NCBI RefSeq assembly: GCF_008919445.1 | Contig: NZ_VSLG01000007.1 | Span: forward strand, 65,454 to 129,453 | Length of the DNA: 64,000 bases | Direction: 5' to 3' | From: Serinicoccus kebangsaanensis | Lineage (GTDB): Bacteria; Actinomycetota; Actinomycetes; Actinomycetales; Dermatophilaceae | Shown here: positions 1 to 64,000 of the stretch, piece by piece | Position numbering within the stretch: the first letter of the stretch is position 1 | Layout of the letters: each line of letters starts with the position of its first letter | The notes under the pieces: generated by a model | Databases searched by the model: none | What the model was told of the DNA's origin: nothing | What the model saw: the letters and a program-made list of their open reading frames with translations, nothing else | Made by a program: the position numbers and the translations under genes

Positions 1-164
1 CCACCGCGGTGGGGACGTGTCGCCAGGGGAACACCTACCCACCGCGGTGGGGACGTGTCGCCAGGGGAACACCTACCCACCGCGGTGGGGACGTGTCGCC
101 AGGGGAACACCTACCGACCGCGGTGGGCATCAGTCGTCAGGGGAGCACCTCCCCACCGCGGTGG
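1..164. repeat. 38-bp tandem repeat array with palindromic CCACCGCGGTGG cores
   Basis: The palindrome CCACCGCGGTGG (fourth copy CGACCGCGGTGG) starts at 1, 39, 77, 115 and 153, an exact 38-bp period. The 26 bases between cores are identical in the first three units and diverge in the fourth, nearest hemL. The array abuts the hemL stop codon and may run on beyond the left edge. Because core and inter-core bases repeat together, it is a tandem repeat and not a CRISPR. The palindromes could fold as hairpins in the hemL 3' region, but no T-tract is present. Confidence 0.95.
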
Positions 165-168
165 GTGG

Positions 169-1491
169 TCAGGCGATCTCGGCCGCGCTCTGCTCGATCG
201 CCGCCACCGCGTGCTCCACCGCCTCGTCGTCGTGGGCCGCGGAGACGAACCACGCCTCGAAGCAGCTCGGGGGCAGGTGCACCCCCCGGCGGAGCATGGC
301 GTGGAAGAAGCGGCCGAAGGTGGCGGCGTCCTGGTCCTTCGCGTCGGCGTAGGAGGTGACGGCACCCTCGCGGAAGAAGACGCTGAACATCGACCCCGCC
401 CACTGGATCCGGTGCGGTATGCCGTGGGCCGTGAAGGCGTCGGTGACGGCGGCGGCGAGCGCCTCGCTGACCTCGTCCAGGCGTGCGTACACCTCGTCCG
501 TGCAGCCCTGGAGCGTCGCCAGCCCGGCCGCCGCGGCGATCGGGTTCCCCGACAGCGTGCCCGCCTGGTAGACCGGACCCTCCGGGGCCAGCTGGGCCAT
601 CAGCTCGGCGCGGCCGCCGAACGCCGCGGCGGGGAAGCCACCACCCATGACCTTGCCGAAGGTGAAGAGGTCGGGCGCGCCGCCGGCCGGCTCGCCCTCC
701 AGCCCGAACCAGCCGGACGGTGAGCAGCGGAACCCCGTCATCACCTCGTCGCTGACGAGCAGGGCGCCGTGCTCCGCGGTCACCCGGCGCAACGCGTCGG
801 TGAAGCCGGGCGCCGGAGGCACCACCCCCATGTTGCCGGCCGCGGCCTCGGTGATCACCGCCGCGATCTCGCCGCCCCGCTCGGCGAAGGTCGCCTCCAG
901 CGCGGCCTCGTCGTTGTAGGGGAGCACGATCGTCTCCCCCGCCGCGCTGGCGGGGACACCGGGGCTGTCGGGCAGGCCGAAGGTCGCGACCCCGGACCCG
1001 GCGGAGGCGAGCAGGGCGTCGACGTGCCCGTGGTAGCAGCCGGCGAACTTCACCACCACCGATCGGCCGGTGACCCCTCGGGCCAGCCGGATCGCGCTCA
1101 TCGTCGCCTCCGTCCCGGAGCTGACCAGACGCACCTGCTCGACCGGATCCACCCGACGCACGATCTCCTCGGCCAGGAGGACCTCCCGCGCGGTGGGCAT
1201 ACCGAAGGAGAAGCCGTCGTCGGCCGCCGCGTCCACGGCCGCGCGCACGTCCGGGTGCCCGTGCCCCAGGATCATCGGCCCCCAGGAGCACACCAGGTCG
1301 AGGTAGCGGCGGCCGTCCGCGTCCCAGAGCCACGGCCCCTGCGCCCGCTCCATGAACCGCGGTGTGCCCCCGACCGACCGGAACGCCCGCACCGGTGAGT
1401 TCACCCCGCCCGGGATGACCTGCCTGGCCCGACCCAGCAGCTGGTCGGAGGCGGCGGCGTCGTCGGGGTAGGCAGGGTCAGGGATGCTCAT
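169..1491 (-). CDS. hemL: Glutamate-1-semialdehyde 2,1-aminomutase
   Basis: A PLP enzyme that converts glutamate-1-semialdehyde to 5-aminolevulinate, the second step of C5 tetrapyrrole synthesis, directly after HemA. The 440-residue protein has the usual family length. It shows the N-terminal [10 protein letters not shown] signature, [10 protein letters not shown] for cofactor phosphate binding, and FGKVMGGG with the PLP lysine near residue 275. The ATG start is preceded by TAGGCT (reverse strand, 1499-1504) with a 7-nt gap and no ribosome site, suggesting a leaderless transcript separate from the upstream hem operon. It is the last gene of the heme cluster, 45 nt after the MarR gene. Confidence 0.97.
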
Positions 1492-1536
1492 GCGACCCAG
1501 CCTAGGTGCACCCCTGCGGTCGGCCGCGGGGCCCGG

Positions 1537-2010
1537 TCAGAGCGCGTCCGTCGCCTCGTCGTCGCGGTGCCGCGTCGCCAGGATCACCCGGCGCAGGGCG
1601 GCGCCGTGCTCGACCAGCTCCTCCCGGCTCAGGTGGTCCAGCAGGGCCTGCCGCACGCTCTCCACGTGCACCGGCGCGAGCCGCTCCAGCTCCTGCCGAC
1701 CGGTCGCCGTCAGCTGGAGCACCACCCCACGTCGGTCCTGCGGGGTGCGCACCCGCTCCACCCAGCCGCGCTTCTCCAGCCGGGTGGCGGTGTGGCTGAC
1801 CCGGCTGCGCGACTGCACCACCAGGTGCGCGAGCTCGGCCATCCGCATCCGCCCGCCAGGAGCCTCGGAGACCATGCTCATCAGCTCGTACTCCCCCAGC
1901 GAGACGCCGTAGGCGTCCAGCGCCTCCTCCATCACCAGGGTGATGAGGTGCGAGGCCCGCAGGATCGAGCGCCAGGCGCGCTGCTCCTCGTCGTCGAGCC
2001 AGCGGACCAT
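1537..2010 (-). CDS. MarR-family transcriptional regulator
   Basis: A 157-residue winged-helix regulator with the full MarR fold. A dimerisation helix covers the first 35 residues, the HTH runs through residues 50-85, and the wing carries TPQDRRG before the LTATGRQELE helix typical of the family. The ATG lies 4 nt after the hemB stop, so it is probably co-transcribed with and translationally linked to the heme genes, and it sits between hemB and hemL. A role in heme, oxidative or metal control of the cluster is inferred from position only. No operator was recognised, and the ligand cannot be read from sequence. Confidence 0.9.
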   Translation of the reverse strand: MVRWLDDEEQRAWRSILRASHLITLVMEEALDAYGVSLGEYELMSMVSEAPGGRMRMAELAHLVVQSRSRVSHTATRLEKRGWVERVRTPQDRRGVVLQLTATGRQELERLAPVHVESVRQALLDHLSREELVEHGAALRRVILATRHRDDEATDAL

Positions 2011-2014
2011 CCCC

Positions 2015-3007
2015 TCACCCTCCCAGCAGCCGGGCGGCGGCGGTCGCGTAGTAGGTGAGCAGCACCTGCGCGCCGGCCCGGCGGATCGACGTCAATGTCT
2101 CCATCACCATACGGTCCCGGTCGAGCAGACCCTGGGAGGCGGCCGCCTCGATCATGGCGTACTCGCCACTGACCTGGTATGCCGCGACCGGCACGTCGGC
2201 GACGGCGGCCACGTCGGAGAGCACGTCGAGGTAGGGCAGCGCCGGCTTGACCATCACCAGGTCCGCCCCCTCCTCGAGGTCGAGGCGGAGCTCGCGCAGG
2301 CTCTCCGTGCGGTTCGCCGGGTCCTGCTGGTAGGTCTGGCGGTCCCCGACGAGGGTGGAGGCGACGGCCTCGCGGAACGGCCCGTAGAAGCCGCTGGCGT
2401 ACTTGGCGGTGTAGGCGAGCACGGCGACGTCCTGGTGGCCCGCGGAGTCCAGGGCCTCGCGCACCACCCGGACCTGGCCGTCCATCATGCCGCTGGGCCC
2501 GACGACGTGCGCGCCGGCCTCGGCCTGGGCCACGGCCAGCTGCGCGTAGACCTCCAGGGTGGCGTCGTTGTCGACCCGCCCCGCCTGGTCGAGCACCCCG
2601 CAGTGGCCGTGGTCGGTGAACTCGTCGAGGCAGAGGTCGCTCATGAGCACGGTCTGGTCCCCGACCTCGTCGCGCAACGACCGCAGCGCGGCGTTGAGCA
2701 CCCCGTCGGGCCGCAGCCCGACGCTCCCGGACGAGTCCTTGTCCTCGGCCCGCGGCACGCCGAAGACCATGACGCCACCGACCCCGGCGGCCACCGCGTC
2801 CCGCACCGCCCGGACCGCGCTGGAGGTCGTGTGCTGCACGACACCAGGCATCGACCCGATCGGCTGCGGTTCCGCGATCCCGTCCCGGACGAAGATCGGG
2901 AGGACCAGCTCGGCCGGGTGCAACCGCGTCTGGGCCACCAGGCGGCGCAGCGCGGGGGTGGTCCGCAGCCGACGCGGGCGCTCGTGCGGGCCGGTGCGGA
3001 CCGTCAC
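2015..3007 (-). CDS. hemB: Delta-aminolevulinic acid dehydratase (porphobilinogen synthase)
   Basis: Condenses two 5-aminolevulinate molecules to porphobilinogen in the cytosol. At 330 residues the length is normal. It has the two active-site lysine regions, [14 protein letters not shown] and [10 protein letters not shown], and the LPIFVRDG start region. The GTG start at 3007 overlaps the hemD stop as GTGA. This start was chosen because translation from it begins just before the conserved [14 protein letters not shown] segment, whereas the open frame extends upstream without homology. It is the fifth gene of the rex-hemA-hemC-hemD-hemB operon. Confidence 0.96.
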
Positions 3008-4644
3008 CGGCGCGACCGCGGGCGCCGCGGTGCCGGCTTGCGCTGGCTCGGGCGCACGAACTCCTCGTCGTCGGACCGCGCCTGCTCGGCCAGGCCGCGG
3101 GCGTGCTCGGCCAGGGCATCCACCAGGCTGGTCGAGCTGGGCTCGGGCGCCACCACGTCGACCCGCAGACCGTGCTCCTCGGCGGCCTTGGCGGTCGCCG
3201 GGCCGATGCAGGCGACCACCGTGTTGGGGTGCGGCTTGCCGGCGATGCCGACCAGGTTGCGGACGGTGGAGGAGGAGGTGAAGCAGACGGCGTCGAAGGC
3301 ACCGCCCTTGATCGCCTCCCGCACCTCGGCGGCCGGGGGCGCGGCCCGGACCGTGCGGTATGCCGTCACGTCGTCCACCTCCCAGCCCATGTCCTGCAGG
3401 CCGGCCACCAGGGTGTCGGTGGCGATGTCCGCACGCGGCAGGAAGACCCGGTTGATCGGGTCGAGCACCTCGTCGAAGGGGGGCCAGGAGTCGAGCAGCC
3501 CGCGAGCGGACTGCTCGCCGTCGGGGACCAGGTCCGGCTCGAGGCCCCACTCCCGCAGGGCGTCGGCCGTGACCCCGCCGACGGCGGCCAGCTTCAGCCC
3601 CGCGAAGGCACGCGCGTCCAGCCCGAGCGCCTCGAACTTCTCACGCACCGCGCGCACGGCGTTGACCGACGTGAAGCCGATCCACTCGTAGCGCCCGGTG
3701 ACCAGCCCCCGGACCGCCCGGTCCATCTGCTGGGGGGTGCGCGGAGGCTCGACGCTGATCGTCGGGACGACCGAGCCGGTGGCGCCGTAGCCGGCGATCC
3801 GGTCGGTCATCGGGCCGGACTGCTCCTTGGTCCGCGGCACCAGGATGGACCAGCCGAACAGCGGTTTCGACTCCCACCAGGACAGCTCGGCGCGCATCTG
3901 GACCGGGCGCCCGACGACGGCCACGGTGACCGCGGCCAGGGCCCCGGAGTCGTGCTCGAGGGCCTCGTGCAGGGTGGTGACCAGCGTCTCCTGGGCGTTG
4001 GTCGTGCCCTTCCCGGTGAGCGCGGTGGGGGTGTCGGCCTGCCGGCCGGCGTCCGCGAGCTGGCGCAGCGCGCGGTGGATGCGGTCGTGCTCCCCGAGCA
4101 CCACGACGGTGACGTCCTCGGAGACCGAGTGCGACCAGTCCACCCCGGTGTCGGTCGCGCTGACGACGTGGACCTGGCCGCTGTGACCGTCCGGCAGCAT
4201 CCCGGCGTAGGCGGGGATCGCCCAGGCGGCGCTGACGCCGGGCACGATCTCGAAGGCCACACCCGCGTCGTGGCAGGCGCGGGCCTCCTCGGCCATGGTG
4301 CTCCCGGAGGCGTCGTCCGCGATCAGGCGCACGACCAGGTGGGTGGCGTCGTCGAACTTCGAGGCCGTCCGGACGAGGAGCTTCGCCCGCGCCGCGGCGC
4401 TCAGTGCGGGGCCGTCCTCACCGCGCACGGTGCGCACGACCTCGACCTCGTCCCGGGCCCACGCGCGCACGTCCGCCTCGCTGTGGGCGGCGTCGACCAC
4501 CACGACGTCGGCGATCGCCAGATAGTCCCGTGCCCGGACGGTCAGGAGCCCCGGGTCACCGGGGCCGGCGCCCACGAAGGCGACGCGCGCGGCGGCAGGC
4601 CCGGCGACAGGGGTCAGGTGGATAGGGGCGGCGTCAGTGCTCAC
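3004..4644 (-). CDS. hemD: Fused uroporphyrin methyltransferase-like / uroporphyrinogen-III synthase
   Basis: A 546-residue two-domain protein of the actinobacterial HemD type. Residues about 18-245 resemble uroporphyrinogen-III C-methyltransferase ([13 protein letters not shown] near the start, [16 protein letters not shown] later). Residues about 285-520 are uroporphyrinogen-III synthase, which cyclises hydroxymethylbilane ([23 protein letters not shown]). The junction [10 protein letters not shown] matches the M. tuberculosis fusion from memory. The methyltransferase half looks degenerate: after the AYAG segment it reads MLPDGHSG where active enzymes usually have GIPLTHR. Its activity is therefore uncertain. 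The GTG start overlaps the hemC stop as GTGA. The basic C-terminal tail ends in arginines and prolines. Confidence 0.93.
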
Positions 4645-5639
4645 AGGTCGGACTCCGGTGTGTGTGACCCGTGCACGGCCACGAGGCCGACCGGGTCGGG
4701 ACGGTTCAACAGCAGCTCGGCCGCGCTCCGGCCGAGCTCGTCCGGCGCGTCGGTCGCGCCGGTCACCACGCGCCGCTGCGCCCTGTCCTCCAGGGCGGCG
4801 AACACGTGAAGGTTCATGGGGGCGGGCGCGTGCCCGCCGGGTGGGTCGTCCTCGCTGGGACGTTCGAGCAGGGCCAGGGCGCCGACCGGGGCGGTGCACC
4901 CCGCCTCGAGGCCGGCCAGGGCCGAGCGCTCGGCGGTCACGGCCGCCCGGGTGTCCGGATCGTCCAGGATCCCGGCCAGCTCCTCGGCGAGCGCCGCGTC
5001 CTCCGACCGGCACTCGACCGCCAGCGCCCCCTGGCCGGCGGCGGGGAGCATCACGTCGGCCTCGAGCGTCTCGGTCACCTCGTCGAGGCGTCCGAGCCGG
5101 GACAGACCTGCCCGGGCCAGCACGACACCGTCCAGGGCGCCGTCGCGGACCATCTGGATGCGGGAGTCCACGTTGCCGCGGATGTCCCTGACCTCCAGGT
5201 CGGGACGGACCAGCCGCAGCTGGGCCGCGCGGCGGGGGGAACCCGTGCCCAGCACCGCGCCGCCGGGCAGCGCGGCCAGCGTGAGGCCGTCGCGGGCGAC
5301 GAGCACGTCCCGCGGGTCCTCGCGCTCGGGGACCGCGGCCACCACCAGCTCCGGAGAGGGGGCGGTGGGGAGATCCTTGAGCGAGTGCACCGCCAGGTCG
5401 ATCCGGTCCTCCAGCAGGGCGCCGCGCAGGGCGGAGGCGAAGACCCCGGCCCCGCCGATCTCGGTGAGGCTCCGGGCCGAGGTGTCGCCCTCGGTGGTGA
5501 CCAGGACGAGCTCGACCTGCAGGCCAGCGGCCCGCAGCCGGTCGGCCACCCAGCCGGACTGGCTCTGCGCCAGCGCGCTGCGGCGGGTGCCGAGACGCAG
5601 CGGCGGGCGGGCGGCGGGCACACCGGTGACGTCAGTCAT
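4641..5639 (-). CDS. hemC: Hydroxymethylbilane synthase (porphobilinogen deaminase)
   Basis: Polymerises four porphobilinogens into hydroxymethylbilane using a covalently bound dipyrromethane cofactor. The cofactor cysteine is visible in LEAGCTAPVGA at about residue 248. RLGTRRSALAQSQ opens the protein, HSLKDLPT follows, and GTGSPRRAAQL and RGNVDSR are the substrate-binding arginine motifs. The 332-residue length is slightly above the family norm because of a C-terminal extension of about 20 residues. The ATG at 5639 lies inside the last codons of hemA (8-nt overlap), which supports coupled translation. Confidence 0.97.
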   Translation of the reverse strand: MTDVTGVPAARPPLRLGTRRSALAQSQSGWVADRLRAAGLQVELVLVTTEGDTSARSLTEIGGAGVFASALRGALLEDRIDLAVHSLKDLPTAPSPELVVAAVPEREDPRDVLVARDGLTLAALPGGAVLGTGSPRRAAQLRLVRPDLEVRDIRGNVDSRIQMVRDGALDGVVLARAGLSRLGRLDEVTETLEADVMLPAAGQGALAVECRSEDAALAEELAGILDDPDTRAAVTAERSALAGLEAGCTAPVGALALLERPSEDDPPGGHAPAPMNLHVFAALEDRAQRRVVTGATDAPDELGRSAAELLLNRPDPVGLVAVHGSHTPESDL

Positions 5640-6999
5640 CGTGGTGTCCCTCGGAGCGGGCCTCGGGTGCCGGGTCGACGACACCGAGGGGCGGGGTGGA
5701 CAGCGCCGCGACCTCGCGGCTGTCCAGGTCGAAGAGCTCACGCAGCGCGTGCGCGTAGTCGGCGGGGACCTCGTCGTAGCCCGCGTGCAGCTGCTTGACC
5801 CGGGTGGTCGGCGTGTGCAGCAGCTTGTCGACGACCCGCTGCACGGTGTGCCGCACCTCGGACCGCTCGTCGTCCGGCAGGTGCGGGAGGCGCTGGTCCA
5901 GCCGCGCCATCTCGGCGTCGACCACCCTGCCGGCACTGGTCCGGAGCGCGGCCAGCGTGGGGCCGAGGCGAGCGGCGTGCCGCTCGGTGAGATATCCCGC
6001 GACCTCACCCGCGACCAGCCCACGGGCCGCGGTCACCGCGGCCGGCTCGGTGGCCTCCGCGTCGTCGGGCCGCGTCGCGTCCTGCAGCTCGGCGAGCCCC
6101 CACAGGTGCACGCCGCGCAGCCGCGCCACCTCGGGCGCGACGTCACGGGGCAGCGCCAGGTCCAGCAGCACGACAGGGGCGCCGCTGCGCCCGGCGGCGC
6201 TGCGGGCCTGCGCCAGGCCGGCCTCGTCCAGGACGTGGCCCACCGCGCCGGTGCAGGTGAGGACCAGGTCGGCGGACCCCACCGCACCGGACAGGTCGGA
6301 CCACGGGGCGGTCCGCGCACCGTGCTGCGCCGCCAGTCGCCGCGCCCGCTCCGGGGTGCGGTTGACGACGACGACGTCCTCGACCCCCTCCCGCACCAGG
6401 GTCGCGACCGCCAGGCCCGACATGGCACCGGCGCCGACCACGACGGTCCGCGCTCCCGCGAGGTCGCCCAGCACGCCCCGGGCCTGCCCCAGGCCGAGCT
6501 CGACCAGGGACCGCGACACCTCGTCGATGGCCGTCTCCGCGTGGGCCCGTTTGCCGACCCGCAGCGCCTGCTGCACCAGCGGGTTGAGCGAGGGACCCAG
6601 GTGGCCGTTGCGCTGGGCCAGGGCCAGCGCGTCGCGGAGCTGGCCGAGCACCTGGCTCTCCCCGACGGCCATCGAGTCCAGCCCGCAGGCGAGCTCGAAC
6701 AGGTGCGCCACCGCCCGGTCGTCGTAGTGCACGAAGAGGTGGTCGGTGAGCTGCTCCCGGGTCAACCCGCCGAGCTCCCCCAGGGCGGCGCCGATCTCCT
6801 CGAGGGCACCGTGGAAGGTGCCGGCCTCGACGACCACCTCGAGCCGGTTGCAGGTGGACAGGACCAGCACCTCGTGCACGTGGTCACCACCGTGCAGCCG
6901 GCTCGCGAAGCGCTGACCGGCGCGGACGTCCAGGCTGACCCGCTCGAGCAGGTCGATCGGGGCGGACCGGTGGGACAGACCCACCACCAGGACGCTCAC
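5632..6999 (-). CDS. hemA: Glutamyl-tRNA reductase
   Basis: Reduces glutamyl-tRNA(Glu) with NADPH to glutamate-1-semialdehyde, the committed step of the C5 pathway. The catalytic cysteine is C50 in VLSTCNRLEVV. GESQVLGQ is the conserved substrate loop, VVGAGAMSGLA is the NADPH Rossmann motif near residue 180, and the last 100 residues form the helical dimerisation domain. At 455 residues it is normal for actinobacteria. The GTG start overlaps the rex stop as GTGA. Its position downstream of the redox sensor Rex matches other high-GC Gram-positives and implies control by NADH/NAD+ balance. Confidence 0.97.
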   Translation of the reverse strand: MSVLVVGLSHRSAPIDLLERVSLDVRAGQRFASRLHGGDHVHEVLVLSTCNRLEVVVEAGTFHGALEEIGAALGELGGLTREQLTDHLFVHYDDRAVAHLFELACGLDSMAVGESQVLGQLRDALALAQRNGHLGPSLNPLVQQALRVGKRAHAETAIDEVSRSLVELGLGQARGVLGDLAGARTVVVGAGAMSGLAVATLVREGVEDVVVVNRTPERARRLAAQHGARTAPWSDLSGAVGSADLVLTCTGAVGHVLDEAGLAQARSAAGRSGAPVVLLDLALPRDVAPEVARLRGVHLWGLAELQDATRPDDAEATEPAAVTAARGLVAGEVAGYLTERHAARLGPTLAALRTSAGRVVDAEMARLDQRLPHLPDDERSEVRHTVQRVVDKLLHTPTTRVKQLHAGYDEVPADYAHALRELFDLDSREVAALSTPPLGVVDPAPEARSEGHHDD

Positions 7000-7664
7000 G
7001 AGACCCCTTCCACACGCGCGTCCGAGACCGCGACCTCCCGCTGGTGCTGGTGGAAGGTGAGGATCTGCAGCTCGGTGGCGAGGTCCACCCGCCGCACGTC
7101 CACGTCCGGCGGGACCTGGAGCACGCCGGGGCTGAAGGTCAGGATCGACCGGACCCCGAGGCTCACCAAGACGTCGGCCACCTCCTGCGCCGCCTCGGGC
7201 GGGGTGGTGATGACGCCGACCGAGACCGGGCCGTCGGTGCGCAGCTCGCTCAGCGGCTGCACCGGCATACCCTCCACGACGCTGCCGACCACGGCCGGGT
7301 CGTTGTCGGCGAGGGCGACGACCTGGAAACCACGGGTCGCCAGGCCGTCGTAGCTGGCCAGCGCCGTGCCCAGGTTGCCCATGCCGACGATGACGACCGG
7401 CCAGTCACGGCTGAGCCCGAGCTCGGCGGACACCTGCTCGGCGAGCCGCACGACGTCGTAGCCCACGCCGCGGACACCGTAGGAGCCGAGGTAGGAGAGG
7501 TCCTTGCGCACCTGGGCCGAGCGCACCCCGGCCAGCTCCGCCAGCTCCTCGCTGGAGATCGACCCGCGACCCGCGTCGGCGAGCAGCGTCAGGGCCTGGA
7601 GATAGCCCGGGAGCCTGCCGACGGTGGCCTCTGGCACCCCGCGCCGGTTCGACTCGGCCATCAC
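6996..7664 (-). CDS. rex: Redox-sensing transcriptional repressor Rex
   Basis: A dimeric repressor that releases DNA when NADH binds. Residues about 15-85 form the winged helix (SSEELAELAGVRSAQVRKDLSYLGSYG). A Rossmann domain follows, with the dinucleotide motif VIVGMGNLG near residue 95. The C-terminal swap helix ends the 222-residue protein. Two starts are adjacent, GTG at 7664 and ATG at 7661. An AAAGGAG ribosome site lies 11 nt before the GTG, so either is possible. No copy of the classic Rex operator (TTGTGAA-N6-TTCACAA) was found in the 140 bases upstream, so autoregulation is not supported by what is visible. Confidence 0.95.
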   Translation of the reverse strand: MMAESNRRGVPEATVGRLPGYLQALTLLADAGRGSISSEELAELAGVRSAQVRKDLSYLGSYGVRGVGYDVVRLAEQVSAELGLSRDWPVVIVGMGNLGTALASYDGLATRGFQVVALADNDPAVVGSVVEGMPVQPLSELRTDGPVSVGVITTPPEAAQEVADVLVSLGVRSILTFSPGVLQVPPDVDVRRVDLATELQILTFHQHQREVAVSDARVEGVS

Positions 7665-7804
7665 GGCGGCACCGGCTCCTTTCAGATGGGTGGCGCCGAC
7701 GACGCAGGGGGCTTATATCAGACCCCCGCCGACCGGTCGGCGCGGACCCCCCAACTCTAGGCTCGCAACCCTCGTTCCTCCAAAACGGCCGGAGCCCCCC
7801 AGGC

Positions 7805-8095
7805 TCAACGTCGCCGCGCGGCACCCCGTCGCGCGGCGAGCGCCGCCCGCACCTCCCCGGCGTCGGTCCGCCACCTCGCCACGGCCTCACCGTCCATCAG
7901 GAGCACCGGGACCTCGGTCGACCAACGGGCGTGCTCCGCCTCGCTCATGGCGCCCGCGACGCGTTCGGCGTCGATGTCGCGCACGGTCACCTCGAGCCGC
8001 TGACCCTGCAGCACCTGCAGCATCTCGTCGCACAGGTGGCACCCGGGCCGGGACAGCATCTCCACCTGCGGCACATGCCTGCTCCACCACGGCAT
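7805..8095 (-). CDS. Glutaredoxin-family (DUF836-like) thiol protein
   Basis: A 96-residue thioredoxin-fold protein with the redox-type motif SRPGCHLCDEM at residues 15-25 and the cis-proline region EVPVLLMDGE. Small CxxC proteins of this type occur near the hem and bS22 genes in many actinobacteria. Disulfide reduction or glutaredoxin-like transfer is expected from the family, but the substrate is unknown. The ATG lies inside a GGTATGCC octamer and is preceded by AGGAG with 5-nt spacing. The last ten residues are alanine- and arginine-rich. Confidence 0.85.
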   Translation of the reverse strand: MPWWSRHVPQVEMLSRPGCHLCDEMLQVLQGQRLEVTVRDIDAERVAGAMSEAEHARWSTEVPVLLMDGEAVARWRTDAGEVRAALAARRGAARRR

Positions 8096-8179
8096 ACCGG
8101 CTCCTCTCGGGGACGACGATGGCGCCCTCCCTACGGGGCGGGCGCCATGGTCAGGGCTTCGGCGGGATCGCCGAGCCGG

Positions 8180-8278
8180 TCACTTCTTGTTGCGACGCTG
8201 GTGACGCGTCTTGCGCAGCAGCTTGCGGTGCTTCTTCTTCGCCATCCGCTTGCGGCGCTTCTTGATCACAGAGCCCAT
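8180..8278 (-). CDS. Small ribosomal protein bS22 (AURKAIP1/COX24 domain)
   Basis: A 32-residue, extremely basic protein, MGSVIKKRRKRMAKKKHRK at the start and RRNKK at the end. This is close to the conserved actinobacterial bS22 sequence, a small component of the 30S subunit at the decoding side. It is easily missed because of its length. It lies next to the BldC-like HTH gene, the same neighbourhood as in M. tuberculosis (Rv0500A/Rv0500B). The start is fixed by conservation of MGSVIKKRR. Confidence 0.93.
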   Translation of the reverse strand: MGSVIKKRRKRMAKKKHRKLLRKTRHQRRNKK

Positions 8279-8423
8279 GGGGCCATCCTTCGTCGTCGTC
8301 GGTCGTGGTCGTGCGCTGGCCGGCCCGGAAGCGGGCACGAGGCGCTGCACGGCCCGTCCACCCTAACGCGGGCGGCGGCGGGGGCCCAAAAGCGTCCTGG
8401 TCACGCAGGGCGCGGGCGCCCGG

Positions 8424-8633
8424 TCAGGCGGTGCCGTGGTAGGAGTCCTCGAGGTAGGCGTGCACGGCCTTCTCGGGGACCCGGAAGGACCTGCCGACCC
8501 GCACGGCCGGGAGCTCACCGGAGTGCACCAGTCGGTACACGGTCATCTTCGATACACGCATGACGGCAGCCACCTCGGCCACGGTCATGAACGTCATCTC
8601 TGCGAGCTGGCGCTCATCTGCCATAGGACGCAT
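8424..8633 (-). CDS. BldC/excisionase-type helix-turn-helix DNA-binding protein
   Basis: A 69-residue protein that is almost entirely one MerR-like winged HTH: MTVAEVAAVMRVSKMTVYRL, then HSGELPAVRVGRSFRVP. This core is nearly invariant in actinobacterial homologues such as Rv0500A. It probably acts as a small DNA-binding regulator; despite the excisionase Pfam name there is no phage context. The start may be at 8633 (MRPMADE) or 8624 (MADERQ). A candidate promoter and a CGTTGG/CCAACG inverted repeat lie 60-110 nt upstream. Confidence 0.9.
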   Translation of the reverse strand: MRPMADERQLAEMTFMTVAEVAAVMRVSKMTVYRLVHSGELPAVRVGRSFRVPEKAVHAYLEDSYHGTA

Positions 8634-8708
8634 CCCGTCTCTTGAATATGTACAGGCAGCGCGCACGGCTTCCCCTCCGGCATGCGGCCTGCGTTGGTTG
8701 TCGGGCCA

Positions 8709-8737
8709 ACGATAGGGGTACAAGTGGTGGTTGCGAA
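8709..8737 (-). promoter_or_regulatory. Candidate sigma-A promoter for the HTH gene
   Basis: Reading the minus strand, TTCGCA (8737-8732) and TATCGT (8714-8709) are separated by 17 bases and lie about 75 nt upstream of the HTH start. An inverted repeat CGTTGG/CCAACG (8692-8697 and 8706-8711) overlaps the -10 box and could be an operator. The 205-base gap from 8634 to 8838 holds nothing else recognisable. Confidence 0.35.
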
Positions 8738-8838
8738 AGTCGTGGGACGAAAAAAGTCCAGTGCGACACGCGGGGTGTGACCAACGTGATGGTCGAGCCA
8801 GGATCGCTGCCGTGGGGCTGAAGTGGCGCTTTACCTGG

Positions 8839-10026
8839 TCAGTCGAGGTACGGGTCGAGGCCCCACCCCGGGAAGCACGCCCGCCGCGTGGCCATGATCG
8901 CGCCGTCCACCGGGTCGTCCAGGTCGTAGCCGTCGTCCCAGCGGCCGTACCGGATCTCCCGCCCGTCCCGGTCGCCCATGCGCCGCGGCGCCGGCGCGCC
9001 GTAGCTCTGCTCGACGTGCTGCTGCCAGGAGCCCGGCGTCTCCAGCAGCGGGTCGACCGGACGCCCGGTGACGACGCCGATGAGGTGGGTCCAGGCGCGC
9101 GGGACCACCTCGATGAGCTCGTAACCGCCGCCCCCCAGACTGACCCAGCGACCGCCGGCCAGGTCGTCGGCCAGCTCACGCACCCAGCCGTAGGCGACGG
9201 CCAGCGCGTCCATCGACACGGACAGGTGGGCCAGCGGGTCGGCGTAGTGGCAGTCGCAGCCGTGCTGGCTCACCACGATCTGCGGGTCGAACGCGCGGGC
9301 GAGGGTCGGCACGACGGCCTGGTATGCCCGCAGCCACCCCTCGTCCCCGGTGCCGGGAGGCAGCGCGATGTTGACCGCGGTGTCCGGCGCCTTCGGGCCA
9401 CCGGTGTCCCCCGGGAAGCCGGTGCCGGGGAACAGCGCCCGACCGGTCTCGTGCACGGAGACCGTCATCACCCGGGGCTCGTTCCAGAAGCACCGCTCGA
9501 CGCCGTCCCCGTGGTGGACGTCCAGGTCGAGGTAGAGCACCCGCTCGGCCCCGGAGTCCAGCAGGTGCTGGATCCCCACGGCGACGTCGTTGTAGACGCA
9601 GAAGCCGGAGGCCGTCTGGGGCATGGCGTGGTGCAGCCCCCCGGCGATGTTGCACGCGCGGTCGACCTCCCCCGTCCACACCGCCCGGCAGGCGTCGACC
9701 GTCGCGCCGACCGCGAGCGAGGTGGCCTCGTGCATACCGGCGAAGGCGGGGGTGTCCTCGGTGCCGACCCCGTGCCGTCCGGTGGCCGACCGCGGGTCGG
9801 CGGACACCGCGCGCACCGTCTCGACCAGGTCGCGGGTGTGGACCGACAGCAGCTCGGCCTCGGTCGCGGCCCTCGCCGGCCGGACCTGGACGTCGTCGTG
9901 GTCCAGCAGACCCAGGTCCCGGGACAGGCGGTGGGTGAGGTCGAGCCGGCTCGGGTGCATCGGGTGGCCGGGGCCGAAGTCGTAGGTGGAGTACCGCTCG
10001 TCCCACATCACCCAGGAGGACGTCAT
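8839..10026 (-). CDS. AcuC-type histone-deacetylase-family protein
   Basis: A 395-residue arginase/deacetylase-fold enzyme, probably a zinc-dependent protein deacetylase like AcuC, which acts on acetyl-CoA synthetase. It shows the catalytic histidine pair in GGLHHAMPQ, the zinc ligands in YLDLDVHHGDG, the third ligand region in HGCDCHYADPLAH, and the conserved SLGGGGYE near the C-terminus. The ATG is preceded by TAGCGT with a 6-nt gap and no ribosome site, suggesting a leaderless mRNA. It lies upstream of the HTH gene. No acs gene is visible, so the substrate is not known. Confidence 0.9.
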   Translation of the reverse strand: MTSSWVMWDERYSTYDFGPGHPMHPSRLDLTHRLSRDLGLLDHDDVQVRPARAATEAELLSVHTRDLVETVRAVSADPRSATGRHGVGTEDTPAFAGMHEATSLAVGATVDACRAVWTGEVDRACNIAGGLHHAMPQTASGFCVYNDVAVGIQHLLDSGAERVLYLDLDVHHGDGVERCFWNEPRVMTVSVHETGRALFPGTGFPGDTGGPKAPDTAVNIALPPGTGDEGWLRAYQAVVPTLARAFDPQIVVSQHGCDCHYADPLAHLSVSMDALAVAYGWVRELADDLAGGRWVSLGGGGYELIEVVPRAWTHLIGVVTGRPVDPLLETPGSWQQHVEQSYGAPAPRRMGDRDGREIRYGRWDDGYDLDDPVDGAIMATRRACFPGWGLDPYLD

Positions 10027-10051
10027 GGGCTCACGCTAGACCACGGTCGGC

Positions 10052-10591
10052 TCAGAGCGAGGTGGGCACCCCTGCGGCGTCACCCAGCGGATACACCATC
10101 ATCATCTCCTCGGACTCCGCGTCCTCCTCGTCGACGCCGCGGATCCGCATGGGACGCCGGTCGTCGGTGGGGCGGAAGCCGAAGCTGGAGGCAAAGGCCA
10201 CCGCGCGGCCGTTGTCCGTGCCCACCCAGTAGACGAGCTGCTTGAGGCCGACCTCACGGCCCACCTTGGCAGCCTTCTCGAGCAGCCGGCGGGCGACCCC
10301 GGTGCCTCGCCGCGAGGGCGCGACCCAGAGCCCGAAGAGCTCCCCCGCGCCGGGGATGTTGGTGCGGTGACCGGTGCCGACACTGACCACGCCGACGACC
10401 TCCTCGCCGTCCGCGGCGAGCACGCGACGCGACCGCTCCATCCGCTCCTGCCAGCGGGAGTCGGGGAAGGCGGCCTCCTCCTCGGCGGAGGCGACGAAGG
10501 CCTCGGGGGACTCACGCAGGGCACGCAGCCGGACGTCCTTGTAGGACGGCCACTCGTCCGGGTCGAGGACGCGTACGTGAATCTCGCTCAT
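10052..10591 (-). CDS. GNAT-family N-acetyltransferase
   Basis: A 179-residue GCN5-related acetyltransferase. The acetyl-CoA binding segment is LWVAPSRRGTGVARRLLEKA at about residues 87-106, followed by the helix and strand that end in AVAFASSFGFRPTDDRRPMRI. The N-terminal IHVRVLDPDEWPSYKDVRL is the usual first strand and helix. The C-terminus contains an acidic DEEDAESEEMMMVYPL tail. The substrate cannot be predicted. It is monocistronic, between the deacetylase and proC, so a protein acetylation/deacetylation pair is possible but is only a positional idea. Confidence 0.88.
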   Translation of the reverse strand: MSEIHVRVLDPDEWPSYKDVRLRALRESPEAFVASAEEEAAFPDSRWQERMERSRRVLAADGEEVVGVVSVGTGHRTNIPGAGELFGLWVAPSRRGTGVARRLLEKAAKVGREVGLKQLVYWVGTDNGRAVAFASSFGFRPTDDRRPMRIRGVDEEDAESEEMMMVYPLGDAAGVPTSL

Positions 10592-10667
10592 ACTTCCTAC
10601 TCTTTCACACGGGTCGCGCGTGCTGCACCGGCTCGGGTGAACAGTCGGTGACGCGGCACCGGTCTGC

Positions 10668-11471
10668 TCACTCCTCGCGAGGCGAGAGCTCGTGCGACCT
10701 CCTGGCGGCCGCCTCCATCGCGGTGAGGAAGGCGGCCCTGACCTTGTGGTCCTCCAGCGCCCGCAGTGCGGCGACGCTGGTGCCGCCCGGGCTCGAGACC
10801 TGCTCGCGCAAGACGGTCGGGTGGGTCCCGGTCTCGCGGATCATCGTGGCGGCACCATACAACGTCTGCACCACGAGCTCGGTGGACGTGTCCCTGGGCA
10901 GCCCGAGCAGCACCCCGGCCTCGATCATCGCCTCGACGACGTAGAAGATGTAGGACGGACCGCTGCCGCTGATGGCGGTCACGGCGTCCTGGTGGCTCTC
11001 GTCCAGGACCACGACCCGGCCGACGTGCCCCATCAGGGCGCGCGCCTGCTCCACGTGGTCGTCGGTGCAGTGCCGGCCCGGGCTCATCGCCGACATCCCC
11101 TGATCGACCAGGGCCGGGGTGTTCGGCATGACCCGCACCACCGAGGTCCCCTCGGGCAGCCGGCGCTCCAGGAAGTCGGTGGTGATCCCGGCCGCGATCG
11201 ACACCACGAGGGTCTGCGGCCGGACGTGGTCGTGGATCTGCTGCACCAGCGCGGCCATGTCCTGCGGCTTGACCGCGAGCACCACCACCTCCGCGGACGC
11301 CACGGCAGCCTCCGGGTCGGCGTGCCGGGTGCCGTGCTGTCCGGCCACCTGCTCGGCCCGGGCCACCACCTTGTCGCTGAGGACCAGGTCCTCCGGCTGG
11401 TGCCCCGACCGGATGAGCGCTGCGGCGAGCGTCCCGCCCATGACCCCGGCTCCCAGCAGAGCGATCGTCAT
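10668..11471 (-). CDS. proC: Pyrroline-5-carboxylate reductase
   Basis: Catalyses the last step of proline synthesis, NAD(P)H-dependent reduction of 1-pyrroline-5-carboxylate. The N-terminal nucleotide motif LLGAGVMGGTLAAALI begins at residue 4. AVKPQDM and VRVMPNTPALV are family hallmarks, and the C-terminal signature is SSPGGTSVAALRALE. The length is 267 residues. The ATG at 11471 follows the proline dehydrogenase stop by 4 nt, so a biosynthetic and a catabolic proline enzyme share one transcript. Confidence 0.96.
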   Translation of the reverse strand: MTIALLGAGVMGGTLAAALIRSGHQPEDLVLSDKVVARAEQVAGQHGTRHADPEAAVASAEVVVLAVKPQDMAALVQQIHDHVRPQTLVVSIAAGITTDFLERRLPEGTSVVRVMPNTPALVDQGMSAMSPGRHCTDDHVEQARALMGHVGRVVVLDESHQDAVTAISGSGPSYIFYVVEAMIEAGVLLGLPRDTSTELVVQTLYGAATMIRETGTHPTVLREQVSSPGGTSVAALRALEDHKVRAAFLTAMEAAARRSHELSPREE

Positions 11472-11475
11472 GGCC

Positions 11476-12441
11476 TCAGCCCTTGGTCGCCAGGCCGCGC
11501 AGGAAGAAGGACAGGTTGGCCGGCCGCTCGGCCATCCGACGCACCAGGTAGCCGTACCAGTCCTCGCCGTAGGGCAGGTAGACGCGCATCCGCGCACCGG
11601 CCCCCGCCAGCCGGCGCTGCTCGTCCGGGCGGATCCCGAGCAGCATCTGGAACTCGTAGGAGTCGCTCTCCCGCTGCGCCTTGTCCGCCAGGACCGTCGC
11701 GATCTCGACCAGCCGCGGGTCGTGCGTGGCGATCATCGGGTAGCCCTCGCCGCCGAGCAGGATCTTCAGGCAGCGGACGTAGGCCTTGTCGACGTCCTCC
11801 TTGTCCTGGAAGGCGACGGACTCGGGCTGCTTGTAGGCGCCCTTGCACAGCCGGATCCGGGACCCCTCGTGCGCGAGGTCCCGGCAGTCCTGCTCGGTCC
11901 GGTGCAGGTATGCCTGCAGCGCCACCCCCACCCAGGGCCAGTCCTGGCGCAGCTCGGCCAGCGCCGAGAGCGTGGGGTCGGTCGTCGTGTGGTCCTCCAT
12001 GTCCAGGGTGACCGTCGTGCCCGCGTTGGCGGCCGCCTGGCAGATGGCCCGGGCGTTCTCCAGCGCGATCGCGTGGCCGTCGCGGCCCAGGAACTGGCCG
12101 AGGGCGGACAGCTTCAGGCTCACCTCGACGGCACCGTCCTGGGTGAGCCCCGACTCGGACAGCGCCGTGAGGAGCTCCAGGTAGGCGTCGCGCGTCGCGG
12201 CCGCCTGGGACGGGTCGAGCGTGTCCTCGCCGAGGTAGTCGATGGTCACCTGGCGCCGGGTGTCGACCAGCTCCCCCGCCACCCGCACCGCGTCCCGCGT
12301 GGCGTCCCCTGCGACGAAGCGCTTCACGACGTCGCGACTCACCGGGGCCTGCTCGATCACCTGACGCAGCGTGGTGTTGCGACTCATGCCGAGCAGGGTC
12401 TGGCGCATCAGGGCCGAGGGATTGAGGTCAGCGAGCTCCAT
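11476..12441 (-). CDS. Proline dehydrogenase
   Basis: An FAD-dependent monofunctional enzyme that oxidises proline to pyrroline-5-carboxylate, passing electrons to the quinone pool. The 321-residue TIM barrel carries TLDMEDHT, RLCKGAYKQPESVAFQ and the C-terminal YLPYGEDWYGYLVRRMAERP motif that binds substrate carboxylate. The ATG has TAGCCT 6 nt upstream and no ribosome site, so the mRNA is probably leaderless. Co-transcription with proC is notable because the two enzymes run in opposite directions. Confidence 0.94.
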   Translation of the reverse strand: MELADLNPSALMRQTLLGMSRNTTLRQVIEQAPVSRDVVKRFVAGDATRDAVRVAGELVDTRRQVTIDYLGEDTLDPSQAAATRDAYLELLTALSESGLTQDGAVEVSLKLSALGQFLGRDGHAIALENARAICQAAANAGTTVTLDMEDHTTTDPTLSALAELRQDWPWVGVALQAYLHRTEQDCRDLAHEGSRIRLCKGAYKQPESVAFQDKEDVDKAYVRCLKILLGGEGYPMIATHDPRLVEIATVLADKAQRESDSYEFQMLLGIRPDEQRRLAGAGARMRVYLPYGEDWYGYLVRRMAERPANLSFFLRGLATKG

Positions 12442-12473
12442 GTCGCAAGGCTACGCCCGGACCACGCGGCGGC

Positions 12474-13289
12474 TCACGCCGGGCGGGCACCTGGTCGGTC
12501 GTGCTGTCCGAGGTGCTCACGGGCGAAGGCCAGCGACTCGGCGAGCGCCTCCTCACGCGCCTCGGGCTTCATCTTGCGCGTGCCGACCTCGAGGCTGACG
12601 ACGCCGTGGAAGTCCGTCTCGACCAGGTGCTCCAGCACCTCCCGGCAGCGCTGGTTCCCCCGCCCGGGCACCAGGTGCTCGTCCTTGAACGAGCCGAAGG
12701 AGTCCCCGAGATGCACGTGCCGGATGCGCGGGCCCAGGTCGCGGGCCATCTGCAGGGCGTCCTCACCGGCGGTCGCGGCGTGGCTGATGTCGAAGGTGAC
12801 GTCGGTGTAGGGGAACTCGCGCGGGTCCGGCCCCGGCAGGTAGGCCTGCATCGCGGAGGCGGACGACCCCGCGCGCCAGGGGAACATGTTCTCCACCGCG
12901 ATCGGGACACCCCACCGCTCCTGCCGCTCGGCGACCCCCTCGACGAAGCCCTCGGCATACCCGCGCTGCCACCGGAACGGCGGGTGCACGACCACGCACT
13001 GGGCGTCGACCTCCACCGCGAGATCCAGCGCCCGCTCGATCTTGCCCCACGGCTCCCACCCCCACAGCCGCTGCGCCAGCAGCAGGGTCGGGGCGTGGAT
13101 GGCACCGATCTCCAGCCCGTGCAGCCGGGCCAGCGCGCTCAGCGCCCCGCTCTCCTGGGTGACCGGGTCGGTCCAGACCATGATCTCGACGCCGTCGTAG
13201 CCCAGACGCTCCGCGAGGTCGAAGGCGTAGGCGGCGTTCTCGGGGTAGACCGAGGACGTCGACAGGTGGACCGGGATGCGCTCGCTCAT
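12474..13289 (-). CDS. Sugar phosphate isomerase/epimerase family TIM-barrel protein
   Basis: A 271-residue xylose-isomerase-like barrel (AP endonuclease 2 family). Metal-binding type motifs are visible: LGYDGVEIMVW near the start, IAVENMFPW with the conserved glutamate, DISHAATAG, RHVHLGDSFG, and GVVSLEVGTRK at the end. The actinobacterial homologue next to ppx and proC (Rv0498-like) has no established substrate. The ATG overlaps the ppx stop as ATGA, so it is the second gene of a ppx operon. Confidence 0.85.
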   Translation of the reverse strand: MSERIPVHLSTSSVYPENAAYAFDLAERLGYDGVEIMVWTDPVTQESGALSALARLHGLEIGAIHAPTLLLAQRLWGWEPWGKIERALDLAVEVDAQCVVVHPPFRWQRGYAEGFVEGVAERQERWGVPIAVENMFPWRAGSSASAMQAYLPGPDPREFPYTDVTFDISHAATAGEDALQMARDLGPRIRHVHLGDSFGSFKDEHLVPGRGNQRCREVLEHLVETDFHGVVSLEVGTRKMKPEAREEALAESLAFAREHLGQHDRPGARPA

Positions 13290-14212
13290 CGACCGAGCCC
13301 GTCCAGGAAGCGCAGGATCAGCCCCTCGCGCAGCGCCCACGGGCTCACCGACAGCTCGTCGACGCCACTGAGCTCCAGCACCGCCTCCAGGACGAGGGCC
13401 CCGGCGGCCAGCTGTCGCGCCCGGGACGCCGAGACGCCGGGGAGCGCGGCACGCTCGGCCGCGGTCATCGTCAGCAGCCGGGGTGTGAGCTCGGCCAGGT
13501 CCTCGAACCGGAGCACGCGGGGGACGTAGAGGCCGTCCCCACGGGGTGCCGCACCGCAGGCCCGGGCCAGCGAGCGCACGGTCTTGCTGCTCCCCGCGAC
13601 CAGCTGCGGCTCGCCGACCTTGGTCAGGGCCGGCTGGGCCGCGGCGATCTCGGACCGGATCCGCTTGCGCAGCGACCTGATCTCGGCCTGCCCCGGCGGG
13701 TCCTCGGTCAGCTCGCGGCTGAGCCGACCCGCGCCGAGCGGGAGCGAGATCGCGGCGTCCGGGTGCTCGTCCAGCCCCGCCGCCAGCTCCAGCGAGCCAC
13801 CCCCGATGTCCACGTTGAGCAGCCGGCCCGCCGACCACCCGAACCAGCGACGCACCGCCAGGAAGGTGACGCGCGCCTCCTCCTCGCCGGGGAGGATGTC
13901 GAGGTCGACGCCCGAGGTCTCCCGGACCAGGCCGAGCACCTCCTCGGTGTTGCCCGCCTCGCGGATGGCGCTGGTCGCGAACGGCAGCAGCTCGGTCGCT
14001 CCCCTGCTCTCCGCGACCTCGACGCAGTCCGCCACGAAGCCGGCCAGCGTCCGCGCCCCCTCGGCGCTGATGTCCCCGTCCGGCGTCAGGTGCTCGGCCA
14101 GCCGCAGCCCGACCTTGTGCGAGTAGTCCGACATCGGGTGGCCACCGGGGTGTGCGTCGACGACGAGCAGGTGGACCGTGTTCGATCCCACGTCGATGAC
14201 ACCGAGGCGCAT
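13286..14212 (-). CDS. Ppx/GppA-family exopolyphosphatase
   Basis: An ASKHA-fold phosphatase of the actinobacterial Ppx1 group, acting on polyphosphate or pppGpp-like molecules. The phosphate-1 motif VIDVGSNTVHLLV opens the protein, ATSAIREAGN is the conserved loop near residue 85, and VDIGGGSLEL is the phosphate-2 motif near residue 140. The 308-residue length is the short form without the extra C-terminal HD-like domain. The start at 14212 is preferred over 14221 because MRLGVID is conserved and CATCAT lies 7 nt upstream, fitting the leaderless pattern seen elsewhere here. Confidence 0.9.
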   Translation of the reverse strand: MRLGVIDVGSNTVHLLVVDAHPGGHPMSDYSHKVGLRLAEHLTPDGDISAEGARTLAGFVADCVEVAESRGATELLPFATSAIREAGNTEEVLGLVRETSGVDLDILPGEEEARVTFLAVRRWFGWSAGRLLNVDIGGGSLELAAGLDEHPDAAISLPLGAGRLSRELTEDPPGQAEIRSLRKRIRSEIAAAQPALTKVGEPQLVAGSSKTVRSLARACGAAPRGDGLYVPRVLRFEDLAELTPRLLTMTAAERAALPGVSASRARQLAAGALVLEAVLELSGVDELSVSPWALREGLILRFLDGLGR

Positions 14213-14297
14213 GGCGGCCATGATGCCCTACCGTCCTGTCCCCGACCTCGGCAGTGGGGGCCCACGGTCTGTCCGCCGGCCCGCCTACGCTGGCCAC

Positions 14298-15713
14298 GTG
14301 GCAAAGGCGAGCAGAGCGGCATACCGCTGCACGGAGTGCGGCTGGCAGGGGATCAAGTGGGTGGGTCGCTGCCCCGAGTGCCAGGCGTGGGGCACGGTCT
14401 CGGAGGTCGGGTCCCGCACGGGGGTGCGCACCAGCGCGGTCTCCCCGAGCCGCCCGGCGGTGCCGATCGAGGCGGTCGACGCGGAGGCCGCGCAGGCGCG
14501 CCGGACCGGGGTCGCCGAGTTCGACCGGGTGCTGGGCGGCGGCATCGTGCCGGGTGCCGTCGTGCTCATGGCCGGGGAGCCCGGGATCGGCAAGTCGACG
14601 CTGGCCCTCGACGTCGCCGCCCGCGCGGCCCGCGAGGGCAGCTCGGTGCTCTACGTCTCCGGGGAGGAGTCCGCGGCCCAGGTGAAGCTGCGCGCCGAGC
14701 GCATCGGCGCGGTGGCCGACACCCTCTTCCTCGCCGCCGAGACCGACCTGGCGACGATCCTGGGACAGGTCGAGCAGACCGACCCCGACCTGCTGGTGGT
14801 CGACTCGGTCCAGACCGTCGCGAGCGCGGACGTCGAGGGTGCGCCCGGCAACGTGAGCCAGGTGCGCGAGGTGGCGGCGGCGCTGATCCAGGCGGCCAAG
14901 ACCCGGGGGACGTCGGCGATCCTCATCGGCCACGTCACCAAGGACGGCGGCATCGCCGGGCCGCGGCTGCTGGAGCACCTGGTGGACGTCGTGGTGGGCT
15001 TCGAGGGCGAGCAGCACAGCCGGCTCCGCCTGGTGCGCGCGGTGAAGAACCGCTTCGGCCCGACCGACGAGGTCGGCTGCTTCGACCTGGGTGACTCCGG
15101 CATCACCGGTCTCGCGGACCCGAGCGGCTTGTTCCTGTCGAGCCGGGACCGCCCCGTCCCCGGCACCTGCGTCACGGTGACGCTCGAGGGCCGTCGGCCC
15201 TTGGTCGCCGAGGTGCAGGCCCTGGTCAGCGAGGCCGTCGGCGGCTCGGCGCGGCGGACCACCAGCGGGATCGACCCGTCCCGGCTGGCGATGGTGCTGG
15301 CCGTGCTCGGCCAGCGCGGTGGCGTGCCGCTGGCCAGGGACGACTGCTACGCCGCGACCGTGGGAGGGGTCCGGCTGTCCGAGCCGGCCGCCGACCTGGC
15401 CCTGGCGCTCGCCCTCGCCAGCGCCAAGGCCGACCTCGCCCTGCCGGTGAGCACGATCGCGGTCGGCGAGGTCGGCCTGTCCGGCGATCTCCGCCCGGTC
15501 ACCGGCGCCCCGCGCCGGTTGGCCGAGGCGGCCCGCATCGGCTTCACCGAGGCGGTCATCCCGGTCGGCTCGCTCAGCGAGGGTCGCCCACCGGAGACGA
15601 TGCGGGTGCACGAGGTCGCCACCCTGAGCGATGCCGTCGCGCTCGTCCTCGCCGCGGCCGGTGCGACCGCCCGCCAGGCGGGCGCCGGCGCCCCCCTGGT
15701 CAAGAATCCATAA
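14298..15713 (+). CDS. radA: DNA repair protein RadA
   Basis: A RecA-like helicase that promotes branch migration during recombination. The N-terminal zinc finger is CTECGWQG and CPECQAWG. Walker A is GEPGIGKST near residue 95, followed by the KNRFG RadA motif around residue 250 and a C-terminal Lon-like domain. The length is 471 residues. The GTG at 14298 was chosen because conserved sequence (AYRCTECGW) starts ten codons later and TACGCT sits 6 nt upstream, suggesting a leaderless mRNA. It is divergent from ppx and is followed by disA, as in many Gram-positives. Confidence 0.95.
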   Translation: MAKASRAAYRCTECGWQGIKWVGRCPECQAWGTVSEVGSRTGVRTSAVSPSRPAVPIEAVDAEAAQARRTGVAEFDRVLGGGIVPGAVVLMAGEPGIGKSTLALDVAARAAREGSSVLYVSGEESAAQVKLRAERIGAVADTLFLAAETDLATILGQVEQTDPDLLVVDSVQTVASADVEGAPGNVSQVREVAAALIQAAKTRGTSAILIGHVTKDGGIAGPRLLEHLVDVVVGFEGEQHSRLRLVRAVKNRFGPTDEVGCFDLGDSGITGLADPSGLFLSSRDRPVPGTCVTVTLEGRRPLVAEVQALVSEAVGGSARRTTSGIDPSRLAMVLAVLGQRGGVPLARDDCYAATVGGVRLSEPAADLALALALASAKADLALPVSTIAVGEVGLSGDLRPVTGAPRRLAEAARIGFTEAVIPVGSLSEGRPPETMRVHEVATLSDAVALVLAAAGATARQAGAGAPLVKNP

Positions 15714-15818
15714 AGATCCTCGGCCCGTCGCTGCGTGCGCTCCTGCGGCACCTATCATCGGCGGCAGCGGTCGCCGCGTGAGCAGTTCGGCGAGCAGGGA
15801 CAGGTGAGGGAGACCAGG

Positions 15819-16901
15819 GTGTCGGAGCGCAACGACGACGAGCTGTTGCGCGCGACGCTGGGCGCCGTCGCCCCCGGCACGGACCTGCGGGACGGGCTGG
15901 AGCGCATCCTGCGCGGGCGCACCGGCGCGCTGATCGTCCTGGGCAGCGACCGGGTCGTGGACTCGATCAGCACCGGCGGCTTCGAGCTGGACGTGGAGTT
16001 CTCCGCCACCCGGCTGCGCGAACTGGCCAAGATGGACGGGGGGATCGTCCTGACCAGGGACGGCAGCCGGATCGTGCGCGCCGCCACCCAGCTGGCGCCG
16101 GACCGCACGATCGAGACCCGGGAGAGCGGGACCCGCCACCGCACCGCCGAACGGACCGCCAAGCAGACCGGCTTCCCGGTCATCTCGGTGAGCCAGTCGA
16201 TGTCCATCATCGCGCTCTACGTCGGCCAGATCCGGCACGTCCTGGAGGACCGCGGGCAGCTGCAGGCCCAGGCCAACCAGGCGCTGCAGACCCTGGAGCG
16301 CTACCGCGCCCGCCTGGACGAGGTGGGGGCCAGCCTGTCGGCCCTGGAGATCGAGGACCTGGTGACCGTGCGCGACCTGGCCTCGGTCCTGCAACGGCTG
16401 GAGATGGTGCGCCGGATCAGCGCCGAGATCGAGCAGTACGTCGTCGAGCTGGGGGTGGACGGCCGGCTGATCGGCCTGCAGCTGGAGGAGATGACCGGCG
16501 GCATCGAGCGCGAGCGGGAGCTGGTCGTCCGCGACTACATCGGCGCCTCGGAGGCGGCGCGCGTGCCGGCCCAGGTGCAGGCCGCGCTGGCGGCGCTCGA
16601 CAGCACCGAGCTGCTCGACCTGGCCGCCGTGGCCAGGTGCCTGGGGATCACCGTGGTCGGCGACGGCATGGACCACCAGCAGCTGAGCCCGTCCGGCTAC
16701 CGCCTGCTGCACCGCATCCCGCGGCTGCCCGGGGCGATCGTCGACCGCCTCGTCACCCACTTCGGGAGCTTCCAGCAGCTGCTGTCGGCCGGGCTGGAGG
16801 ACCTGATGCAGGTCGACGGGGTGGGCGAGGCACGCGCCCGCGCGGTCCGCGAGGGCCTGTCCCGACTGGCGGAGAGCTCGATCCTCGAGCGTTATGTCTG
16901 A
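15819..16901 (+). CDS. disA: Diadenylate cyclase DisA
   Basis: Makes cyclic di-AMP and scans DNA, pausing at branched structures. The N-terminal DAC domain spans about residues 15-145. The RHR motif is intact (SGTRHRTAER), but the usual DGA motif reads MDGGIVL (codons GAC GGG GGG near 16035). The middle is a helical spine, and the C-terminus is a helix-hairpin-helix domain (LMQVDGVGEARARAVREGL). The GTG at 15819 has AGGGAG 6 nt upstream, and a TATCAT box lies at 15753. It follows radA, whose product antagonises DisA in Bacillus. Confidence 0.95.
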   Translation: MSERNDDELLRATLGAVAPGTDLRDGLERILRGRTGALIVLGSDRVVDSISTGGFELDVEFSATRLRELAKMDGGIVLTRDGSRIVRAATQLAPDRTIETRESGTRHRTAERTAKQTGFPVISVSQSMSIIALYVGQIRHVLEDRGQLQAQANQALQTLERYRARLDEVGASLSALEIEDLVTVRDLASVLQRLEMVRRISAEIEQYVVELGVDGRLIGLQLEEMTGGIERERELVVRDYIGASEAARVPAQVQAALAALDSTELLDLAAVARCLGITVVGDGMDHQQLSPSGYRLLHRIPRLPGAIVDRLVTHFGSFQQLLSAGLEDLMQVDGVGEARARAVREGLSRLAESSILERYV

Positions 16902-17855
16902 GTGCGACCCACGACCCCGGGCGTGAGACGGCACGGCGGGGGCGGCCACGCCGAGGTCCTCCGGTCCAGGGTGCTCGAGTGGTATGCCGGGCACCAGCGG
17001 GACCTGCCGTGGCGCCGGCCGGACCGCACCCCGTGGGGGGTGCTGGTCTCGGAGGTGATGCTGCAGCAGACACCGGTGGCGCGCGTCCTGCCGGTGTGGG
17101 AACGCTGGATGGACTGGTGGCCCACCCCGAGCCTGCTGGCCGAGGTGCCGTCGGGCGTGGCCGTGCGGGAGTGGGGCAGGCTGGGGTACCCACGCCGCGC
17201 GCTGCGGCTCCACGCCGCCGCGACCGCGATCCGGGAGCACCACCGGGGTGAGGTGCCGGCGGACGAGGAAACGCTGCGGACGCTGCCCGGGATCGGTGAC
17301 TACACGGCCGCCGCCGTCGCGGCCTTCGCGTTCGGTCGGAGGGCGACGGTGGTGGACACCAACGTCCGCCGGGTCCAGGCGCGCGCGGTCACCGGCACCG
17401 CGCTCCCCTCGCCGTCCCTCACCCGGGCGGAGGTCGACCTGGCCACCGGGCTGCTCCCGACCGACGACGGCGAGGCCGCGACGTGGAGCGTCGCGGTGAT
17501 GGAGCTGGGCGCACTGGTCTGCACCGCCCGCGCGCCCCGCTGCGGTGAGTGCCCGGTGGCCGACCTGTGCGCGTGGCGGCTGGCCGGCTCACCGCCCTAC
17601 ACCGGCCCGACGCGACGGGGGCAGGCCTGGGCCGGCACGGACCGCCAGTGCCGGGGCACGCTCGTGCAGGTGCTGCGTGACGCCGGAGGACCGGTCCTCG
17701 GCACCGTCCTGCGGGCGGCCTGGCCCGCCGCGGGATCGGACGACACGGGCACGGAGGGCACGGCCCTGCAGCGCGACCGCTGCCTGGACGCCCTCGTGGC
17801 CGAGGGCCTGGTCGAGCCGCTGCCCGGCGACCGCTTCCGCCTCCCCGGCACCTAG
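16902..17855 (+). CDS. mutY: A/G-specific adenine glycosylase
   Basis: Removes adenine mispaired with 8-oxoguanine. It has SEVMLQQTPV with the catalytic glutamate, the helix-hairpin-helix LPGIGDYTAAAVAAFAFG, the catalytic aspartate in VVDTNVRRV, and a C-x6-C-x2-C-x5-C iron-sulfur site (from CTARAPRC to VADLC). At 317 residues it lacks a full C-terminal NUDIX-like 8-oxoG recognition domain; only about 80 residues follow the cluster. The GTG directly abuts the disA TGA; GTG at 16923 is an alternative. Confidence 0.93.
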   Translation: MRPTTPGVRRHGGGGHAEVLRSRVLEWYAGHQRDLPWRRPDRTPWGVLVSEVMLQQTPVARVLPVWERWMDWWPTPSLLAEVPSGVAVREWGRLGYPRRALRLHAAATAIREHHRGEVPADEETLRTLPGIGDYTAAAVAAFAFGRRATVVDTNVRRVQARAVTGTALPSPSLTRAEVDLATGLLPTDDGEAATWSVAVMELGALVCTARAPRCGECPVADLCAWRLAGSPPYTGPTRRGQAWAGTDRQCRGTLVQVLRDAGGPVLGTVLRAAWPAAGSDDTGTEGTALQRDRCLDALVAEGLVEPLPGDRFRLPGT

Positions 17856-17924
17856 CCCGAGCGCCAGGCAACCTTTGCCGGGGTCGGTCCGGTAGGGGCA
17901 GGTGAGGAACCGAGGAGGTATGCC

Positions 17925-18443
17925 GTGGGAGCACGCCGCAGGCGTGAGCGCGACGAGGAGTTCACCGACTTCGTGGAGCAGGCCAGCCCCGAGCTCCTGC
18001 GGGTCGGCTGGTTCCTGACGGGCGAGGTCCACGCCGCCCAGGACCTGGTCCAGTCCGCCCTGCTGCGCACCTACCGGCGCTGGCACCGGATCGACCCGCC
18101 CCGGGCGGTCGCCTACACCCGCACGGTCATGGTCAACCAGTCCCGCGACGACTGGCGCCGGCGCGGGGCGGGACGGGTGAGCGCCCGGCCGGACGCCGGC
18201 GAGCACCAGCCCGCGACACCGGACCACGCCACCACCACCGCCGAGCAGGACCGGGTCGTGCGGCTGCTGCGCCGCCTGCCACCGCAGCAGCGCGCCGTCG
18301 TGGTGCTGCGCTACTACTGCGACCTGTCGGAGCGCGACTGCGCCGACGAGCTGGGCATCAGCACCGGGGCCGTCAAGAGTGCGGCCTCACGGGGACTCGC
18401 CCGGCTGCGCGAGCACCTGACCCACGAGGAGGTCACGTCATGA
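17925..18443 (+). CDS. SigE-family ECF RNA polymerase sigma factor
   Basis: A 172-residue extracytoplasmic-function sigma factor with region 2 at residues about 12-80 (FVEQASPELLRVGWFLTG, then QDLVQSALLRTYRRWHRID) and region 4 at about 110-165 (RLPPQQRAVVVLRYYCDLSE, then LGISTGAVKSAASRGLARLR). No extra C-terminal domain is present. The GTG has AGGAGG 6 nt upstream. Its stop overlaps the ATG of the next gene (ATGA), which encodes a membrane-anchored protein likely to modulate it. Confidence 0.92.
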   Translation: MGARRRRERDEEFTDFVEQASPELLRVGWFLTGEVHAAQDLVQSALLRTYRRWHRIDPPRAVAYTRTVMVNQSRDDWRRRGAGRVSARPDAGEHQPATPDHATTTAEQDRVVRLLRRLPPQQRAVVVLRYYCDLSERDCADELGISTGAVKSAASRGLARLREHLTHEEVTS

Positions 18444-19534
18444 GCATCGACATCGAGGAGCAGGTGCGCCGCGAGCTCGCCACCTCTCCCACCCCGCCAG
18501 GACTGCAGCTCGAGGCCGCGACGACGACCCGGGCGGCCGCACGCGCATACCGACGGCGCAGGGCGGTCCAGGTCGTCGCGGCGGGTGCGGCGGTGCTGCT
18601 CGTGCCGGCGACCCTGGCCTGGGCGGCGGGCGACCTGCCGGACCCCACCGCCCGCGTGCTGCCGGCCTCCCCCTGGACCTGTCCGGTGAGCGGGTGGCAC
18701 AGCGAGCCGGTCGTCGACGTGGACGAGCTCGCAGGCGTGAGCATCCCCCTGTCCACCGGGGACCATGTGATCGCCGGGCTGGCCACCGGGTGCCCCTTCG
18801 ACGCGCTCGTCATGGCCCTCTCCTCCGATGGAACCGCCGAGGACCCCACCCGGCTGCGGACCCGGCTGCTGATCGAGCGGGACGCCGGCACCGAGCACCA
18901 GGGAGCCGGCTTCGTCGACCTCCCCTCGGACGACGGCCAGGCGCTGGGCCTGGTACTGCCGCGAGCCTCCGACGACCTGATGCTCATCGGCCCGGGCGAG
19001 GTCCGCACCCCCGCCGTGGACCCGCGGCCGGTGCCCGGCACCGGGTTGGAGGCCGCCGCGATCGAGGGCGCGACGATGGCGGACCGGCCGCTGGCGCTGC
19101 TGCGCCGCGGCGGCGACGGGCTGCTGCGGACCGACTGGCTCGACGTCGGGTCACCGGCTCCTCGGGCCTGGAGCGGGGAGGACCCCTACCTCACCGACAC
19201 CTGGGTGGCGCAGGACGCCCAGGGCCAGCAGTGGGTGATGCACGGCGGCGAGGTCCGCGGACCGTTCGCGCCCTCGTCGTCGCCCCGCGGCTTCCTCTTC
19301 GAGCACGGCGACCCCTCGTCCGTCGACCTCGTGGTCCTCACCCCGGGCCCGGGGGAGCTGGTCGTGGACGGGGTGTCGACCGACCCGTGGGAGCAGCTCG
19401 CCACCGACGACACCACCGCGACCGAGCTGACCGTGACGACGACGCGCCTCCACCTGGACGAGCTGGTCGCGCTCGAGGTCAGCTGGCTTCCGGAAGGGCA
19501 CAGTGAGCTCCGCCGCGTGTCCTTGGATGACTGA
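18440..19534 (+). CDS. Membrane-anchored protein, probable sigma-factor partner
   Basis: A 364-residue protein with a short cytoplasmic N-terminus (about residues 1-45), one membrane segment at about 47-65 (VQVVAAGAAVLLVPATLAWA), and a large extracytoplasmic domain rich in aspartate and proline. The topology and translational coupling to the sigma factor fit a role in regulating it, but no zinc anti-sigma motif (HxxxCxxC) is visible in the short cytoplasmic part. The family was not recognised, and the function is inferred from context only. Confidence 0.8.
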   Translation: MSIDIEEQVRRELATSPTPPGLQLEAATTTRAAARAYRRRRAVQVVAAGAAVLLVPATLAWAAGDLPDPTARVLPASPWTCPVSGWHSEPVVDVDELAGVSIPLSTGDHVIAGLATGCPFDALVMALSSDGTAEDPTRLRTRLLIERDAGTEHQGAGFVDLPSDDGQALGLVLPRASDDLMLIGPGEVRTPAVDPRPVPGTGLEAAAIEGATMADRPLALLRRGGDGLLRTDWLDVGSPAPRAWSGEDPYLTDTWVAQDAQGQQWVMHGGEVRGPFAPSSSPRGFLFEHGDPSSVDLVVLTPGPGELVVDGVSTDPWEQLATDDTTATELTVTTTRLHLDELVALEVSWLPEGHSELRRVSLDD

Positions 19535-19595
19535 CGGTGATGTCGGTGTCAGATACTTGGGACGTCGCCCACAGGACGCCGGTACAGTGCTCCGT

Positions 19596-20048
19596 GTGAA
19601 TCGGTTGGCCAGAGCATCAGGTCGGCCAGAGCGCCGACGGCTGTTCTCATGGGTGTTTCTGAGCCGGTGGCTCACGGCCGCGGTCATCATCGGGCTGCTG
19701 GCCATGCACACACTGAACCTCCACAGCGATGCCTCCCCCAACGTCACGAGCCCCCTCACCACGTCCGCCCCAGGAATGGCCGACGGTCACGTCGAACTCG
19801 CGCCGCTGGACGACACCGGTGAGGATGGCTCGCCCGTCGCCAACTGTCACCACTGCGACCCCCTCGATCACGCAGCCGTGGCGATGGCATGCGTTCTGGC
19901 GCTCGCCCTGGTCCTCCTCGTTCTCGCACCGCCACGTCGCCCTCTCTTGCCGCTGACGCTGCAGTCCGCCCTACCCCGCATCCATGCCCTGCGCAGGGTG
20001 ATCTCCCCAGCGCCGTCGTTGCACGTTCTCTGCATCAGTCGTACGTAA
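19596..20048 (+). CDS. Small His/Cys-rich membrane protein, DUF6153-like
   Basis: A 150-residue protein with two hydrophobic segments, WLTAAVIIGLLAMHTLNL near residue 28 and AVAMACVLALALVLLVLA near residue 95. A loop between them contains CHHCDPLDH, a plausible metal site, and the protein ends in SLHVLCISRT. Length, topology and the LAMH motif recall DUF6153 of actinobacteria (from memory, not a search). The GTG was chosen because TACAGT lies 7 nt upstream (leaderless pattern) and because it clears the preceding gene. With DUF305 and CueP next door, a copper role is inferred. Confidence 0.7.
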   Translation: MNRLARASGRPERRRLFSWVFLSRWLTAAVIIGLLAMHTLNLHSDASPNVTSPLTTSAPGMADGHVELAPLDDTGEDGSPVANCHHCDPLDHAAVAMACVLALALVLLVLAPPRRPLLPLTLQSALPRIHALRRVISPAPSLHVLCISRT

Positions 20049-20057
20049 GAAGTCGAC

Positions 20058-20080
20058 GAACGCGGACGTTGCCCGCGTTC
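20058..20080 (+). terminator. Hairpin after the DUF6153-like gene
   Basis: GAACGCGG (20058-20065) pairs with CCGCGTTC (20073-20080) around a 7-nt loop, ten bases after the stop codon. There is no T-tract, as is common in high-GC actinobacteria. It could end or attenuate transcription before the DUF305 gene. Confidence 0.5.
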
Positions 20081-20146
20081 CGAAGCCTTCCGCGGTGCTC
20101 CCGTAGCAACCGCGCCCAACCCATACGACCTTGCACTAGGAGAACT

Positions 20147-20734
20147 ATGACCTTCCGGACCGCGGCCACTGCCGTGATCACACTCTCTGCCGTCCTGACG
20201 GTGGGGGCCTGCACAGGTTCCAGCGAGGAGAGCACCACGCCGAGCGTGGACACCTCGTCTGAGACATCCGCCGACTTCAACGAGGCCGACGTCATGTTCG
20301 CTTCGATGATGATCGTGCACCACGAGCAGGCCATCGAGATGAGCGACATCGTCCTCAACCAGGAGGGCGTCGACCCCCGGGTCACCAGCCTTGCCGAGGA
20401 CATCAAGGCTGCACAGACGCCTGAGATCGAGCAGCTGCGATCCTGGCTCGAAGCGTGGGGCGTCGGCCCCGGAGAGCTGCAGATGGACGACATGGGCCAC
20501 GGTGGCGGGATGATGAGCGAGGATGAGCTCACAGCGCTCGAGGAAGCCGACGGACCCGAGGCGACGCACCTGTTCCTGGAACAGATGATCGTGCACCACG
20601 AGGGCGCGGTCGACATGGCAGAGACCCAGGTCGACCAAGGCAGCAACCCTGACGCGATAGAACTGGCACAGACCATCATCGACGCGCAGACGGCAGAGAT
20701 CGAGGAGATGCGAGGGTTGCTCGCTTCCTCCTGA
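20147..20734 (+). CDS. DUF305 family lipoprotein
   Basis: A 195-residue lipoprotein with a signal peptide ending at the lipobox LTVGAC near residue 23. The mature part has two DUF305-type ferritin-like halves, each with a histidine pair: MMIVHHEQAIEMSD and QMIVHHEGAVDMAE. Methionine- and histidine-rich stretches (MDDMGHGGGMM) suggest metal, probably copper, binding at the cell surface. DUF305 proteins are often found with copper resistance genes. The ATG has TAGGAG 5 nt upstream. Confidence 0.9.
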   Translation: MTFRTAATAVITLSAVLTVGACTGSSEESTTPSVDTSSETSADFNEADVMFASMMIVHHEQAIEMSDIVLNQEGVDPRVTSLAEDIKAAQTPEIEQLRSWLEAWGVGPGELQMDDMGHGGGMMSEDELTALEEADGPEATHLFLEQMIVHHEGAVDMAETQVDQGSNPDAIELAQTIIDAQTAEIEEMRGLLASS

Positions 20735-20743
20735 CCACCCTGC

Positions 20744-20789
20744 ACGCTCGGTGTCGGGGCGGGGCGGAGCTCGCCCCGACACCGAGCGT
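20744..20789. terminator. 18-bp perfect stem hairpin between DUF305 and cueP
   Basis: ACGCTCGGTGTCGGGGCG (20744-20761) pairs perfectly with its complement at 20772-20789 around a 10-nt loop, ten bases after the DUF305 stop and 23 before the CueP start. It is a strong terminator or processing hairpin that would lower cueP expression relative to DUF305. No T-tract follows. Confidence 0.75.
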
Positions 20790-20811
20790 CACCCCTCTGA
20801 CTGGAGAACCT

Positions 20812-21429
20812 ATGCCCTTTGTCCGTCCCCTGATACGACGACCGTTCTGTGCTGCCGGTGTCCTGGCCATCGGTCTGGTGCTCGCCGGATGCACGAGCAC
20901 TGCGCCCGACCCGGGCCTCTCGCCGAACGATGAATCGCCGGCCACCGCTGAGCTGCTCAGCGCGCAGGGCCTGGGTGGCCTCGACGCCGCCGATGTCATA
21001 GAAAGGCTGGAGTCGACACCCGTCGACGACCGCCCGACAGACCTCTTGGCATCAGTGCAACCCCAGGCTCTGGTCCTCACCGACGACCGCGGACGCGAGG
21101 CCGAGCTACCACTCTCGGGGAATGATGTCTACGTCTCGGTGGCACCCTTCGTCAAGCAGACGCACGACTGCTACTACCACAGTCTCACCACATGCCTCGG
21201 TGAACTCCGCAGGACCGACGTCCAGGTCACCCTCGTTGACACGGCGGACGGCGACGTCCTCGTCGACGAGGCTCGCCAGACCTACGACAACGGCTTCGTC
21301 GGCCTCTGGGTCCCTCGCGGTATCGAGGCAACGCTCACGATGGAGCATGAAGGGTTGTCGGGGAGCACAACCATCTCGACGACGAGCGACGACGCCCCGA
21401 CGTGCATCACCGATCTTCGGCTGTCCTGA
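20812..21429 (+). CDS. cueP: CueP-family copper-binding lipoprotein
   Basis: A 205-residue secreted protein with lipobox LVLAGC at about residues 22-27. It carries the CueP hallmarks: HDCYYHSLTTCLGELR, YDNGFVGLWVPRG, and a late cysteine in CITDLRLS. CueP binds copper in the periplasm of Salmonella; here it would be anchored outside the membrane. An ATG preceded by GGAG was chosen. It ends the three-gene island. No CsoR or CueR regulator and no copper ATPase is visible nearby. Confidence 0.92.
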   Translation: MPFVRPLIRRPFCAAGVLAIGLVLAGCTSTAPDPGLSPNDESPATAELLSAQGLGGLDAADVIERLESTPVDDRPTDLLASVQPQALVLTDDRGREAELPLSGNDVYVSVAPFVKQTHDCYYHSLTTCLGELRRTDVQVTLVDTADGDVLVDEARQTYDNGFVGLWVPRGIEATLTMEHEGLSGSTTISTTSDDAPTCITDLRLS

Positions 21430-21485
21430 GTGCGCCGTAGCGTGATCATCCGAAGGGAGCCCATCAGGGGCGGAGAGTGACCGGA

Positions 21486-22763
21486 CTAGAAGCCGGAGGG
21501 CGAGGGCCGCCGGTAGAACTTCGCCAGCTTCCTCGTGTGGTTCAGGCGGTTGGCGGCGACGTAGCTGCGCCGCCGCCAGTTGCCGCGTTCGTAGAGCAGC
21601 GGGTGGACGACCCCGCGACGGGCCGCCCGCAGCACCGTGCGCCGCAGCGCCCCGTCCCGGACGTAGTACGGCAGCAGCAGCGGACTGACGATGCTGTAGA
21701 GGACCTCGTCGGTCCCGCGCACCGGGTCGCGCTCGACCCCGCGGATCACGTCGTCCACCACGGCACCGGCCAGGTCGGCACCCGCGGCGGTGGCGTAGAA
21801 GCTGTTGCGGCCCATCCGCGGGTTCACCTCCATGTAGTAGATCGTGCCCGTGCGAGGGTCGCGCTTGGCGTCGATGTTGGCGAAGCCCCAGTAGTCGACC
21901 TCCCCGAGGATGCGCTCGGCGGCGTCCATCAGCTCGTGCATCGGCGTCGTGATCATGGCGATGGGGTTGCCGAGGGTGGTGGGGTCGTGCTCGCCCAGCA
22001 GCACCTGGGCGGTGGCGCACGCGGTCATCCGACCGGACCGGTCGACGTAGCCCACGATGGACAGCTGGTGCGTGTCGTCGCCGGGAATGTGCTCCTGCAC
22101 GAGGAAGTCCTGCCGGACCCCGCCCGCCTTCAGCGTCTGCACCAGCTCGTCCCACTCCTGCGGGGTCTGCAGGAACCACACCTTCTGCGCCCCGGGAAAC
22201 TTCAGGTTCTCGAAATGGGCGCTGTTGGCCGGCTTGGCGACGACCGGGAAGGTCACCTCGATCGGCTCGGGGGTCCACCCCGGCTCGTCGGCGTCACCGA
22301 ACCGCACCACCGTGGTCCGCGGGGTCGGCAGTCCCAGCCGCTCGCAGATCTGGGCGAACTGCTGCTTGTCGGCGATCTGCTCCAGCGTCTGCGGCGACAT
22401 CCGGGGGAACTCGAAGTAGGCGCCGAGCTCGTCCGCGTGCTCGGCGACCAGCTCGGTGTGCGAGTCCAGGTTGCAGCCGAGCAGCAGCAGCACGTCGGGC
22501 TCGCGCTCCTTGAGGGCCCGACCCTCGTCCAGCAGCGTCTGCAGCAGGTCAGCCCGCCCGGTGCCCTCCCCGGACTCGACGACCCGCAGGATCCGGGAGT
22601 TCGCGACGGCACCGGTCCGCACCCGGGACACGAGCGTCGTCTGCACGCCGTGGCGCTCGTGGAGGGCGCGCGCCAGACCGTAGGTCCCGGCGTCGGTGCC
22701 GAGGAAGACGGGCCTGAATCTCACTCCGGCGGCAGGGGGGACCGGGGCGACATCCGCAGGCAT
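21486..22763 (-). CDS. ATP-grasp carboxylate-amine ligase family protein
   Basis: A 425-residue ATP-grasp protein. A pre-ATP-grasp domain (PVFLGTDAGTYGLARALHER onward) spans about residues 15-115. The ATP-grasp core includes FPVVAKPANS, FLVQEHIPGDD and YYMEVNPRMGRNS, with the metal-binding Glu and Asn. The family joins a carboxylate to an amine. Some members are D-aspartate ligases for peptidoglycan cross-bridges, and the neighbouring NlpC/P60 hydrolase suggests a cell-wall role, but the substrate is unproven. The ATG lies inside a 12-bp hairpin; TAGCAT 7 nt upstream suggests leaderless initiation, which would leave that hairpin out of this gene's mRNA. Confidence 0.82.
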   Translation of the reverse strand: MPADVAPVPPAAGVRFRPVFLGTDAGTYGLARALHERHGVQTTLVSRVRTGAVANSRILRVVESGEGTGRADLLQTLLDEGRALKEREPDVLLLLGCNLDSHTELVAEHADELGAYFEFPRMSPQTLEQIADKQQFAQICERLGLPTPRTTVVRFGDADEPGWTPEPIEVTFPVVAKPANSAHFENLKFPGAQKVWFLQTPQEWDELVQTLKAGGVRQDFLVQEHIPGDDTHQLSIVGYVDRSGRMTACATAQVLLGEHDPTTLGNPIAMITTPMHELMDAAERILGEVDYWGFANIDAKRDPRTGTIYYMEVNPRMGRNSFYATAAGADLAGAVVDDVIRGVERDPVRGTDEVLYSIVSPLLLPYYVRDGALRRTVLRAARRGVVHPLLYERGNWRRRSYVAANRLNHTRKLAKFYRRPSPSGF

Positions 22764-22794
22764 ACCGAGGATGCTACGTCACCCTCGGTATGCC
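22759..22794. terminator. Hairpin with 12-bp stem built from GGCATACC / GGTATGCC
   Basis: GGCATACCGAGG (22759-22770) and CCTCGGTATGCC (22783-22794) form a perfect 12-bp stem with a 12-nt loop, 19 bases beyond the nlpC stop. It is the likely terminator of the nlpC transcript. The arm contains the start codon of the next gene, and the loop holds its -10-like box (ATGCTA, reverse TAGCAT). Confidence 0.7.
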
Positions 22795-22812
22795 TGGCGG
22801 GACCTCCGCGGC

Positions 22813-24015
22813 TCAGCCGACGCCGTCGACCTTGCCGTACCCGGAGACGCCGGGGAAGATCTTTCGGAGCTGCGTCGGAACGCCCGGGCGACCGGTGTCG
22901 TACATCATGCCGTCGCCGGCGTAGATGCCGACGTGATAGGCAGGCGACCCATGAAACACCAAGTCACCCGGCTGCGGGTTGCTGGTCGGCGTGGTGGCGG
23001 CCTGTTGCGTCGCCGCGGTGCGCGGCAGGGTGATCCCCACCTCGGCGAAGACGTAGGTCGTGTAGCCGGAGCAGTCGAAGCCCTCCTCTGGGCTGTTGCC
23101 GCCCCACTTGTAGGGCGTCCCCAGGTACTTGGCCGCCGTGTTGATGATGAGTTGCCGCGTCGGCGACGGTGCCGGGCTGGGCGCCGGTTCCGGCGCACCA
23201 CCGCCGCCCGGTTCGTCCGCCGTGAGCACCGAGCCGGCCATGAACTGCGACCCAGACAGCTTGAGCCAGCCGTTGCTCGTCATGGTGCCGGTGACCCTCG
23301 TGCCCGCGGTCTTGCTGCCGACGACCGAGTAGGACGTCGACGGGCCGGAGCGGACGTTGGCGACCGTGGCGCTGACCCACCGGGTCACCTCTGTCGGCGA
23401 CGGGTCGGGCTGCTCACCGCCGCCACCGCCGCCGGGGTTCGACCCGGTGAGGATGGTGCCGGAGATGTACTTGCCGCCACCGATGTTGAGCCAGCCGTTG
23501 CCGGTCCAGGTGCCGGTGACCTTGGTACCGCGGCGCATCGTCGTCACCACGGAGTGACCCAGACCCGGGCCGGAGCGGACGTTGCCCACCGAGGCCTCCA
23601 TCCACTGGGTGACCCGCTCGGCGCCACCACCGCCACCACCGCCGCCGTCACCGCGGGTGAGGTTCCAGGCGGCGACGAAGCGGTTGTTGCCGATCTTGAG
23701 CCAGTTGTTGGACGTCAGGGTCCCGGTCAGCCGGGCACCGTCGCGGTAGCCACCGACGACCCGGTAGGAGGTGGACGGGCCGCTGCGCACGTTGACGCCC
23801 TTCGAGGTGTCGACGGTCATGGTGACGGTCGACGTCGGGGCCGGCGTCGGCAGGATCCGCGGTGTGGTCGGCGCGGCAGGCAGCATCGGCTGCTGCGGCA
23901 GCTGGGGCGTGGTGGACGGGGCGGCGTGGGCGGACGGCGCGAGCGAGACCACGGGGGCAGCCGCTGCGGTGACAGCGATCATGGCACGCGACAGGCGACG
24001 AGGGCTCAGGGTCAT
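22813..24015 (-). CDS. Secreted NlpC/P60 peptidoglycan endopeptidase with three SH3-like repeats
   Basis: A 400-residue exported cell-wall hydrolase. The signal peptide covers residues 1-31 and ends PSAHA. A proline-rich linker is followed by three SH3b-like repeats, each with VRSGP(S/G) and an N-(N/G)-WL core, separated by polyglycine linkers. The NlpC/P60 domain fills the last 115 residues: cysteine nucleophile in EGFDCSGYTTYVF, histidine in AYHVGIYAG. It cleaves peptide stems between D-Glu and the diamino acid in known members. The ATG at 24015 was chosen because the signal peptide starts there; the upstream frame has no homology. Confidence 0.93.
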   Translation of the reverse strand: MTLSPRRLSRAMIAVTAAAAPVVSLAPSAHAAPSTTPQLPQQPMLPAAPTTPRILPTPAPTSTVTMTVDTSKGVNVRSGPSTSYRVVGGYRDGARLTGTLTSNNWLKIGNNRFVAAWNLTRGDGGGGGGGGAERVTQWMEASVGNVRSGPGLGHSVVTTMRRGTKVTGTWTGNGWLNIGGGKYISGTILTGSNPGGGGGGEQPDPSPTEVTRWVSATVANVRSGPSTSYSVVGSKTAGTRVTGTMTSNGWLKLSGSQFMAGSVLTADEPGGGGAPEPAPSPAPSPTRQLIINTAAKYLGTPYKWGGNSPEEGFDCSGYTTYVFAEVGITLPRTAATQQAATTPTSNPQPGDLVFHGSPAYHVGIYAGDGMMYDTGRPGVPTQLRKIFPGVSGYGKVDGVG

Positions 24016-24193
24016 CAGTGATCCATCGGGGTTGGGGGCAGGACACAAGGACGTCCAACGACGGTTGGACCGGGTGCTTCTGGGACAGGCCCGCGAGCGA
24101 GCCAGGAGACATACAACCCACCTCTGAGACGCCGCGCAACCCCCCTGTGACCTGCATGAGTACGTTTCCCGGGGGCACGACAAGCCTGTAATT

Positions 24194-24209
24194 CGTGATG
24201 TTGGTCACA
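24194..24209. promoter_or_regulatory. CRP/GlxR-like binding site upstream of the NlpC/P60 gene
   Basis: On the minus strand the sequence reads TGTGACCAACATCACG, matching the TGTGA-N6-TCACA CRP-family consensus at nine of ten fixed positions. It lies about 180 nt upstream of the hydrolase start. Actinobacterial CRP/GlxR proteins are known to control cell-wall hydrolase genes, so cAMP control is plausible. The gene-free stretch 24016-24460 otherwise holds the nested repeat and the clpC terminator listed separately. Confidence 0.55.
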
Positions 24210-24225
24210 CGCTCTCAGGGTTTTC

Positions 24226-24269
24226 GCAGGTCAGCCCGGATATGACACCGGTGTAGTTCGCTGACCTGC
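24226..24269. repeat. Nested inverted repeat in the clpC-nlpC intergenic region
   Basis: GCAGGTCAGC (24226-24235) and GCTGACCTGC (24260-24269) form a perfect 10-bp stem. The 24-nt loop contains a second perfect palindrome, ACACCGGTGT (24245-24254). The surrounding 200 bases are visibly richer in A and T than the genes. It lies just upstream of the CRP-like site relative to the hydrolase gene, and could be a regulator site or a structured RNA leader. Confidence 0.7.
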
Positions 24270-24403
24270 ACTTTTCTCGCTTTTCACACGGATCTCGGGC
24301 GTCTCTGGGACCACGTGACGGCTGTGAACACAGGGAATCCGAGTGACCGCTGTGGGCCCACCATGAGCCCGGCGAGGGAGGGTGTGCCCGGCGGACACAG
24401 CAC

Positions 24404-24439
24404 GGGCGGGGCGCTGCACTCGAGTGCCACGCCCCGCCC
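24404..24439 (-). terminator. Terminator of clpC
   Basis: GGGCGGGGCG (24404-24413) pairs with CGCCCCGCCC (24430-24439), and the loop contains the self-complementary GCACTCGAGTGC, making a long, almost continuous hairpin 21 bases after the clpC stop. No T-tract follows. Confidence 0.8.
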
Positions 24440-24460
24440 GGGTGCGAGGTATGCCTGCGC

Positions 24461-26986
<2,526 letters not shown>

Positions 26987-27016
26987 GCTCTTCTCCTCCA
27001 CTGTGGGCTGCTGCCC

Positions 27017-27043
27017 ACTCTACGTGCGTCTGATCCAAGTCAA
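27017..27043 (-). promoter_or_regulatory. Candidate clpC promoter
   Basis: On the minus strand TTGACT (27043-27038) is followed after 15 bases by TAGAGT (27022-27017), about 30 nt upstream of the clpC start. The spacer is shorter than ideal. A 6-bp hairpin follows immediately and overlaps the expected transcript start. No HspR (HAIR) or obvious ClgR site was recognised. Confidence 0.4.
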
Positions 27044-27109
27044 CGCCGAGATCCATCGCCGATGTTCCGTGTTCGCCCCCGGCGGAATGCCGTCCCCGCC
27101 GTCGCGTCC

Positions 27110-27188
27110 GACGTGCAGGATCGGGCATACCCGGCGCATCGTGCGGGACGTGCCGGTGTGGTGCACGTCCGGAGCGACCGGTATGCCC
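27110..27188. repeat. 79-bp repeat element, copy 1, with crossing inverted arms
   Basis: About 86% identical (68 of 79 by hand) to copy 2 at 28169, in the same orientation. On the plus strand the order is arm A (GACGTGCA), arm B (GGGCATAC), arm A' (TGCACGTC), arm B' (GTATGCCC). A pairs with A' and B with B', so the two stems cross. It begins 9 nt beyond the stop of the DUF559 gene, in the 3' region before clpC. Confidence 0.9.
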
Positions 27189-27197
27189 CTGGTGTCC

Positions 27198-28109
27198 TCA
27201 GCGCAGCCGCGCGAGCATGCGCGGCGGGGCCGGCACCGGGCGCCCGTCGCGAGCACGTCGCCACGACCTCAGCGCCCAACGCACGAAGTCCGGCTGGAGC
27301 ATGACGTCCTCCCAGGTGAACCGCAGCACCGTCCACCCGAAGACGACCATCTCGGTGTAGCGCCGGACATCCTTCCGGAACCCTCGCCTCGTGCCGTGGA
27401 CCTCATAGCCGTCCGCCTCGACCACGAGCCTGCGGGAGGCGTCGACGAGGTCGGCCATGGCCCACAGGCCATGATCGACCACCTGCTCCTGAGCGACGAC
27501 GTCCAGCCCTTCGTCCAGACAGATCGCGCGCAGCACCGACTCGAAGGGGTTGGCGGCGCGACCGTCGGCGACCCGGGCGATCCGGCGTAGCTGCACGGCC
27601 CCGGATCCCCGGGCACCAGCCGCCGCCACGGCCAGCTGCTGCTTCCCCACCTGGCCTGCCCGCAGCGCCGAGTCCGCCACCGCGAGTGCCTCGTCGAAGG
27701 GCAGGTCCCGCGCACAGTCGACGACCGTCCGCAGGTGGCTGGTGACACCGGAGCCGCTCTCGCCCTCCTCCAGCCTTCGCCACCGCACGTGGTGGTCCCG
27801 CTGGTCCGACGCGGACACCTTGCGGTTGCGCGGGACGATGATCTCCGGTCGGTCGGGCTCGTGCTTGACCGGCCACCCGTGGTGCACCGCTGCGCTCCGG
27901 TGCGACAGCACCCCGCTCATCCGATAGGCCGCGACGGCGTGCGTCTCCACCGAGGCGAGGTGGTAGCGGCCGCGACGCCCGCGCACCAGCCGTCCGTCCC
28001 TCACGGCCTGCGTGAGGTCCCGCCATCGCGCACCAGCGCGCCTCAGCTCACGCGTGGTCGCCAGCCCGCCGCGCTGCGCGATGAGCGTGGCAGGATCCGG
28101 GGCGGGCAT
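27198..28109 (-). CDS. AbiEi-type HTH plus DUF559 (Vsr-like) domain protein
   Basis: A 303-residue protein of a common actinobacterial family. An N-terminal winged HTH similar to AbiEi antitoxins spans residues 8-55 (IAQRGGLATTRELRRAGARW). The middle resembles the AbiEi C-terminal part. Residues about 210-280 form a DUF559/Vsr-like nuclease fold: VVEADGYEVHG, then FRKDVRRYTEMVVFGW and VLRFTWEDV. No partner toxin gene is present, so a toxin-antitoxin role is not supported; a nuclease role is inferred from the fold. The ATG sits within a GGCATACC octamer. Copies of a 79-bp repeat flank the gene. Confidence 0.82.
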   Translation of the reverse strand: MPAPDPATLIAQRGGLATTRELRRAGARWRDLTQAVRDGRLVRGRRGRYHLASVETHAVAAYRMSGVLSHRSAAVHHGWPVKHEPDRPEIIVPRNRKVSASDQRDHHVRWRRLEEGESGSGVTSHLRTVVDCARDLPFDEALAVADSALRAGQVGKQQLAVAAAGARGSGAVQLRRIARVADGRAANPFESVLRAICLDEGLDVVAQEQVVDHGLWAMADLVDASRRLVVEADGYEVHGTRRGFRKDVRRYTEMVVFGWTVLRFTWEDVMLQPDFVRWALRSWRRARDGRPVPAPPRMLARLR

Positions 28110-28168
28110 ACCGCAGCCTGACCCGAATCCCGAGCCGCGCGCAGAACCTGTCCACAGGGGGTGCGCCG

Positions 28169-28247
28169 GACGTGCACGAGCGGGCATACAAGCCGCGTCG
28201 TGCGGGAGGCACCGGCGAGGTGCACGTCCGGAGCGACCGGTATGCCC
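28169..28247. repeat. 79-bp repeat element, copy 2, with crossing inverted arms
   Basis: Same orientation as copy 1, directly abutting the ku stop codon at 28248. Arms: GGACGTGCAC (28168-28177) with GTGCACGTCC further right, and GGGCATAC with GTATGCCC. The right 29 bases (ending GGTATGCCC) are identical to copy 1; the differences sit in the loop and around arm B. As the 3' region of ku it could act as a terminator or a structured RNA. Confidence 0.9.
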
Positions 28248-29153
28248 TCAGCCGGCCTTCTTGGTGGTCGACCGCTTCGACGTCTTCTTGGCCGCCGGCT
28301 TCTTCGCCGACGACTTCTTCGTGCTCGACGCCTTCGCCTCGGAGGAGTCGCCGTCCTCCCCGCGGCCCTTCTTCGCCCGGTCCACCGATCGCTGCAGCGC
28401 CGCCAGCAGGTCGACGACCTCGCCCGAGTCGGCCTCGTCCTCCTCGTCCGGGCTCTCGGTCACCTCGCCGCCGCTGATCTTCTTCTCCACCAGGGCGTCC
28501 ACGGCCTCCTTGAAGTCGTCCACGTGACCCTCGGGCTCGAAGTCTCCGGACATCGAGTCGACGAGCATCCGGGCCATCGAGACCTCGGCCTTCTTCGGCT
28601 CGCTCACCTCGTCCAGGTGGTCCAGCTGGTCGGAGGCGCGGATCTCGTCCGGCCACAGCAGGGTCTGCATGACGATGGCGTCGTCGTCGTCCCGCACGCG
28701 CAGCACGGCCATCGTCATCCGGCTGCGCACCGAGACCGTGACGACGGCGACGCGGTCCGACTCGCGCAGCGCCTCCCGGAGCAGGCCGTAGGCCTTGGCC
28801 CCCATCGCGTCCGGCTCCAGGAAGTAGGCCTTGTCGAACAGGATCGGGTCGATCTGCTCCCGGGGGACGAAGCTCTCGACCGTGATCTCCTTGCTGCTCC
28901 GGTTGGGCAGGGCGGCCAGGTCGTCCTCGGTGAGGACGACCGTCTTGCCGTCGTCGGTCTCGTAGGCTTTGGCGATGTCCTTGTAGGCCACCTCCTCGCC
29001 GTCGGCCTGCGCCACGCGCTTGTAGCGGATGCGGCTGCCGTCGGACTCACGCACCTGGTGGAACTTCAGGTCGTGGTTCTCGGTCGCCGAGTAGAGCCGC
29101 ACGGGCACGTTGACCAGCCCGAACGACACGGCACCCTTCCAGATCGCTCTCAC
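28248..29153 (-). CDS. ku: Non-homologous end-joining protein Ku
   Basis: A homodimeric DNA-end binding ring that recruits LigD. The 301-residue protein starts RAIWKGAVSFGLVNVPV, the universal bacterial Ku opening, and keeps the core to about residue 255. The C-terminal 60 residues are a lysine-, serine- and alanine-rich tail of the type that binds DNA and stimulates ligase. The GTG start lies only 18 bp from the divergent ligase start; CATCCT is 7 nt upstream, so a leaderless mRNA is possible. Confidence 0.95.
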   Translation of the reverse strand: MRAIWKGAVSFGLVNVPVRLYSATENHDLKFHQVRESDGSRIRYKRVAQADGEEVAYKDIAKAYETDDGKTVVLTEDDLAALPNRSSKEITVESFVPREQIDPILFDKAYFLEPDAMGAKAYGLLREALRESDRVAVVTVSVRSRMTMAVLRVRDDDDAIVMQTLLWPDEIRASDQLDHLDEVSEPKKAEVSMARMLVDSMSGDFEPEGHVDDFKEAVDALVEKKISGGEVTESPDEEDEADSGEVVDLLAALQRSVDRAKKGRGEDGDSSEAKASSTKKSSAKKPAAKKTSKRSTTKKAG

Positions 29154-29171
29154 GCACCCCAGGATGGACCC

Positions 29172-30158
29172 ATGCGCCCCATGCTCGCCACTCCGGGCCG
29201 GCCGCAGGCCGGGCCGCCGACGGGTCCGTCGTGGGTGCACGAGATCAAGTGGGACGGCATCCGGCTGCTCGCGGACGTCCACGACGGACGGCTGCGGCTG
29301 CACACCCGTGGCGAGCGCGACATCGCGGTCGCCTTCCCCGAGCTGGCCGGCCTGGCCGACGTCGCGCAGGACCTGCTGCTGGACGGTGAGGCGGTCGTGC
29401 TGGTCGACGGTCACCCGTCCTTCGGCAACGTCGTGGAGCGGGTGCACACCTCCACCGCGGCCGCGGCGCAGCGGCTCGCCGCCGCGCGACCGGCGACCTA
29501 CGTCGCCTTCGACCTGCTCCGCCTGGACGGGCTGGACCTGACCTCGCTGCCGTGGACCGCCCGCCGGGCCGCGCTCGAGGACCTGCTGGACGGCGTGGCC
29601 GCCACGCAGCTCTCCCCCGTCTTCGACGACGGCGCGATGCTGCTCGCCGCGACCCGCGAGCAGGAGCTCGAGGGCGTGGTGAGCAAGCGCCGGGCCTCGG
29701 CATACCGCGCCGGTCAGCGCAGCGCGGACTGGGTGAAGTTCCCGCACCGCGACCGGCGCTCGGTGGTGATCGGTGGCTGGCGCCCCGAGACCGGCCGGCA
29801 GAGCAGACTGGGCGCGGTGCACGTGGGGCTCCCCGTCCCCGGACCGGACGGTATGCCGTTGCTCAGGCCGGACGGGACGATGCTGCTGCGCTACCGCGGC
29901 CGGGTGGGCAGCGGCCTGGCCGGCCGGGCCGGTGAACAGCTGCGGCAGCTGCTCGCCGGCGTGGCGGAGGTCGACTACCCGTTCGACGCACCGATCCCCG
30001 CGGTCGAGGCGCGGGGGTCCTCCTGGGTCGAGCCGCGCGTCGTGATCGACGTGGCCTCGCTCGGGCTCGGCTCGCAGGACAGGCTGCGCCAGCCGTCCTT
30101 CCACGGGGTGCGGGCGGACCTGTCGCCCGCGGACCTGCTGCCGGAGGGCCCGGCGTGA
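29172..30158 (+). CDS. ATP-dependent DNA ligase, LigD ligase-domain type
   Basis: The ligase component of bacterial NHEJ as a separate 328-residue protein. The adenylated lysine lies in HEIKWDGIR near residue 26. LLLDGEAVVL (motif III region), LEGVVSKRRAS (motif IV) and DWVKFPHR (motif V) follow, then an OB-fold half ending at a DLSPADLLPEGPA tail. The ATG was chosen because RPMLATPG is the typical ligase-domain start. CAGGAT lies 6 nt upstream. The stop overlaps the start of the polymerase gene (GTGA). Confidence 0.92.
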   Translation: MRPMLATPGRPQAGPPTGPSWVHEIKWDGIRLLADVHDGRLRLHTRGERDIAVAFPELAGLADVAQDLLLDGEAVVLVDGHPSFGNVVERVHTSTAAAAQRLAAARPATYVAFDLLRLDGLDLTSLPWTARRAALEDLLDGVAATQLSPVFDDGAMLLAATREQELEGVVSKRRASAYRAGQRSADWVKFPHRDRRSVVIGGWRPETGRQSRLGAVHVGLPVPGPDGMPLLRPDGTMLLRYRGRVGSGLAGRAGEQLRQLLAGVAEVDYPFDAPIPAVEARGSSWVEPRVVIDVASLGLGSQDRLRQPSFHGVRADLSPADLLPEGPA

Positions 30159-31003
30159 GCAGCCAGCAGGTCAGCGTCGCGGGTCGCACCCTCAAGGTGA
30201 GCAACCTGGACAAGGTCCTCTACCCCGCCACCGGCACCACCAAGGGCGAGGTCCTGAACTACTACGTCACCCAGGCCGACCGCATCCTCCCCGAGCTGGC
30301 CGACCGACCGGTCACCCGCATCCGCTGGCCCGAGGGCGTGGCGCAGGCGCACTTCTTCGAGAAGAACCTCCCCTCCGGCGCACCCGCGTGGCTGCCGCGG
30401 GTGGTGGTCCCGACGCCGGGCTCGTCGCGTGGGCACACCCACCTGACCTTCCCGCTGGTCACCGATCTGGCGGCGCTCGTCTACCTGGTGAACCTCGGCA
30501 GCCTGGAGCTGCACGTCCCCCAGTGGCGGATCGACGACGAGGGCGTCCCGCAGCACCCGGACCGGTTGGTCGTCGACCTGGACCCCGGGCCCGGCGCCGG
30601 CCTGGCCGAGTGCTCCCGCGTCGCCCTCATGGTGCGCGACCGGCTGGCGGCCGTCGGCCTCGAGGCACGTGCGGTGACCAGCGGGTCCAAGGGGATGCAG
30701 CTGTATGCCGACCTCGAGGGCACGCGGACCTCGGACGAGGTCAGCGCGGTCACCAAGGCACTGGCCGAGAGCCTCGCGGAGCAGCACCCGGACCTGGTCA
30801 CGGCCCGGATGACCAAGGCGGTGCGGCCTGGCAAGGTCTTCCTGGACTGGAGCCAGAACAACGGGGCGAAGACCACGATCTGCCCCTGGTCGCTGCGCGG
30901 TCGGGAGCGCCCCCAGGTCGCCTCCCCCCGCGAGTGGGACGACGTGGCGGCCGCCGCGTCCGGGGAGCTCGAGCTCACCCAGGTGCTCATCGACGAGGTC
31001 TGA
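30155..31003 (+). CDS. LigD-type polymerase/primase (PolDom) protein
   Basis: The NHEJ gap-filling polymerase domain as a stand-alone 282-residue protein of the archaeo-eukaryotic primase superfamily. The metal-binding motif is VVDLDPGPGAG near residue 145. SGSKGMQLYADLEG is the nucleotide-binding motif, and VFLDWSQNNGAKTTICPWSLR is the third. Translationally coupled to the ligase gene by GTGA. The 3' phosphoesterase domain of full LigD proteins is absent from both genes. Confidence 0.93.
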   Translation: MSSQQVSVAGRTLKVSNLDKVLYPATGTTKGEVLNYYVTQADRILPELADRPVTRIRWPEGVAQAHFFEKNLPSGAPAWLPRVVVPTPGSSRGHTHLTFPLVTDLAALVYLVNLGSLELHVPQWRIDDEGVPQHPDRLVVDLDPGPGAGLAECSRVALMVRDRLAAVGLEARAVTSGSKGMQLYADLEGTRTSDEVSAVTKALAESLAEQHPDLVTARMTKAVRPGKVFLDWSQNNGAKTTICPWSLRGRERPQVASPREWDDVAAAASGELELTQVLIDEV

Positions 31004-31034
31004 GACCCCCGCGGGTGCGCGGTCCGCAGGCAAC

Positions 31035-31082
31035 GGCACGGGGCCGGCGCCTCCGAGCTGTCGGAGGCGCCGGCCCCGTGCC
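31035..31082. terminator. Bidirectional terminator, 22-bp perfect stem
   Basis: GGCACGGGGCCGGCGCCTCC (31035-31054) plus GA pairs perfectly with 31061-31082 around the tetraloop GCTG. It lies between the convergent polymerase and lsr2 genes and would stop transcription from both sides. It is one of the longest perfect stems in the window. Confidence 0.9.
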
Positions 31083-31104
31083 GACCGATGTGGGTGTCGA
31101 GCCT

Positions 31105-31437
31105 CTAGTTGGCCGCGGCGTAGGCGTCCTGGAGCTCGCGGGAGACGCGCCCCCGAGAGCTGACCTTGTAGCCGTTCTCCCGGCCCCACTCACGAACCTT
31201 GGCGAGCTCGTCGCTGCGCCCGCTGCTCGAGGAGGAACCCCGACGGCGCGTCTGCCGACGACCGCCGGCGCGCCGCGCCTGCCCGATCCAGCTGGCGAGG
31301 TCCTCACGCAGCTTCGCCGCGTTCTCGTCGCTCAGGTCGATCTCGTAATGCACCCCGTCCAAGGCGAACTCCACGGTCTGGTTCGCTTCCCCACCACTGA
31401 GATCATCCACCAGGATGACCTGCACTCGCTGTGCCAT
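31105..31437 (-). CDS. lsr2: Lsr2 nucleoid-associated protein
   Basis: The actinobacterial H-NS analogue that bridges DNA and silences AT-rich, often foreign, genes. The N-terminal dimerisation domain (QRVQVILVDDLSGGEANQTV) covers residues 1-60. A basic serine-rich linker follows, then the C-terminal DNA-binding helices with the RGR hook in VSSRGRVSRELQDAY. Length 110 residues is standard. AGGAG precedes the ATG. As in M. tuberculosis it lies after lysS, but the NHEJ and DUF559 genes separate it from clpC. Confidence 0.96.
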   Translation of the reverse strand: MAQRVQVILVDDLSGGEANQTVEFALDGVHYEIDLSDENAAKLREDLASWIGQARRAGGRRQTRRRGSSSSSGRSDELAKVREWGRENGYKVSSRGRVSRELQDAYAAAN

Positions 31438-31486
31438 TTCTTCTCCTTTTCGAGACCATCGCCGCTACAGGAAGCGGCGCGCCAGA

Positions 31487-31516
31487 ATGATAGCGCTTTT
31501 CCCTGCGACCGGGAAA
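31487..31516 (-). promoter_or_regulatory. lsr2 promoter with inverted repeat in the spacer
   Basis: On the minus strand a TATCAT -10 box (31492-31487) lies about 50 nt before the lsr2 ATG. Immediately upstream is TTTCCC-N7-GGGAAA (31498-31516), a 6-bp-arm inverted repeat spanning the -35 to -10 spacer, a good position for an operator. The area is locally AT-rich, which would suit Lsr2 autoregulation; that is inference. Confidence 0.5.
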
Positions 31517-31604
31517 CCGGTTCTCAATGGTGGTGCAGGTCACAGAACAATCACGAAGATTCTGCCGGCGACCCGGGATCGACACCGCTGTGCGCCGCGT
31601 CGAG

Positions 31605-31805
31605 TCACGGCGTGGGCTCGTGCGGAGCCGACTCCTCAGCGGCGTCCTGCCGGCCGTCCTCGGCCAGCTCGGCTGCCCGGAGGGCGGCGCGCTCGCGGCG
31701 GTCTCCCTCGACCATGTGCTTCATGACGACGTAGAACAGGTAGAGCAGCCCCGCGGACGGGAGCAGCGCCGCCAGGATCATCCACCCCTCGTGCAGCCAG
31801 CCCAT
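31605..31805 (-). CDS. Small single-span membrane protein downstream of lysS
   Basis: A 66-residue protein: a short start (MGWLHEGW), one membrane segment at residues 9-28 (MILAALLPSAGLLYLFYVVM), then a charged cytoplasmic helix (EGDRRERAALRAAELAEDG) and an acidic tail. The ATG overlaps the lysS stop as TGATG, so translation is coupled. The family was not recognised. Similar tiny membrane proteins sit next to lysS in related genomes as far as remembered, but no function is known. Confidence 0.75.
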   Translation of the reverse strand: MGWLHEGWMILAALLPSAGLLYLFYVVMKHMVEGDRRERAALRAAELAEDGRQDAAEESAPHEPTP

Positions 31806-33307
31806 CAGGCCTCCGGCTTGAGGAAGGGAAAGAGGATGGTCTCCCGGATGCCCTTGCCGGTCAGCAGCATGAGCACACGGTCCAGGCCCATCCCCAGACC
31901 ACCCATCGGGGGCGCGGCATACTCCAGCGCTCGCAGGAAGTCCTCGTCCAGCTGCATCGCGTCGGCGTCGCCGCCGGCCGCGAGCAGCGACTGCTCGGTC
32001 AGCCGCGCCCGCTGGATCTCCGGGTCGACCAGCTCGGAGAAGGCGGTCCCCCGCTCGACCCCACCGATGACGAGGTCCCACGCCTCGATCAGGCCCGGCG
32101 TCTCGCGGTGCGGCCGGGCCAGCGGCTGGGCGATCGCGGGATAGTCGCAGACGAAGGTCGGCTGGACGAGCGTCGGCTCGACGACGTCGCCGAAGATCTC
32201 CATCGCGATCTTGTCCGCGCCCCACCCCGGGGCGACGGGCACGTCGAGCGCGGCCGCGAGCTCGGCCAGCTCCTCCACGGACGAGTGCACGCCGACGGGT
32301 CGTCCGACCGCGTCCGACAGACCCTCGTAGAAGGGCAGCCAACGCCATTCCGCGTCGAGGTCGATGACACCCGCAGGGCTCTCGAGGGTGCGGCCACCCA
32401 GCTCGTCGGCGGCCGCCAGGATCATTCGCCGCATGAGATCGGCCATGGTGAACTGATCACCGTAGGCCTGGTAGCACTCCAGCATGGTGAATTCCGGGGA
32501 ATGGGTGGAGTCAATGCCTTCGTTGCGGAATATCCGACCGATCTCGTAGACCCGGTCCACACCGCCGACGACGGCCCGCTTGAGATAGAGCTCCAGCGCG
32601 ATGCGCATCGACATCGGAAGGTCGAAGGCATTCAGGTGGGTGTTGAAGGGCCGGGCGTTGGCTCCGCCGTGGATCGCCTGGAGGACCGGGGTCTCGACCT
32701 CGAGGTAGCCGTCCGCCTCGAGGACGCGGCGCAGCGCCCGGGTCATCGCCGCACGGTCCGCCACCATCTGCCGGGCCTCGTCGCGCACGATCAGGTCGAC
32801 GTAGCGCTGGCGGACCCGCTGCTCCTCGGACAGGTCCTTGTGCAGCACCGGGAGCGGCCGCAGCGCCTTGGCGGCCATCTCCCACCTGCTCGCCATGACG
32901 GACAGCTCGCCGCGTCGTGAGCTGATCACCCGACCCTCGACGAAGACGTGGTCCCCCAGGTCCACCCAGCTCTTCCACCGGTCCAGCGACTCCTGCCCGA
33001 CCTCGGCCAGCGAGATCATGGCCTGCAACCGGGTGCCGTCACCGGCCTGCAACGAGGCGAAGCAGAGCTTGCCGGTGTTGCGGACGAAGACCACGCGACC
33101 GGCGACCCCGACCACGTCCTGCGTCTCCTCACCGGTCTCGAGGCCGCCCCACTGCTCCCGCACCTGCGGCAGCGTGTGGGTGACCGGCAGGTGCACGGGG
33201 TAGGGGTCGACCCCGGCGTCCAGCATGGCCTGGCGCTTGCCCTGGCGGACCGCGATCTGCTCGGGCAGGTCGGTCTCGGGGACGGTCAGGGCACGGGGAT
33301 CGCTCAC
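31805..33307 (-). CDS. lysS: Lysyl-tRNA synthetase, class II
   Basis: Charges tRNA(Lys). The 500-residue protein has an OB-fold anticodon domain (GVAGRVVFVRNTGKLCFASL) and a class II catalytic core: motif 2 EIGRIFRNEGIDSTHSPEFT and motif 3 GLGMGLDRVLMLLTG. The GTG start has TACGCT 6 nt upstream, the leaderless pattern; the AGG touching the GTG is too close to act as a ribosome site. The stop is coupled to the small membrane protein gene. Confidence 0.97.
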   Translation of the reverse strand: MSDPRALTVPETDLPEQIAVRQGKRQAMLDAGVDPYPVHLPVTHTLPQVREQWGGLETGEETQDVVGVAGRVVFVRNTGKLCFASLQAGDGTRLQAMISLAEVGQESLDRWKSWVDLGDHVFVEGRVISSRRGELSVMASRWEMAAKALRPLPVLHKDLSEEQRVRQRYVDLIVRDEARQMVADRAAMTRALRRVLEADGYLEVETPVLQAIHGGANARPFNTHLNAFDLPMSMRIALELYLKRAVVGGVDRVYEIGRIFRNEGIDSTHSPEFTMLECYQAYGDQFTMADLMRRMILAAADELGGRTLESPAGVIDLDAEWRWLPFYEGLSDAVGRPVGVHSSVEELAELAAALDVPVAPGWGADKIAMEIFGDVVEPTLVQPTFVCDYPAIAQPLARPHRETPGLIEAWDLVIGGVERGTAFSELVDPEIQRARLTEQSLLAAGGDADAMQLDEDFLRALEYAAPPMGGLGMGLDRVLMLLTGKGIRETILFPFLKPEA

Positions 33308-33378
33308 CCTCCCAGCGTAGTCGGCCGCAGACGCCGGCCCGGCACCGTGTGGGTCCGGGTGCCGGGCCGGCCGCCTGG

Positions 33379-33882
33379 TCAGGAGAAGAGGGACGGGGCG
33401 GTGGCCCGGCTCTCCAGGTCGAGCAACGCCTGCTTGCGCTGGACTCCGCCGCCGTAGCCGGTGATGTCCCCGCTGCTGCCGATCACCCGGTGGCAGGGCA
33501 CGACGATGGAGATCGGGTTGCGCCCGTTGGCCAGCCCGACCGCCCGCGAGGCTCCCGGCTGCCCCAGGGCCTGTGCCAGCTGGCCGTAGGACCAGGTCTG
33601 GCCGTAGGGGATCGTGCGCAGCAGGTCCCAGACGCGGCGCTGGAAGTCGGTGCCGACCGACGCCAGCGGCAGGTCGAAGTCGGTGCGCACCCCGGCGAAG
33701 TAGTCGGCGAGCTGACGCGAGGCCTGGACCAGCACGTCGGGCGCCTCGCCCTCGCCGACCTCCTCGCCGAGGTCGTCCGGCGCGTGCCGGTGCTCGGTGA
33801 AGTAGACGCCGGTCAGGTGCTCCCCGTCGCTGGTCAGACGGAGCGGTCCGAGCGGCGAGTCGATCATCAGGTGGACGGTCAT
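33379..33882 (-). CDS. ogt: Methylated-DNA--[protein]-cysteine S-methyltransferase
   Basis: Suicide repair protein that moves the alkyl group from O6-alkylguanine to its own cysteine. The active site IVVPCHRVIG lies at about residues 126-135, followed by the GYGGGVQRKQALLDLE helix. The helix-turn-helix with the arginine finger is ASRAVGLANGRNP. The length is 167 residues. Its ATG overlaps the ada-alkA stop as ATGA, so two alkylation repair activities are made together. Confidence 0.95.
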   Translation of the reverse strand: MTVHLMIDSPLGPLRLTSDGEHLTGVYFTEHRHAPDDLGEEVGEGEAPDVLVQASRQLADYFAGVRTDFDLPLASVGTDFQRRVWDLLRTIPYGQTWSYGQLAQALGQPGASRAVGLANGRNPISIVVPCHRVIGSSGDITGYGGGVQRKQALLDLESRATAPSLFS

Positions 33883-35495
33883 GCTGTCTCCTCGGGTTGT
33901 CGGGTATGCCGGGCACGACGTGTGCTCGGCGTGCCGGAGGCGGGTCGGTCGGCCGGGAGGTCGGCCGCGGCATGGTCGGAGGCCGCCCAGAGCAGGGCGG
34001 CGGCGTAGCCGCGCCAGGGGGTCCAGCGGGTGGCGTGCGCGACGAGGTCACGTCCGGACGGCAGCCCCAGCCTCGCCGCGGTGCTGGCGATGCCGAGGTC
34101 GGTCGCGGGGAAGGCGTCCGGGTCCCCCAGGCCGCGCAGCAGCACCATCTCTGCGGTCCAGGGCCCGACGCCGGGGAGGGTCAGCAGGCGCTCGCGCGCC
34201 TGCTGCCAGTCCGCCCCGGGACCGAGGTCCAGGTCCCCGGCGGCGAGGACGGCCGCCACGGTCCGCAGCGTCCGCCGACGTGAGGCGGGCATGCCCGGGA
34301 GGGCGTCCTCGGCGGCGTCGACGATCTGCGCCGACGTGGGGAACAGGTGCGTGACCGTGCCGGACAGCGGCTCCGGGAGCGGCGCGCCGAGCGCCTGCAC
34401 GAGCCGCCCGGTCAGGGTGCCGGCGGCCACGGTCGACACCTGCTGGCTGAGGACGACCCGCAGCGCCAGCTCCTCGGGGTCGGGGGTCCCGGGCAGCCGC
34501 ACCCCGGGATGCGTCGCGACCACCGCCGTCAGGGCGGGGTCGCCGGCGAGGTGGTCGTCCACGGCGGCCGGGTCGGCGTCCAGGTCCAGCAGCCGCCGGC
34601 ACCGCTCGATCGCCGCGCCCAGGTCACCCACGTCGGTGAGCCTGAGGGTGAGGTGCACGTGGCGCTCGTCGGCGGCGCCCGGCTGCAGCTCGATCACCGC
34701 GGGTCCGGCGGGGAGCCGCACGGAGCGGACCAGGGCGCCGTCCACCCAGGACTCCACGCCGGGCACGGCGGTCGCGGCCAGGTGCCCGAACAGGCTGGGC
34801 ACGTGCAACGGGGCCCGGAACGGCAGCCGGAGCGACAAGGTGGTGGGAGCGCCCGGGGGCACCCCGGCGCGGAGCAGGTCCGGCGTCGACGCCGGGCCGC
34901 CGTGGCGCGCTCCCGCACCCCGCGCCCCGGACCGGAGCGCGGACGGCGTGACGGCATACACGTCCTGTACCGTGGCGTTGAACGACCGGATGCTGGAGAA
35001 GCCGGCAGCGTGGGCGATCTCCGCCATGCTCAGCGTCGTGCCCTCCACCAGCAGCCGCGCGGCCTGGGCGCGCTGCGCGCGGGCCAGGGCGAGCGGACCC
35101 GCCCCGAGCTCGGCCCGCACCAGCCGCTCGAGCTGCCGGGTGCTGTAGCCCAGCTGCGCGGCGAGACCGCCCACCCCCTCCCGGTCCACGACGCCGTCGG
35201 CGATCAGGCGCACCGCCCGGGCCACCACGTCGCCGCGCACGTGCCACAGGGGAGAGCCGGGTGTGGCATCCGGCAGGCACCGCTTGCAGGCACGGAACCC
35301 CGCTCCCTGCGCCGCGGCGGCACTGGGGTAGAAGCGCATGTTGCGCACCTTCGGCGTGATCGCCGGGCAGCTGGGGCGGCAGTAGATCCTCGTGCTGAGG
35401 ACGCCGGTCACGAACCACCCGTCGAACCGGGGGTCCTTGCTGCGCACGAGCGCCGCGCAGCGGTCGTGGTCGAGGTGGATGGCCGAGGTGCTCAC
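33879..35495 (-). CDS. Ada-type regulator fused to AlkA DNA-3-methyladenine glycosylase
   Basis: A 538-residue fusion. The N-terminal Ada zinc domain has four cysteines (IYCRPSC and FRACKRC); one would accept a methyl from phosphotriesters. An AraC HTH follows at about residues 90-185 (GFSSIRSFNATVQDVYAVTP). Next come the AlkA N-domain and the HhH-GPD glycosylase (LLTLPGVGPWTAEMVLLRGL, catalytic aspartate in FPATDLGI). Methylation of the zinc domain probably switches on its own operon with ogt. GTG 35495 was preferred over GTG 35513 since GGAG precedes it, although with only 2-nt spacing. Confidence 0.92.
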   Translation of the reverse strand: MSTSAIHLDHDRCAALVRSKDPRFDGWFVTGVLSTRIYCRPSCPAITPKVRNMRFYPSAAAAQGAGFRACKRCLPDATPGSPLWHVRGDVVARAVRLIADGVVDREGVGGLAAQLGYSTRQLERLVRAELGAGPLALARAQRAQAARLLVEGTTLSMAEIAHAAGFSSIRSFNATVQDVYAVTPSALRSGARGAGARHGGPASTPDLLRAGVPPGAPTTLSLRLPFRAPLHVPSLFGHLAATAVPGVESWVDGALVRSVRLPAGPAVIELQPGAADERHVHLTLRLTDVGDLGAAIERCRRLLDLDADPAAVDDHLAGDPALTAVVATHPGVRLPGTPDPEELALRVVLSQQVSTVAAGTLTGRLVQALGAPLPEPLSGTVTHLFPTSAQIVDAAEDALPGMPASRRRTLRTVAAVLAAGDLDLGPGADWQQARERLLTLPGVGPWTAEMVLLRGLGDPDAFPATDLGIASTAARLGLPSGRDLVAHATRWTPWRGYAAALLWAASDHAAADLPADRPASGTPSTRRARHTRQPEETA

Positions 35496-35544
35496 ATCTC
35501 CATGGTGCGGCACCGGCGGCCGGGGATCTAGCAGAAAAACGACA

Positions 35545-36669
35545 TCACGGCACGGGCTCCCCGGCGGACACCCGGTCCCGGACCCGACGTCGCTCGGCGA
35601 GGACGCCCATCTCGAAGGTCGTGGTGACGAGCAGCGTCAGGGCCACGAGCGGGAGGACGAAGAGGACCATCACCAGCTCGAAGCCCTGCAGCGCCTCGTG
35701 CCGGGTGGCGTTGAGGACGACGAAGGCGGTGTAGGCGGCATAGAGCAGGACGAACAGCCCGCCCTCCCACCGCGCCACCGAGAAGCCGGTGAAGACGACC
35801 GGAGCCAGCGCCACGGCGGTGGCGATCATGAAGGGGATGTCGAGGGCGATGGCGGGATGCGGCACGGGCAGACCACCCGAGGAGATGATCGCCGGGACCC
35901 CGAGGACCAGCCCGATGTTGGCGATGCAGCTCCCGACGACATTGCCCACGGCGAGGTCGCGCTGCCCGCGTGCTGCCGCGATGACCGAGGCCGCCAGCTC
36001 CGGCAGCGAGGTGCCGACGGCCACCACGGTCAGGCCCACCACCAGGCTGCTGATGCCCAGTCCCTCGGCGATGTTGACCGCACCCGTGACCAGGAGGTTG
36101 GCCCCGACGACCAGCAGGGCGACACCGCCCAGCACGAGGGCCAGGGCGAGCGGCACACCCATCGGCTCGCCGTCCCGCGGCGCCGGCGCGCGGCGCTTGC
36201 GCAGCTCCCGACGGTGCGCGCGTCGGCTCACCACGACGGTGACCACGGTGTGGGCGACCATCGCCCCGAGCAGCAGCAACCCCTCCAGGGTGGAGATCTG
36301 ACCGTCGTGGGCCACGAGCAGCAGGGCGACCGACAGGCCCACCATGACCGGCACGTCGATCTTGATCAGCTGCTCGCGGACGGCCAGGGGGAGCACGAGG
36401 GCGGCGATGCCGAGGATGAGCAGCACGTTGGCGATGTTGGAGCCGACGACGTTGCCGACCGCGAGATCGGGCTGGCCGTCGAGCACCGCCCCCACGGTGA
36501 CCGCCAGCTCCGGGGCGGACGTCGCCACGGAGACGACCGTCAGGCCCACGACCAGGGGGCTGATGCCCAACCGGGCGGCCAGGTTGCTCGCCCCGCGCAC
36601 GAGCAGCTCCCCACCGCCCACGAGCAGGACCAGGCCACCGAGGATGCGGGCGAGATCGAGAAGGTCCAC
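35545..36669 (-). CDS. YrbG-like calcium/sodium antiporter (CaCA family)
   Basis: A 374-residue inner-membrane exchanger with two inverted repeats of five helices. The alpha motifs are clear: VVGLTVVSVATSAPELAVTV then AVGNVVGSNIANVLLILG in the first half, and VVGLTVVAVGTSLPELAASV then AVGNVVGSCIANIGLVLG in the second. A charged cytoplasmic loop (RRAHRRELRKRRAP) joins the halves. It probably exports Ca2+ or Na+. It stands alone, downstream of the ada-alkA promoter region. Confidence 0.93.
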   Translation of the reverse strand: MDLLDLARILGGLVLLVGGGELLVRGASNLAARLGISPLVVGLTVVSVATSAPELAVTVGAVLDGQPDLAVGNVVGSNIANVLLILGIAALVLPLAVREQLIKIDVPVMVGLSVALLLVAHDGQISTLEGLLLLGAMVAHTVVTVVVSRRAHRRELRKRRAPAPRDGEPMGVPLALALVLGGVALLVVGANLLVTGAVNIAEGLGISSLVVGLTVVAVGTSLPELAASVIAAARGQRDLAVGNVVGSCIANIGLVLGVPAIISSGGLPVPHPAIALDIPFMIATAVALAPVVFTGFSVARWEGGLFVLLYAAYTAFVVLNATRHEALQGFELVMVLFVLPLVALTLLVTTTFEMGVLAERRRVRDRVSAGEPVP

Positions 36670-36725
36670 GACGGCACCCTACGGCCTCGGCTCGGCCGAG
36701 CCGGCGCCACCTGGACGGGCGCCGC

Positions 36726-37208
36726 TCACCCCTCGACGCGCAGCAGCAGCGCCTCCCGGACGCCGAGCACCCGCATGGCCAGCAGGTCCCCGACCCCCGC
36801 CCGGGCGGACACCGTGCCGGCCGGGACCACGTCGTCCGGGCCAGCGGTCACGGCATACCGCCGGCCGTCGAGCTCCAGCTCGGCACGACCGGCGGCGAGG
36901 ATGTTGCGGACCCAGTCGGTGCCCGGCCCGTAGGGCAGCATCACCGCGAAACCGTCGGGGACGCGGGTCGCTCCCACCGGTGTCGCGTAGGCACGCCCGC
37001 TCACCCGTCCGGTGTGCCGCACCACGGCCCAGGGCGCGCCCGGCTGTCCGGCGGTCCGCAGGTTGCGCGGGTTCATGCTGCGTCGCTGCCAGGCCAGCAG
37101 CGGGCCGAGCAGGCGCGGGTCCCGCGTGCGGAACCCCCGCACCAGCGCCGCGGTGCCGAGCGCCCCGGCCCCCACGGCCACCACGGCGAGGCGGCGGGAG
37201 GTGCTCAT
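36726..37208 (-). CDS. Deazaflavin (F420)-dependent nitroreductase family protein
   Basis: A 160-residue split-barrel protein of the DUF385/Ddn type. A hydrophobic N-terminal helix (RLAVVAVGAGALGTAALVRG) precedes the barrel, whose signature is VVRHTGRVSGRAYATPVGA then PYGPGTDWVRNILAAGRAEL. Such enzymes use reduced F420 or bind heme or lipids. The ATG overlaps the stop of the DUF4386 gene (ATGA). With the divergent TetR gene, this pair forms a small regulated unit; the substrate is unknown. Confidence 0.87.
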   Translation of the reverse strand: MSTSRRLAVVAVGAGALGTAALVRGFRTRDPRLLGPLLAWQRRSMNPRNLRTAGQPGAPWAVVRHTGRVSGRAYATPVGATRVPDGFAVMLPYGPGTDWVRNILAAGRAELELDGRRYAVTAGPDDVVPAGTVSARAGVGDLLAMRVLGVREALLLRVEG

Positions 37209-37915
37209 CGGCGACCACCGCGCGTGAGCAGCCAGCCGGCGAGGACGAGCTCTCCCACGGCGGCGCAGGCCGACACCACCGGGACCAGGCCGGTGGCGAG
37301 CGCGGCATCGGCTCCGAGGGCGGTGCGGACCACCCCGTCCACCGCGTAGGCCGTGGCGCCCAGACCCAGCAGCAGACCCAGCCAGGTCGGCAGCTGCGGG
37401 GCCCCGACGAAGGCCGCCGCCAGCACGGCCAGGTGGGTGGCGAAGACCACGAGACCGAGCCGCCAGCAGGCGCTGAAGGCGGACGCGGCGAGCACGGCGG
37501 CCGGGGCGTCCCCGGTTGACGACGAGGCGGTCTCGACCGCCACCAGCAGCAGGGCGATCGCGACGACGAAGACCGCGACGTAGACCAGCCGCAGGGTGAC
37601 CACGAGCGTGGCGAGCCCGGGGGCCGGCGTCGCCAGCACCCGCCCCAGCCCCCAGGCGACGACGACGTCGAGCACGGCGACGGTCAGGAGTCCGAGCACC
37701 CCGAGGCGCAACGCCGCCTCCTGCGCCGTGAGGGCCTGGGCGACGGCGGGGGCCTCCCCGGTCAGGGCCGACTGCACGACGAGGTTGGCCGGGATCGCCA
37801 CCAGTGCCATGAGCAGCAGCGCCGCCCCCGTGACGACGGCTGCCCGACGCCCGGGAGGCCGCTGGTCCACGGCTGCGGTGGCGTCGGAGGCGGTGGTGCT
37901 GCGCGAGAGGGTCAT
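37205..37915 (-). CDS. DUF4386-like membrane protein
   Basis: A 236-residue integral membrane protein with about six hydrophobic segments, beginning RRAAVVTGAALLLMALVAIP. Helix spacing and the conserved start resemble DUF4386, a family of unknown function (from memory). It is divergent from the TetR regulator, with an inverted repeat between them, so it is the likely target of that regulator. Its stop is coupled to the F420-type reductase gene. Confidence 0.8.
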   Translation of the reverse strand: MTLSRSTTASDATAAVDQRPPGRRAAVVTGAALLLMALVAIPANLVVQSALTGEAPAVAQALTAQEAALRLGVLGLLTVAVLDVVVAWGLGRVLATPAPGLATLVVTLRLVYVAVFVVAIALLLVAVETASSSTGDAPAAVLAASAFSACWRLGLVVFATHLAVLAAAFVGAPQLPTWLGLLLGLGATAYAVDGVVRTALGADAALATGLVPVVSACAAVGELVLAGWLLTRGGRR

Positions 37916-37953
37916 GGGTTCGTCCTTTCTCTCGCACGATCATGGCAGAATGT

Positions 37954-37970
37954 TGTTTATCTTGTAAACA
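37954..37970. promoter_or_regulatory. Probable TetR operator between the divergent genes
   Basis: TGTTTA-TCTTG-TAAACA is a perfect inverted repeat with 6-bp arms and a 5-nt spacer, AT-rich in a GC-rich context. It lies 39 bp from the DUF4386 start and 40 bp from the TetR start, where a repressor would block both promoters. Confidence 0.8.
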
Positions 37971-38009
37971 CCATCTTTCCTCTAGGCTGCCGAGCGAAAG
38001 GAGACCGGC

Positions 38010-38744
38010 ATGCCACGCACCCGCGCCGGCCGTGCGCCGCTGACCCGCGACCGGGTGGTGGCCGCGGCCTCGGACGTCGCCGATGCCGTCGGGACGCAGC
38101 GGCTGACGATGCGCCTGGTGGCCGACCGGCTCGACGTGGAGGCGATGGCCCTCTACCGCCACGTGGCGGACAAGGACGACCTGCTCGACGCCCTGGCCGA
38201 GCGCGTCCTGGACCGGCTCAACGACGCGGCGGCGCAGCTGCCGGGGCCGGCGCCCGGGACGCCGTGGACCGCCGTGGCGCGGGAGCGGGTGCTCGTCGCC
38301 CGGGAGGTGCTCCTCCGGCACCCGTGGGCCCCGCGCCTGGTGCACGAGCGGGGGACCATGGGGCCGGCGACCCTGCGCTGGTTCGACGACCTGAGCGCGG
38401 TGCTCTTCACTGGGGGGTGCTCGGCGGACCTCGTGCACCACGCGATGCACGCCCTCGGCACCAGGGCGATCGGCTACAACGCCGAGCTGCTCGACGTCAC
38501 CCCCACCGGCGCGGAGCAGGACGGCGAGGAGATGCTCTCGGCGATGTCGGCCATGTCCGAGACCTATCCCGCGATCACCCGGATGGTCGCCGAGATCGCG
38601 CACGACGCCTCCACCACCCTCGGATGGTGCGACGACCAGGCCGAGTTCGAGTTCGGCCTCGACATCCTGCTGGAGGGCATCGAGCGGCGCCGCGCGGCCG
38701 GCGGGGACGGCCCGCCGTCGGGCGCCACGGGGCTGTCCCCGTGA
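38010..38744 (+). CDS. TetR-family transcriptional regulator
   Basis: A 244-residue repressor. The HTH lies at residues about 12-58 (TRDRVVAAASDVADAVG, then MRLVADRLDVEAMALYRHVADK), followed by a TetR-class C-terminal ligand domain. CGAAAGGAGACC precedes the ATG. It is divergent from the DUF4386 / F420-reductase pair and has a palindromic operator in between. Its stop overlaps the start of the methyltransferase gene (GTGA), so it also heads a plus-strand transcript. Confidence 0.93.
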   Translation: MPRTRAGRAPLTRDRVVAAASDVADAVGTQRLTMRLVADRLDVEAMALYRHVADKDDLLDALAERVLDRLNDAAAQLPGPAPGTPWTAVARERVLVAREVLLRHPWAPRLVHERGTMGPATLRWFDDLSAVLFTGGCSADLVHHAMHALGTRAIGYNAELLDVTPTGAEQDGEEMLSAMSAMSETYPAITRMVAEIAHDASTTLGWCDDQAEFEFGLDILLEGIERRRAAGGDGPPSGATGLSP

Positions 38745-39808
38745 CCCGGGCGGTGCCGTCACGCGGCGCCCGGGCGGCACCACGGGACTGGGACGAGGCG
38801 TGGCAGGAGGCGCTCTACGGTCCGGCCGGCTTCTACCGCCGCTCCGCGCCGGCGGCCCACTTCGCCACCTCGGCCCAGGGCATACCCGGATCCGGGCGGG
38901 TGCTGGCCGAGGCGATCGCCGGCCTGTGCGCGCGGCACGGATGCCGCACCGTCCTGGAAGTGGGTGCCGGACGGGGCGAGCTGCTGGGCCGGCTGCGCGA
39001 GGTCGACCCACGGCTGCGGCTCGTCGGCGTCGACGTGGTCCAGCGCCCGGAACAGGCACCGGTCGACGACTGGCTGGTCTCGCCCGGCGGCGGTCGGTTG
39101 CCGGAGGGGCTGCGCGACCTGCGGCAGACGCTCGTCCTCGCCCACGAGTGGCTCGACGTGGTGCCGTGCCCGGTGGTGCAGCGGGACGAGCAGCAGGTAT
39201 GGCGTGCGGTCCAGGTGTCGGCAGCGGCGGACGGGACCTGGCGCGAGAGCACCGGCGCACCCCTGTCGGGGCCGATGCTCGACTGGACGCGGCGGTGGCT
39301 CGGGCCGCAGGTGCAGCGGGCGGAGGTCGGCCTCTCCCGCGACCTGGCCCTCGCCGACCTGCTGGGCCGGGTCCGGTCCGGGCTGGTGGTCGCCGTCGAC
39401 TACGGCCACACGGGCACCGAGCGGCCACCGCGGGGGACGCTGACCGGCTTCCGCGACGGCCGCGAGGTGGAGCCCGTGCCGGACGGCAGCTGCGACCTCA
39501 CCGCGCACGTCGCCGTCGACGCGCTGGCCGCGTCCGCAGCCGCTCACCTCTCCCCGACCGGACCGGCCTCCGGGGAGGTGCCGACGACCCACCCCGCGGT
39601 CCGCCTCGCCACCCAGCGGGACCTGCTGCGCGACCTCCTCGGCGACCCGTCGACCCCCGTGCCGCACGACCTCGCGCGGCGGGACCCCCGGGCATACCTG
39701 GGCGCGGTGGCCCGCCGTGCGGCGCTGCAGGCGGTGACCAGCGGCACCCTCGGCGACTTCTGGTGGCTGATGGTCGCGGTCGACGGCGCGGGCAGTGCCG
39801 GGGCATAG
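38741..39808 (+). CDS. MidA/NDUFAF7-type (DUF185) SAM-dependent methyltransferase
   Basis: A 355-residue class I methyltransferase of the DUF185 family. It shows the family opening YGPAGFYRRSAPAAHFATSA, the SAM motif VLEVGAGRGELL, AHEWLDVVPCPV in place of the eukaryotic NE-LD-PV motif, and VAVDYGHTGTERPPRGTL then DLTAHVAVDAL. In mitochondria NDUFAF7 dimethylates an arginine of the complex I subunit NDUFS2, the NuoD homologue. Here the next gene is a NuoD homologue, so a similar job is inferred. The GTG overlaps the TetR stop. Confidence 0.85.
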   Translation: MTRAVPSRGARAAPRDWDEAWQEALYGPAGFYRRSAPAAHFATSAQGIPGSGRVLAEAIAGLCARHGCRTVLEVGAGRGELLGRLREVDPRLRLVGVDVVQRPEQAPVDDWLVSPGGGRLPEGLRDLRQTLVLAHEWLDVVPCPVVQRDEQQVWRAVQVSAAADGTWRESTGAPLSGPMLDWTRRWLGPQVQRAEVGLSRDLALADLLGRVRSGLVVAVDYGHTGTERPPRGTLTGFRDGREVEPVPDGSCDLTAHVAVDALAASAAAHLSPTGPASGEVPTTHPAVRLATQRDLLRDLLGDPSTPVPHDLARRDPRAYLGAVARRAALQAVTSGTLGDFWWLMVAVDGAGSAGA

Positions 39809-39817
39809 GGTGGCCGG

Positions 39818-40987
39818 GTGAGCAGCCGTGACGTCGACGTGACCCTGGGCGCCGCGGGCGTCGGCGGCCTCTCGACCACCGAGATGGTGCTGAACATCGG
39901 GCCCCAGCACCCGGCGACCCACGGGGTGCTCCGACTGCGCATCACGGCGGACGGCGAGCGGATCACCGCGGCCGAGCCGGTCATCGGCTACATGCACCGG
40001 GGGGCGGAGAAGCTGTTCGAGGTGCGCGACTACCGGCAGATCATGGTGCTGGCCAACCGGCACGACTGGCTGTCCGCCTTCAACAACGAGGTCGGCGTCG
40101 CGCTCACCGTCGAGCACCTGCTGGAGATGGAGGTCCCGGAGCGGGCCACCTGGGCGCGCACGCTGCTGTGCGAGCTGGGCCGGGTGCTCAACCACCTGAT
40201 GTTCCTCGGCTCCTACCCGCACGAGCTCGGGGCGATCACGCCGATGTTCTACTCCTTCCGGGAGCGGGAGGAGATCCAGGCCGTCATGGAGGAGTACTCC
40301 GGCGGGCGGATGCACTTCATGGCGACCCGCGTGGGCGGGTTGCTGCACGACCTGCCGGAGGGCTGGTTGGACCGGGTGGACGCGGCCGTGTCCACGGTGC
40401 GCTCCCGCCTCCCCGACCTGACCGGGCTGGTCCTGGGCAACGAGATCCTCCAGGGCCGCACCCGTGGGATCGGGGTGCTCGACCTCGACACGGTGCTGGC
40501 CTACGGCGTCTCCGGCCCCATCGCCCGCGCCTCCGGACTGGACGTCGACCTGCGCCGGGACGAGCCCTACCTCGCCTACGGCGAGCTGTTCGGCGAGGAC
40601 GGGCCGGGGCGGGTCGTCACCCGGGAGGCGGGTGACTGCTACGCGCGGCTGGACGTCCTGGTCGAGCAGATCCAGGTGAGCCTCGACCTCGTCGAGGCCT
40701 GCACGGCGAGGCTGCGCGACCTCGGCCCGGGGCCGATCAGCAGCCGGCTGCCGAAGAAGCTCAAGGTGCCCGCCGGCGAGCACTACTGCGCCAGCGAGAA
40801 CCCGCTCGGTCTCAACGGCTACTACCTGGTCAGCCGGGGCGACACGGTGCCGCACCGCCTCAAGCTGCGCTCCGCGTCGTTCAACAACGTGCAGGTGCTG
40901 CGCGAGATGCTGCCCGGGACGGTGGTCGCCGACATGGTCGCGATCCTGGGCTCGATGTTCTTCGTCGTCGGCGACATCGACAAGTAG
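39818..40987 (+). CDS. nuoD: Stand-alone NADH-quinone oxidoreductase subunit D homologue
   Basis: A 389-residue relative of the 49-kDa complex I subunit that lines the quinone site. It has [45 protein letters not shown] and a C-terminal [18 protein letters not shown]61 in HRGAEK corresponds to the arginine methylated in human NDUFS2. No other nuo gene is in the window, so it either serves a complex encoded elsewhere or has a separate role. The GTG has TAGGGT 6 nt upstream, a leaderless pattern, and lies 9 nt after the methyltransferase stop. Confidence 0.9.
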
Positions 40988-40994
40988 CCGGACG

Positions 40995-41037
40995 TGGACC
41001 TCGCGTCCTGGTGCCGTCCCCCAGGAACCGAGGTCCA
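40995..41037. terminator. Bidirectional terminator after nuoD
   Basis: TGGACCTCG (40995-41003) pairs with CGAGGTCCA (41029-41037), and an inner TCCTGG/CCAGGA extends the stem. It lies between the convergent nuoD and methyltransferase genes. Confidence 0.8.
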
Positions 41038-41046
41038 TCTCGGTGG

Positions 41047-41688
41047 TCAGGCCCGCAGGACGCTCACGCAGAAGACGGCGTCGTCGCGCCAGGGCCGCAG
41101 GTCCCACGTCGCGAAACGGTGCTCGAGCCGCAGCCCGGCCCGCTGTGCGGCGTCGTCCAGGTCGGCCGGGGTGAATCCCCGGACCACCCGGCACCCGACG
41201 ACCAGGAAGCCGTCGTCGCGCAGGTGGTCCCGCAGCCGCGCGACGACCGTGGCGCGATGCCGCTCGGCCACGAAGTCCATGACGTTCCCCGCGACCAGCG
41301 CCCCGTCGAACGGCTCGGGCTGGCCGAGCGCGGCCAGGTCGAGGGCGGCCAGGTCACCGACCAGCCAGGTCGCCCCGGGGTGGTCCTGGCGCGCGGCCCG
41401 GACCAGCGCCGGGTCGATGTCGACACCGACGACCTCGTGGCCCAGGCGGGCCAGGTGGCCGCCGTGCCGGCCGGGCCCGCACCCCGCGTCCAGCAGCCGG
41501 GCCCCGCGAGGCGCCAGCACGTCCACCAGCCGGGACTCGCCCTCCAGGTCCTGCCCTCCGGCCGCCATCGCCCGGAACCGGTCGACGTACCACCGCGAGT
41601 GCTCCGGGTCCTCGAGCCCGGGCCACAGGGTGGTGTCCCGTGACCCCTGCGTCGGCTCGATCGGGACGTGCGGGTCGCGCTCGCTCAT
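41047..41688 (-). CDS. Class I SAM-dependent methyltransferase
   Basis: A 213-residue small-molecule methyltransferase with SAM motif I LLDAGCGPGRHGGHLARLG near residue 65, an acidic motif GVDIDPALV, and FDGALVAGNVMDFV as motif IV. The N-terminal part (HSRWYVDRFRAMAAGGQDLEG) resembles uncharacterised actinobacterial methyltransferases. The substrate is unknown. The ATG at 41688 was chosen over the GTG at 41697 because TACAGT lies exactly 7 nt upstream (leaderless pattern). Confidence 0.87.
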   Translation of the reverse strand: MSERDPHVPIEPTQGSRDTTLWPGLEDPEHSRWYVDRFRAMAAGGQDLEGESRLVDVLAPRGARLLDAGCGPGRHGGHLARLGHEVVGVDIDPALVRAARQDHPGATWLVGDLAALDLAALGQPEPFDGALVAGNVMDFVAERHRATVVARLRDHLRDDGFLVVGCRVVRGFTPADLDDAAQRAGLRLEHRFATWDLRPWRDDAVFCVSVLRA

Positions 41689-41733
41689 GCCGGTCACTGT
41701 AGGTCGCCCGCGCCAGCGCCGGCCCGACCGGCG

Positions 41734-42234
41734 TCAGCCGTAGGCCAGGTCCCCGTCGGCGACGCCGTCGTCATCGTCGTCGTGCTCGGTCGGGGGGATC
41801 CGGCACCAGTCCTGCCCGACGTAGCCCGCCACGGACAGCACCAGGGCCGCCACCGCGTGCACCACGCCCCACACCAGCTGCACCCGCTCGCTGGCCACGT
41901 CCGCGTTCGGCAGGTGGACCAGCGCGTTCGCGGCATACCACCCGAGCAGGGCGGCGCCACCCAGCGCCGCGGCCTGGGCACCCACGACCGTGCCGCGACC
42001 CCGCTGCGGGCTGGGTCGCAGGGTCCCCCTGCCGAGCAGGTAGCGCCGGATCTGCCAGCACATGACCAGCACCAGCAGGGTCACCGCCACGAGCGGCACC
42101 AGGCCGATCCAGGAGATCACCGGGTAGCCGCCGCCGAGCGAGCGCACCACCTGGAGCAGCAACCAGCTGGCCATGCCGGCCAGCACCGCCACGATCGCGC
42201 CGGTCCCGACGCGCACCCCGTCCACGCCCCTCAT
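41734..42234 (-). CDS. DUF3180 membrane protein of the folate cluster
   Basis: A 166-residue protein with four hydrophobic segments (for example AIVAVLAGMASWLLLQVV and PLVAVTLLVLVMCW) and an acidic C-terminal tail rich in aspartate. DUF3180 genes follow folK in many actinobacteria (Rv3605c position), but their function is unknown. The ATG overlaps the folB-folK stop (ATGA), so it is the last gene of the ftsH-folE-folP-folBK transcript. Confidence 0.88.
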   Translation of the reverse strand: MRGVDGVRVGTGAIVAVLAGMASWLLLQVVRSLGGGYPVISWIGLVPLVAVTLLVLVMCWQIRRYLLGRGTLRPSPQRGRGTVVGAQAAALGGAALLGWYAANALVHLPNADVASERVQLVWGVVHAVAALVLSVAGYVGQDWCRIPPTEHDDDDDGVADGDLAYG

Positions 42235-43169
42235 CGGGCCTCCTCGACCGGCCGGACGTCCTGCTCCTGGACCGAGGGTATGAGCTCGCGCACCGGCACC
42301 ACCCGGTCGCCGACCCGCAGGGTCGCCGCGGCGTCGACCTCGGCCCAGGGCACGAGGACGAAAGCACGCTCGTGGCTGCGCGGGTGCGGCAGCAGCAGCG
42401 CCGGATCCTCGCTCACCACGTCGGTCCCGGACGCGGGGTCGCCGTACTGCACCAGGTCCAGGTCGAGGGTGCGGGCACCCCACCGCGCCTCACGGGTCCG
42501 ACCGAAGTCGTCCTCAAGGCGGTGCAGGGCGGCCAGCAGGGACGACGGCGACCGGCTCGTGCGCGCGAGCGCCACGGCGTTGACGTAGTCCGGCTGACCG
42601 GTGACCGCCTCGCCCCCGACCGGTGCGGTGACGAAGGTCCTGGAGGCCTGCAGGCGCCGCAGACCGGGCAGCCGTCGCAGCCGCTGGAGCGCCGCCCGCA
42701 CGGTCGCTGCCGGCTCCTCCCCGTCGAGGCCGGCCAGGTTGGCGCCGAGCGCGATCACCACCGGGACGTCCGTGCGCCGGCGCACGACGACCGCCACGTC
42801 GCCGAAGGGCACGCCGACCGGCGCCTGCGGCTTGTGCACGGTCACCTCGACCGCCTCGACCAGCGGCCGGGCGAGCACGCGGGCGGCGATCTGCTCCGCG
42901 ACGGTCTCGATCAGGTCTCGCGGCTCGCCACCCACCACGGCCACGACGTCCGCCGCGACCTCGCCGTAGTTCACGGTCCGGTCCAGGTCGTCGCTGGCGC
43001 CCGCGGGACCCAGGTCGAGGGTCATCGTGACGTCCACGACGAACTCCTGACCCTCCCGCCGCTCGTGCTCGAAGACCCCGTGGTGCCCCTGGGCGCGCAC
43101 CCCGACGAGTCGGATCTCGTCGCCGCGCCGGTCGCGACGGCTCGGCCCGGTGGGCGTGGTGCCGCTCAT
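42231..43169 (-). CDS. folBK: Fused dihydroneopterin aldolase / 6-hydroxymethyl-7,8-dihydropterin pyrophosphokinase
   Basis: A 312-residue bifunctional folate enzyme. Residues about 18-135 are FolB (RLVGVRAQGHHGVFEHER, TVNYGEVAADV, VTVHKPQAPV), which cleaves dihydroneopterin. Residues about 140-300 are FolK (VVIALGANLAG, TAPVGGEAVTGQPDYVNAV, ARWGARTLDLDLVQYGD, LLLPHPRSHERAFVLVPW), which adds pyrophosphate. In M. tuberculosis these are two genes. The reading frame passes through the joint without a stop. ATGA overlaps tie it to folP upstream and DUF3180 downstream. Confidence 0.95.
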   Translation of the reverse strand: MSGTTPTGPSRRDRRGDEIRLVGVRAQGHHGVFEHERREGQEFVVDVTMTLDLGPAGASDDLDRTVNYGEVAADVVAVVGGEPRDLIETVAEQIAARVLARPLVEAVEVTVHKPQAPVGVPFGDVAVVVRRRTDVPVVIALGANLAGLDGEEPAATVRAALQRLRRLPGLRRLQASRTFVTAPVGGEAVTGQPDYVNAVALARTSRSPSSLLAALHRLEDDFGRTREARWGARTLDLDLVQYGDPASGTDVVSEDPALLLPHPRSHERAFVLVPWAEVDAAATLRVGDRVVPVRELIPSVQEQDVRPVEEAR

Positions 43170-44008
43170 CGTCCGGCCCCCTGGGTCAGCTGCCACACCG
43201 CGAGCGCGTCCCGGGTGGGCGGCACCTCGTGCACCCGCACCGCCCAGGCGCCTGCCTGCGCGGCGAGCAGGCTGGTGGCGGCGGTGGCGGCGTCCCGCTG
43301 CTCCGGCGGTGTCAGCTCGGCCCCGGGTGGCGCCACGCCGGGGCGGGAGGACAGCCGGCCCAGGAAGCGCTTGCGGGAGGTGCCGACCAGCACCGGCAGC
43401 CCCAGGGCGACGACCCGGTCCAGACCGGCCAGCAGGCTCCAGTTGTGGTCCGCGTCCTTGGAGAAGCCGAAGCCGGGGTCCAGCACCAGCTGCTCGGTCG
43501 CCACGCCCTGGTGCAGCAGCGCATCCACCCGGGCGGACAGCTCGCTGCACACCTCGGCGACCACGTCGTCGTAGTGATGGGTCGCCGTGGCGTCGGTCAG
43601 CAGCCCGCGCCAGTGCATGACGACGTAGCGGGCGCCGGTCGCGGCGATCATCGGGCCCATCCGTGCGTCGCCCAGGCCGCCGGACACGTCGTTGACGAGC
43701 GCGGCGCCCGCCTCGACGGCGGCCTCGGCCACACCGGCGCGCATCGTGTCGACGGAGACGGCATACCCGCGCTGCGCGAGGGCGGAGACGACGGGCAGCA
43801 CCCGGTCCAGCTCCTCCTGCTCCGTCGGGCGCGTGCTGCCCGGCCGGGTGGACTCACCGCCGACGTCGACCAGCTCGGCGCCCTGCGCCACCAGCTCCTG
43901 CCCCCGCGCGACCGCGGCGTCCGCGTCCAACCAGCGGCCACCGTCGCTGAACGAGTCGGGGGTGACGTTGACCACCCCCATGATCGCGGTATGCGCAGCG
44001 CCGGGCAC
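43166..44008 (-). CDS. folP: Dihydropteroate synthase
   Basis: Joins p-aminobenzoate to the pterin pyrophosphate; it is the sulfonamide target. The 280-residue barrel has MGVVNVTPDSFSDGGR, DVGGESTRPGS, LVNDVSGG, LDPGFGFSKD and LVGTSRKRFLG. AGGAG lies 5 nt before the GTG start. It follows folE by 7 nt and overlaps folB-folK. Confidence 0.97.
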   Translation of the reverse strand: MPGAAHTAIMGVVNVTPDSFSDGGRWLDADAAVARGQELVAQGAELVDVGGESTRPGSTRPTEQEELDRVLPVVSALAQRGYAVSVDTMRAGVAEAAVEAGAALVNDVSGGLGDARMGPMIAATGARYVVMHWRGLLTDATATHHYDDVVAEVCSELSARVDALLHQGVATEQLVLDPGFGFSKDADHNWSLLAGLDRVVALGLPVLVGTSRKRFLGRLSSRPGVAPPGAELTPPEQRDAATAATSLLAAQAGAWAVRVHEVPPTRDALAVWQLTQGAGR

Positions 44009-44015
44009 GTCGCTC

Positions 44016-44633
44016 CTATCGACCGGTGATCAGGCTCATCGCCTCGGCCCGGGTCGCCTGGTTGCGCAGCTGACCCCGGACCGTCGAGGTGATCGTCCGC
44101 GCCCCCGGCCGGCGCACCCCGCGCATCGACATGCACAGGTGCTCGGCCTCCACCACCACGAGCACGCCCCGCGGCGCCAGGTGGTCGACCAGGGCGTCCG
44201 CGACCTGCGTCGTGAGGCGTTCCTGGACCTGCGGGCGGCGGGCGTAGACGTCGACCAGGCGGGCCAGCTTGGACAGTCCCACGACGTGACCTCCCGGGCC
44301 AGGGATGTAGGCCACGTGCGCCGACCCGTGGAAGGGCACCAGGTGGTGCTCGCAGACGCTGTAGAGCTCGATGTCCTTGACCAGGATCATCTCGTCGTGG
44401 TCGACGTCGAAGGTGGTCCCCAGCACCTCGGACGGGTCCTGCCCCAGGCCGCCGAAGATCTCGGCGTAGGAGCGGGCCACCCGCGCGGGCGTGAGCTGCA
44501 GGCCGTCACGGTCGGGGTCCTCACCGACGGCGAGCAGGATCTCCCGCACCGCCGCCTCCACGCGGGCATGGTCGATGGTGCGCACCACGGGCGCCTCGCC
44601 CGCGTCGGCGTCAGGCGTGCCCGGGGTCGACAT
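44016..44633 (-). CDS. folE: GTP cyclohydrolase I
   Basis: First enzyme of tetrahydrofolate synthesis, turning GTP into dihydroneopterin triphosphate. The 205-residue protein has the zinc motif [25 protein letters not shown], and the second zinc cysteine in EHLCMSMRG. Its start lies 23 nt inside the end of ftsH, a stronger overlap than the usual 4 nt. Confidence 0.97.
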
Positions 44634-46659
44634 GGCCGCCCTCCGGCACCTGGACCACCTCGGCGGGCGGATTGTCGTCCTCGGTCTCGGTCAGCGGGTG
44701 GTGTCCGTTGGACATGGCCCGCTTCTCCGCGTCGGTCAGCACCGGGCCCGCCTCGTGGATGGTGCGGGCGTCCGAGGACAGCCAGACCGGCCGGACCGGG
44801 CGCTTGCGGATGTCCTGGAAGACCTCGGCGATCGCCTCGGCGTTGAGCGTCTCCTTCTCCAGCAGCTCGAGCACGAGCGCGTCGAGGATGTCGCGGTTGT
44901 CGTTGAGGGCGTGCCAGGCCTCGTCGTGGGCCGCCTCGATGAGCCGGCGCACCTCCTGGTCCACCACCCCCGCGAGGTTCTCGGAGTAGTCCCGCTCGTG
45001 CCCCATGTCGCGACCGAGGAAGACCTCGCCCCCGCCGCTGCCGAGCTTGACCGCCCCCACGCGCTCCGACATACCGAACTGGGTCACCATCTTGCGCGCC
45101 AGACCGGTGGCCTTCTCGATGTCGTTGGCGGCACCGGTGGTGGGGTCGTGGAAGACGAGCTCCTCCGCCACCCGGCCACCGAGGGCGTAGGCGAGCTGGT
45201 CCAGCAGCTCGTTGCGGGTCGTGGAGTACTTGTCGTCCGAGGGCAGCACCATCGTGTAGCCCAGGGCGCGGCCACGGGGCAGGATGGTCACCTTGCTCAC
45301 CGGGTCGGTGTGGTTCATCGCCGCGGCGACCAGGGCGTGCCCGCCCTCGTGGTAGGCGGTGATCTTCTTCTCCTTGGCGCTCATCACCCGGGTGCGCTTC
45401 TGCGGCCCGGCCATGACGCGGTCGATCGCCTCGTCCAGGTCGCCGTCGATGATCACCTGCTGGTTCTTGCGCGCGGCCAGCAGCGCGGCCTCGTTGAGCA
45501 CGTTGGCGAGGTCGGCACCGGAGAAGCCCGGCGTCCGGCGTGCCACGGCCATCAGGTCGACGCCGTCGTCCAGCGGCTTGCCCTTGCCGTGCACCTGCAG
45601 GATGTGCAGCCGGCCGAGCATGTCCGGCGCCTCGACCGCGATCTGCCGGTCGAACCGGCCGGGGCGCAGCAGGGCCGGGTCGAGGATGTCCGGGCGGTTG
45701 GTCGCCGCGATGAGGATGACGTTGGTCTTGACGTCGAAGCCGTCCATCTCGACGAGCAGCTGGTTCAGCGTCTGCTCCCGCTCGTCGTGGCCGCCGCCAA
45801 GGCCGGCGCCACGGTGACGGCCGACGGCGTCGATCTCGTCCACGAAGATGATGGCCGGGGCGTTCTCCTTCGCCTGCTCGAAGAGGTCACGCACCCGCGA
45901 GGCGCCGACACCGACGAACATCTCGACGAAGTCCGAGCCGGAGATCGAGTAGAACGGCACCCCGGCCTCGCCGGCCACGGCGCGGGCCAGCAAGGTCTTG
46001 CCGGTGCCGGGCGGGCCGTAGAGCAGCACGCCCTTGGGGATCTTGGCACCGACCTCGAGGAACTTCCGGGGCTCGGAGAGGAACTCCTTGATCTCGTGCA
46101 GCTCCTCGACCGCCTCGTCCGAGCCCGCCACGTCGGCGAAGGTGACCTTGGGCATGTCCTTGGTGGCGAGCTTGGCCTTGGACTTGCCGAACTGCGCCAC
46201 GCCGCGGCCCCCGCCCTGCATCCGCGTCATCAGCCAGAGGAAGAGCGCGAGGATGAGCAGCAGCGGCAGGAAGTTGAGCAGCATCGAGACGAAGACGTTC
46301 TGCCGGGCCGGGTCGTCGGTCCACCGCTCCGAGGGCGGGTTCTCGTCCAGCGCGGCGATGACCTGCGGTCCTCGGGCGTCGACGTAGAAGGCCTGCACCT
46401 GGTCGGTCTCCCGGACCTCGTCGCTGGAGTAGGGCTCGGTCAGCGTGAGGTCGAGCCGGTCCGGTGTCACCACGGCCTCCGCGACCTGGCCGTCCTCGAT
46501 GAGCTGCAGCGCGTCGGCCGTGTCGATGCGGCTGTACGGGCTCTGCGCCAGCAGGGAGTACCAGAGGATGCCCAGGCCCAGGAAGAGGAAGACCCACATC
46601 CACGGGCTGGGCTTGGGCCGCTGCTTGGACTTGGGCCTGTTGTTCGGGGCGGTGCTCAT
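44611..46659 (-). CDS. ftsH: ATP-dependent zinc metalloprotease FtsH
   Basis: A membrane-bound hexameric AAA protease. There are two membrane spans at about residues 21-38 ([16 protein letters not shown]) and 125-145, Walker A GPPGTGKT near residue 215, the pore motif [22 protein letters not shown], and the zinc site HEGGH near residue 436. The 682-residue protein ends in a charged flexible tail. No clear ribosome site precedes ATG 46659; an in-frame GTG at 46683 has GGGGGAG 4 nt upstream and is a real alternative. Confidence 0.95.
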
Positions 46660-46947
46660 GTCAGTGACGTTCGGGGGGCGCACGGGACTCCCCCGGTCCT
46701 CCTGGTCGGTGATCCGGCAGTGGTTCTTCCTGCCGCTCAACGCGCGGCAGAAGGTCAGTGTTCCACCTCACCAGGGGCCTGCGCCCCACGGCACCCCCGC
46801 AGGGGACCCGTCCCGCCGGATTTCGACTGTGCTTTCCGTCGCCATGGCGAGAGAACCCGTCGTCGAATTCGAGAGGTCGAGGCGTCTGCTGCGGCCCTCC
46901 CCCGCCGTCCGACGCACGTGTCAGCGGTGGCGGCTAGGTTGGCCGGT

Positions 46948-47775
46948 ATGACGCACATCGGGGTGATCTTCCCGCCCGACCAGCCGCCGGAGCGGCTCCG
47001 CGAGGTGGCGCAGGCGGCCGAGGCTGCCGGCCTGGACGAGCTGTGGCTCTGGGAGGACTGCTTCAAGGAGGCGGGCATCTCCGCGGCGTCCGCCGCCCTG
47101 GCCTGGACCTCACGGCTGCGGGTCGGGGTGGCGCTGCTGCCGGTGCCGCTGCGCAACGTCACCCTGACCGCGATGGAGGTCGCGACGCTGGCCCGCCTCT
47201 TCCCCGGACGTTTCCTGCCGGCCGTCGGGCACGGCGTCCTGGACTGGATGGGGCAGGCCGGGGCGCGGGTGGAGTCGCCGATGACCCTGCTCCGCGAGTA
47301 CCTCCACGCGCTGCAGGCGCTCCTCGCCGGGGAGGAGGTGACCGTGTCCGGGCGCTACGTGCAGCTGGACTCCGTGGCCCTCGACTGGCCGCCGGAGCAG
47401 GTCCCGCCCGTCCTGGTCGGTGCCTACCGGCCGAAGACCCTGGCGCTGGCCGGCGAGCTGGGTGACGGCGTCGTCGTCGACCAGCCCGAGAACCTCCTGG
47501 ACGCGGTCCCGCAGGTCCGCGCCGGGAGGGAGGCGAGCGGCCGGGGTGGAGAGCCCGAGGTGCTCGTCTTCGGGACGGTCACCCCGGAGACGGACGCCGA
47601 GGAGATCGCCGACCTCGTCCGCCGGCTCTCCCGGGGAGGCGCCCACCGGGTGGCGTTGACGGTGGTGCCGAGCCGCGGCGCGCCACCGGAGGGCGGACCC
47701 GCGCTGCTGGACGCGGTCCCCCTCCTGGGGCGGGCCGCCGAGCTGGTCAGGTCCGGGGCGGGCGCTCAGCTGTAG
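46948..47775 (+). CDS. LLM-class F420/flavin-dependent oxidoreductase
   Basis: A 275-residue luciferase-like TIM barrel ([49 protein letters not shown]). Actinobacterial members of this size often use F420. The substrate is unknown. TAGGTT lies 7 nt before the ATG, a leaderless pattern. It runs against the flanking hpt and ftsH genes and overlaps the hpt 3' end by 10 nt, so it looks inserted into a conserved block. Confidence 0.88.
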
Positions 47776-48317
47776 ACGTGCGGGGCCAGGGTGCCGATGA
47801 CCCGCAGGTTGCGGTACTTCTCGTCGTAGTCGAGTCCGTAGCCCACGACGAACTCGTCCGGGATGTCGAACCCGACGTAGCGCGTGTCGATCTCCACCTT
47901 CGCCGCCGTCGGCTTGCGCAGCAGGGTGCAGATCTCCAGGCTGGCCGGCCCCCGTGAGCGCAGGTTGGCGCTGATCCACGACAGGGTCAGACCGGAGTCG
48001 ATGATGTCCTCGACGATGAGCACGTGGCGCCCGGTGATGTCGGTGTCGAGGTCCTTGAGGATCCGCACCACCCCGCTGCTCTTGGTGCCCGAGCCATAGC
48101 TCGACACGGCCATCCAGTCCATCTCCGCCGACCCCGGGAGGGCGCGCATGAAGTCGGCCATGACGAGGATCGCTCCCTTGAGCACGCCGATCAGCAGCAC
48201 GTCCTTGTCGTGGTAGTCGGCCCACACCTGCTCGGCCAGCTCGGCCAGCCGTCCTTGGATGTCCTCCTCGGTGTACAGCACGGTGGCCAGGTCCTCACCC
48301 ATGTGCTCGGCGTCCAC
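47766..48317 (-). CDS. hpt: Hypoxanthine phosphoribosyltransferase
   Basis: Salvages hypoxanthine and guanine to IMP and GMP with PRPP. The PRPP-binding motif is [14 protein letters not shown] near residue 100, with [15 protein letters not shown] and the base-binding [16 protein letters not shown] downstream. The length is 183 residues. The GTG was chosen because AGGAG sits 8 nt upstream; ATG 48302 is an alternative. As in other actinobacteria it follows tilS. Confidence 0.96.
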
Positions 48318-48400
48318 GCAGCCTGCTCCTCATCGATCGTCCGGCGACTCGTCCGGCGCGACGGCTCCCCGCCGCGCCCTGCTCTACGGCCCCCATTCAA

Positions 48401-49399
48401 CTACGCCTCGCGCCGCAGCCACACCCGGTCTCCGGCCCGCCCCGCGCGGACCCCGCCGGGCAGGTGCAGCGGGCCCTGCCCGGACCAGTCGGACACCAGC
48501 GCGTCGACGGCCAGGAGGTGCTCGCTGGACAGGTCCGTCCCCGGGCTGCCCGCCTCCCGCGCCAGCCGTCGCCACAGCCGGGTCCGCACGGCCGGGGCGA
48601 GCCGGCGCAGCGCGTGGACGTCCCACGGCTGATCCCCCATCTCCCGGTATGCCTGCTCCGCCAGGTCGTCGAGGGCGTCGGCGTCGCCGCGGAGCAGGTC
48701 GGCCGAGCGCGCCAGGTTGGCCACCAGGCCGGGGCCGAGCACGCTGTCGAGCTCGGTCAGCGCACGGCGCGCCCGCACCCGGGCGAAGTGCTCGTCCTGG
48801 TTGTGCGGGTCGGCGAACGGCGTGACCCCGAGCGCGTCGCAGCAGGCGGCCGTCTGGACCCGGGTGAGCCCCAGCAGAGGGCGGCCGAGGACGACGTCAC
48901 CGGTCAGCACCCGGTGGTCCGGCATCCCGGCCAGGGAGCGCGCGCCGGACCCGCGCGCCAGGCCGAGCAGCACCTGCTCGGCCTGGTCGTCCCGCGTGTG
49001 GCCGAGCAGCACCGCGGCCGCCCCCAGCCGGTCCGCCCAGAAGGCGAGTGCGGCATACCTGGCCTCGCGCGCGTCGGCCTCCGGGCCGGCCGAGGTCGCC
49101 CGCACCCCGACCCGGGTCACCTCGACCGAGGCGCCGGCAGGCAGCAGCGACCGGCACCGGTCGGCCGCGACCTGCGCGACCTCGGCCGAGCCCGGCTGCA
49201 GGTCGTGGTCGACGACGACGGCCCCGACCCGCAGCCCCCGCCGCGGGCCCTCGAACCCGGTGGCCGCCGCCAGGGCGAGCGAGTCCGCACCCCCGGAGCA
49301 GGCCACCAGCACCAGGGCGTCGGGACCCAGCCCGGCCCGGTCGACCCAGCGACGGACGGCGACCCGTGCCGCCGCCACCGCAGGTGCCGGCCCCGGCAT
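48401..49399 (-). CDS. tilS: tRNA(Ile)-lysidine synthase
   Basis: Converts the wobble cytidine of tRNA(Ile)(CAU) to lysidine so that it reads AUA codons. The ATP pyrophosphatase P-loop is VLVACSGGADSLALA near residue 32. HTRDDQAEQVLLGLARGSG and GRPLLGLTR follow. The 332-residue form lacks the long C-terminal domains of E. coli TilS. It is notable here because AUA codons are rare in this genome but occur within the GGCATACC octamer. Confidence 0.95.
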   Translation of the reverse strand: MPGPAPAVAAARVAVRRWVDRAGLGPDALVLVACSGGADSLALAAATGFEGPRRGLRVGAVVVDHDLQPGSAEVAQVAADRCRSLLPAGASVEVTRVGVRATSAGPEADAREARYAALAFWADRLGAAAVLLGHTRDDQAEQVLLGLARGSGARSLAGMPDHRVLTGDVVLGRPLLGLTRVQTAACCDALGVTPFADPHNQDEHFARVRARRALTELDSVLGPGLVANLARSADLLRGDADALDDLAEQAYREMGDQPWDVHALRRLAPAVRTRLWRRLAREAGSPGTDLSSEHLLAVDALVSDWSGQGPLHLPGGVRAGRAGDRVWLRREA

Positions 49400-49411
49400 G
49401 CGACGTCGGCC

Positions 49412-50545
49412 TCAGCCGTGCACGCGGGCGACCCACGCCTGCGGGTCGGCGATCTCGGTGGGTCGGGGCAGGGTCTCCGGCGCGGTCCAGACCCGGTTGA
49501 AGCCGTCCACCCCCACCTGGTCCACGACCCCGCGCACGAAGGCCGCGCCGTCCTTGTACTGCCGCATCTTGGCCTCCATGCCCAGCAGGCGGCGCAGCAC
49601 CTTGTCGACGTTGCCCGCCCCCTTGCGGCGCTCGGTGAAGCGCCGACGGATGTCCGCCACCGTCGGGATGACCTCCGGACCGACCTCGTCCATCACCACG
49701 TCCGCGTGCCCCTCGAGGAGGGACATGATCGCGGTCACCTCGGCCAGCTTCTCCCGCTGCTCCGGCGTGGCCACCACCTGGGTGATGTCCTGCTCGCCGC
49801 GGATCACGCCCGGCAGCGCGGACACGATCTCGGCCATCCGCTGCCCCAGCTCCTCCGGCTCCGGCATGACCCGCGCCCCCATGCCGCGCACCCGCTCGAT
49901 CAGGTGCTCCCGCAGCCAGGGCACCGCCGTGAACTGCACCCGGTGGGTCTCCTCGTGGACCGCGACCCACAGCCGGAAGTCGCCCGGGTCGACCTCGAGC
50001 TCCCGCTCGGCCGCGAGGATGTTGGGGGCCACGAACATCAGCGCGGGCGTGCCCTGCGGCGCCAGGTCGTACTGCCCCAGGACCTTGGTGGAGATCCAGG
50101 ACAGCAGCCCGGCCACCTCGGTGCCCGTCACCTTCGCCGAGATCGACTGCGAGGTGGCACCGAGCTCGGGCAGCTCCCGCCCGGCCCGCTCGGCGCGGGC
50201 GCGGTCGGCGACCCGCTTCTTGGCCACCACCTCGTCGAGGACGGGTGCCAGCATCGCCCCCATCGAGGCGGAGTTCGCCCGGATCCAGCCGGCACGGTCC
50301 ACGACCAGCGCGTCCGGGGTACCCGGTGGCGTCGACAGCCGGGCGGTCCGCGCGACCGGGTCCACGGCCCGCGCGGCCGCGGACCGCAGGTCGGCCACGA
50401 GCCCGGCGATCTCAGCCCGGCTCGCCCTCGGCCCGGCCGGCGCCAGGCGGGACGCGGCAGCGGCCGCGAAGTCCCAGTCGACCAGCGCGCTGCCGCGCAC
50501 CTCGTCCAGCGGCTCGTCGGCGGCCCGCGTCACGTCCTCGCTCAT
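49412..50545 (-). CDS. Zinc-dependent metallopeptidase of the DUF2342 type
   Basis: A 377-residue predicted metalloprotease with the zinc helix WVAVHEETHRVQF near residue 185 and the surrounding actinobacterial family pattern (once described as coenzyme F420 biosynthesis-associated). It lies between tilS and dacB in many actinobacteria (Rv3626c position), and its substrate is unknown. TACCGT lies 6 nt before the ATG (leaderless pattern); part of that box comes from a GGTATGCC octamer. Confidence 0.88.
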   Translation of the reverse strand: MSEDVTRAADEPLDEVRGSALVDWDFAAAAASRLAPAGPRASRAEIAGLVADLRSAAARAVDPVARTARLSTPPGTPDALVVDRAGWIRANSASMGAMLAPVLDEVVAKKRVADRARAERAGRELPELGATSQSISAKVTGTEVAGLLSWISTKVLGQYDLAPQGTPALMFVAPNILAAERELEVDPGDFRLWVAVHEETHRVQFTAVPWLREHLIERVRGMGARVMPEPEELGQRMAEIVSALPGVIRGEQDITQVVATPEQREKLAEVTAIMSLLEGHADVVMDEVGPEVIPTVADIRRRFTERRKGAGNVDKVLRRLLGMEAKMRQYKDGAAFVRGVVDQVGVDGFNRVWTAPETLPRPTEIADPQAWVARVHG

Positions 50546-50635
50546 CCCCCGACGGTATGCCGTGGCCCGCCGCTGCGGCGACCCGGGCCGTCCGGCGGGC
50601 GACGGCGGGTGGTCACCCCGCCACGTCCGTCCCGG

Positions 50636-52117
50636 CTAGCACCCGCACCGGGCGAGCTCGGCGACGACCTCGTCCAGCACCGACGCCGCCTCGATCGCGG
50701 CCGAACCCTCCTCGATGTCGTCGGCGGTGAGGGCATACACCAGCAGCCGGCCGTCCCGGCTGACCACCGTCCCGGCGAGCGAGCTGACCCCGGGCAGGGA
50801 GCCGGTCTTGGCGCGAGCGGTGCCCACCGCGGGGTCGTGCCGGTCCAGGTGGAAGCGGGTCGCGAGGGTGCCGGTGTAGCCGGCGATCGGCAGCCCTCCC
50901 GCGGCCAGCACCTCCTGCAGCTCCGGGTGGGACCCGTCCGCGCCCGCCACGAGCACGTCGGCGACGACCTGCACCGGGATGAGCGTGCCGTCGGACAGGC
51001 CGCTGGCGTCCACGATCTGCACCCCGGCCATGTCCATCCCGTAGTCCTCGGCGATGGTCTGCCGGATCCACGTCGTGACCGCCTCCTGGTCGGCGCTCCC
51101 GCCGTCGGCGGTCGCGGCCTGCCGGGCGAGCTGCTCCACCATCGCGTTGTCGCTGGTCGCGAGGGCCAGGGCCAGCACGTCGCGGGCCGCCGCGGACTCG
51201 ACGCTGGCCAGCTCGGTCGCGTCCTGCGGCGCCTGCACCTCGTCCGCCCGGGTGTCCCCGTCCCCGGCGCCGACGACCTCGACACCCTCCTCGGCCAGCG
51301 CGTCCCGGAAGACCCGCGCCACCTGCTGCTCCGGCGAGGTCGGCGAGGGGTTGAACGGGGTGGCCCGGTCGCCGGACCGCCCGAGCTGCACGATCCGACC
51401 GCTCCACCCCTCGCGCACCCAGTGCTCGGACCAGGTCGGCATCTCGTGCGGGCCGGGCACGTGGGACAGGTCGAGGCTCACCCGCACCGGGGTCTCGGCG
51501 TCGGTCAGCGCCGCCGCGGTCTGTGCCGCCAGGTCGGCGATCCCGGCGTGCCCGGCGACGGCCTCGGGGTCCCCCGCCCCGTCGGCGAGCAGCATGTCGC
51601 CGCCCGCGACGAGGACCACCTCGTCCGGCTCCGCGCCGGACACCACCCTCGTGGTGAAGGTGTGGTCGCCGTCCAGACCGGTGACGATCGCGGCGGCCGC
51701 CAGCAGCTTGGTCGTCGAGGCCGGCGTCACCAGTCGCCCCGCGTTGCGGTCGGCCAGCGCCTCCCCCGTCAGCGCGTCCCGGATGGCGACGGCACGGCGG
51801 TTGGTACCCCCGAGCCAGGTGCTGGCGAGCTCGTCGTCGATCTCGTCGGCGAGGCGCTCCGGGTCGGGCACCGGGCCGGCGGACACCGGACCCAGCACAC
51901 CCGTCGGGGCGGACACGCGGGGACGCACCTCCGCCGGGCTGGTGGGCGCCTCGGCGGTGCTCTCCACCGCGTCCGAGGTGGAGGTGGTCGCGTCGTCGTC
52001 GACCGCGCGCGGGACGGCGACCGAGGGCACCGCGGCCCCGCTCAGCAGCGCCACCGCGGAGACCGCCGCCAGGGCATACCGTGGTCGGCGTCGGTGCGTG
52101 CGGCGCGGGTGCGTCAC
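50636..52117 (-). CDS. dacB: D-alanyl-D-alanine carboxypeptidase/endopeptidase (PBP4 type)
   Basis: A class C penicillin-binding protein that trims or opens peptidoglycan. The 493-residue protein has a basic start and a membrane segment or signal (YALAAVSAVALLSGAAVP), an acidic serine/threonine-rich stalk, the active-site serine in TPASTTKLLAAA, the SDN triad in ATSDNAMVEQ and the KTG motif in RAKTGSLPG. The GTG start has GGAGG 12 nt upstream. It is divergent from ppa, as in M. tuberculosis. Confidence 0.94.
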   Translation of the reverse strand: MTHPRRTHRRRPRYALAAVSAVALLSGAAVPSVAVPRAVDDDATTSTSDAVESTAEAPTSPAEVRPRVSAPTGVLGPVSAGPVPDPERLADEIDDELASTWLGGTNRRAVAIRDALTGEALADRNAGRLVTPASTTKLLAAAAIVTGLDGDHTFTTRVVSGAEPDEVVLVAGGDMLLADGAGDPEAVAGHAGIADLAAQTAAALTDAETPVRVSLDLSHVPGPHEMPTWSEHWVREGWSGRIVQLGRSGDRATPFNPSPTSPEQQVARVFRDALAEEGVEVVGAGDGDTRADEVQAPQDATELASVESAAARDVLALALATSDNAMVEQLARQAATADGGSADQEAVTTWIRQTIAEDYGMDMAGVQIVDASGLSDGTLIPVQVVADVLVAGADGSHPELQEVLAAGGLPIAGYTGTLATRFHLDRHDPAVGTARAKTGSLPGVSSLAGTVVSRDGRLLVYALTADDIEEGSAAIEAASVLDEVVAELARCGC

Positions 52118-52208
52118 GGGCGTGCTCGACCTCCGTCGTCAAGACCCTCCAGGATGAGGGACACTGAGGGTCGAGCCTATGCCGTCCCCGAGCCAGAGAG
52201 AGCAGCAG

Positions 52209-52727
52209 ATGCAGTTCGACGTGACGATCGAGATCCCGCAGGGCAGCCGCAACAAGTACGAGGTCGACCACGAGACCGGGCGCATCCGGCTGGACCGCAT
52301 GCTGTTCACCGCCACCCGCTACCCGGCCGACTACGGCTACATCGAGGAGACCCTCGGCGAGGACGGCGACCCGCTGGACGCGTTGGTGCTGCTGGACGAG
52401 CCGACCTGGCCCGGCTGCCTCGTGCTGGCGCGACCGATCGGCATGTTCCACATGCGGGACGAGGCGGGTGGCGACGACAAGATCATCTGCGTCCCCGCCG
52501 AGGACCCGCGCAAGATGGCGATCCAGAGCCTGGACGACATCGGCACCCACACCCGGCTGGAGATCCAGCACTTCTTCGAGGTCTACAAGGACCTGGAGCC
52601 GGGCAAGTCCGTGGAGGGGGCCCACTGGGCCGGCCGCGAGGAGGCCGAGCAGTGCTACCAGGAGGCGGTCAGGCGGGCGCAGGAGCACGGCGTCTCCACC
52701 GCGCGCTGGCCGATGCCCAAGCACTGA
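52209..52727 (+). CDS. ppa: Inorganic pyrophosphatase
   Basis: A soluble family I enzyme that hydrolyses pyrophosphate and pulls biosynthetic reactions forward. The 172-residue protein shows [19 protein letters not shown], the catalytic [20 protein letters not shown] signature, and [11 protein letters not shown]. The ATG at 52209 was chosen because [10 protein letters not shown] is the conserved start; an in-frame ATG at 52179 is weaker. Confidence 0.97.
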
Positions 52728-52911
52728 CCTCGCTCCTCCCGCGGCGCCGTGACCTCGGCGCCCGGGAACCGGACGGGGCAGGTCGCCGTCGTAACTGGTG
52801 AGCGGGGACACGTGCCCCGCCGCCACCGCGCTAGGCTTGAGGGCGCAGGGCCACCGGCCGAGGTGGTGACGACGGGCGCGGGACGACGCGCCACAAGCAA
52901 GGGGAACCGAT

Positions 52912-54444
52912 ATGACGAGCGCGACCGAGACGACCGCCGACGACGTGACCGAGGGGGGTCGCAAGACGCCGTGGCTGCTCATCGGCGGCGGTGTCGCCGC
53001 TGCTGCCGTGATCGGGGGCGGCACCGCGGCCGCCCTGATGATGGGCGGCGGCGGGGACCGACCGGACAGCGTGCTGCCGGGTGAGGTGGCGGCCTACGCC
53101 CAGATCGACCTCGACCCGGCCGCGGGACAGAAGGTGGCTGCGGTCCGCTTCTTCCAGGGCCTGGACAGCGACTTGGAGCAGCGCCTGGCCGACGGCGAGT
53201 GGCGCGAGTGGGTCTGGGAGCAGATCGAGGCCGAGGGCGAGGTCCCCGCGGACCTGTCCTTCGAGGAGGACATCGAGCCCTGGCTCGGCGACCGGGCCGG
53301 CCTGGCGATGCTGCCCGCCGGCGAGGGCGAGGAGCCGGCCATGGCGGTGGCGCTCCAGGTCAAGGACGGCGACGCCGCGATCGCCTTCCTCGACGAGCAC
53401 CTGAGCGAGGAGGCCGACGAGGTCGGCTACTACCTCGAGGGTGACTACGTCGTCTTCAGCCAGGCGAGCACCCTGGATGCGGTGCGCTCGGCCGCCGAGG
53501 CCGGCAGCCTCGCGGACAACGAGTCCTTCACCTCCGACATGGAGGCGCTCGGCGAGGCCGGGATCATGGCCATGTGGGCCGACATGTCGATGCTCGACGA
53601 CATCGACCCGAGCAGCCTCAACCCCAGCCTGGAGATGACCGAGGAGCAGCTCGGGATGGGCGCGGAGCAGCCCGAGATCACCGGTCGGGTGGCCGCCACC
53701 GTGCGGCTCACGCCGGACGCGATCGAGATGCACGGCGTCAGCCGGGACGTCGCCGGGGTGGAGATGAGCCCCGCGGGCGAGACCGACTCCCTCATCACCC
53801 AGCTCCCGGCGGACACCGCCGTGGCGCTCTCGCTGGAGAGCGGCAGCAGCATGGTGCAGTCGATGTGGGACTACTACTCCGAGGACTACTCCGAGCAGCT
53901 GCAGGAGGCCGCGGCCGCCGCCGAGGCGGAGGGCTTCTCCCTGCCGGACGACCTCAAGGTCGCGCTCGGTGAGTCGATGAGCCTGGCCGTCGGCCCCGAC
54001 ATCGTCGGCGCGGTCATGAACATGTCGCAGACCGACCCGAGCGTGCCGGCCCTGCCGCTGGCCTACCGGGTCACCACCGACACCGAGCGGGCACAGCAGC
54101 TGCTCAACGACAACGGCATGGGCGCCGGTGTGCTCGTCACCCGCGAGGACGACGGCACCCTGACCCTCGGCACCGATCAGTCCTACGTCGACCGGGTCGC
54201 CGAGGGCGGGGGTGACACCCTGGGCGACAGCGACCTGTTCACCCGGGCGGTCGCCGACGCGGCGGACGCCCAGTCGACCTTCTACGTCGACGTGGCACCG
54301 TTCGAGGAGTTCTACCTGCCCCAGGTCACCGACGAGAAGGCGCGGACCGCGCTGGAGAAGCTCGCCGCGATCGGCGTCTCGAACGTCGTCGAGGAGGGTG
54401 GCGACGGCCGCTTCACCATGCGGATGGTGGCCGACGAGGAGTGA
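52912..54444 (+). CDS. DUF3352 membrane-anchored protein
   Basis: A 510-residue protein with a short cytoplasmic N-terminus, one membrane span at about residues 20-45 (PWLLIGGGVAAAAVIGGGT) and a large, very acidic outer domain matching DUF3352 as remembered: an opening PGEVAAYAQIDLDPAAGQ, and a repeated module of AIAFLDEHLSE type. Function unknown. Two strong hairpins follow the gene. Confidence 0.85.
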   Translation: MTSATETTADDVTEGGRKTPWLLIGGGVAAAAVIGGGTAAALMMGGGGDRPDSVLPGEVAAYAQIDLDPAAGQKVAAVRFFQGLDSDLEQRLADGEWREWVWEQIEAEGEVPADLSFEEDIEPWLGDRAGLAMLPAGEGEEPAMAVALQVKDGDAAIAFLDEHLSEEADEVGYYLEGDYVVFSQASTLDAVRSAAEAGSLADNESFTSDMEALGEAGIMAMWADMSMLDDIDPSSLNPSLEMTEEQLGMGAEQPEITGRVAATVRLTPDAIEMHGVSRDVAGVEMSPAGETDSLITQLPADTAVALSLESGSSMVQSMWDYYSEDYSEQLQEAAAAAEAEGFSLPDDLKVALGESMSLAVGPDIVGAVMNMSQTDPSVPALPLAYRVTTDTERAQQLLNDNGMGAGVLVTREDDGTLTLGTDQSYVDRVAEGGGDTLGDSDLFTRAVADAADAQSTFYVDVAPFEEFYLPQVTDEKARTALEKLAAIGVSNVVEEGGDGRFTMRMVADEE

Positions 54445-54450
54445 GGACGA

Positions 54451-54476
54451 GGCGCTGCGGCACGGTCCGCAGCGCC
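54451..54476 (+). terminator. First hairpin after the DUF3352 gene
   Basis: GGCGCTGCGG (54451-54460) pairs with CCGCAGCGCC (54467-54476) around a 6-nt loop, seven bases after the stop codon. Confidence 0.75.
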
Positions 54477-54486
54477 GCGCACGTCC

Positions 54487-54524
54487 GCGAGCGGTCCCCG
54501 GCACCTGTGCCGGGGGCCGCTCGC
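54487..54524 (+). terminator. Second hairpin after the DUF3352 gene
   Basis: GCGAGCGGTCCCCGGCAC pairs along 18 positions with the downstream arm, allowing one G-T wobble, around a two-base centre. It isolates the tRNA promoter from upstream transcription. Confidence 0.75.
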
Positions 54525-54545
54525 CCGTTCCGGTCCGACGCAGGT

Positions 54546-54575
54546 TTGGGGCGGGCCCACCTCGTTCGGTATCCT
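54546..54575 (+). promoter_or_regulatory. Candidate tRNA-Thr promoter
   Basis: TTGGGG (54546-54551) and TATCCT (54570-54575) are separated by 18 bases and lie about 26 nt upstream of the mature tRNA. Confidence 0.5.
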
Positions 54576-54600
54576 CGTCGGGTTGCCCTCCGGGCAGCGC

Positions 54601-54674
54601 GCCGCCTTAGCTCAGTCGGCCAGAGCGATTCACTCGTAATGAATAGGTCGGGGGTTCGATTCCCCCAGGCGGCT
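54601..54674 (+). tRNA. tRNA-Thr (CGT anticodon)
   Basis: A 74-nt cloverleaf: acceptor GCCGCCT/AGGCGGC, D-arm GCTC...GAGC, anticodon stem ATTCA/TGAAT with loop CTCGTAA (anticodon CGT, reading ACG), and T-arm GGGGG-TTCGATT-CCCCC. CCA is not encoded exactly; the 3' end reads T followed by CCCA. It is transcribed alone between two terminators. Confidence 0.97.
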
Positions 54675-54686
54675 CCCACAGCAGCA

Positions 54687-54721
54687 CACCGACGCCCTCG
54701 CATCCCGCGGGGGCGTCGGTG
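54687..54721. terminator. Hairpin between tRNA-Thr and the hydrolase gene
   Basis: CACCGACGCCC (54687-54697) pairs with GGGCGTCGGTG (54711-54721), followed on the plus strand by a pyrimidine-rich CTTCTCTC. It serves the tRNA and the convergent hydrolase gene. Confidence 0.85.
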
Positions 54722-54727
54722 CTTCTC

Positions 54728-56299
54728 TCAGCAGGTGGTGCCCTCCTCGGGCACGGTGCCCTCGAGCAGATAGGCGTCGACCACGTCGTCGATGCAGTCG
54801 TTGGAGCGACCGTAGGCCGTGTGCCCGTCACCGTCGTAGGTCAGCAGCACGCCGGAGTCCAGGGTCTCGGCGAGACCCTCGGCCCACTCGTAGGGGGTCG
54901 CCGGGTCACGGGTCGTGCCGATGACCAGGATCGGGTCCGCGCCCGCCGCGGAGTAGTCCTCCACGGTCTCCACCGCCTCGGCCGGCCAGAACGCGCACGC
55001 CCCCTCACCCGCGAGGTACCGGCCCCACGTCCGGGACGCCTCCTCGAACTGCTGCTCCACCGCGGCGGAGTCGAGGTCCTCCCCGTCGGCGTCCACGGGC
55101 CGGTCCAGGCAGTTGACCGCGTAGATCGCCTGCATGGTGTTGCCGTCGTAGCTGCCGTCGCTGCCGCGGCTGGCGTAGAGGTTCGCCAGGAACATCATGA
55201 TCGTCCCGTCCCCGTCGAAGGCCCGCTCGAAGGCCTGCGTCAGCAGCGGCCAGTACTGCTCGGTGTACATCGCCGCGATGATGCCGTACATGCCCCAGCC
55301 CTCGGTCAGCTCCGGCGCGGCGTCGCCCTCGACCGGGAGGGGCGCGGTGTCCAGCTCGTCCAGGAAGGCCGGGATGCGCGCCATGGCCGACTCCACGTCA
55401 CTGCCGAGCGGGCACTCGCCGCTCGCGACGCAGTTCTCGACGTAGGCCCGGGTGGCCCGCTCGAACCCCGCCGCCTGGCCCAGCCCCATCTCCAGCTCGC
55501 TCAGGTCCGGCTCGATCGCACCGTCCAGCACCAGGGCTCCGACCCGGTCGGGGAAGAGCGAGGCATAGGTGGTGCCCAGGAAGGTGCCGTAGGACGCGCC
55601 GTAGTAATCGAGCTGCTCCTCGCCCAGCGCGGCGCGCAGGACGTCGATGTCGCGGGCGGCCTCCACCGTCGAGACGTGACCCAGCAGGTCCGGTGCGCTC
55701 TCGCCGCAGGCCTGGGCGAAGTCCTCGACCAGCTGGGTCGAGGCCTCCTCCTCGGCGGCGTCGTCCGGCGAGGGGTCGGAGGAGAGGAACTCATCCATCT
55801 GCTCGTCCTCGAAGCAGGTCACCGGCGCCGAGCGCCCGACGCCGCGCGGGTCGAAGCCGACGACGTCGTAGGCCTCCCGGACCTCGCCCGAGATGGCCAT
55901 CCCCGACATCATCGCGTAGTCCACGCCCGAGGCCCCCGGGCCCCCGGGGTTGACCACCAGGGAGCCGGTGGCCTCACCCGAGGCCGGCGAGCGCAGCAGC
56001 GCCAGGTCGATGGTCTGCCCGTCCGGCTCCGCGTAGTCCATCGGGACGGTGAGCGAGGCACACTCGAAGTCGCCCTGGCAGCTGCTCCACGTCAGACGCT
56101 GCGAGTAGTAGTCCTCGAGCCCCTCGGGCGCACCGTCGGCCAACGGGGTCGAGGTCGCGGTCGGCCCGGCCGACCCGCCCTCCGACGTCGCCTGCCCGTC
56201 CGCCGGCTCGTCGGTGTCCGGAGCCCCGGGCGTGCAGGCCACCACCACCGAGAGCGCACTCAGGCCGGCCACCAGCCTGGCCGTCGTCGAGATCCGCAC
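54728..56299 (-). CDS. TAP-family alpha/beta-hydrolase lipoprotein (secreted peptidase)
   Basis: A 523-residue exported serine hydrolase with lipobox VVVAC at residues 18-22 and an acidic, threonine-rich linker. The oxyanion motif is VVNPGGPGASGVDYA, the nucleophile lies in YYGASYGTFLGTTYA, and a TAP-like C-terminal domain carries IGTTRDPATPYEWA (Asp) and DGDGHTAYG (His). Relatives are Streptomyces tripeptidyl aminopeptidases and mycobacterial CaeA-type esterases. GGGAGGAC lies 7 nt before the GTG start. It follows holB. Confidence 0.92.
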   Translation of the reverse strand: MRISTTARLVAGLSALSVVVACTPGAPDTDEPADGQATSEGGSAGPTATSTPLADGAPEGLEDYYSQRLTWSSCQGDFECASLTVPMDYAEPDGQTIDLALLRSPASGEATGSLVVNPGGPGASGVDYAMMSGMAISGEVREAYDVVGFDPRGVGRSAPVTCFEDEQMDEFLSSDPSPDDAAEEEASTQLVEDFAQACGESAPDLLGHVSTVEAARDIDVLRAALGEEQLDYYGASYGTFLGTTYASLFPDRVGALVLDGAIEPDLSELEMGLGQAAGFERATRAYVENCVASGECPLGSDVESAMARIPAFLDELDTAPLPVEGDAAPELTEGWGMYGIIAAMYTEQYWPLLTQAFERAFDGDGTIMMFLANLYASRGSDGSYDGNTMQAIYAVNCLDRPVDADGEDLDSAAVEQQFEEASRTWGRYLAGEGACAFWPAEAVETVEDYSAAGADPILVIGTTRDPATPYEWAEGLAETLDSGVLLTYDGDGHTAYGRSNDCIDDVVDAYLLEGTVPEEGTTC

Positions 56300-56326
56300 G
56301 TCGGATGTCCTCCCTCGCTCGTCGTC

Positions 56327-57484
56327 TCACCCCCGGGGCAAGAGCAACCCAATCATCATCGCTTCCAGGACCAGCAGCGGCGCGCCGTTGGCGATGAGCC
56401 GCTGCCGCGCCTCGCCGATCGTCTCCAGCGCGAGCAACAGCTGCTCCGCAGAGAAGGAACGAGCGAGCAGCTGGATCTGCTCCGGCTCGCTCGCGTTGAC
56501 CCGGTCCAGCCCCGACCCGGCGGTGACGAGCAGGGCGTCCCGGTAGACCGAGGCGAGGTCGGTCAGGGCGGCGTCGATGCTGTCGTGCTGCTGCCGCCTG
56601 GCCTCCGCCTTGAGCCGGTCGTCCAGCCGGCGCAGGTGGGCCCGCACCGAGGGAGGCTGGGTGCGGGCGGTGAGGTCGGCACCGAGCTGGGTCAGCAGCT
56701 CGCGACGCTGCTCCTCGGCGTGGTCCGCGGACGTGGCCTTGGCCCCCTCGCCGGCCTCGTCCACCAGGTCCTGCGCCGCGCGCAGGGCGTCACCGAGCGA
56801 GGCCAGGCCGGTCGGGATCGAGGTGATCTCGCGGCGCCGCGCGCGGGCGTGCTCGTCGGTGGCCAGCCTCCTGGCGATCCCGATGTGGCTCTGCGCGGCG
56901 CGGGCGGCGTAGTGCGCCATGGACGGGTCGATCCCGTCCCGTGAGATGAGCAGGTCGGCGACGGCGTGCGGCGAGGGGGTGCCCAGCCGCACGTGACGGC
57001 ACCGGGACCGGACGGTCACGAGCACGTCCTCCAGCGAGGGTGCGCACAGCATCCAGACCGTGCGGGCGGTGGGCTCCTCCAGCGACTTCAGCAGGGTGTT
57101 GGCCGAGTGGTCGTTGAGCCGGTCGGCGTCCTCGACGACCATCACCCGCCAGCGTCCCAGGCTGGGTCGTGCCTGCGCCTCCAGGACCAGCTCCCGCGCC
57201 TCGCCGACCTTGATGAAGGTCTGGTCGGTGTCGACGACGCGGACGTCGGGATGACTGCCGGCCATCACCATCCGGCACGGCTGGCACTCCCCGCAGCCGA
57301 CCTGGACGCCGCCCGCCCCCTCGCACTGCAGGGCGGCGGCGAAGGTGCGGGCCGCGACCGACCTGCCCGAGCCCGGTGGTCCGGTGAACAACCAGGCATG
57401 GGTCATCGCTGCCGGCTCCGTCGACGCCCGCCGCAGCGTGGACACCACGCGGGGCTGCCCGACCAGCTGGTCGAAGACGCTCAT
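56327..57484 (-). CDS. holB: DNA polymerase III subunit delta prime
   Basis: The clamp-loader subunit, 385 residues. The start FDQLVGQPRVVSTLRRA, a P-loop region FTGPPGSGRSVAA (the lysine of a true Walker A is replaced by arginine, as expected for a non-hydrolysing subunit), the zinc cluster CGECQPCRMV, and VVEDADRLNDHSANTLLKSLEE identify it. ATG overlaps the tmk stop as ATGA. Confidence 0.94.
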   Translation of the reverse strand: MSVFDQLVGQPRVVSTLRRASTEPAAMTHAWLFTGPPGSGRSVAARTFAAALQCEGAGGVQVGCGECQPCRMVMAGSHPDVRVVDTDQTFIKVGEARELVLEAQARPSLGRWRVMVVEDADRLNDHSANTLLKSLEEPTARTVWMLCAPSLEDVLVTVRSRCRHVRLGTPSPHAVADLLISRDGIDPSMAHYAARAAQSHIGIARRLATDEHARARRREITSIPTGLASLGDALRAAQDLVDEAGEGAKATSADHAEEQRRELLTQLGADLTARTQPPSVRAHLRRLDDRLKAEARRQQHDSIDAALTDLASVYRDALLVTAGSGLDRVNASEPEQIQLLARSFSAEQLLLALETIGEARQRLIANGAPLLVLEAMMIGLLLPRG

Positions 57485-58140
57485 CGGCGCTCCAGCAGCT
57501 CGCGGACGCGCTCCCGGACGGCCGACTCGATCGCCGGCTGCGGCTCCTGCGCGTCGAGGACGAGGTAGCGCTCCGGCTGCTGCCCGGCCAGGTCCAGGAA
57601 GCCGCGGCGCACCCGGAGGTGGAAGTCGTCGCCCTCCCGCTCCACCCGGTCGTGCGTCGCGCCACGACGCAGCCGGCCCTGCTCGGGACTGACGTCGAGC
57701 ACCACGGTCAGGTCGGGGAGCAGCCCCTCCACGGCCCAGAGCGAGAGATCCCGCACCTCCCCGTGGCCGAGCTCCCGGGCGGCGCCCTGGTAGGCCACGG
57801 AGGAGTCGAGGTAGCGGTCCGTGATGACGATCTCGCCCGCCTCGAGCGCCGGCCGGACCACGGTGGCGACGTGGTGCGCGCGGTCCGCGGCGAAGATCAG
57901 CGCCTCCGCCCGCGCGGTGACCGACCCGTCCTCCCCGTGGAGCACCAGCTCGCGCAGCGAGCGCCCCAGCCCGGTCCCGCCGGGCTCCCGGGTGCGGCGG
58001 ACGGCATACCCCTGCTCTCCCAGCCAGCGCGCCAGCGCGTCGGCCTGGGTCGACTTCCCCGCCCCGTCCCCGCCCTCGACCGCGAGGAACAGCCCCCGCC
58101 TGCCACCTCGGGGGGCGTCGGCGGGCGGCTGGTCGGTCAC
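57481..58140 (-). CDS. tmk: Thymidylate kinase
   Basis: Phosphorylates dTMP to dTDP. The P-loop is LAVEGGDGAGKSTQADAL, followed by RTREPGGTGLG and the DRYLDSSVAYQGAAR substrate motif. The length is 219 residues with about 14 unconserved N-terminal residues. TAGGCT lies 6 nt upstream of the GTG start (leaderless pattern). It is coupled to holB, a common actinobacterial pair. Confidence 0.96.
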   Translation of the reverse strand: MTDQPPADAPRGGRRGLFLAVEGGDGAGKSTQADALARWLGEQGYAVRRTREPGGTGLGRSLRELVLHGEDGSVTARAEALIFAADRAHHVATVVRPALEAGEIVITDRYLDSSVAYQGAARELGHGEVRDLSLWAVEGLLPDLTVVLDVSPEQGRLRRGATHDRVEREGDDFHLRVRRGFLDLAGQQPERYLVLDAQEPQPAIESAVRERVRELLERR

Positions 58141-58195
58141 GTGGGCAGCCTACGGGACGGGTGTGACGGTGGCCGCGGCCCTTCCACAGCCGCAC

Positions 58196-58231
58196 CTGAC
58201 GGCCCTGCCCCCGGTGGGTCAGGGCCGTCAG
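58196..58231 (-). terminator. Terminator of the MerR/TipA gene
   Basis: CTGACGGCCCTG (58196-58207) pairs with CAGGGCCGTCAG (58220-58231) around a 12-nt loop, 16 bases after the regulator's stop. Confidence 0.85.
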
Positions 58232-58247
58232 GGATGGTGTCCGCGGC

Positions 58248-59030
58248 TCACGCCCGTGCGGCGTTGGCGACGACGGCGTCCCGCACGAACTGCGCCAGAC
58301 CGGGCGCGATGTCCTCGTAGGTCTGGGAGAACCGCGGGTCGTCGACGTACATCTGCGCGATGTTGGCGTGCATCTCCCGCGGGCAGTCGTAGAACCACCG
58401 GCAGATCTGCTGCCGCGCCTCCTCGGCGGCGTCCATCGCGGCCACCGACGTGGCGTCCACGTCGCCCTGGAGCAGCTCCACGAAGCGGGCGTTGACCTGG
58501 TCCTGCTCGACCTTGATCTGCTCCCACTGCTCCTTGGTGTAGCCCTTGGTCCGCCGGTTCGACTCCTTCCAGGCGTCGGTCTCGCCCCACCGCTGCTCGG
58601 CCTCGGCCTGGTAGTCGTCGAAGTTGTCGGTGAAGCTGTCACCGAAGATCTCTCGTTGCTCCTCGTGGGTGATCCTGTATCCGCTCATCTCACTCTCCAT
58701 CGCTGCGTCGATCGACCGCACGAGCTCGGTGAGCTCGCCGATCCGGTCCGTGATCGTGTCCCGCTGACGGCGCAGGTGCTCGACGACGTCGGCATCCTGC
58801 TCCAGCAGCTCGGCCACCTGGTCCAGCCCGAAGCCGAGCCGGCGGTAGACGACGACGTGCTGCAGCCGCATCAGGTCGTCCTCGGTGTAGAGGCGGTAGC
58901 CGGCGAAGCTGCGCTCGCTGGGCACCACGAGTCCGATCTCGTCGTAGTGGTGCAGGGTGCGCACGCTGACGCCGACCTGCTCGGCCACCTGGCCGACGGT
59001 CGAGCGCTGCAGATCCGTCATCTCGATCAC
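58248..59030 (-). CDS. MerR-family regulator with TipAS ligand domain
   Basis: A 260-residue TipAL-like activator. The winged HTH is QVAEQVGVSVRTLHHYDEIG, followed by a long dimerisation coiled coil to about residue 125. The TipAS antibiotic-binding domain fills the rest (EWKESNRRTKG-like segment, then ICRWFYDCPREMHANIAQMY). TipA proteins bind thiopeptides and induce themselves. The GTG at 59030 is favoured because the -10 box CATGCT ends 7 nt upstream; ATG 59021 is an alternative. A textbook MerR promoter lies in front. Confidence 0.9.
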   Translation of the reverse strand: MIEMTDLQRSTVGQVAEQVGVSVRTLHHYDEIGLVVPSERSFAGYRLYTEDDLMRLQHVVVYRRLGFGLDQVAELLEQDADVVEHLRRQRDTITDRIGELTELVRSIDAAMESEMSGYRITHEEQREIFGDSFTDNFDDYQAEAEQRWGETDAWKESNRRTKGYTKEQWEQIKVEQDQVNARFVELLQGDVDATSVAAMDAAEEARQQICRWFYDCPREMHANIAQMYVDDPRFSQTYEDIAPGLAQFVRDAVVANAARA

Positions 59031-59037
59031 GCTCCCG

Positions 59038-59068
59038 AGCATGGAGCCTCACGGCGCGTGAGGGTCAA
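59038..59068 (-). promoter_or_regulatory. MerR-type promoter with 19-bp spacer and palindromic operator
   Basis: On the minus strand TTGACC (59068-59063) and CATGCT (59043-59038) are exactly 19 bp apart, the over-long spacer that MerR proteins correct by twisting DNA. The spacer holds CCTCACG-CGC-CGTGAGG (59063-59047), a perfect 7-bp-arm operator. Autoactivation of the TipA-like gene is strongly suggested. Confidence 0.85.
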
Positions 59069-59574
59069 GCCTGTTCGGGACCTCCGCCCTCGGCGGACGT
59101 CATCGTGCCCCTGCCCCGCAGCGACTCGAAGATGAGCGAGGTCTCGGCGTGCAGCACGCCCGGCCGGTTGGTCAGGTGGTCGAGCACGAAGTCGCGCAGC
59201 GCGTCGGCACTCGGCACGGCGACGTGCACGTAGTAGTCGATCGCGCCGGACACGTGGAACGCCCCCAGGACTCCCGGGAGCTCCGGCACCTCACGGGTGA
59301 ACTCCTCGAAGTTGGTCCGCCGGTGGCCGCCGAACCGGATGGCGATCATGGCCTCGACGGGTCGACCGACCGCCACCGGGTCGATGTCCGCATGGATCCC
59401 GCGGACGACGCCCCGCTCACGGAGCGAACGCACCCGCACCAGGCAGGTGGACTCGGCGATCCCCACCTCCCGCGCGAGCATGGCGTTCGACATCCGCCCG
59501 TCGACCTCGAGCAACCGCACCAGCGCCAGGTCGGTCTCGTCCAGCGGCTTCTCGTCACGAGGATTCTTCGGCAC
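59065..59574 (-). CDS. Lrp/AsnC-family transcriptional regulator
   Basis: A 169-residue feast/famine regulator. The N-terminal HTH spans residues 10-60 (LDETDLALVRLLEVDGRMSN, then VGIAESTCLVRVRSLRERGV), and the RAM ligand domain follows (MIAIRFGGHRRTNFEEFTRE, VSGAIDYYVHVAVPSADAL). The amino-acid effector is unknown. The GTG at 59574 has a CATACT box 7 nt upstream. Its stop overlaps the -35 box of the downstream MerR promoter. Confidence 0.9.
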   Translation of the reverse strand: MPKNPRDEKPLDETDLALVRLLEVDGRMSNAMLAREVGIAESTCLVRVRSLRERGVVRGIHADIDPVAVGRPVEAMIAIRFGGHRRTNFEEFTREVPELPGVLGAFHVSGAIDYYVHVAVPSADALRDFVLDHLTNRPGVLHAETSLIFESLRGRGTMTSAEGGGPEQA

Positions 59575-59654
59575 GACAGACAGTATGCCCGCACCCGCCG
59601 CAGATGACGCAGCCCGGCCGCGCAGGGGATCGCGACCGGGCTGCGGGCCTGGGG

Positions 59655-62600
59655 CTACTCCAGCGTGCGCAGCAGGTCGAGCACGTCGTCGTCGATGGCC
59701 GCGTCCCCTCCGAGCACGTGGACCACCCCGGGCTCGAGCCGCTCCAGCGCGGTCCACGTCACGGGGGGCACAGAGTCCTGCCGAACCAGCAGCATGGGCG
59801 CGTCCTGCGCGCCCGCCACGGCGGCGCCGGCGAGGGCGTCCGGCCAGTTCTGCCCGCTCGCGACGAACACGTCCGCCGCCGTCGGGTGGTCCTCCGCGAG
59901 GAGCGCGGCGGTGTGGAAGCGGTCGTCACCGGCGACCCGGGTCACCTCGCCGTAGGCGCCCAACGCGATGGCGACGCTCTCCTCGACGGCCCCCGTGCCC
60001 CCGAGCAGCACGATCTGCTCGACGCCCAGGTCGGTGAGGGCCTGCGCCGTCGCCGCGGGCACCGAGCCCGGGCGGACCAGCAGCACGGGTGCGTCCACGG
60101 CACCCGCGCGGGCGGCACCCGCCAGGGCGTCCGGGTAGTTCAGCCCGGTCGCGACGTAGGCCGTCCCGGCGGACCCGAACTCGGCCGCCACACGGGCCGC
60201 CGTGCCGTACCGGTCGGTGCCGGCCAACCGTCTCGCCGGGGCCTGCGCCGCGTCCGCGGCAGCCTCCACGACCGCGTCCTCGACCGCGCCGTCGCCGCCC
60301 AGCACGACGACCTCGGCCGGGTTGAGCCGTTGCAGCTCGGCGGAGGTCACGGCCGGGAGCACGTCCGGCTCGGTCAGCAGCACCGGGACCTCCACGCTCC
60401 CGGCGAGCGCCGCGCCGGCGAGCGCGTCCGGGAAGTCCGCCCCGGTGGACAGCAGCACCGACTCGACACCGGGTGCATACCGCTGGGAGAGCTCGACGGC
60501 CGTGCCGTAGCGGTCCTCCCCGGCGATCCGCACCACCTCCGGGTGGATCGGGCCGGGGTCCGGCTCGCACCCGGCGTCCAGCAGGGCGAAGTCGGTCTCC
60601 ACCACCTGGCCGCGCAGCGGGTCCACCAGGGCCTGCTCCGGCCGGTAGCCACCCGCCGACGCGATCAGCTCCAGCTCACCGACACGGGTGTCGATCCACC
60701 GGGCATACCGGCCCTCGACGTCGGTGACCCAGCGCCACCGGGGGTCCTCCATCCGCGTCGGCGCCGCGTCGACCGTGGCGCCCGGCAGCGGCGATCCGGC
60801 ACCCTCGCAGTCCGCACCGGTGACCAGGCCGGTCAGCTTGCCCCACGTGGCGGGCGGGAGCACGGTCATCTCCACCTCGGTGGTCGGAGCCGTGCCGGGC
60901 ATGCCGCCCCCGGCCTCGATCCCGGCGGTGTAGGTGCCCGGCTGCGCCACCTCGCCGGACGTGGTGACCTCCACCGTCGCCGACTCACCGGCGGCGAGGG
61001 ACAGCTCGGTCTGGCTCAGCGAGAGCCAGGGCACGTCCGCGCCCGCGTCGTCGCAGAGGTCGTAGCCCGGCAGCAGCTCGACCACGTCGCTGAAGCCCTG
61101 GTCGCTCTGGCCTCCGACGAGGGCGAATCCGCAGGCGCCCGCACCGCGGAAGGACGGAGTGTTGGGGTTGGGCAGGTCGCTCCACGTGTCGGCCGCCGGG
61201 TCGTAGGCGAAGGCGTCGTTCGTCACGGCACCCGCCTGCAGCCCGCCGGTGAGGACGAGCTGGTCGTTGGCTCCGGCGTAGGCCGCGCCCCACGCGTCCA
61301 CGGGGGCGTCGGCGACCTGGGTCCACGAGTCGGCGTCCGGGTCGTAGGCGTAGGTCGCGGAGGTGGAGACCTCGCCGTCACCCACGCCGCCGGCGCAGAT
61401 CACCCGGCCGTCGATCCCGGCGCAGGAGGGGTAGGCGATCGGCTGCGGGTAGTCGGCGAGCGTCGTCCAGGAGTCGGTCGCCGGGTCGTAGGCGGCCGTG
61501 GTCGCCGAGGTCGGGTCGCACATGTCGGTGGTGCACCCGCCGACCGAGTAGAGCAGACCGCCGAGGGTCGCCTGACCGGCCCACGTCACCGCGACGGGCG
61601 CGTCCGCCAGCTGGGTCCACTCGTCCGCCTCCGGCGCGTAGGCGTAGGTCCCGGTCTGCGCGACCCCGCTGCTGTCCCACCCACCGGCGGCCACGATCCT
61701 CCCGTCGAGCGCTCCGACGGTGGGCGCCATCAGCGGCAGCGGCAGGTCCGCGACCTGCACCCACTCCATCGTCGCCGGGTCGTAGCGGTGGGTGGCCGGC
61801 GTGGGTTCGTTGCCGTCGAAGCCGCCGAAGGTGTACCAGGTGCCGTCGAGGTTCACCACGCCGTTGTCCACGATCGGCGTCGGCAGCGGCGTGAGCTCGG
61901 TCCACGGCTCCTCGTGCGGCCGGCGGTCGGCGGGCCCGTCCTCGGACCGCTGCGGCGACAGGTATGCGCCCACGAACGGGTCGACGTCCGCCGTCCGGGT
62001 GGGGGCCCCTGCGGCCTGCCCCTCGCCCAGGGTCGTGACGCGGCTCCCGTCGGCGCGCAGCAGCTCCACGCCGCCGCGCACCTCCTCCAGGGTCACCTCG
62101 GCGGGACCGGTGCCGGTGTTGGTCACGGTCAGCTCCGCGGTCTCCGCGTCGTCGCCGAGCGTGACCTCGGTCTCGATCCGCTGCGGGTCCAGCTCGAGCA
62201 GGCCCCCGTCGAGGACGAAGTCGGCCCGCACGGCGCCGCCACCGACCACGGCGACGTCCTGGGCGGCCGGCGCGAACCCGCGGGCGGAGGCCTCGAACGG
62301 GTGGTCCCCGGACACGCTGCTGAACAGCCAGTAGAAGCCGTCCTCCTGGCCCTCGTCGGCCGGGGTCGCCCGGCTGACCCCGGTGTCCTCCGGGACGTCG
62401 AGGCTGGTGATCGTCGCACCGGTGACGGCAGACCCGTCGGCGGTGGCGGAGACGTTGCCCACGACATACCCCCCGTCACCGACGGGCACGCAGGAGCGGC
62501 TGCCGACGAAGACGTCGTCCACCTCCCAGAACCAGGCGTAGAAGGCGTCGTAGTAGTGCCACCGCACCCGGACCTGGCTCTCCCCCGCCGCCATCGGCAG

Positions 62601-64000
62601 CGGCACGACGGCCTCGGCGCCCTCGACCGGGGTGGTGTAGGTGGTCACCGTGGTCCAGCTGGCACCACCGTCGACGCTGACGTCCAGGTCGGCGCTCTCG
62701 CCCAGCGGGAGGTAGAAGTGGTTGAAGCTCAGGCTGGGGTCCGCGTAGGCGCTGAGATCCAGCACGGGCGAGACCAGCGAGGTGTCCTGCTCCCCCTCCG
62801 GCCCGTAGGAGTCGGAGTTGACGATGGCGAACGGGCCCTCGCCCCCGGTGAGGTTCGGCGGGTCGGCGTCGCCCTCGTCGATGGTCCACACCTGGCCGTT
62901 GTCCAGGTTGTCGTCGACCTCCCAGCCGGCCGGGAGCACCCCGCCGTCGAAGCTCTCGGCGAGCACGGCGTCGGCGGTCGCCTCGTACCCGGGTGCCAGG
63001 CAGGACGCGGCGTCGACCGGCACGGCCACGTCCACGACCGCGTCGCCGGTCACCGTCACCGCCTCCTCGACCACGAGGTAGCCGGGGTACTGCACCACGA
63101 CCTCCATGGTCACGTCGGCGCCGACCGGCACGTCGATGGAGTAGCTGCCGTCCACCGGGTCGGTGAAGGTGAGCAGCGACTCCCCGGCGACCGCCACCTG
63201 CGCATACAGCGGGAAGCCGTGACCCGAGCCGTCGGTGACGGTCCCGCTGACCGTCCCGGTCTCCGCGGGATCCAGGGCGAAGTCCTGGGTGACCGTGTCG
63301 TCGACCGGCACGCTGACCGCCGCCGAGGCCGAGACCCAGCCGAACCGGGACGCGGTCACGGTGTAGTCGCCCGAGCTCACCAGCGCGCGGTAGGTGCCGT
63401 CGGCACCGGTGGAGAGCACCCGCTCCAGCGGTCCGGCCAGCTCGACGCTGGCCCCCGCCAGCGGGTCGCCGGACGCGGCGTCGGTGACCGTGCCCTCGAC
63501 ATACCCCACGTCTCCCCGGGGTGCGGCCTGCACCAGCGCCAGGGCGTCGAGCCTGCCCTCCCCGAAGACGTTGTTGTCCTCGTCCGTGCCGCCGCACTGG
63601 TCGTCCGGGTTGTCCGTCGCCGTCCCGTCCAGGAGGGCGCGGGTGCCCTCGATGTCACCGACCAGCTGGGGGGAGCTGGCCCACACGAGCGCGATCGCCC
63701 CCGCCACGTGCGGGGACGCCATCGAGGTGCCGGAGAAGTAGGCGTAGTCGTTGCCGGGGACCGACGAGCGCACCGCCGTGCCGGGGGCGGAGATGTTCGG
63801 CTTGGTCTCGCCGTCCTGCCCGGCGCCACGGCTGGAGTCCGGGTTGATCTCGTGCGCCGCGTCGTAGTTGCCGACCGAGTAGTTGACGATCCGGCTGCCC
63901 GGCGAGCCCGACGTCTCGCACCCGGGACCGATGTTGCCGTTGGCCCAGACCCCGAACTGGCCCGCGGCCGCCCAGGCCAGCGACACGTCCTCCATGAAGG
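59655..64000 (-). CDS. Very large secreted S8 subtilisin-like peptidase with Kelch and cell-wall-binding repeats (5' end outside window)
   Basis: The C-terminal 1,447 or so residues of a giant surface protease. In order of the visible part: end of a subtilase domain with the catalytic serine in GTSMASPHVAGA (about residue 90); carboxypeptidase-regulatory-like beta domains (about 165-340, VEGTVTDAASGDPLAGA); a MAM/immune-inhibitor-like domain (about 350-510); a further regulatory-like repeat; about five Kelch repeats (about 700-980); a late beta domain; and three cell-wall-binding type 2 repeats (about 1150-1446), each with R-(I/L/V)-AG-(E/T/D)-DR-(Y/F) and PDALAGAA. The Asp and His of the triad and the signal peptide lie beyond the right edge. 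The CWB2 repeats would anchor it to wall polymers. Confidence 0.92.
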   Translation of the reverse strand, partial: FMEDVSLAWAAAGQFGVWANGNIGPGCETSGSPGSRIVNYSVGNYDAAHEINPDSSRGAGQDGETKPNISAPGTAVRSSVPGNDYAYFSGTSMASPHVAGAIALVWASSPQLVGDIEGTRALLDGTATDNPDDQCGGTDEDNNVFGEGRLDALALVQAAPRGDVGYVEGTVTDAASGDPLAGASVELAGPLERVLSTGADGTYRALVSSGDYTVTASRFGWVSASAAVSVPVDDTVTQDFALDPAETGTVSGTVTDGSGHGFPLYAQVAVAGESLLTFTDPVDGSYSIDVPVGADVTMEVVVQYPGYLVVEEAVTVTGDAVVDVAVPVDAASCLAPGYEATADAVLAESFDGGVLPAGWEVDDNLDNGQVWTIDEGDADPPNLTGGEGPFAIVNSDSYGPEGEQDTSLVSPVLDLSAYADPSLSFNHFYLPLGESADLDVSVDGGASWTTVTTYTTPVEGAEAVVPLPMAAGESQVRVRWHYYDAFYAWFWEVDDVFVGSRSCVPVGDGGYVVGNVSATADGSAVTGATITSLDVPEDTGVSRATPADEGQEDGFYWLFSSVSGDHPFEASARGFAPAAQDVAVVGGGAVRADFVLDGGLLELDPQRIETEVTLGDDAETAELTVTNTGTGPAEVTLEEVRGGVELLRADGSRVTTLGEGQAAGAPTRTADVDPFVGAYLSPQRSEDGPADRRPHEEPWTELTPLPTPIVDNGVVNLDGTWYTFGGFDGNEPTPATHRYDPATMEWVQVADLPLPLMAPTVGALDGRIVAAGGWDSSGVAQTGTYAYAPEADEWTQLADAPVAVTWAGQATLGGLLYSVGGCTTDMCDPTSATTAAYDPATDSWTTLADYPQPIAYPSCAGIDGRVICAGGVGDGEVSTSATYAYDPDADSWTQVADAPVDAWGAAYAGANDQLVLTGGLQAGAVTNDAFAYDPAADTWSDLPNPNTPSFRGAGACGFALVGGQSDQGFSDVVELLPGYDLCDDAGADVPWLSLSQTELSLAAGESATVEVTTSGEVAQPGTYTAGIEAGGGMPGTAPTTEVEMTVLPPATWGKLTGLVTGADCEGAGSPLPGATVDAAPTRMEDPRWRWVTDVEGRYARWIDTRVGELELIASAGGYRPEQALVDPLRGQVVETDFALLDAGCEPDPGPIHPEVVRIAGEDRYGTAVELSQRYAPGVESVLLSTGADFPDALAGAALAGSVEVPVLLTEPDVLPAVTSAELQRLNPAEVVVLGGDGAVEDAVVEAAADAAQAPARRLAGTDRYGTAARVAAEFGSAGTAYVATGLNYPDALAGAARAGAVDAPVLLVRPGSVPAATAQALTDLGVEQIVLLGGTGAVEESVAIALGAYGEVTRVAGDDRFHTAALLAEDHPTAADVFVASGQNWPDALAGAAVAGAQDAPMLLVRQDSVPPVTWTALERLEPGVVHVLGGDAAIDDDVLDLLRTLE

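Follow-up and report, generated by a model that had tools for sequence, protein, structure and literature searches.

Octamer sites in the window

The window, a 64-kb stretch of the genome of Serinicoccus kebangsaanensis, which is placed within the Ornithinimicrobium/Serinicoccus group, contains 33 copies of the octamer GGTATGCC, 15 on the plus strand and 18 on the minus strand. The word is non-palindromic, differing from its own reverse complement, and every position and strand listed by eye in the first-pass annotation is exact. As was also claimed there, copies inside genes run in either orientation and fall in several reading frames. The sites are given below, with genes called by simple codon-score scripts and not by a standard gene finder; each single octamer is an exact match to GGTATGCC.

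416..423, plus, octamer inside a called gene
1196..1203, minus, octamer inside a called gene
2176..2183, plus, octamer inside a called gene
3357..3364, plus, octamer inside a called gene
7264..7271, minus, octamer inside a called gene
8091..8098, minus, octamer outside called genes
9321..9328, plus, octamer inside a called gene
11907..11914, plus, octamer inside a called gene
12954..12961, minus, octamer inside a called gene
14318..14325, minus, octamer outside called genes
16981..16988, plus, octamer inside a called gene
17917..17924, plus, octamer outside called genes
22759..22794, no strand, hairpin with GGTATGCC arms at 22759-22766 (minus) and 22787-22794 (plus), directly beyond the stop of called gene 22813-23952 (minus), a terminator-like position
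24448..24455, plus, octamer outside called genes
27104..27188, no strand, 85-bp repeat copy 1 with GGTATGCC at 27124-27131 (minus) and 27180-27187 (plus), directly beyond the stop of called gene 27198-27986 (minus)
28105..28112, minus, octamer outside called genes
28163..28247, no strand, 85-bp repeat copy 2 with GGTATGCC at 28239-28246 (plus), directly beyond the stop of called gene 28248-29129 (minus)
29699..29706, minus, octamer inside a called gene
29850..29857, plus, octamer inside a called gene
33903..33910, plus, octamer inside a called gene
36852..36859, minus, octamer inside a called gene
38879..38886, minus, octamer inside a called gene
39691..39698, minus, octamer inside a called gene
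41932..41939, minus, octamer inside a called gene
43760..43767, minus, octamer inside a called gene
48646..48653, plus, octamer inside a called gene
49052..49059, minus, octamer inside a called gene
50554..50561, plus, octamer outside called genes
52073..52080, minus, octamer outside called genes
58003..58010, minus, octamer inside a called gene
60702..60709, minus, octamer inside a called gene

The hairpin at 22759-22794, whose octamer arms had been pointed out earlier, is very stable (-38.4 kcal/mol, z -8.5). The repeat described as 79 bp long with octamer arms does exist as a pair, with a length of 85 bp (85% identity; folding z -2.1 for copy 1 and -2.7 for copy 2); in the best fold its arms pair with each other for copy 1 and not for copy 2, whose left arm contains a minus-strand GTATGCC with a T instead of the first G. 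The pair accounts for 3 of the 33 octamers, and no further full copy was found in the genome samples searched. Although the window has three inverted arrangements at the ends of genes, the enrichment in hairpins that the first-pass annotation proposed to look for was not observed: inverted GTATGCC pairs at most 80 bp apart are at chance in a 399-kb sample of the same genome (6 versus ~5.8 expected), and the octamer does not generally serve as a hairpin arm. Pooled over eight genome samples, inverted tag pairs number 47 and direct pairs 8, each against 32.7 expected. Inverted pairs at gene ends or terminators, which are usual but not obligatory for DUS/USS, are not general here.

Abundance and sequence context

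Over-representation of the octamer is larger than first stated. In 100 dinucleotide-preserving shuffles of the window GGTATGCC occurred 0.68 times on average and at most 3 times. Two outcomes set beforehand as speaking against a signal, a third-order Markov expectation near the observed count and a lack of enrichment elsewhere in the genome, were not found, the expectation being 1.13 for the 33 copies in the window and 8.86 for the 177 counted in a further 399 kb of the genome. A maximal-order model gives 32.9 for the window, which is uninformative because the motif itself supplies its sub-words. The whole 3.5-Mb genome holds 1,764 copies (894 and 870 by strand), compared with 10 (4 and 6) for the octamer read backwards. 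The density is ~1 per 2 kb on both strands, within and between genes, with most copies intragenic in the sampled part of the genome.

The core of the word is GTATGCC, which in this genus is usually preceded by G. The earlier remark that the octamer brings in rare codons holds, as 118 of the 240 TAT tyrosine codons in the 399-kb sample lie inside GTATGCC. Of 438 sites, 1% have A directly 3' of the octamer versus ~14% in the background, a one-sided flank preference, and one-sided flanks are also seen for the non-palindromic words GTATGCCG, GGATGCCG, and CGAAGGGG. Tolerance of mismatches is graded: words altered at the fifth position show no enrichment relative to the reversed control, whereas several of those altered farther out remain enriched. 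The longer 10-mer GGTATGCCGT was observed 43 times versus 0.53 expected. Apart from the 85-bp repeat pair, the sequence contexts of the copies are unrelated.

The absence of overall strand bias noted earlier in the window extends to the whole genome, and none was seen in seven samples consisting mostly of bins with genes concentrated on one strand, with replichore ends unmapped (the two largest gave 93/84 and 120/108). In the sample of genome G087 the strand counts of two variants are locally skewed, one each way (GTATGCCG 17/38, GTATGACG 27/8), with GTATG even overall (80/74). Of eight samples, three show tags spaced more evenly than random (CV 0.80–0.84, P 0.006–0.038) and the other five show near-random spacing.

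Conservation and prophages

The samples comprised 399 kb of the genome itself, 400 kb of its relative G007, and 20–140 kb of other genomes (G and g labels denote genomes and genera, respectively). The octamer is maintained at corresponding places in these two species: across 245 ortholog pairs, 90 of 131 octamer sites are exact in G007, versus 18 of 62 SSTATSSS control words. In the reverse direction, from G007 to our genome, the advantage of TAT codons in the motif is smaller (41/55 versus 68/106). Closeness to a tag does not go with lower synonymous divergence (0.378 at 15–100 bp versus 0.388 beyond 2 kb), and the within-gene comparison by tag distance in 79 genes gives P 0.28. Two prophages are poor in tags, one holding a single tag in 40.2 kb where 39.8 kb of flanking DNA holds 15, and the other 2 in 40.5 kb versus 5 in 19.5 kb.

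Distribution and dialects in the family

Comparison with close relatives, which the first-pass annotation had recommended, revealed the same or another iterated word in many of them. Among 186 genomes from 53 genera of the family, the wider core GTATGCCG reaches 4,724 copies per genome and a density of 1,356 per Mb, whereas its count never exceeds 180 in 362 sampled genomes from 19 other families of the order; as far as sampled, the high-copy word is confined to one family. Some relatives without GTATGCCG carry CGAAGGGG (19 genomes: 16 of 16 in g52 and 3 of 3 in g61, two sister genera), GGATGCCG (7 genomes), or GTACGNCG (10 genomes), the last being centred on the palindrome CGTACG.

With thresholds set by us at 150 (GTATGCCG), 450 (GGATGCCG), 800 (GTACGNCG), and 300 (CGAAGGGG) per Mb, and GGATGCCG counted in 183 of the 186 genomes (G005, G009, and G020 were left out and treated as negative), a single tag is assigned to 137 genomes, two tags to 2, and no tag to 47. 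More than one tag occurs in 2 of the 53 genera versus 6.1 expected (P 0.004, uncorrected for phylogeny). This exclusivity depends on the thresholds, and many genomes scored as having none are moderately enriched for some word; all 12 g2 genomes are among them, with 1,257–2,022 copies of GTACGNCG versus 423–717 of the reversed word. No clear tag was seen in 40-kb samples of G151, G206, G077, G067, G078, and G094, a sample size that could miss weak tags. G092 and G093 are mixed intermediates, having 1,217 and 1,189 copies of GTATGCCG plus 2,195 and 2,099 of GGATGCCG, and the congeneric G090 and G091 carry mostly GGATGCCG.

In a tree of four proteins from 20 genomes, GTACGNCG genomes lie apart, G145 adjoining G087 and G140 adjoining G142 (both GTATG genomes), and the GGATGCCG genome G201 adjoins the GTATGCCG genome G095, a placement that repeated one-letter shifts would give. 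The CGAAGGGG genomes G120 and G149 are sister lineages (support 1.0), so that transfer of a shared receptor need not be invoked.

Putative uptake machinery

Our genome encodes comEA-comEC and a Tad-type pilus cluster; comEA, comEC, tadA, and tadE were found, with comEA and tadE above the NCBIfam cut-offs. A ComEC domain is present in 180 of the 186 family genomes whatever the tag, which rules out comEC loss as the cause of low copy number, and an apparent comEC truncation in G023 was dismissed as the match reaches near the end of an 8504-base contig. A TadA-type ATPase is found in 184 of 186 genomes (168 above the curated cut-off), and its gain or loss was likewise rejected as an explanation. 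As comEC and tadA are equally frequent in tag-less genomes, having the machinery is no predictor of a tag. Type IVa pilins are unlikely as the receptor, their N-methyl motif being present in only 4 of 186 genomes, although a motif of 27 positions may escape detection. The com and tad genes yielded no candidate receptor, none of them tracking a shared tag: of 14 genes of G140, 12 are closer to their own genus (G141, G142) than to the same-tag G145 and one is equal, and the marginally greater similarity of one TadA-type gene to G145 (0.52 versus 0.49) is not taken as evidence.

Discussion

The first-pass annotation likened the octamer to a dispersed signal such as an uptake sequence, a methylation site, or a protein-binding site. 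A dispersed signal that is selected or driven stands, and of these three options an uptake-type tag fits best, whereas the abundance of the word, and its mostly intragenic position in the sampled DNA, make a sparse protein-binding site of the classical kind unlikely. On pattern and gene content, we judge it slightly more probable than otherwise that the octamer is a DNA-uptake-sequence-like self-tag with dialects, read by a putative ComEA/ComEC/Tad-pilus uptake system. As with DUS/USS, the word is short, non-palindromic, and enriched genome-wide on both strands, it is scarce in foreign DNA as judged from two prophages, the family has clade-specific dialects, and genes of a DNA uptake machine are present. 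Counted against uptake are the smaller TAT advantage in the reverse direction, the synonymous divergence unrelated to tag distance, the lack of a general placement of inverted pairs at gene ends, the uneven strands in G087, the threshold-dependent exclusivity of the tags, the equal frequency of comEC and tadA in tag-less genomes, the lack of a tracking com or tad gene, and the resemblance to cyanobacterial HIPs in word replacement and in the palindrome-centred GTACGNCG.

That resemblance underlies the main rival, an iterated HIP1-like motif tied to DNA methylation or repair, on which a methyltransferase or maintenance protein would act and which would change by clade with the enzyme. The word is indeed mostly intragenic, conserved, and swapped for others in some clades, and HIP1 and alternate HIPs behave likewise, generally accompanying matching methyltransferases (parts of PMC4390886). 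The palindromic centre of GTACGNCG would also fit, but GTATGCCG, GGATGCCG, and CGAAGGGG are non-palindromic with one-sided flanks. Moreover, a tag is common to whole genera, whereas enzymes for asymmetric sites usually differ between strains, and overall we regard this explanation as unlikely.

If the octamer were bound throughout the genome by a nucleoid protein, a segregation protein, or some other DNA-binding protein, it would be dispersed, as it is, and might be spaced more evenly than random, as in three samples; near-random spacing in the other five, together with a turnover of words between clades that seems faster than expected of nucleoid proteins, makes such a role improbable. The octamer might also work like Chi, steering a nuclease of recombination or repair and labelling self DNA while breaks are mended, but this reading is disfavoured and, in our estimate, very improbable. 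It would explain an asymmetric, over-represented, clade-specific octamer that is scarce in two prophages, and the two unevenly stranded variants in G087 are in its favour. Classical Chi sites favour the leading strand, however, and such an orientation was not seen in the seven samples, the G087 variants leaning opposite ways around an even GTATG; the density of GTATGCCG also argues against it. That the octamer is an artefact, whether of composition, codon usage, or a mobile repeat, has a negligible probability, the 85-bp pair being the sole point in favour: composition and codon bias are ruled out by the shuffles, the reversed-word control, and the Markov models, and a mobile repeat by the few window copies that the pair explains, by the otherwise unrelated contexts, and by conservation of the sites in place.

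If the octamer is an uptake tag, a surface receptor of the Tad/ComEA machine would prefer word-bearing DNA, imported tagged fragments would replace homologous DNA, and this biased uptake would drive tags up genome-wide. A shift in receptor preference would let the tag drift along, giving dialects from GTATGCCG to GGATGCCG and possibly to GTACGNCG, and in two sister genera a shift toward the unrelated CGAAGGGG. It is somewhat less than an even proposition that genomes are labelled in this way throughout a family of Gram-positive actinobacteria, with tags read by a putative Tad-pilus system and dialects shifting repeatedly by single letters, or by replacement with an unrelated word in the two sister genera. 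Uptake sequences are described, in sections of PMC5031613, as a feature of two Gram-negative families, and this would be such a system beyond the Neisseriaceae, the Pasteurellaceae, and hosts with type IVa pili. Our literature searches turned up no description of an uptake sequence in actinobacteria, and the phrase "uptake sequence" was absent from PMC4322843, PMC12849477, and PMC8467076 in a text search. Such a system, with its wealth of species, a minimum of three tags (perhaps four), and mixed intermediates, would allow the origin and switching of uptake specificity to be studied, with a list of species pairs at hand, and the tags would predict which DNA these bacteria accept, aiding the building of genetic tools for them.

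Comparison with known systems

The DUS of Neisseriaceae is a short asymmetric word with thousands of copies, clade dialects, few copies in genomic islands, and graded importance of positions (described in parts of PMC3630211, PMC7371117, and PMC5031613), and our tags are alike in word type, copy number, dialects, scarcity in foreign DNA, and graded positions. In contrast, the host here is actinobacterial with a Tad cluster in place of the rarely found type IVa pilin motif, two genera use an unrelated word, and the likeness is drawn from sequence and genes, whereas a ComP-type receptor is known for Neisseriaceae. The DUS core CTG is absent from our octamer, and ATGCCGT is contained in both the DUS and GGTATGCCGT, by chance or not. 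The Pasteurellaceae USS, a word of ~9 bp with hundreds to thousands of copies (parts of PMC5031613), is similar in size and copy number and differs in word, host, and machinery. Cyanobacterial HIP1 and alternate HIPs are also iterated octamers, one word being replaced by another in some genomes (portions of PMC4390886); they are palindromic, a property that three of our four tags lack, GGTATGCC included, and that is found only in the CGTACG-centred tag of other genera. In the actinobacterium Micrococcus luteus, transformation needs Flp pili and comEC (portions of PMC4322843), and our genome resembles this Flp/Tad-dependent system in having comEA, comEC, and tad genes in an actinobacterial host.

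Abundance and shape of the octamer

The first-pass annotation reported 33 copies of the octamer GGTATGCC in the window, and all 33 were recovered at exactly the positions claimed, 15 in plus and 18 in minus orientation. Dinucleotide shuffles give 0.68 copies and a third-order Markov model 1.13, far below the count, as the claim of strong over-representation implied. Across the genome (3,503,838 bases in 37 contigs) the octamer occurs 894 + 870 times, compared with 4 + 6 for its letters in reverse order (the reversed word), and it is the most over-represented octamer both in a 399-kb sample from elsewhere in the genome (own sample) and in a 400-kb sample of G007, another genome of the family set. 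GGTATGCC is non-palindromic. In 438 contexts from the own genome and G007, the base 3' of the octamer is G in 56%, C in 31%, T in 12%, and A in 1%, with a background of about 14% for A; at the second position downstream T accounts for 34% and at the sixth C for 56%, and the base just before the octamer is not strongly biased. Among single-base variants at the outer positions, several remain enriched over reversed controls in the own sample, including TGTATGCC (29 versus 3) and GGTATGTC (18 versus 0), with no enrichment for GGTACGCC (5 versus 9) or GGTAGGCC (29 versus 36). The core common to the other sampled genera is GTATGCC, mostly followed by G.

Placement, strand and spacing

Sites touching intergenic DNA number 23 of 177 in the own sample (20.6 expected by length), 44 of 228 in G007 (21.8 expected), and 12 of 33 in the window (3.2 expected); five other samples range from 5/55 to 30/108, or 0.9 to 2.6 times expectation. 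The strands are balanced in seven samples (largest bin departure 25/33), a set outside which G087 falls. In the 80-kb G087 sample (L193-L196), GTATGCCG, the wider core of the octamer, and GTATGACG lean to opposite strands (17/38 versus 27/8); GTATG overall is split 80/74 there, and GTATGCCG 1,267/1,275 across the entire G087 genome. Site spacing approximates randomness in five of eight samples; in the other three it is more regular than random (P 0.006-0.038). Over the eight samples, same-orientation core pairs at most 80 bp apart are four times rarer than chance (8 versus 32.7 expected), and inverted pairs are in mild excess (47 versus 32.7), the own sample being at chance for the latter. Three inverted pairs lie in the window:

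22759-22794, inverted pair just 3' of a stop codon
27104-27188, inverted pair in a copy of an 85-bp repeat, just 3' of a stop codon
28163-28247, inverted pair in a copy of the 85-bp repeat, just 3' of a stop codon, one arm with T replacing the first G

The 85-bp repeat is imperfect and carries the word near its ends; the searched samples contain no third full copy, and in the best fold of 28163-28247 its two arms do not pair with each other.

Maintenance between species

The own genome (sample plus window) was compared with G007 over 245 reciprocal-best gene pairs with a mean protein identity of 84.6%. Own GGTATGCC sites are exact in G007 in 90 of 131 cases, compared with 18 of 62 for SSTATSSS control words, and in the reverse direction the figures are 90/150 and 18/69. 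In-frame TAT codons are still TAT in G007 in 40/52 cases inside the motif versus 69/126 outside it (41/55 versus 68/106 from G007 to the own genome). Between roughly one half and two thirds of TAT codons fall within GTATGCC in the samples of the own genome (118/240), G007 (140/209), and G166 (41/65), with a smaller share in G188 (43/152) and G034 (40/213). Fourfold-site divergence is independent of distance from the tag.

Prophages in comEC

The comEC gene is interrupted by about 40 kb of DNA in G002 and G018:

G002, C1:1161189-1201313, prophage in comEC (L177-L180)
G018, C46 about 68543-108972, prophage in comEC (L181-L183)

PHROGs matches comprise terminase, tape measure, and major head protein in the G002 insert, and terminase, portal, tape measure, and an integrase that also matches a DNA-invertase family in the G018 insert; the G002 integrase is seen only as a similar gene at the same place. 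A 12-bp repeat flanks the G002 insert at both ends, and the compared windows of the G018 insert hold no end repeat of at least 9 bp. The inserts are two similar temperate phages in comEC of two species of the genus. The octamer is scarce in this foreign DNA, with one copy in the G002 insert versus 15 in its 39.8-kb flanks and two in the G018 insert versus five in a 19.5-kb flank, a comparison covering two elements only. Phage insertion into a DNA-uptake gene suggests a conflict with transformation. Among the matches listed, the ComEC domain also falls into two or three pieces in G183, G124, G150, G157, G170, G190, G106, G118, and G202, possibly reflecting further insertions or contig breaks.

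Distribution and dialects

Among 31 genomes of the genus, GGTATGCC ranges from 38 to 2,180 copies. The family set (186 genomes, 53 genera), which we take to be the GTDB Dermatophilaceae, is broader than the Ornithinimicrobiaceae (Micrococcales) in which NCBI taxonomy places Ornithinimicrobium and Serinicoccus. Over this set GTATGCCG runs from 7 (G149) to 4,724 copies (G155); in 362 genomes from 19 other families, all of the same order, it reaches at most 180, and most counts differ from the reversed control by no more than threefold. Individual members of some tagged genera are poor in GTATGCCG, with 19 copies in G140 (3,681 and 1,062 in its genus mates), 37 in G065, and 50 in G023, and some low-copy genera bear a different iterated word. 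CGAAGGGG has 1,198-3,180 copies in 16/16 g52 and 3/3 g61 genomes and at most 396 in the remaining 167; GGATGCCG has 2,099-4,480 in seven genomes of g34, g73, and g40; GTACGNCG exceeds 900 per Mb in 10 genomes of six genera, with up to 8,819 copies. The palindrome CGTACG is the centre of GTACGNCG, which may differ in kind from the other tags. With thresholds that we set ourselves, 137 genomes carry exactly one tag, two carry two (G092 and G093), and 47 carry none; genera with more than one tag number 2 of 53 versus 6.1 expected (P 0.004, uncorrected for phylogeny). These thresholds mask gradations: in g67, G168/G171 have 625/836 copies of GTATGCCG and 2,588/2,794 of GTACGNCG (reversed, 881/1,127), and in all 12 g2 genomes GTACGNCG has 1,257-2,022 copies versus 423-717 reversed. 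Several GTATGCCG-rich genomes are depleted in GTACGNCG (171-243 versus 739-912 reversed in G006, G010, and G015), as if a neighbouring dialect were avoided. In G139 (genus g57; L221-L222, L219), CGATGCGG has 36 copies in 60 kb versus three reversed and is a possible further tag.

A FastTree phylogeny of 20 genomes was built from few genes, namely four concatenated proteins, ComEC and three others (presumably leucyl-tRNA synthetase, a sirtuin, and a LysR-type regulator). It groups the CGAAGGGG genomes G120 and G149 (support 1.0) and pairs GGATGCCG G201 with GTATGCCG G095 (1.0). GTACGNCG G145 pairs with GTATGNCG-type G087 (0.998) and GTACGNCG G140 with GTATGCCG-weak G142 (1.0), so the GTACG form occurs in two separate places, each adjoining a GTATG form.

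Putative uptake machinery

The own comEA scores over the NCBIfam cut-off for TIGR00426 and under it for TIGR01259, and the own comEC over that for TIGR00360 and just under that for TIGR00361. Among named sequences, the ComEC matches with the highest identity come from Serinicoccus. The genome also encodes a TadA-type ATPase, a TadE minor pilin, and a neighbouring helicase; the Tad cluster, whose other members we take to be Flp, TadB, TadC, and CpaE, lies on the same contig, about 17 kb beyond the window's right edge. Of the 186 genomes, 180 have ComEC and 184 a TadA-type ATPase, and since both are near-universal neither explains which genome has which tag. Type IVa N-methyl pilins were detected in 4/186 genomes. 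Comparison of 14 G140 genes with G140's own genus and with same-tag G145 revealed no receptor. The Tad cluster of four tag-rich genus members lacks one gene, presumably CpaE-like, that tag-poor G023 shares with most of the other family members sampled (L201-L204, L220).

Comparison with known systems

The word's high frequency, asymmetry, even use of both strands, conservation in place, low density in two phages, and replacement by dialects from clade to clade make uptake sequences its best match; we consider the odds slightly in favor of the word serving as an uptake tag. The main rival, a HIP-like motif, we regard as improbable. In some cyanobacterial genomes HIP1 appears to have given way to other words, each paired with a methyltransferase that matches it (excerpt of PMC4390886). 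A motif of this kind predicts palindromes, and three of the four tags are non-palindromic. Our literature search, confined to open-licence papers, returned no account of this tag system, either for these octamers or for actinobacterial uptake sequences. Sequence-specific uptake is attributed to Neisseriaceae and Pasteurellaceae in the consulted section of PMC5031613; the own 10-mer GGTATGCCGT and the Neisseria uptake sequence given there both contain ATGCCGT, probably by coincidence. The uptake sequences of these two families are the closest likeness to the tag system described here, with excerpts reporting eight DUS dialects and thousands of copies (PMC3630211), and one site per 400-1100 bp with low density in islands (PMC7371117).
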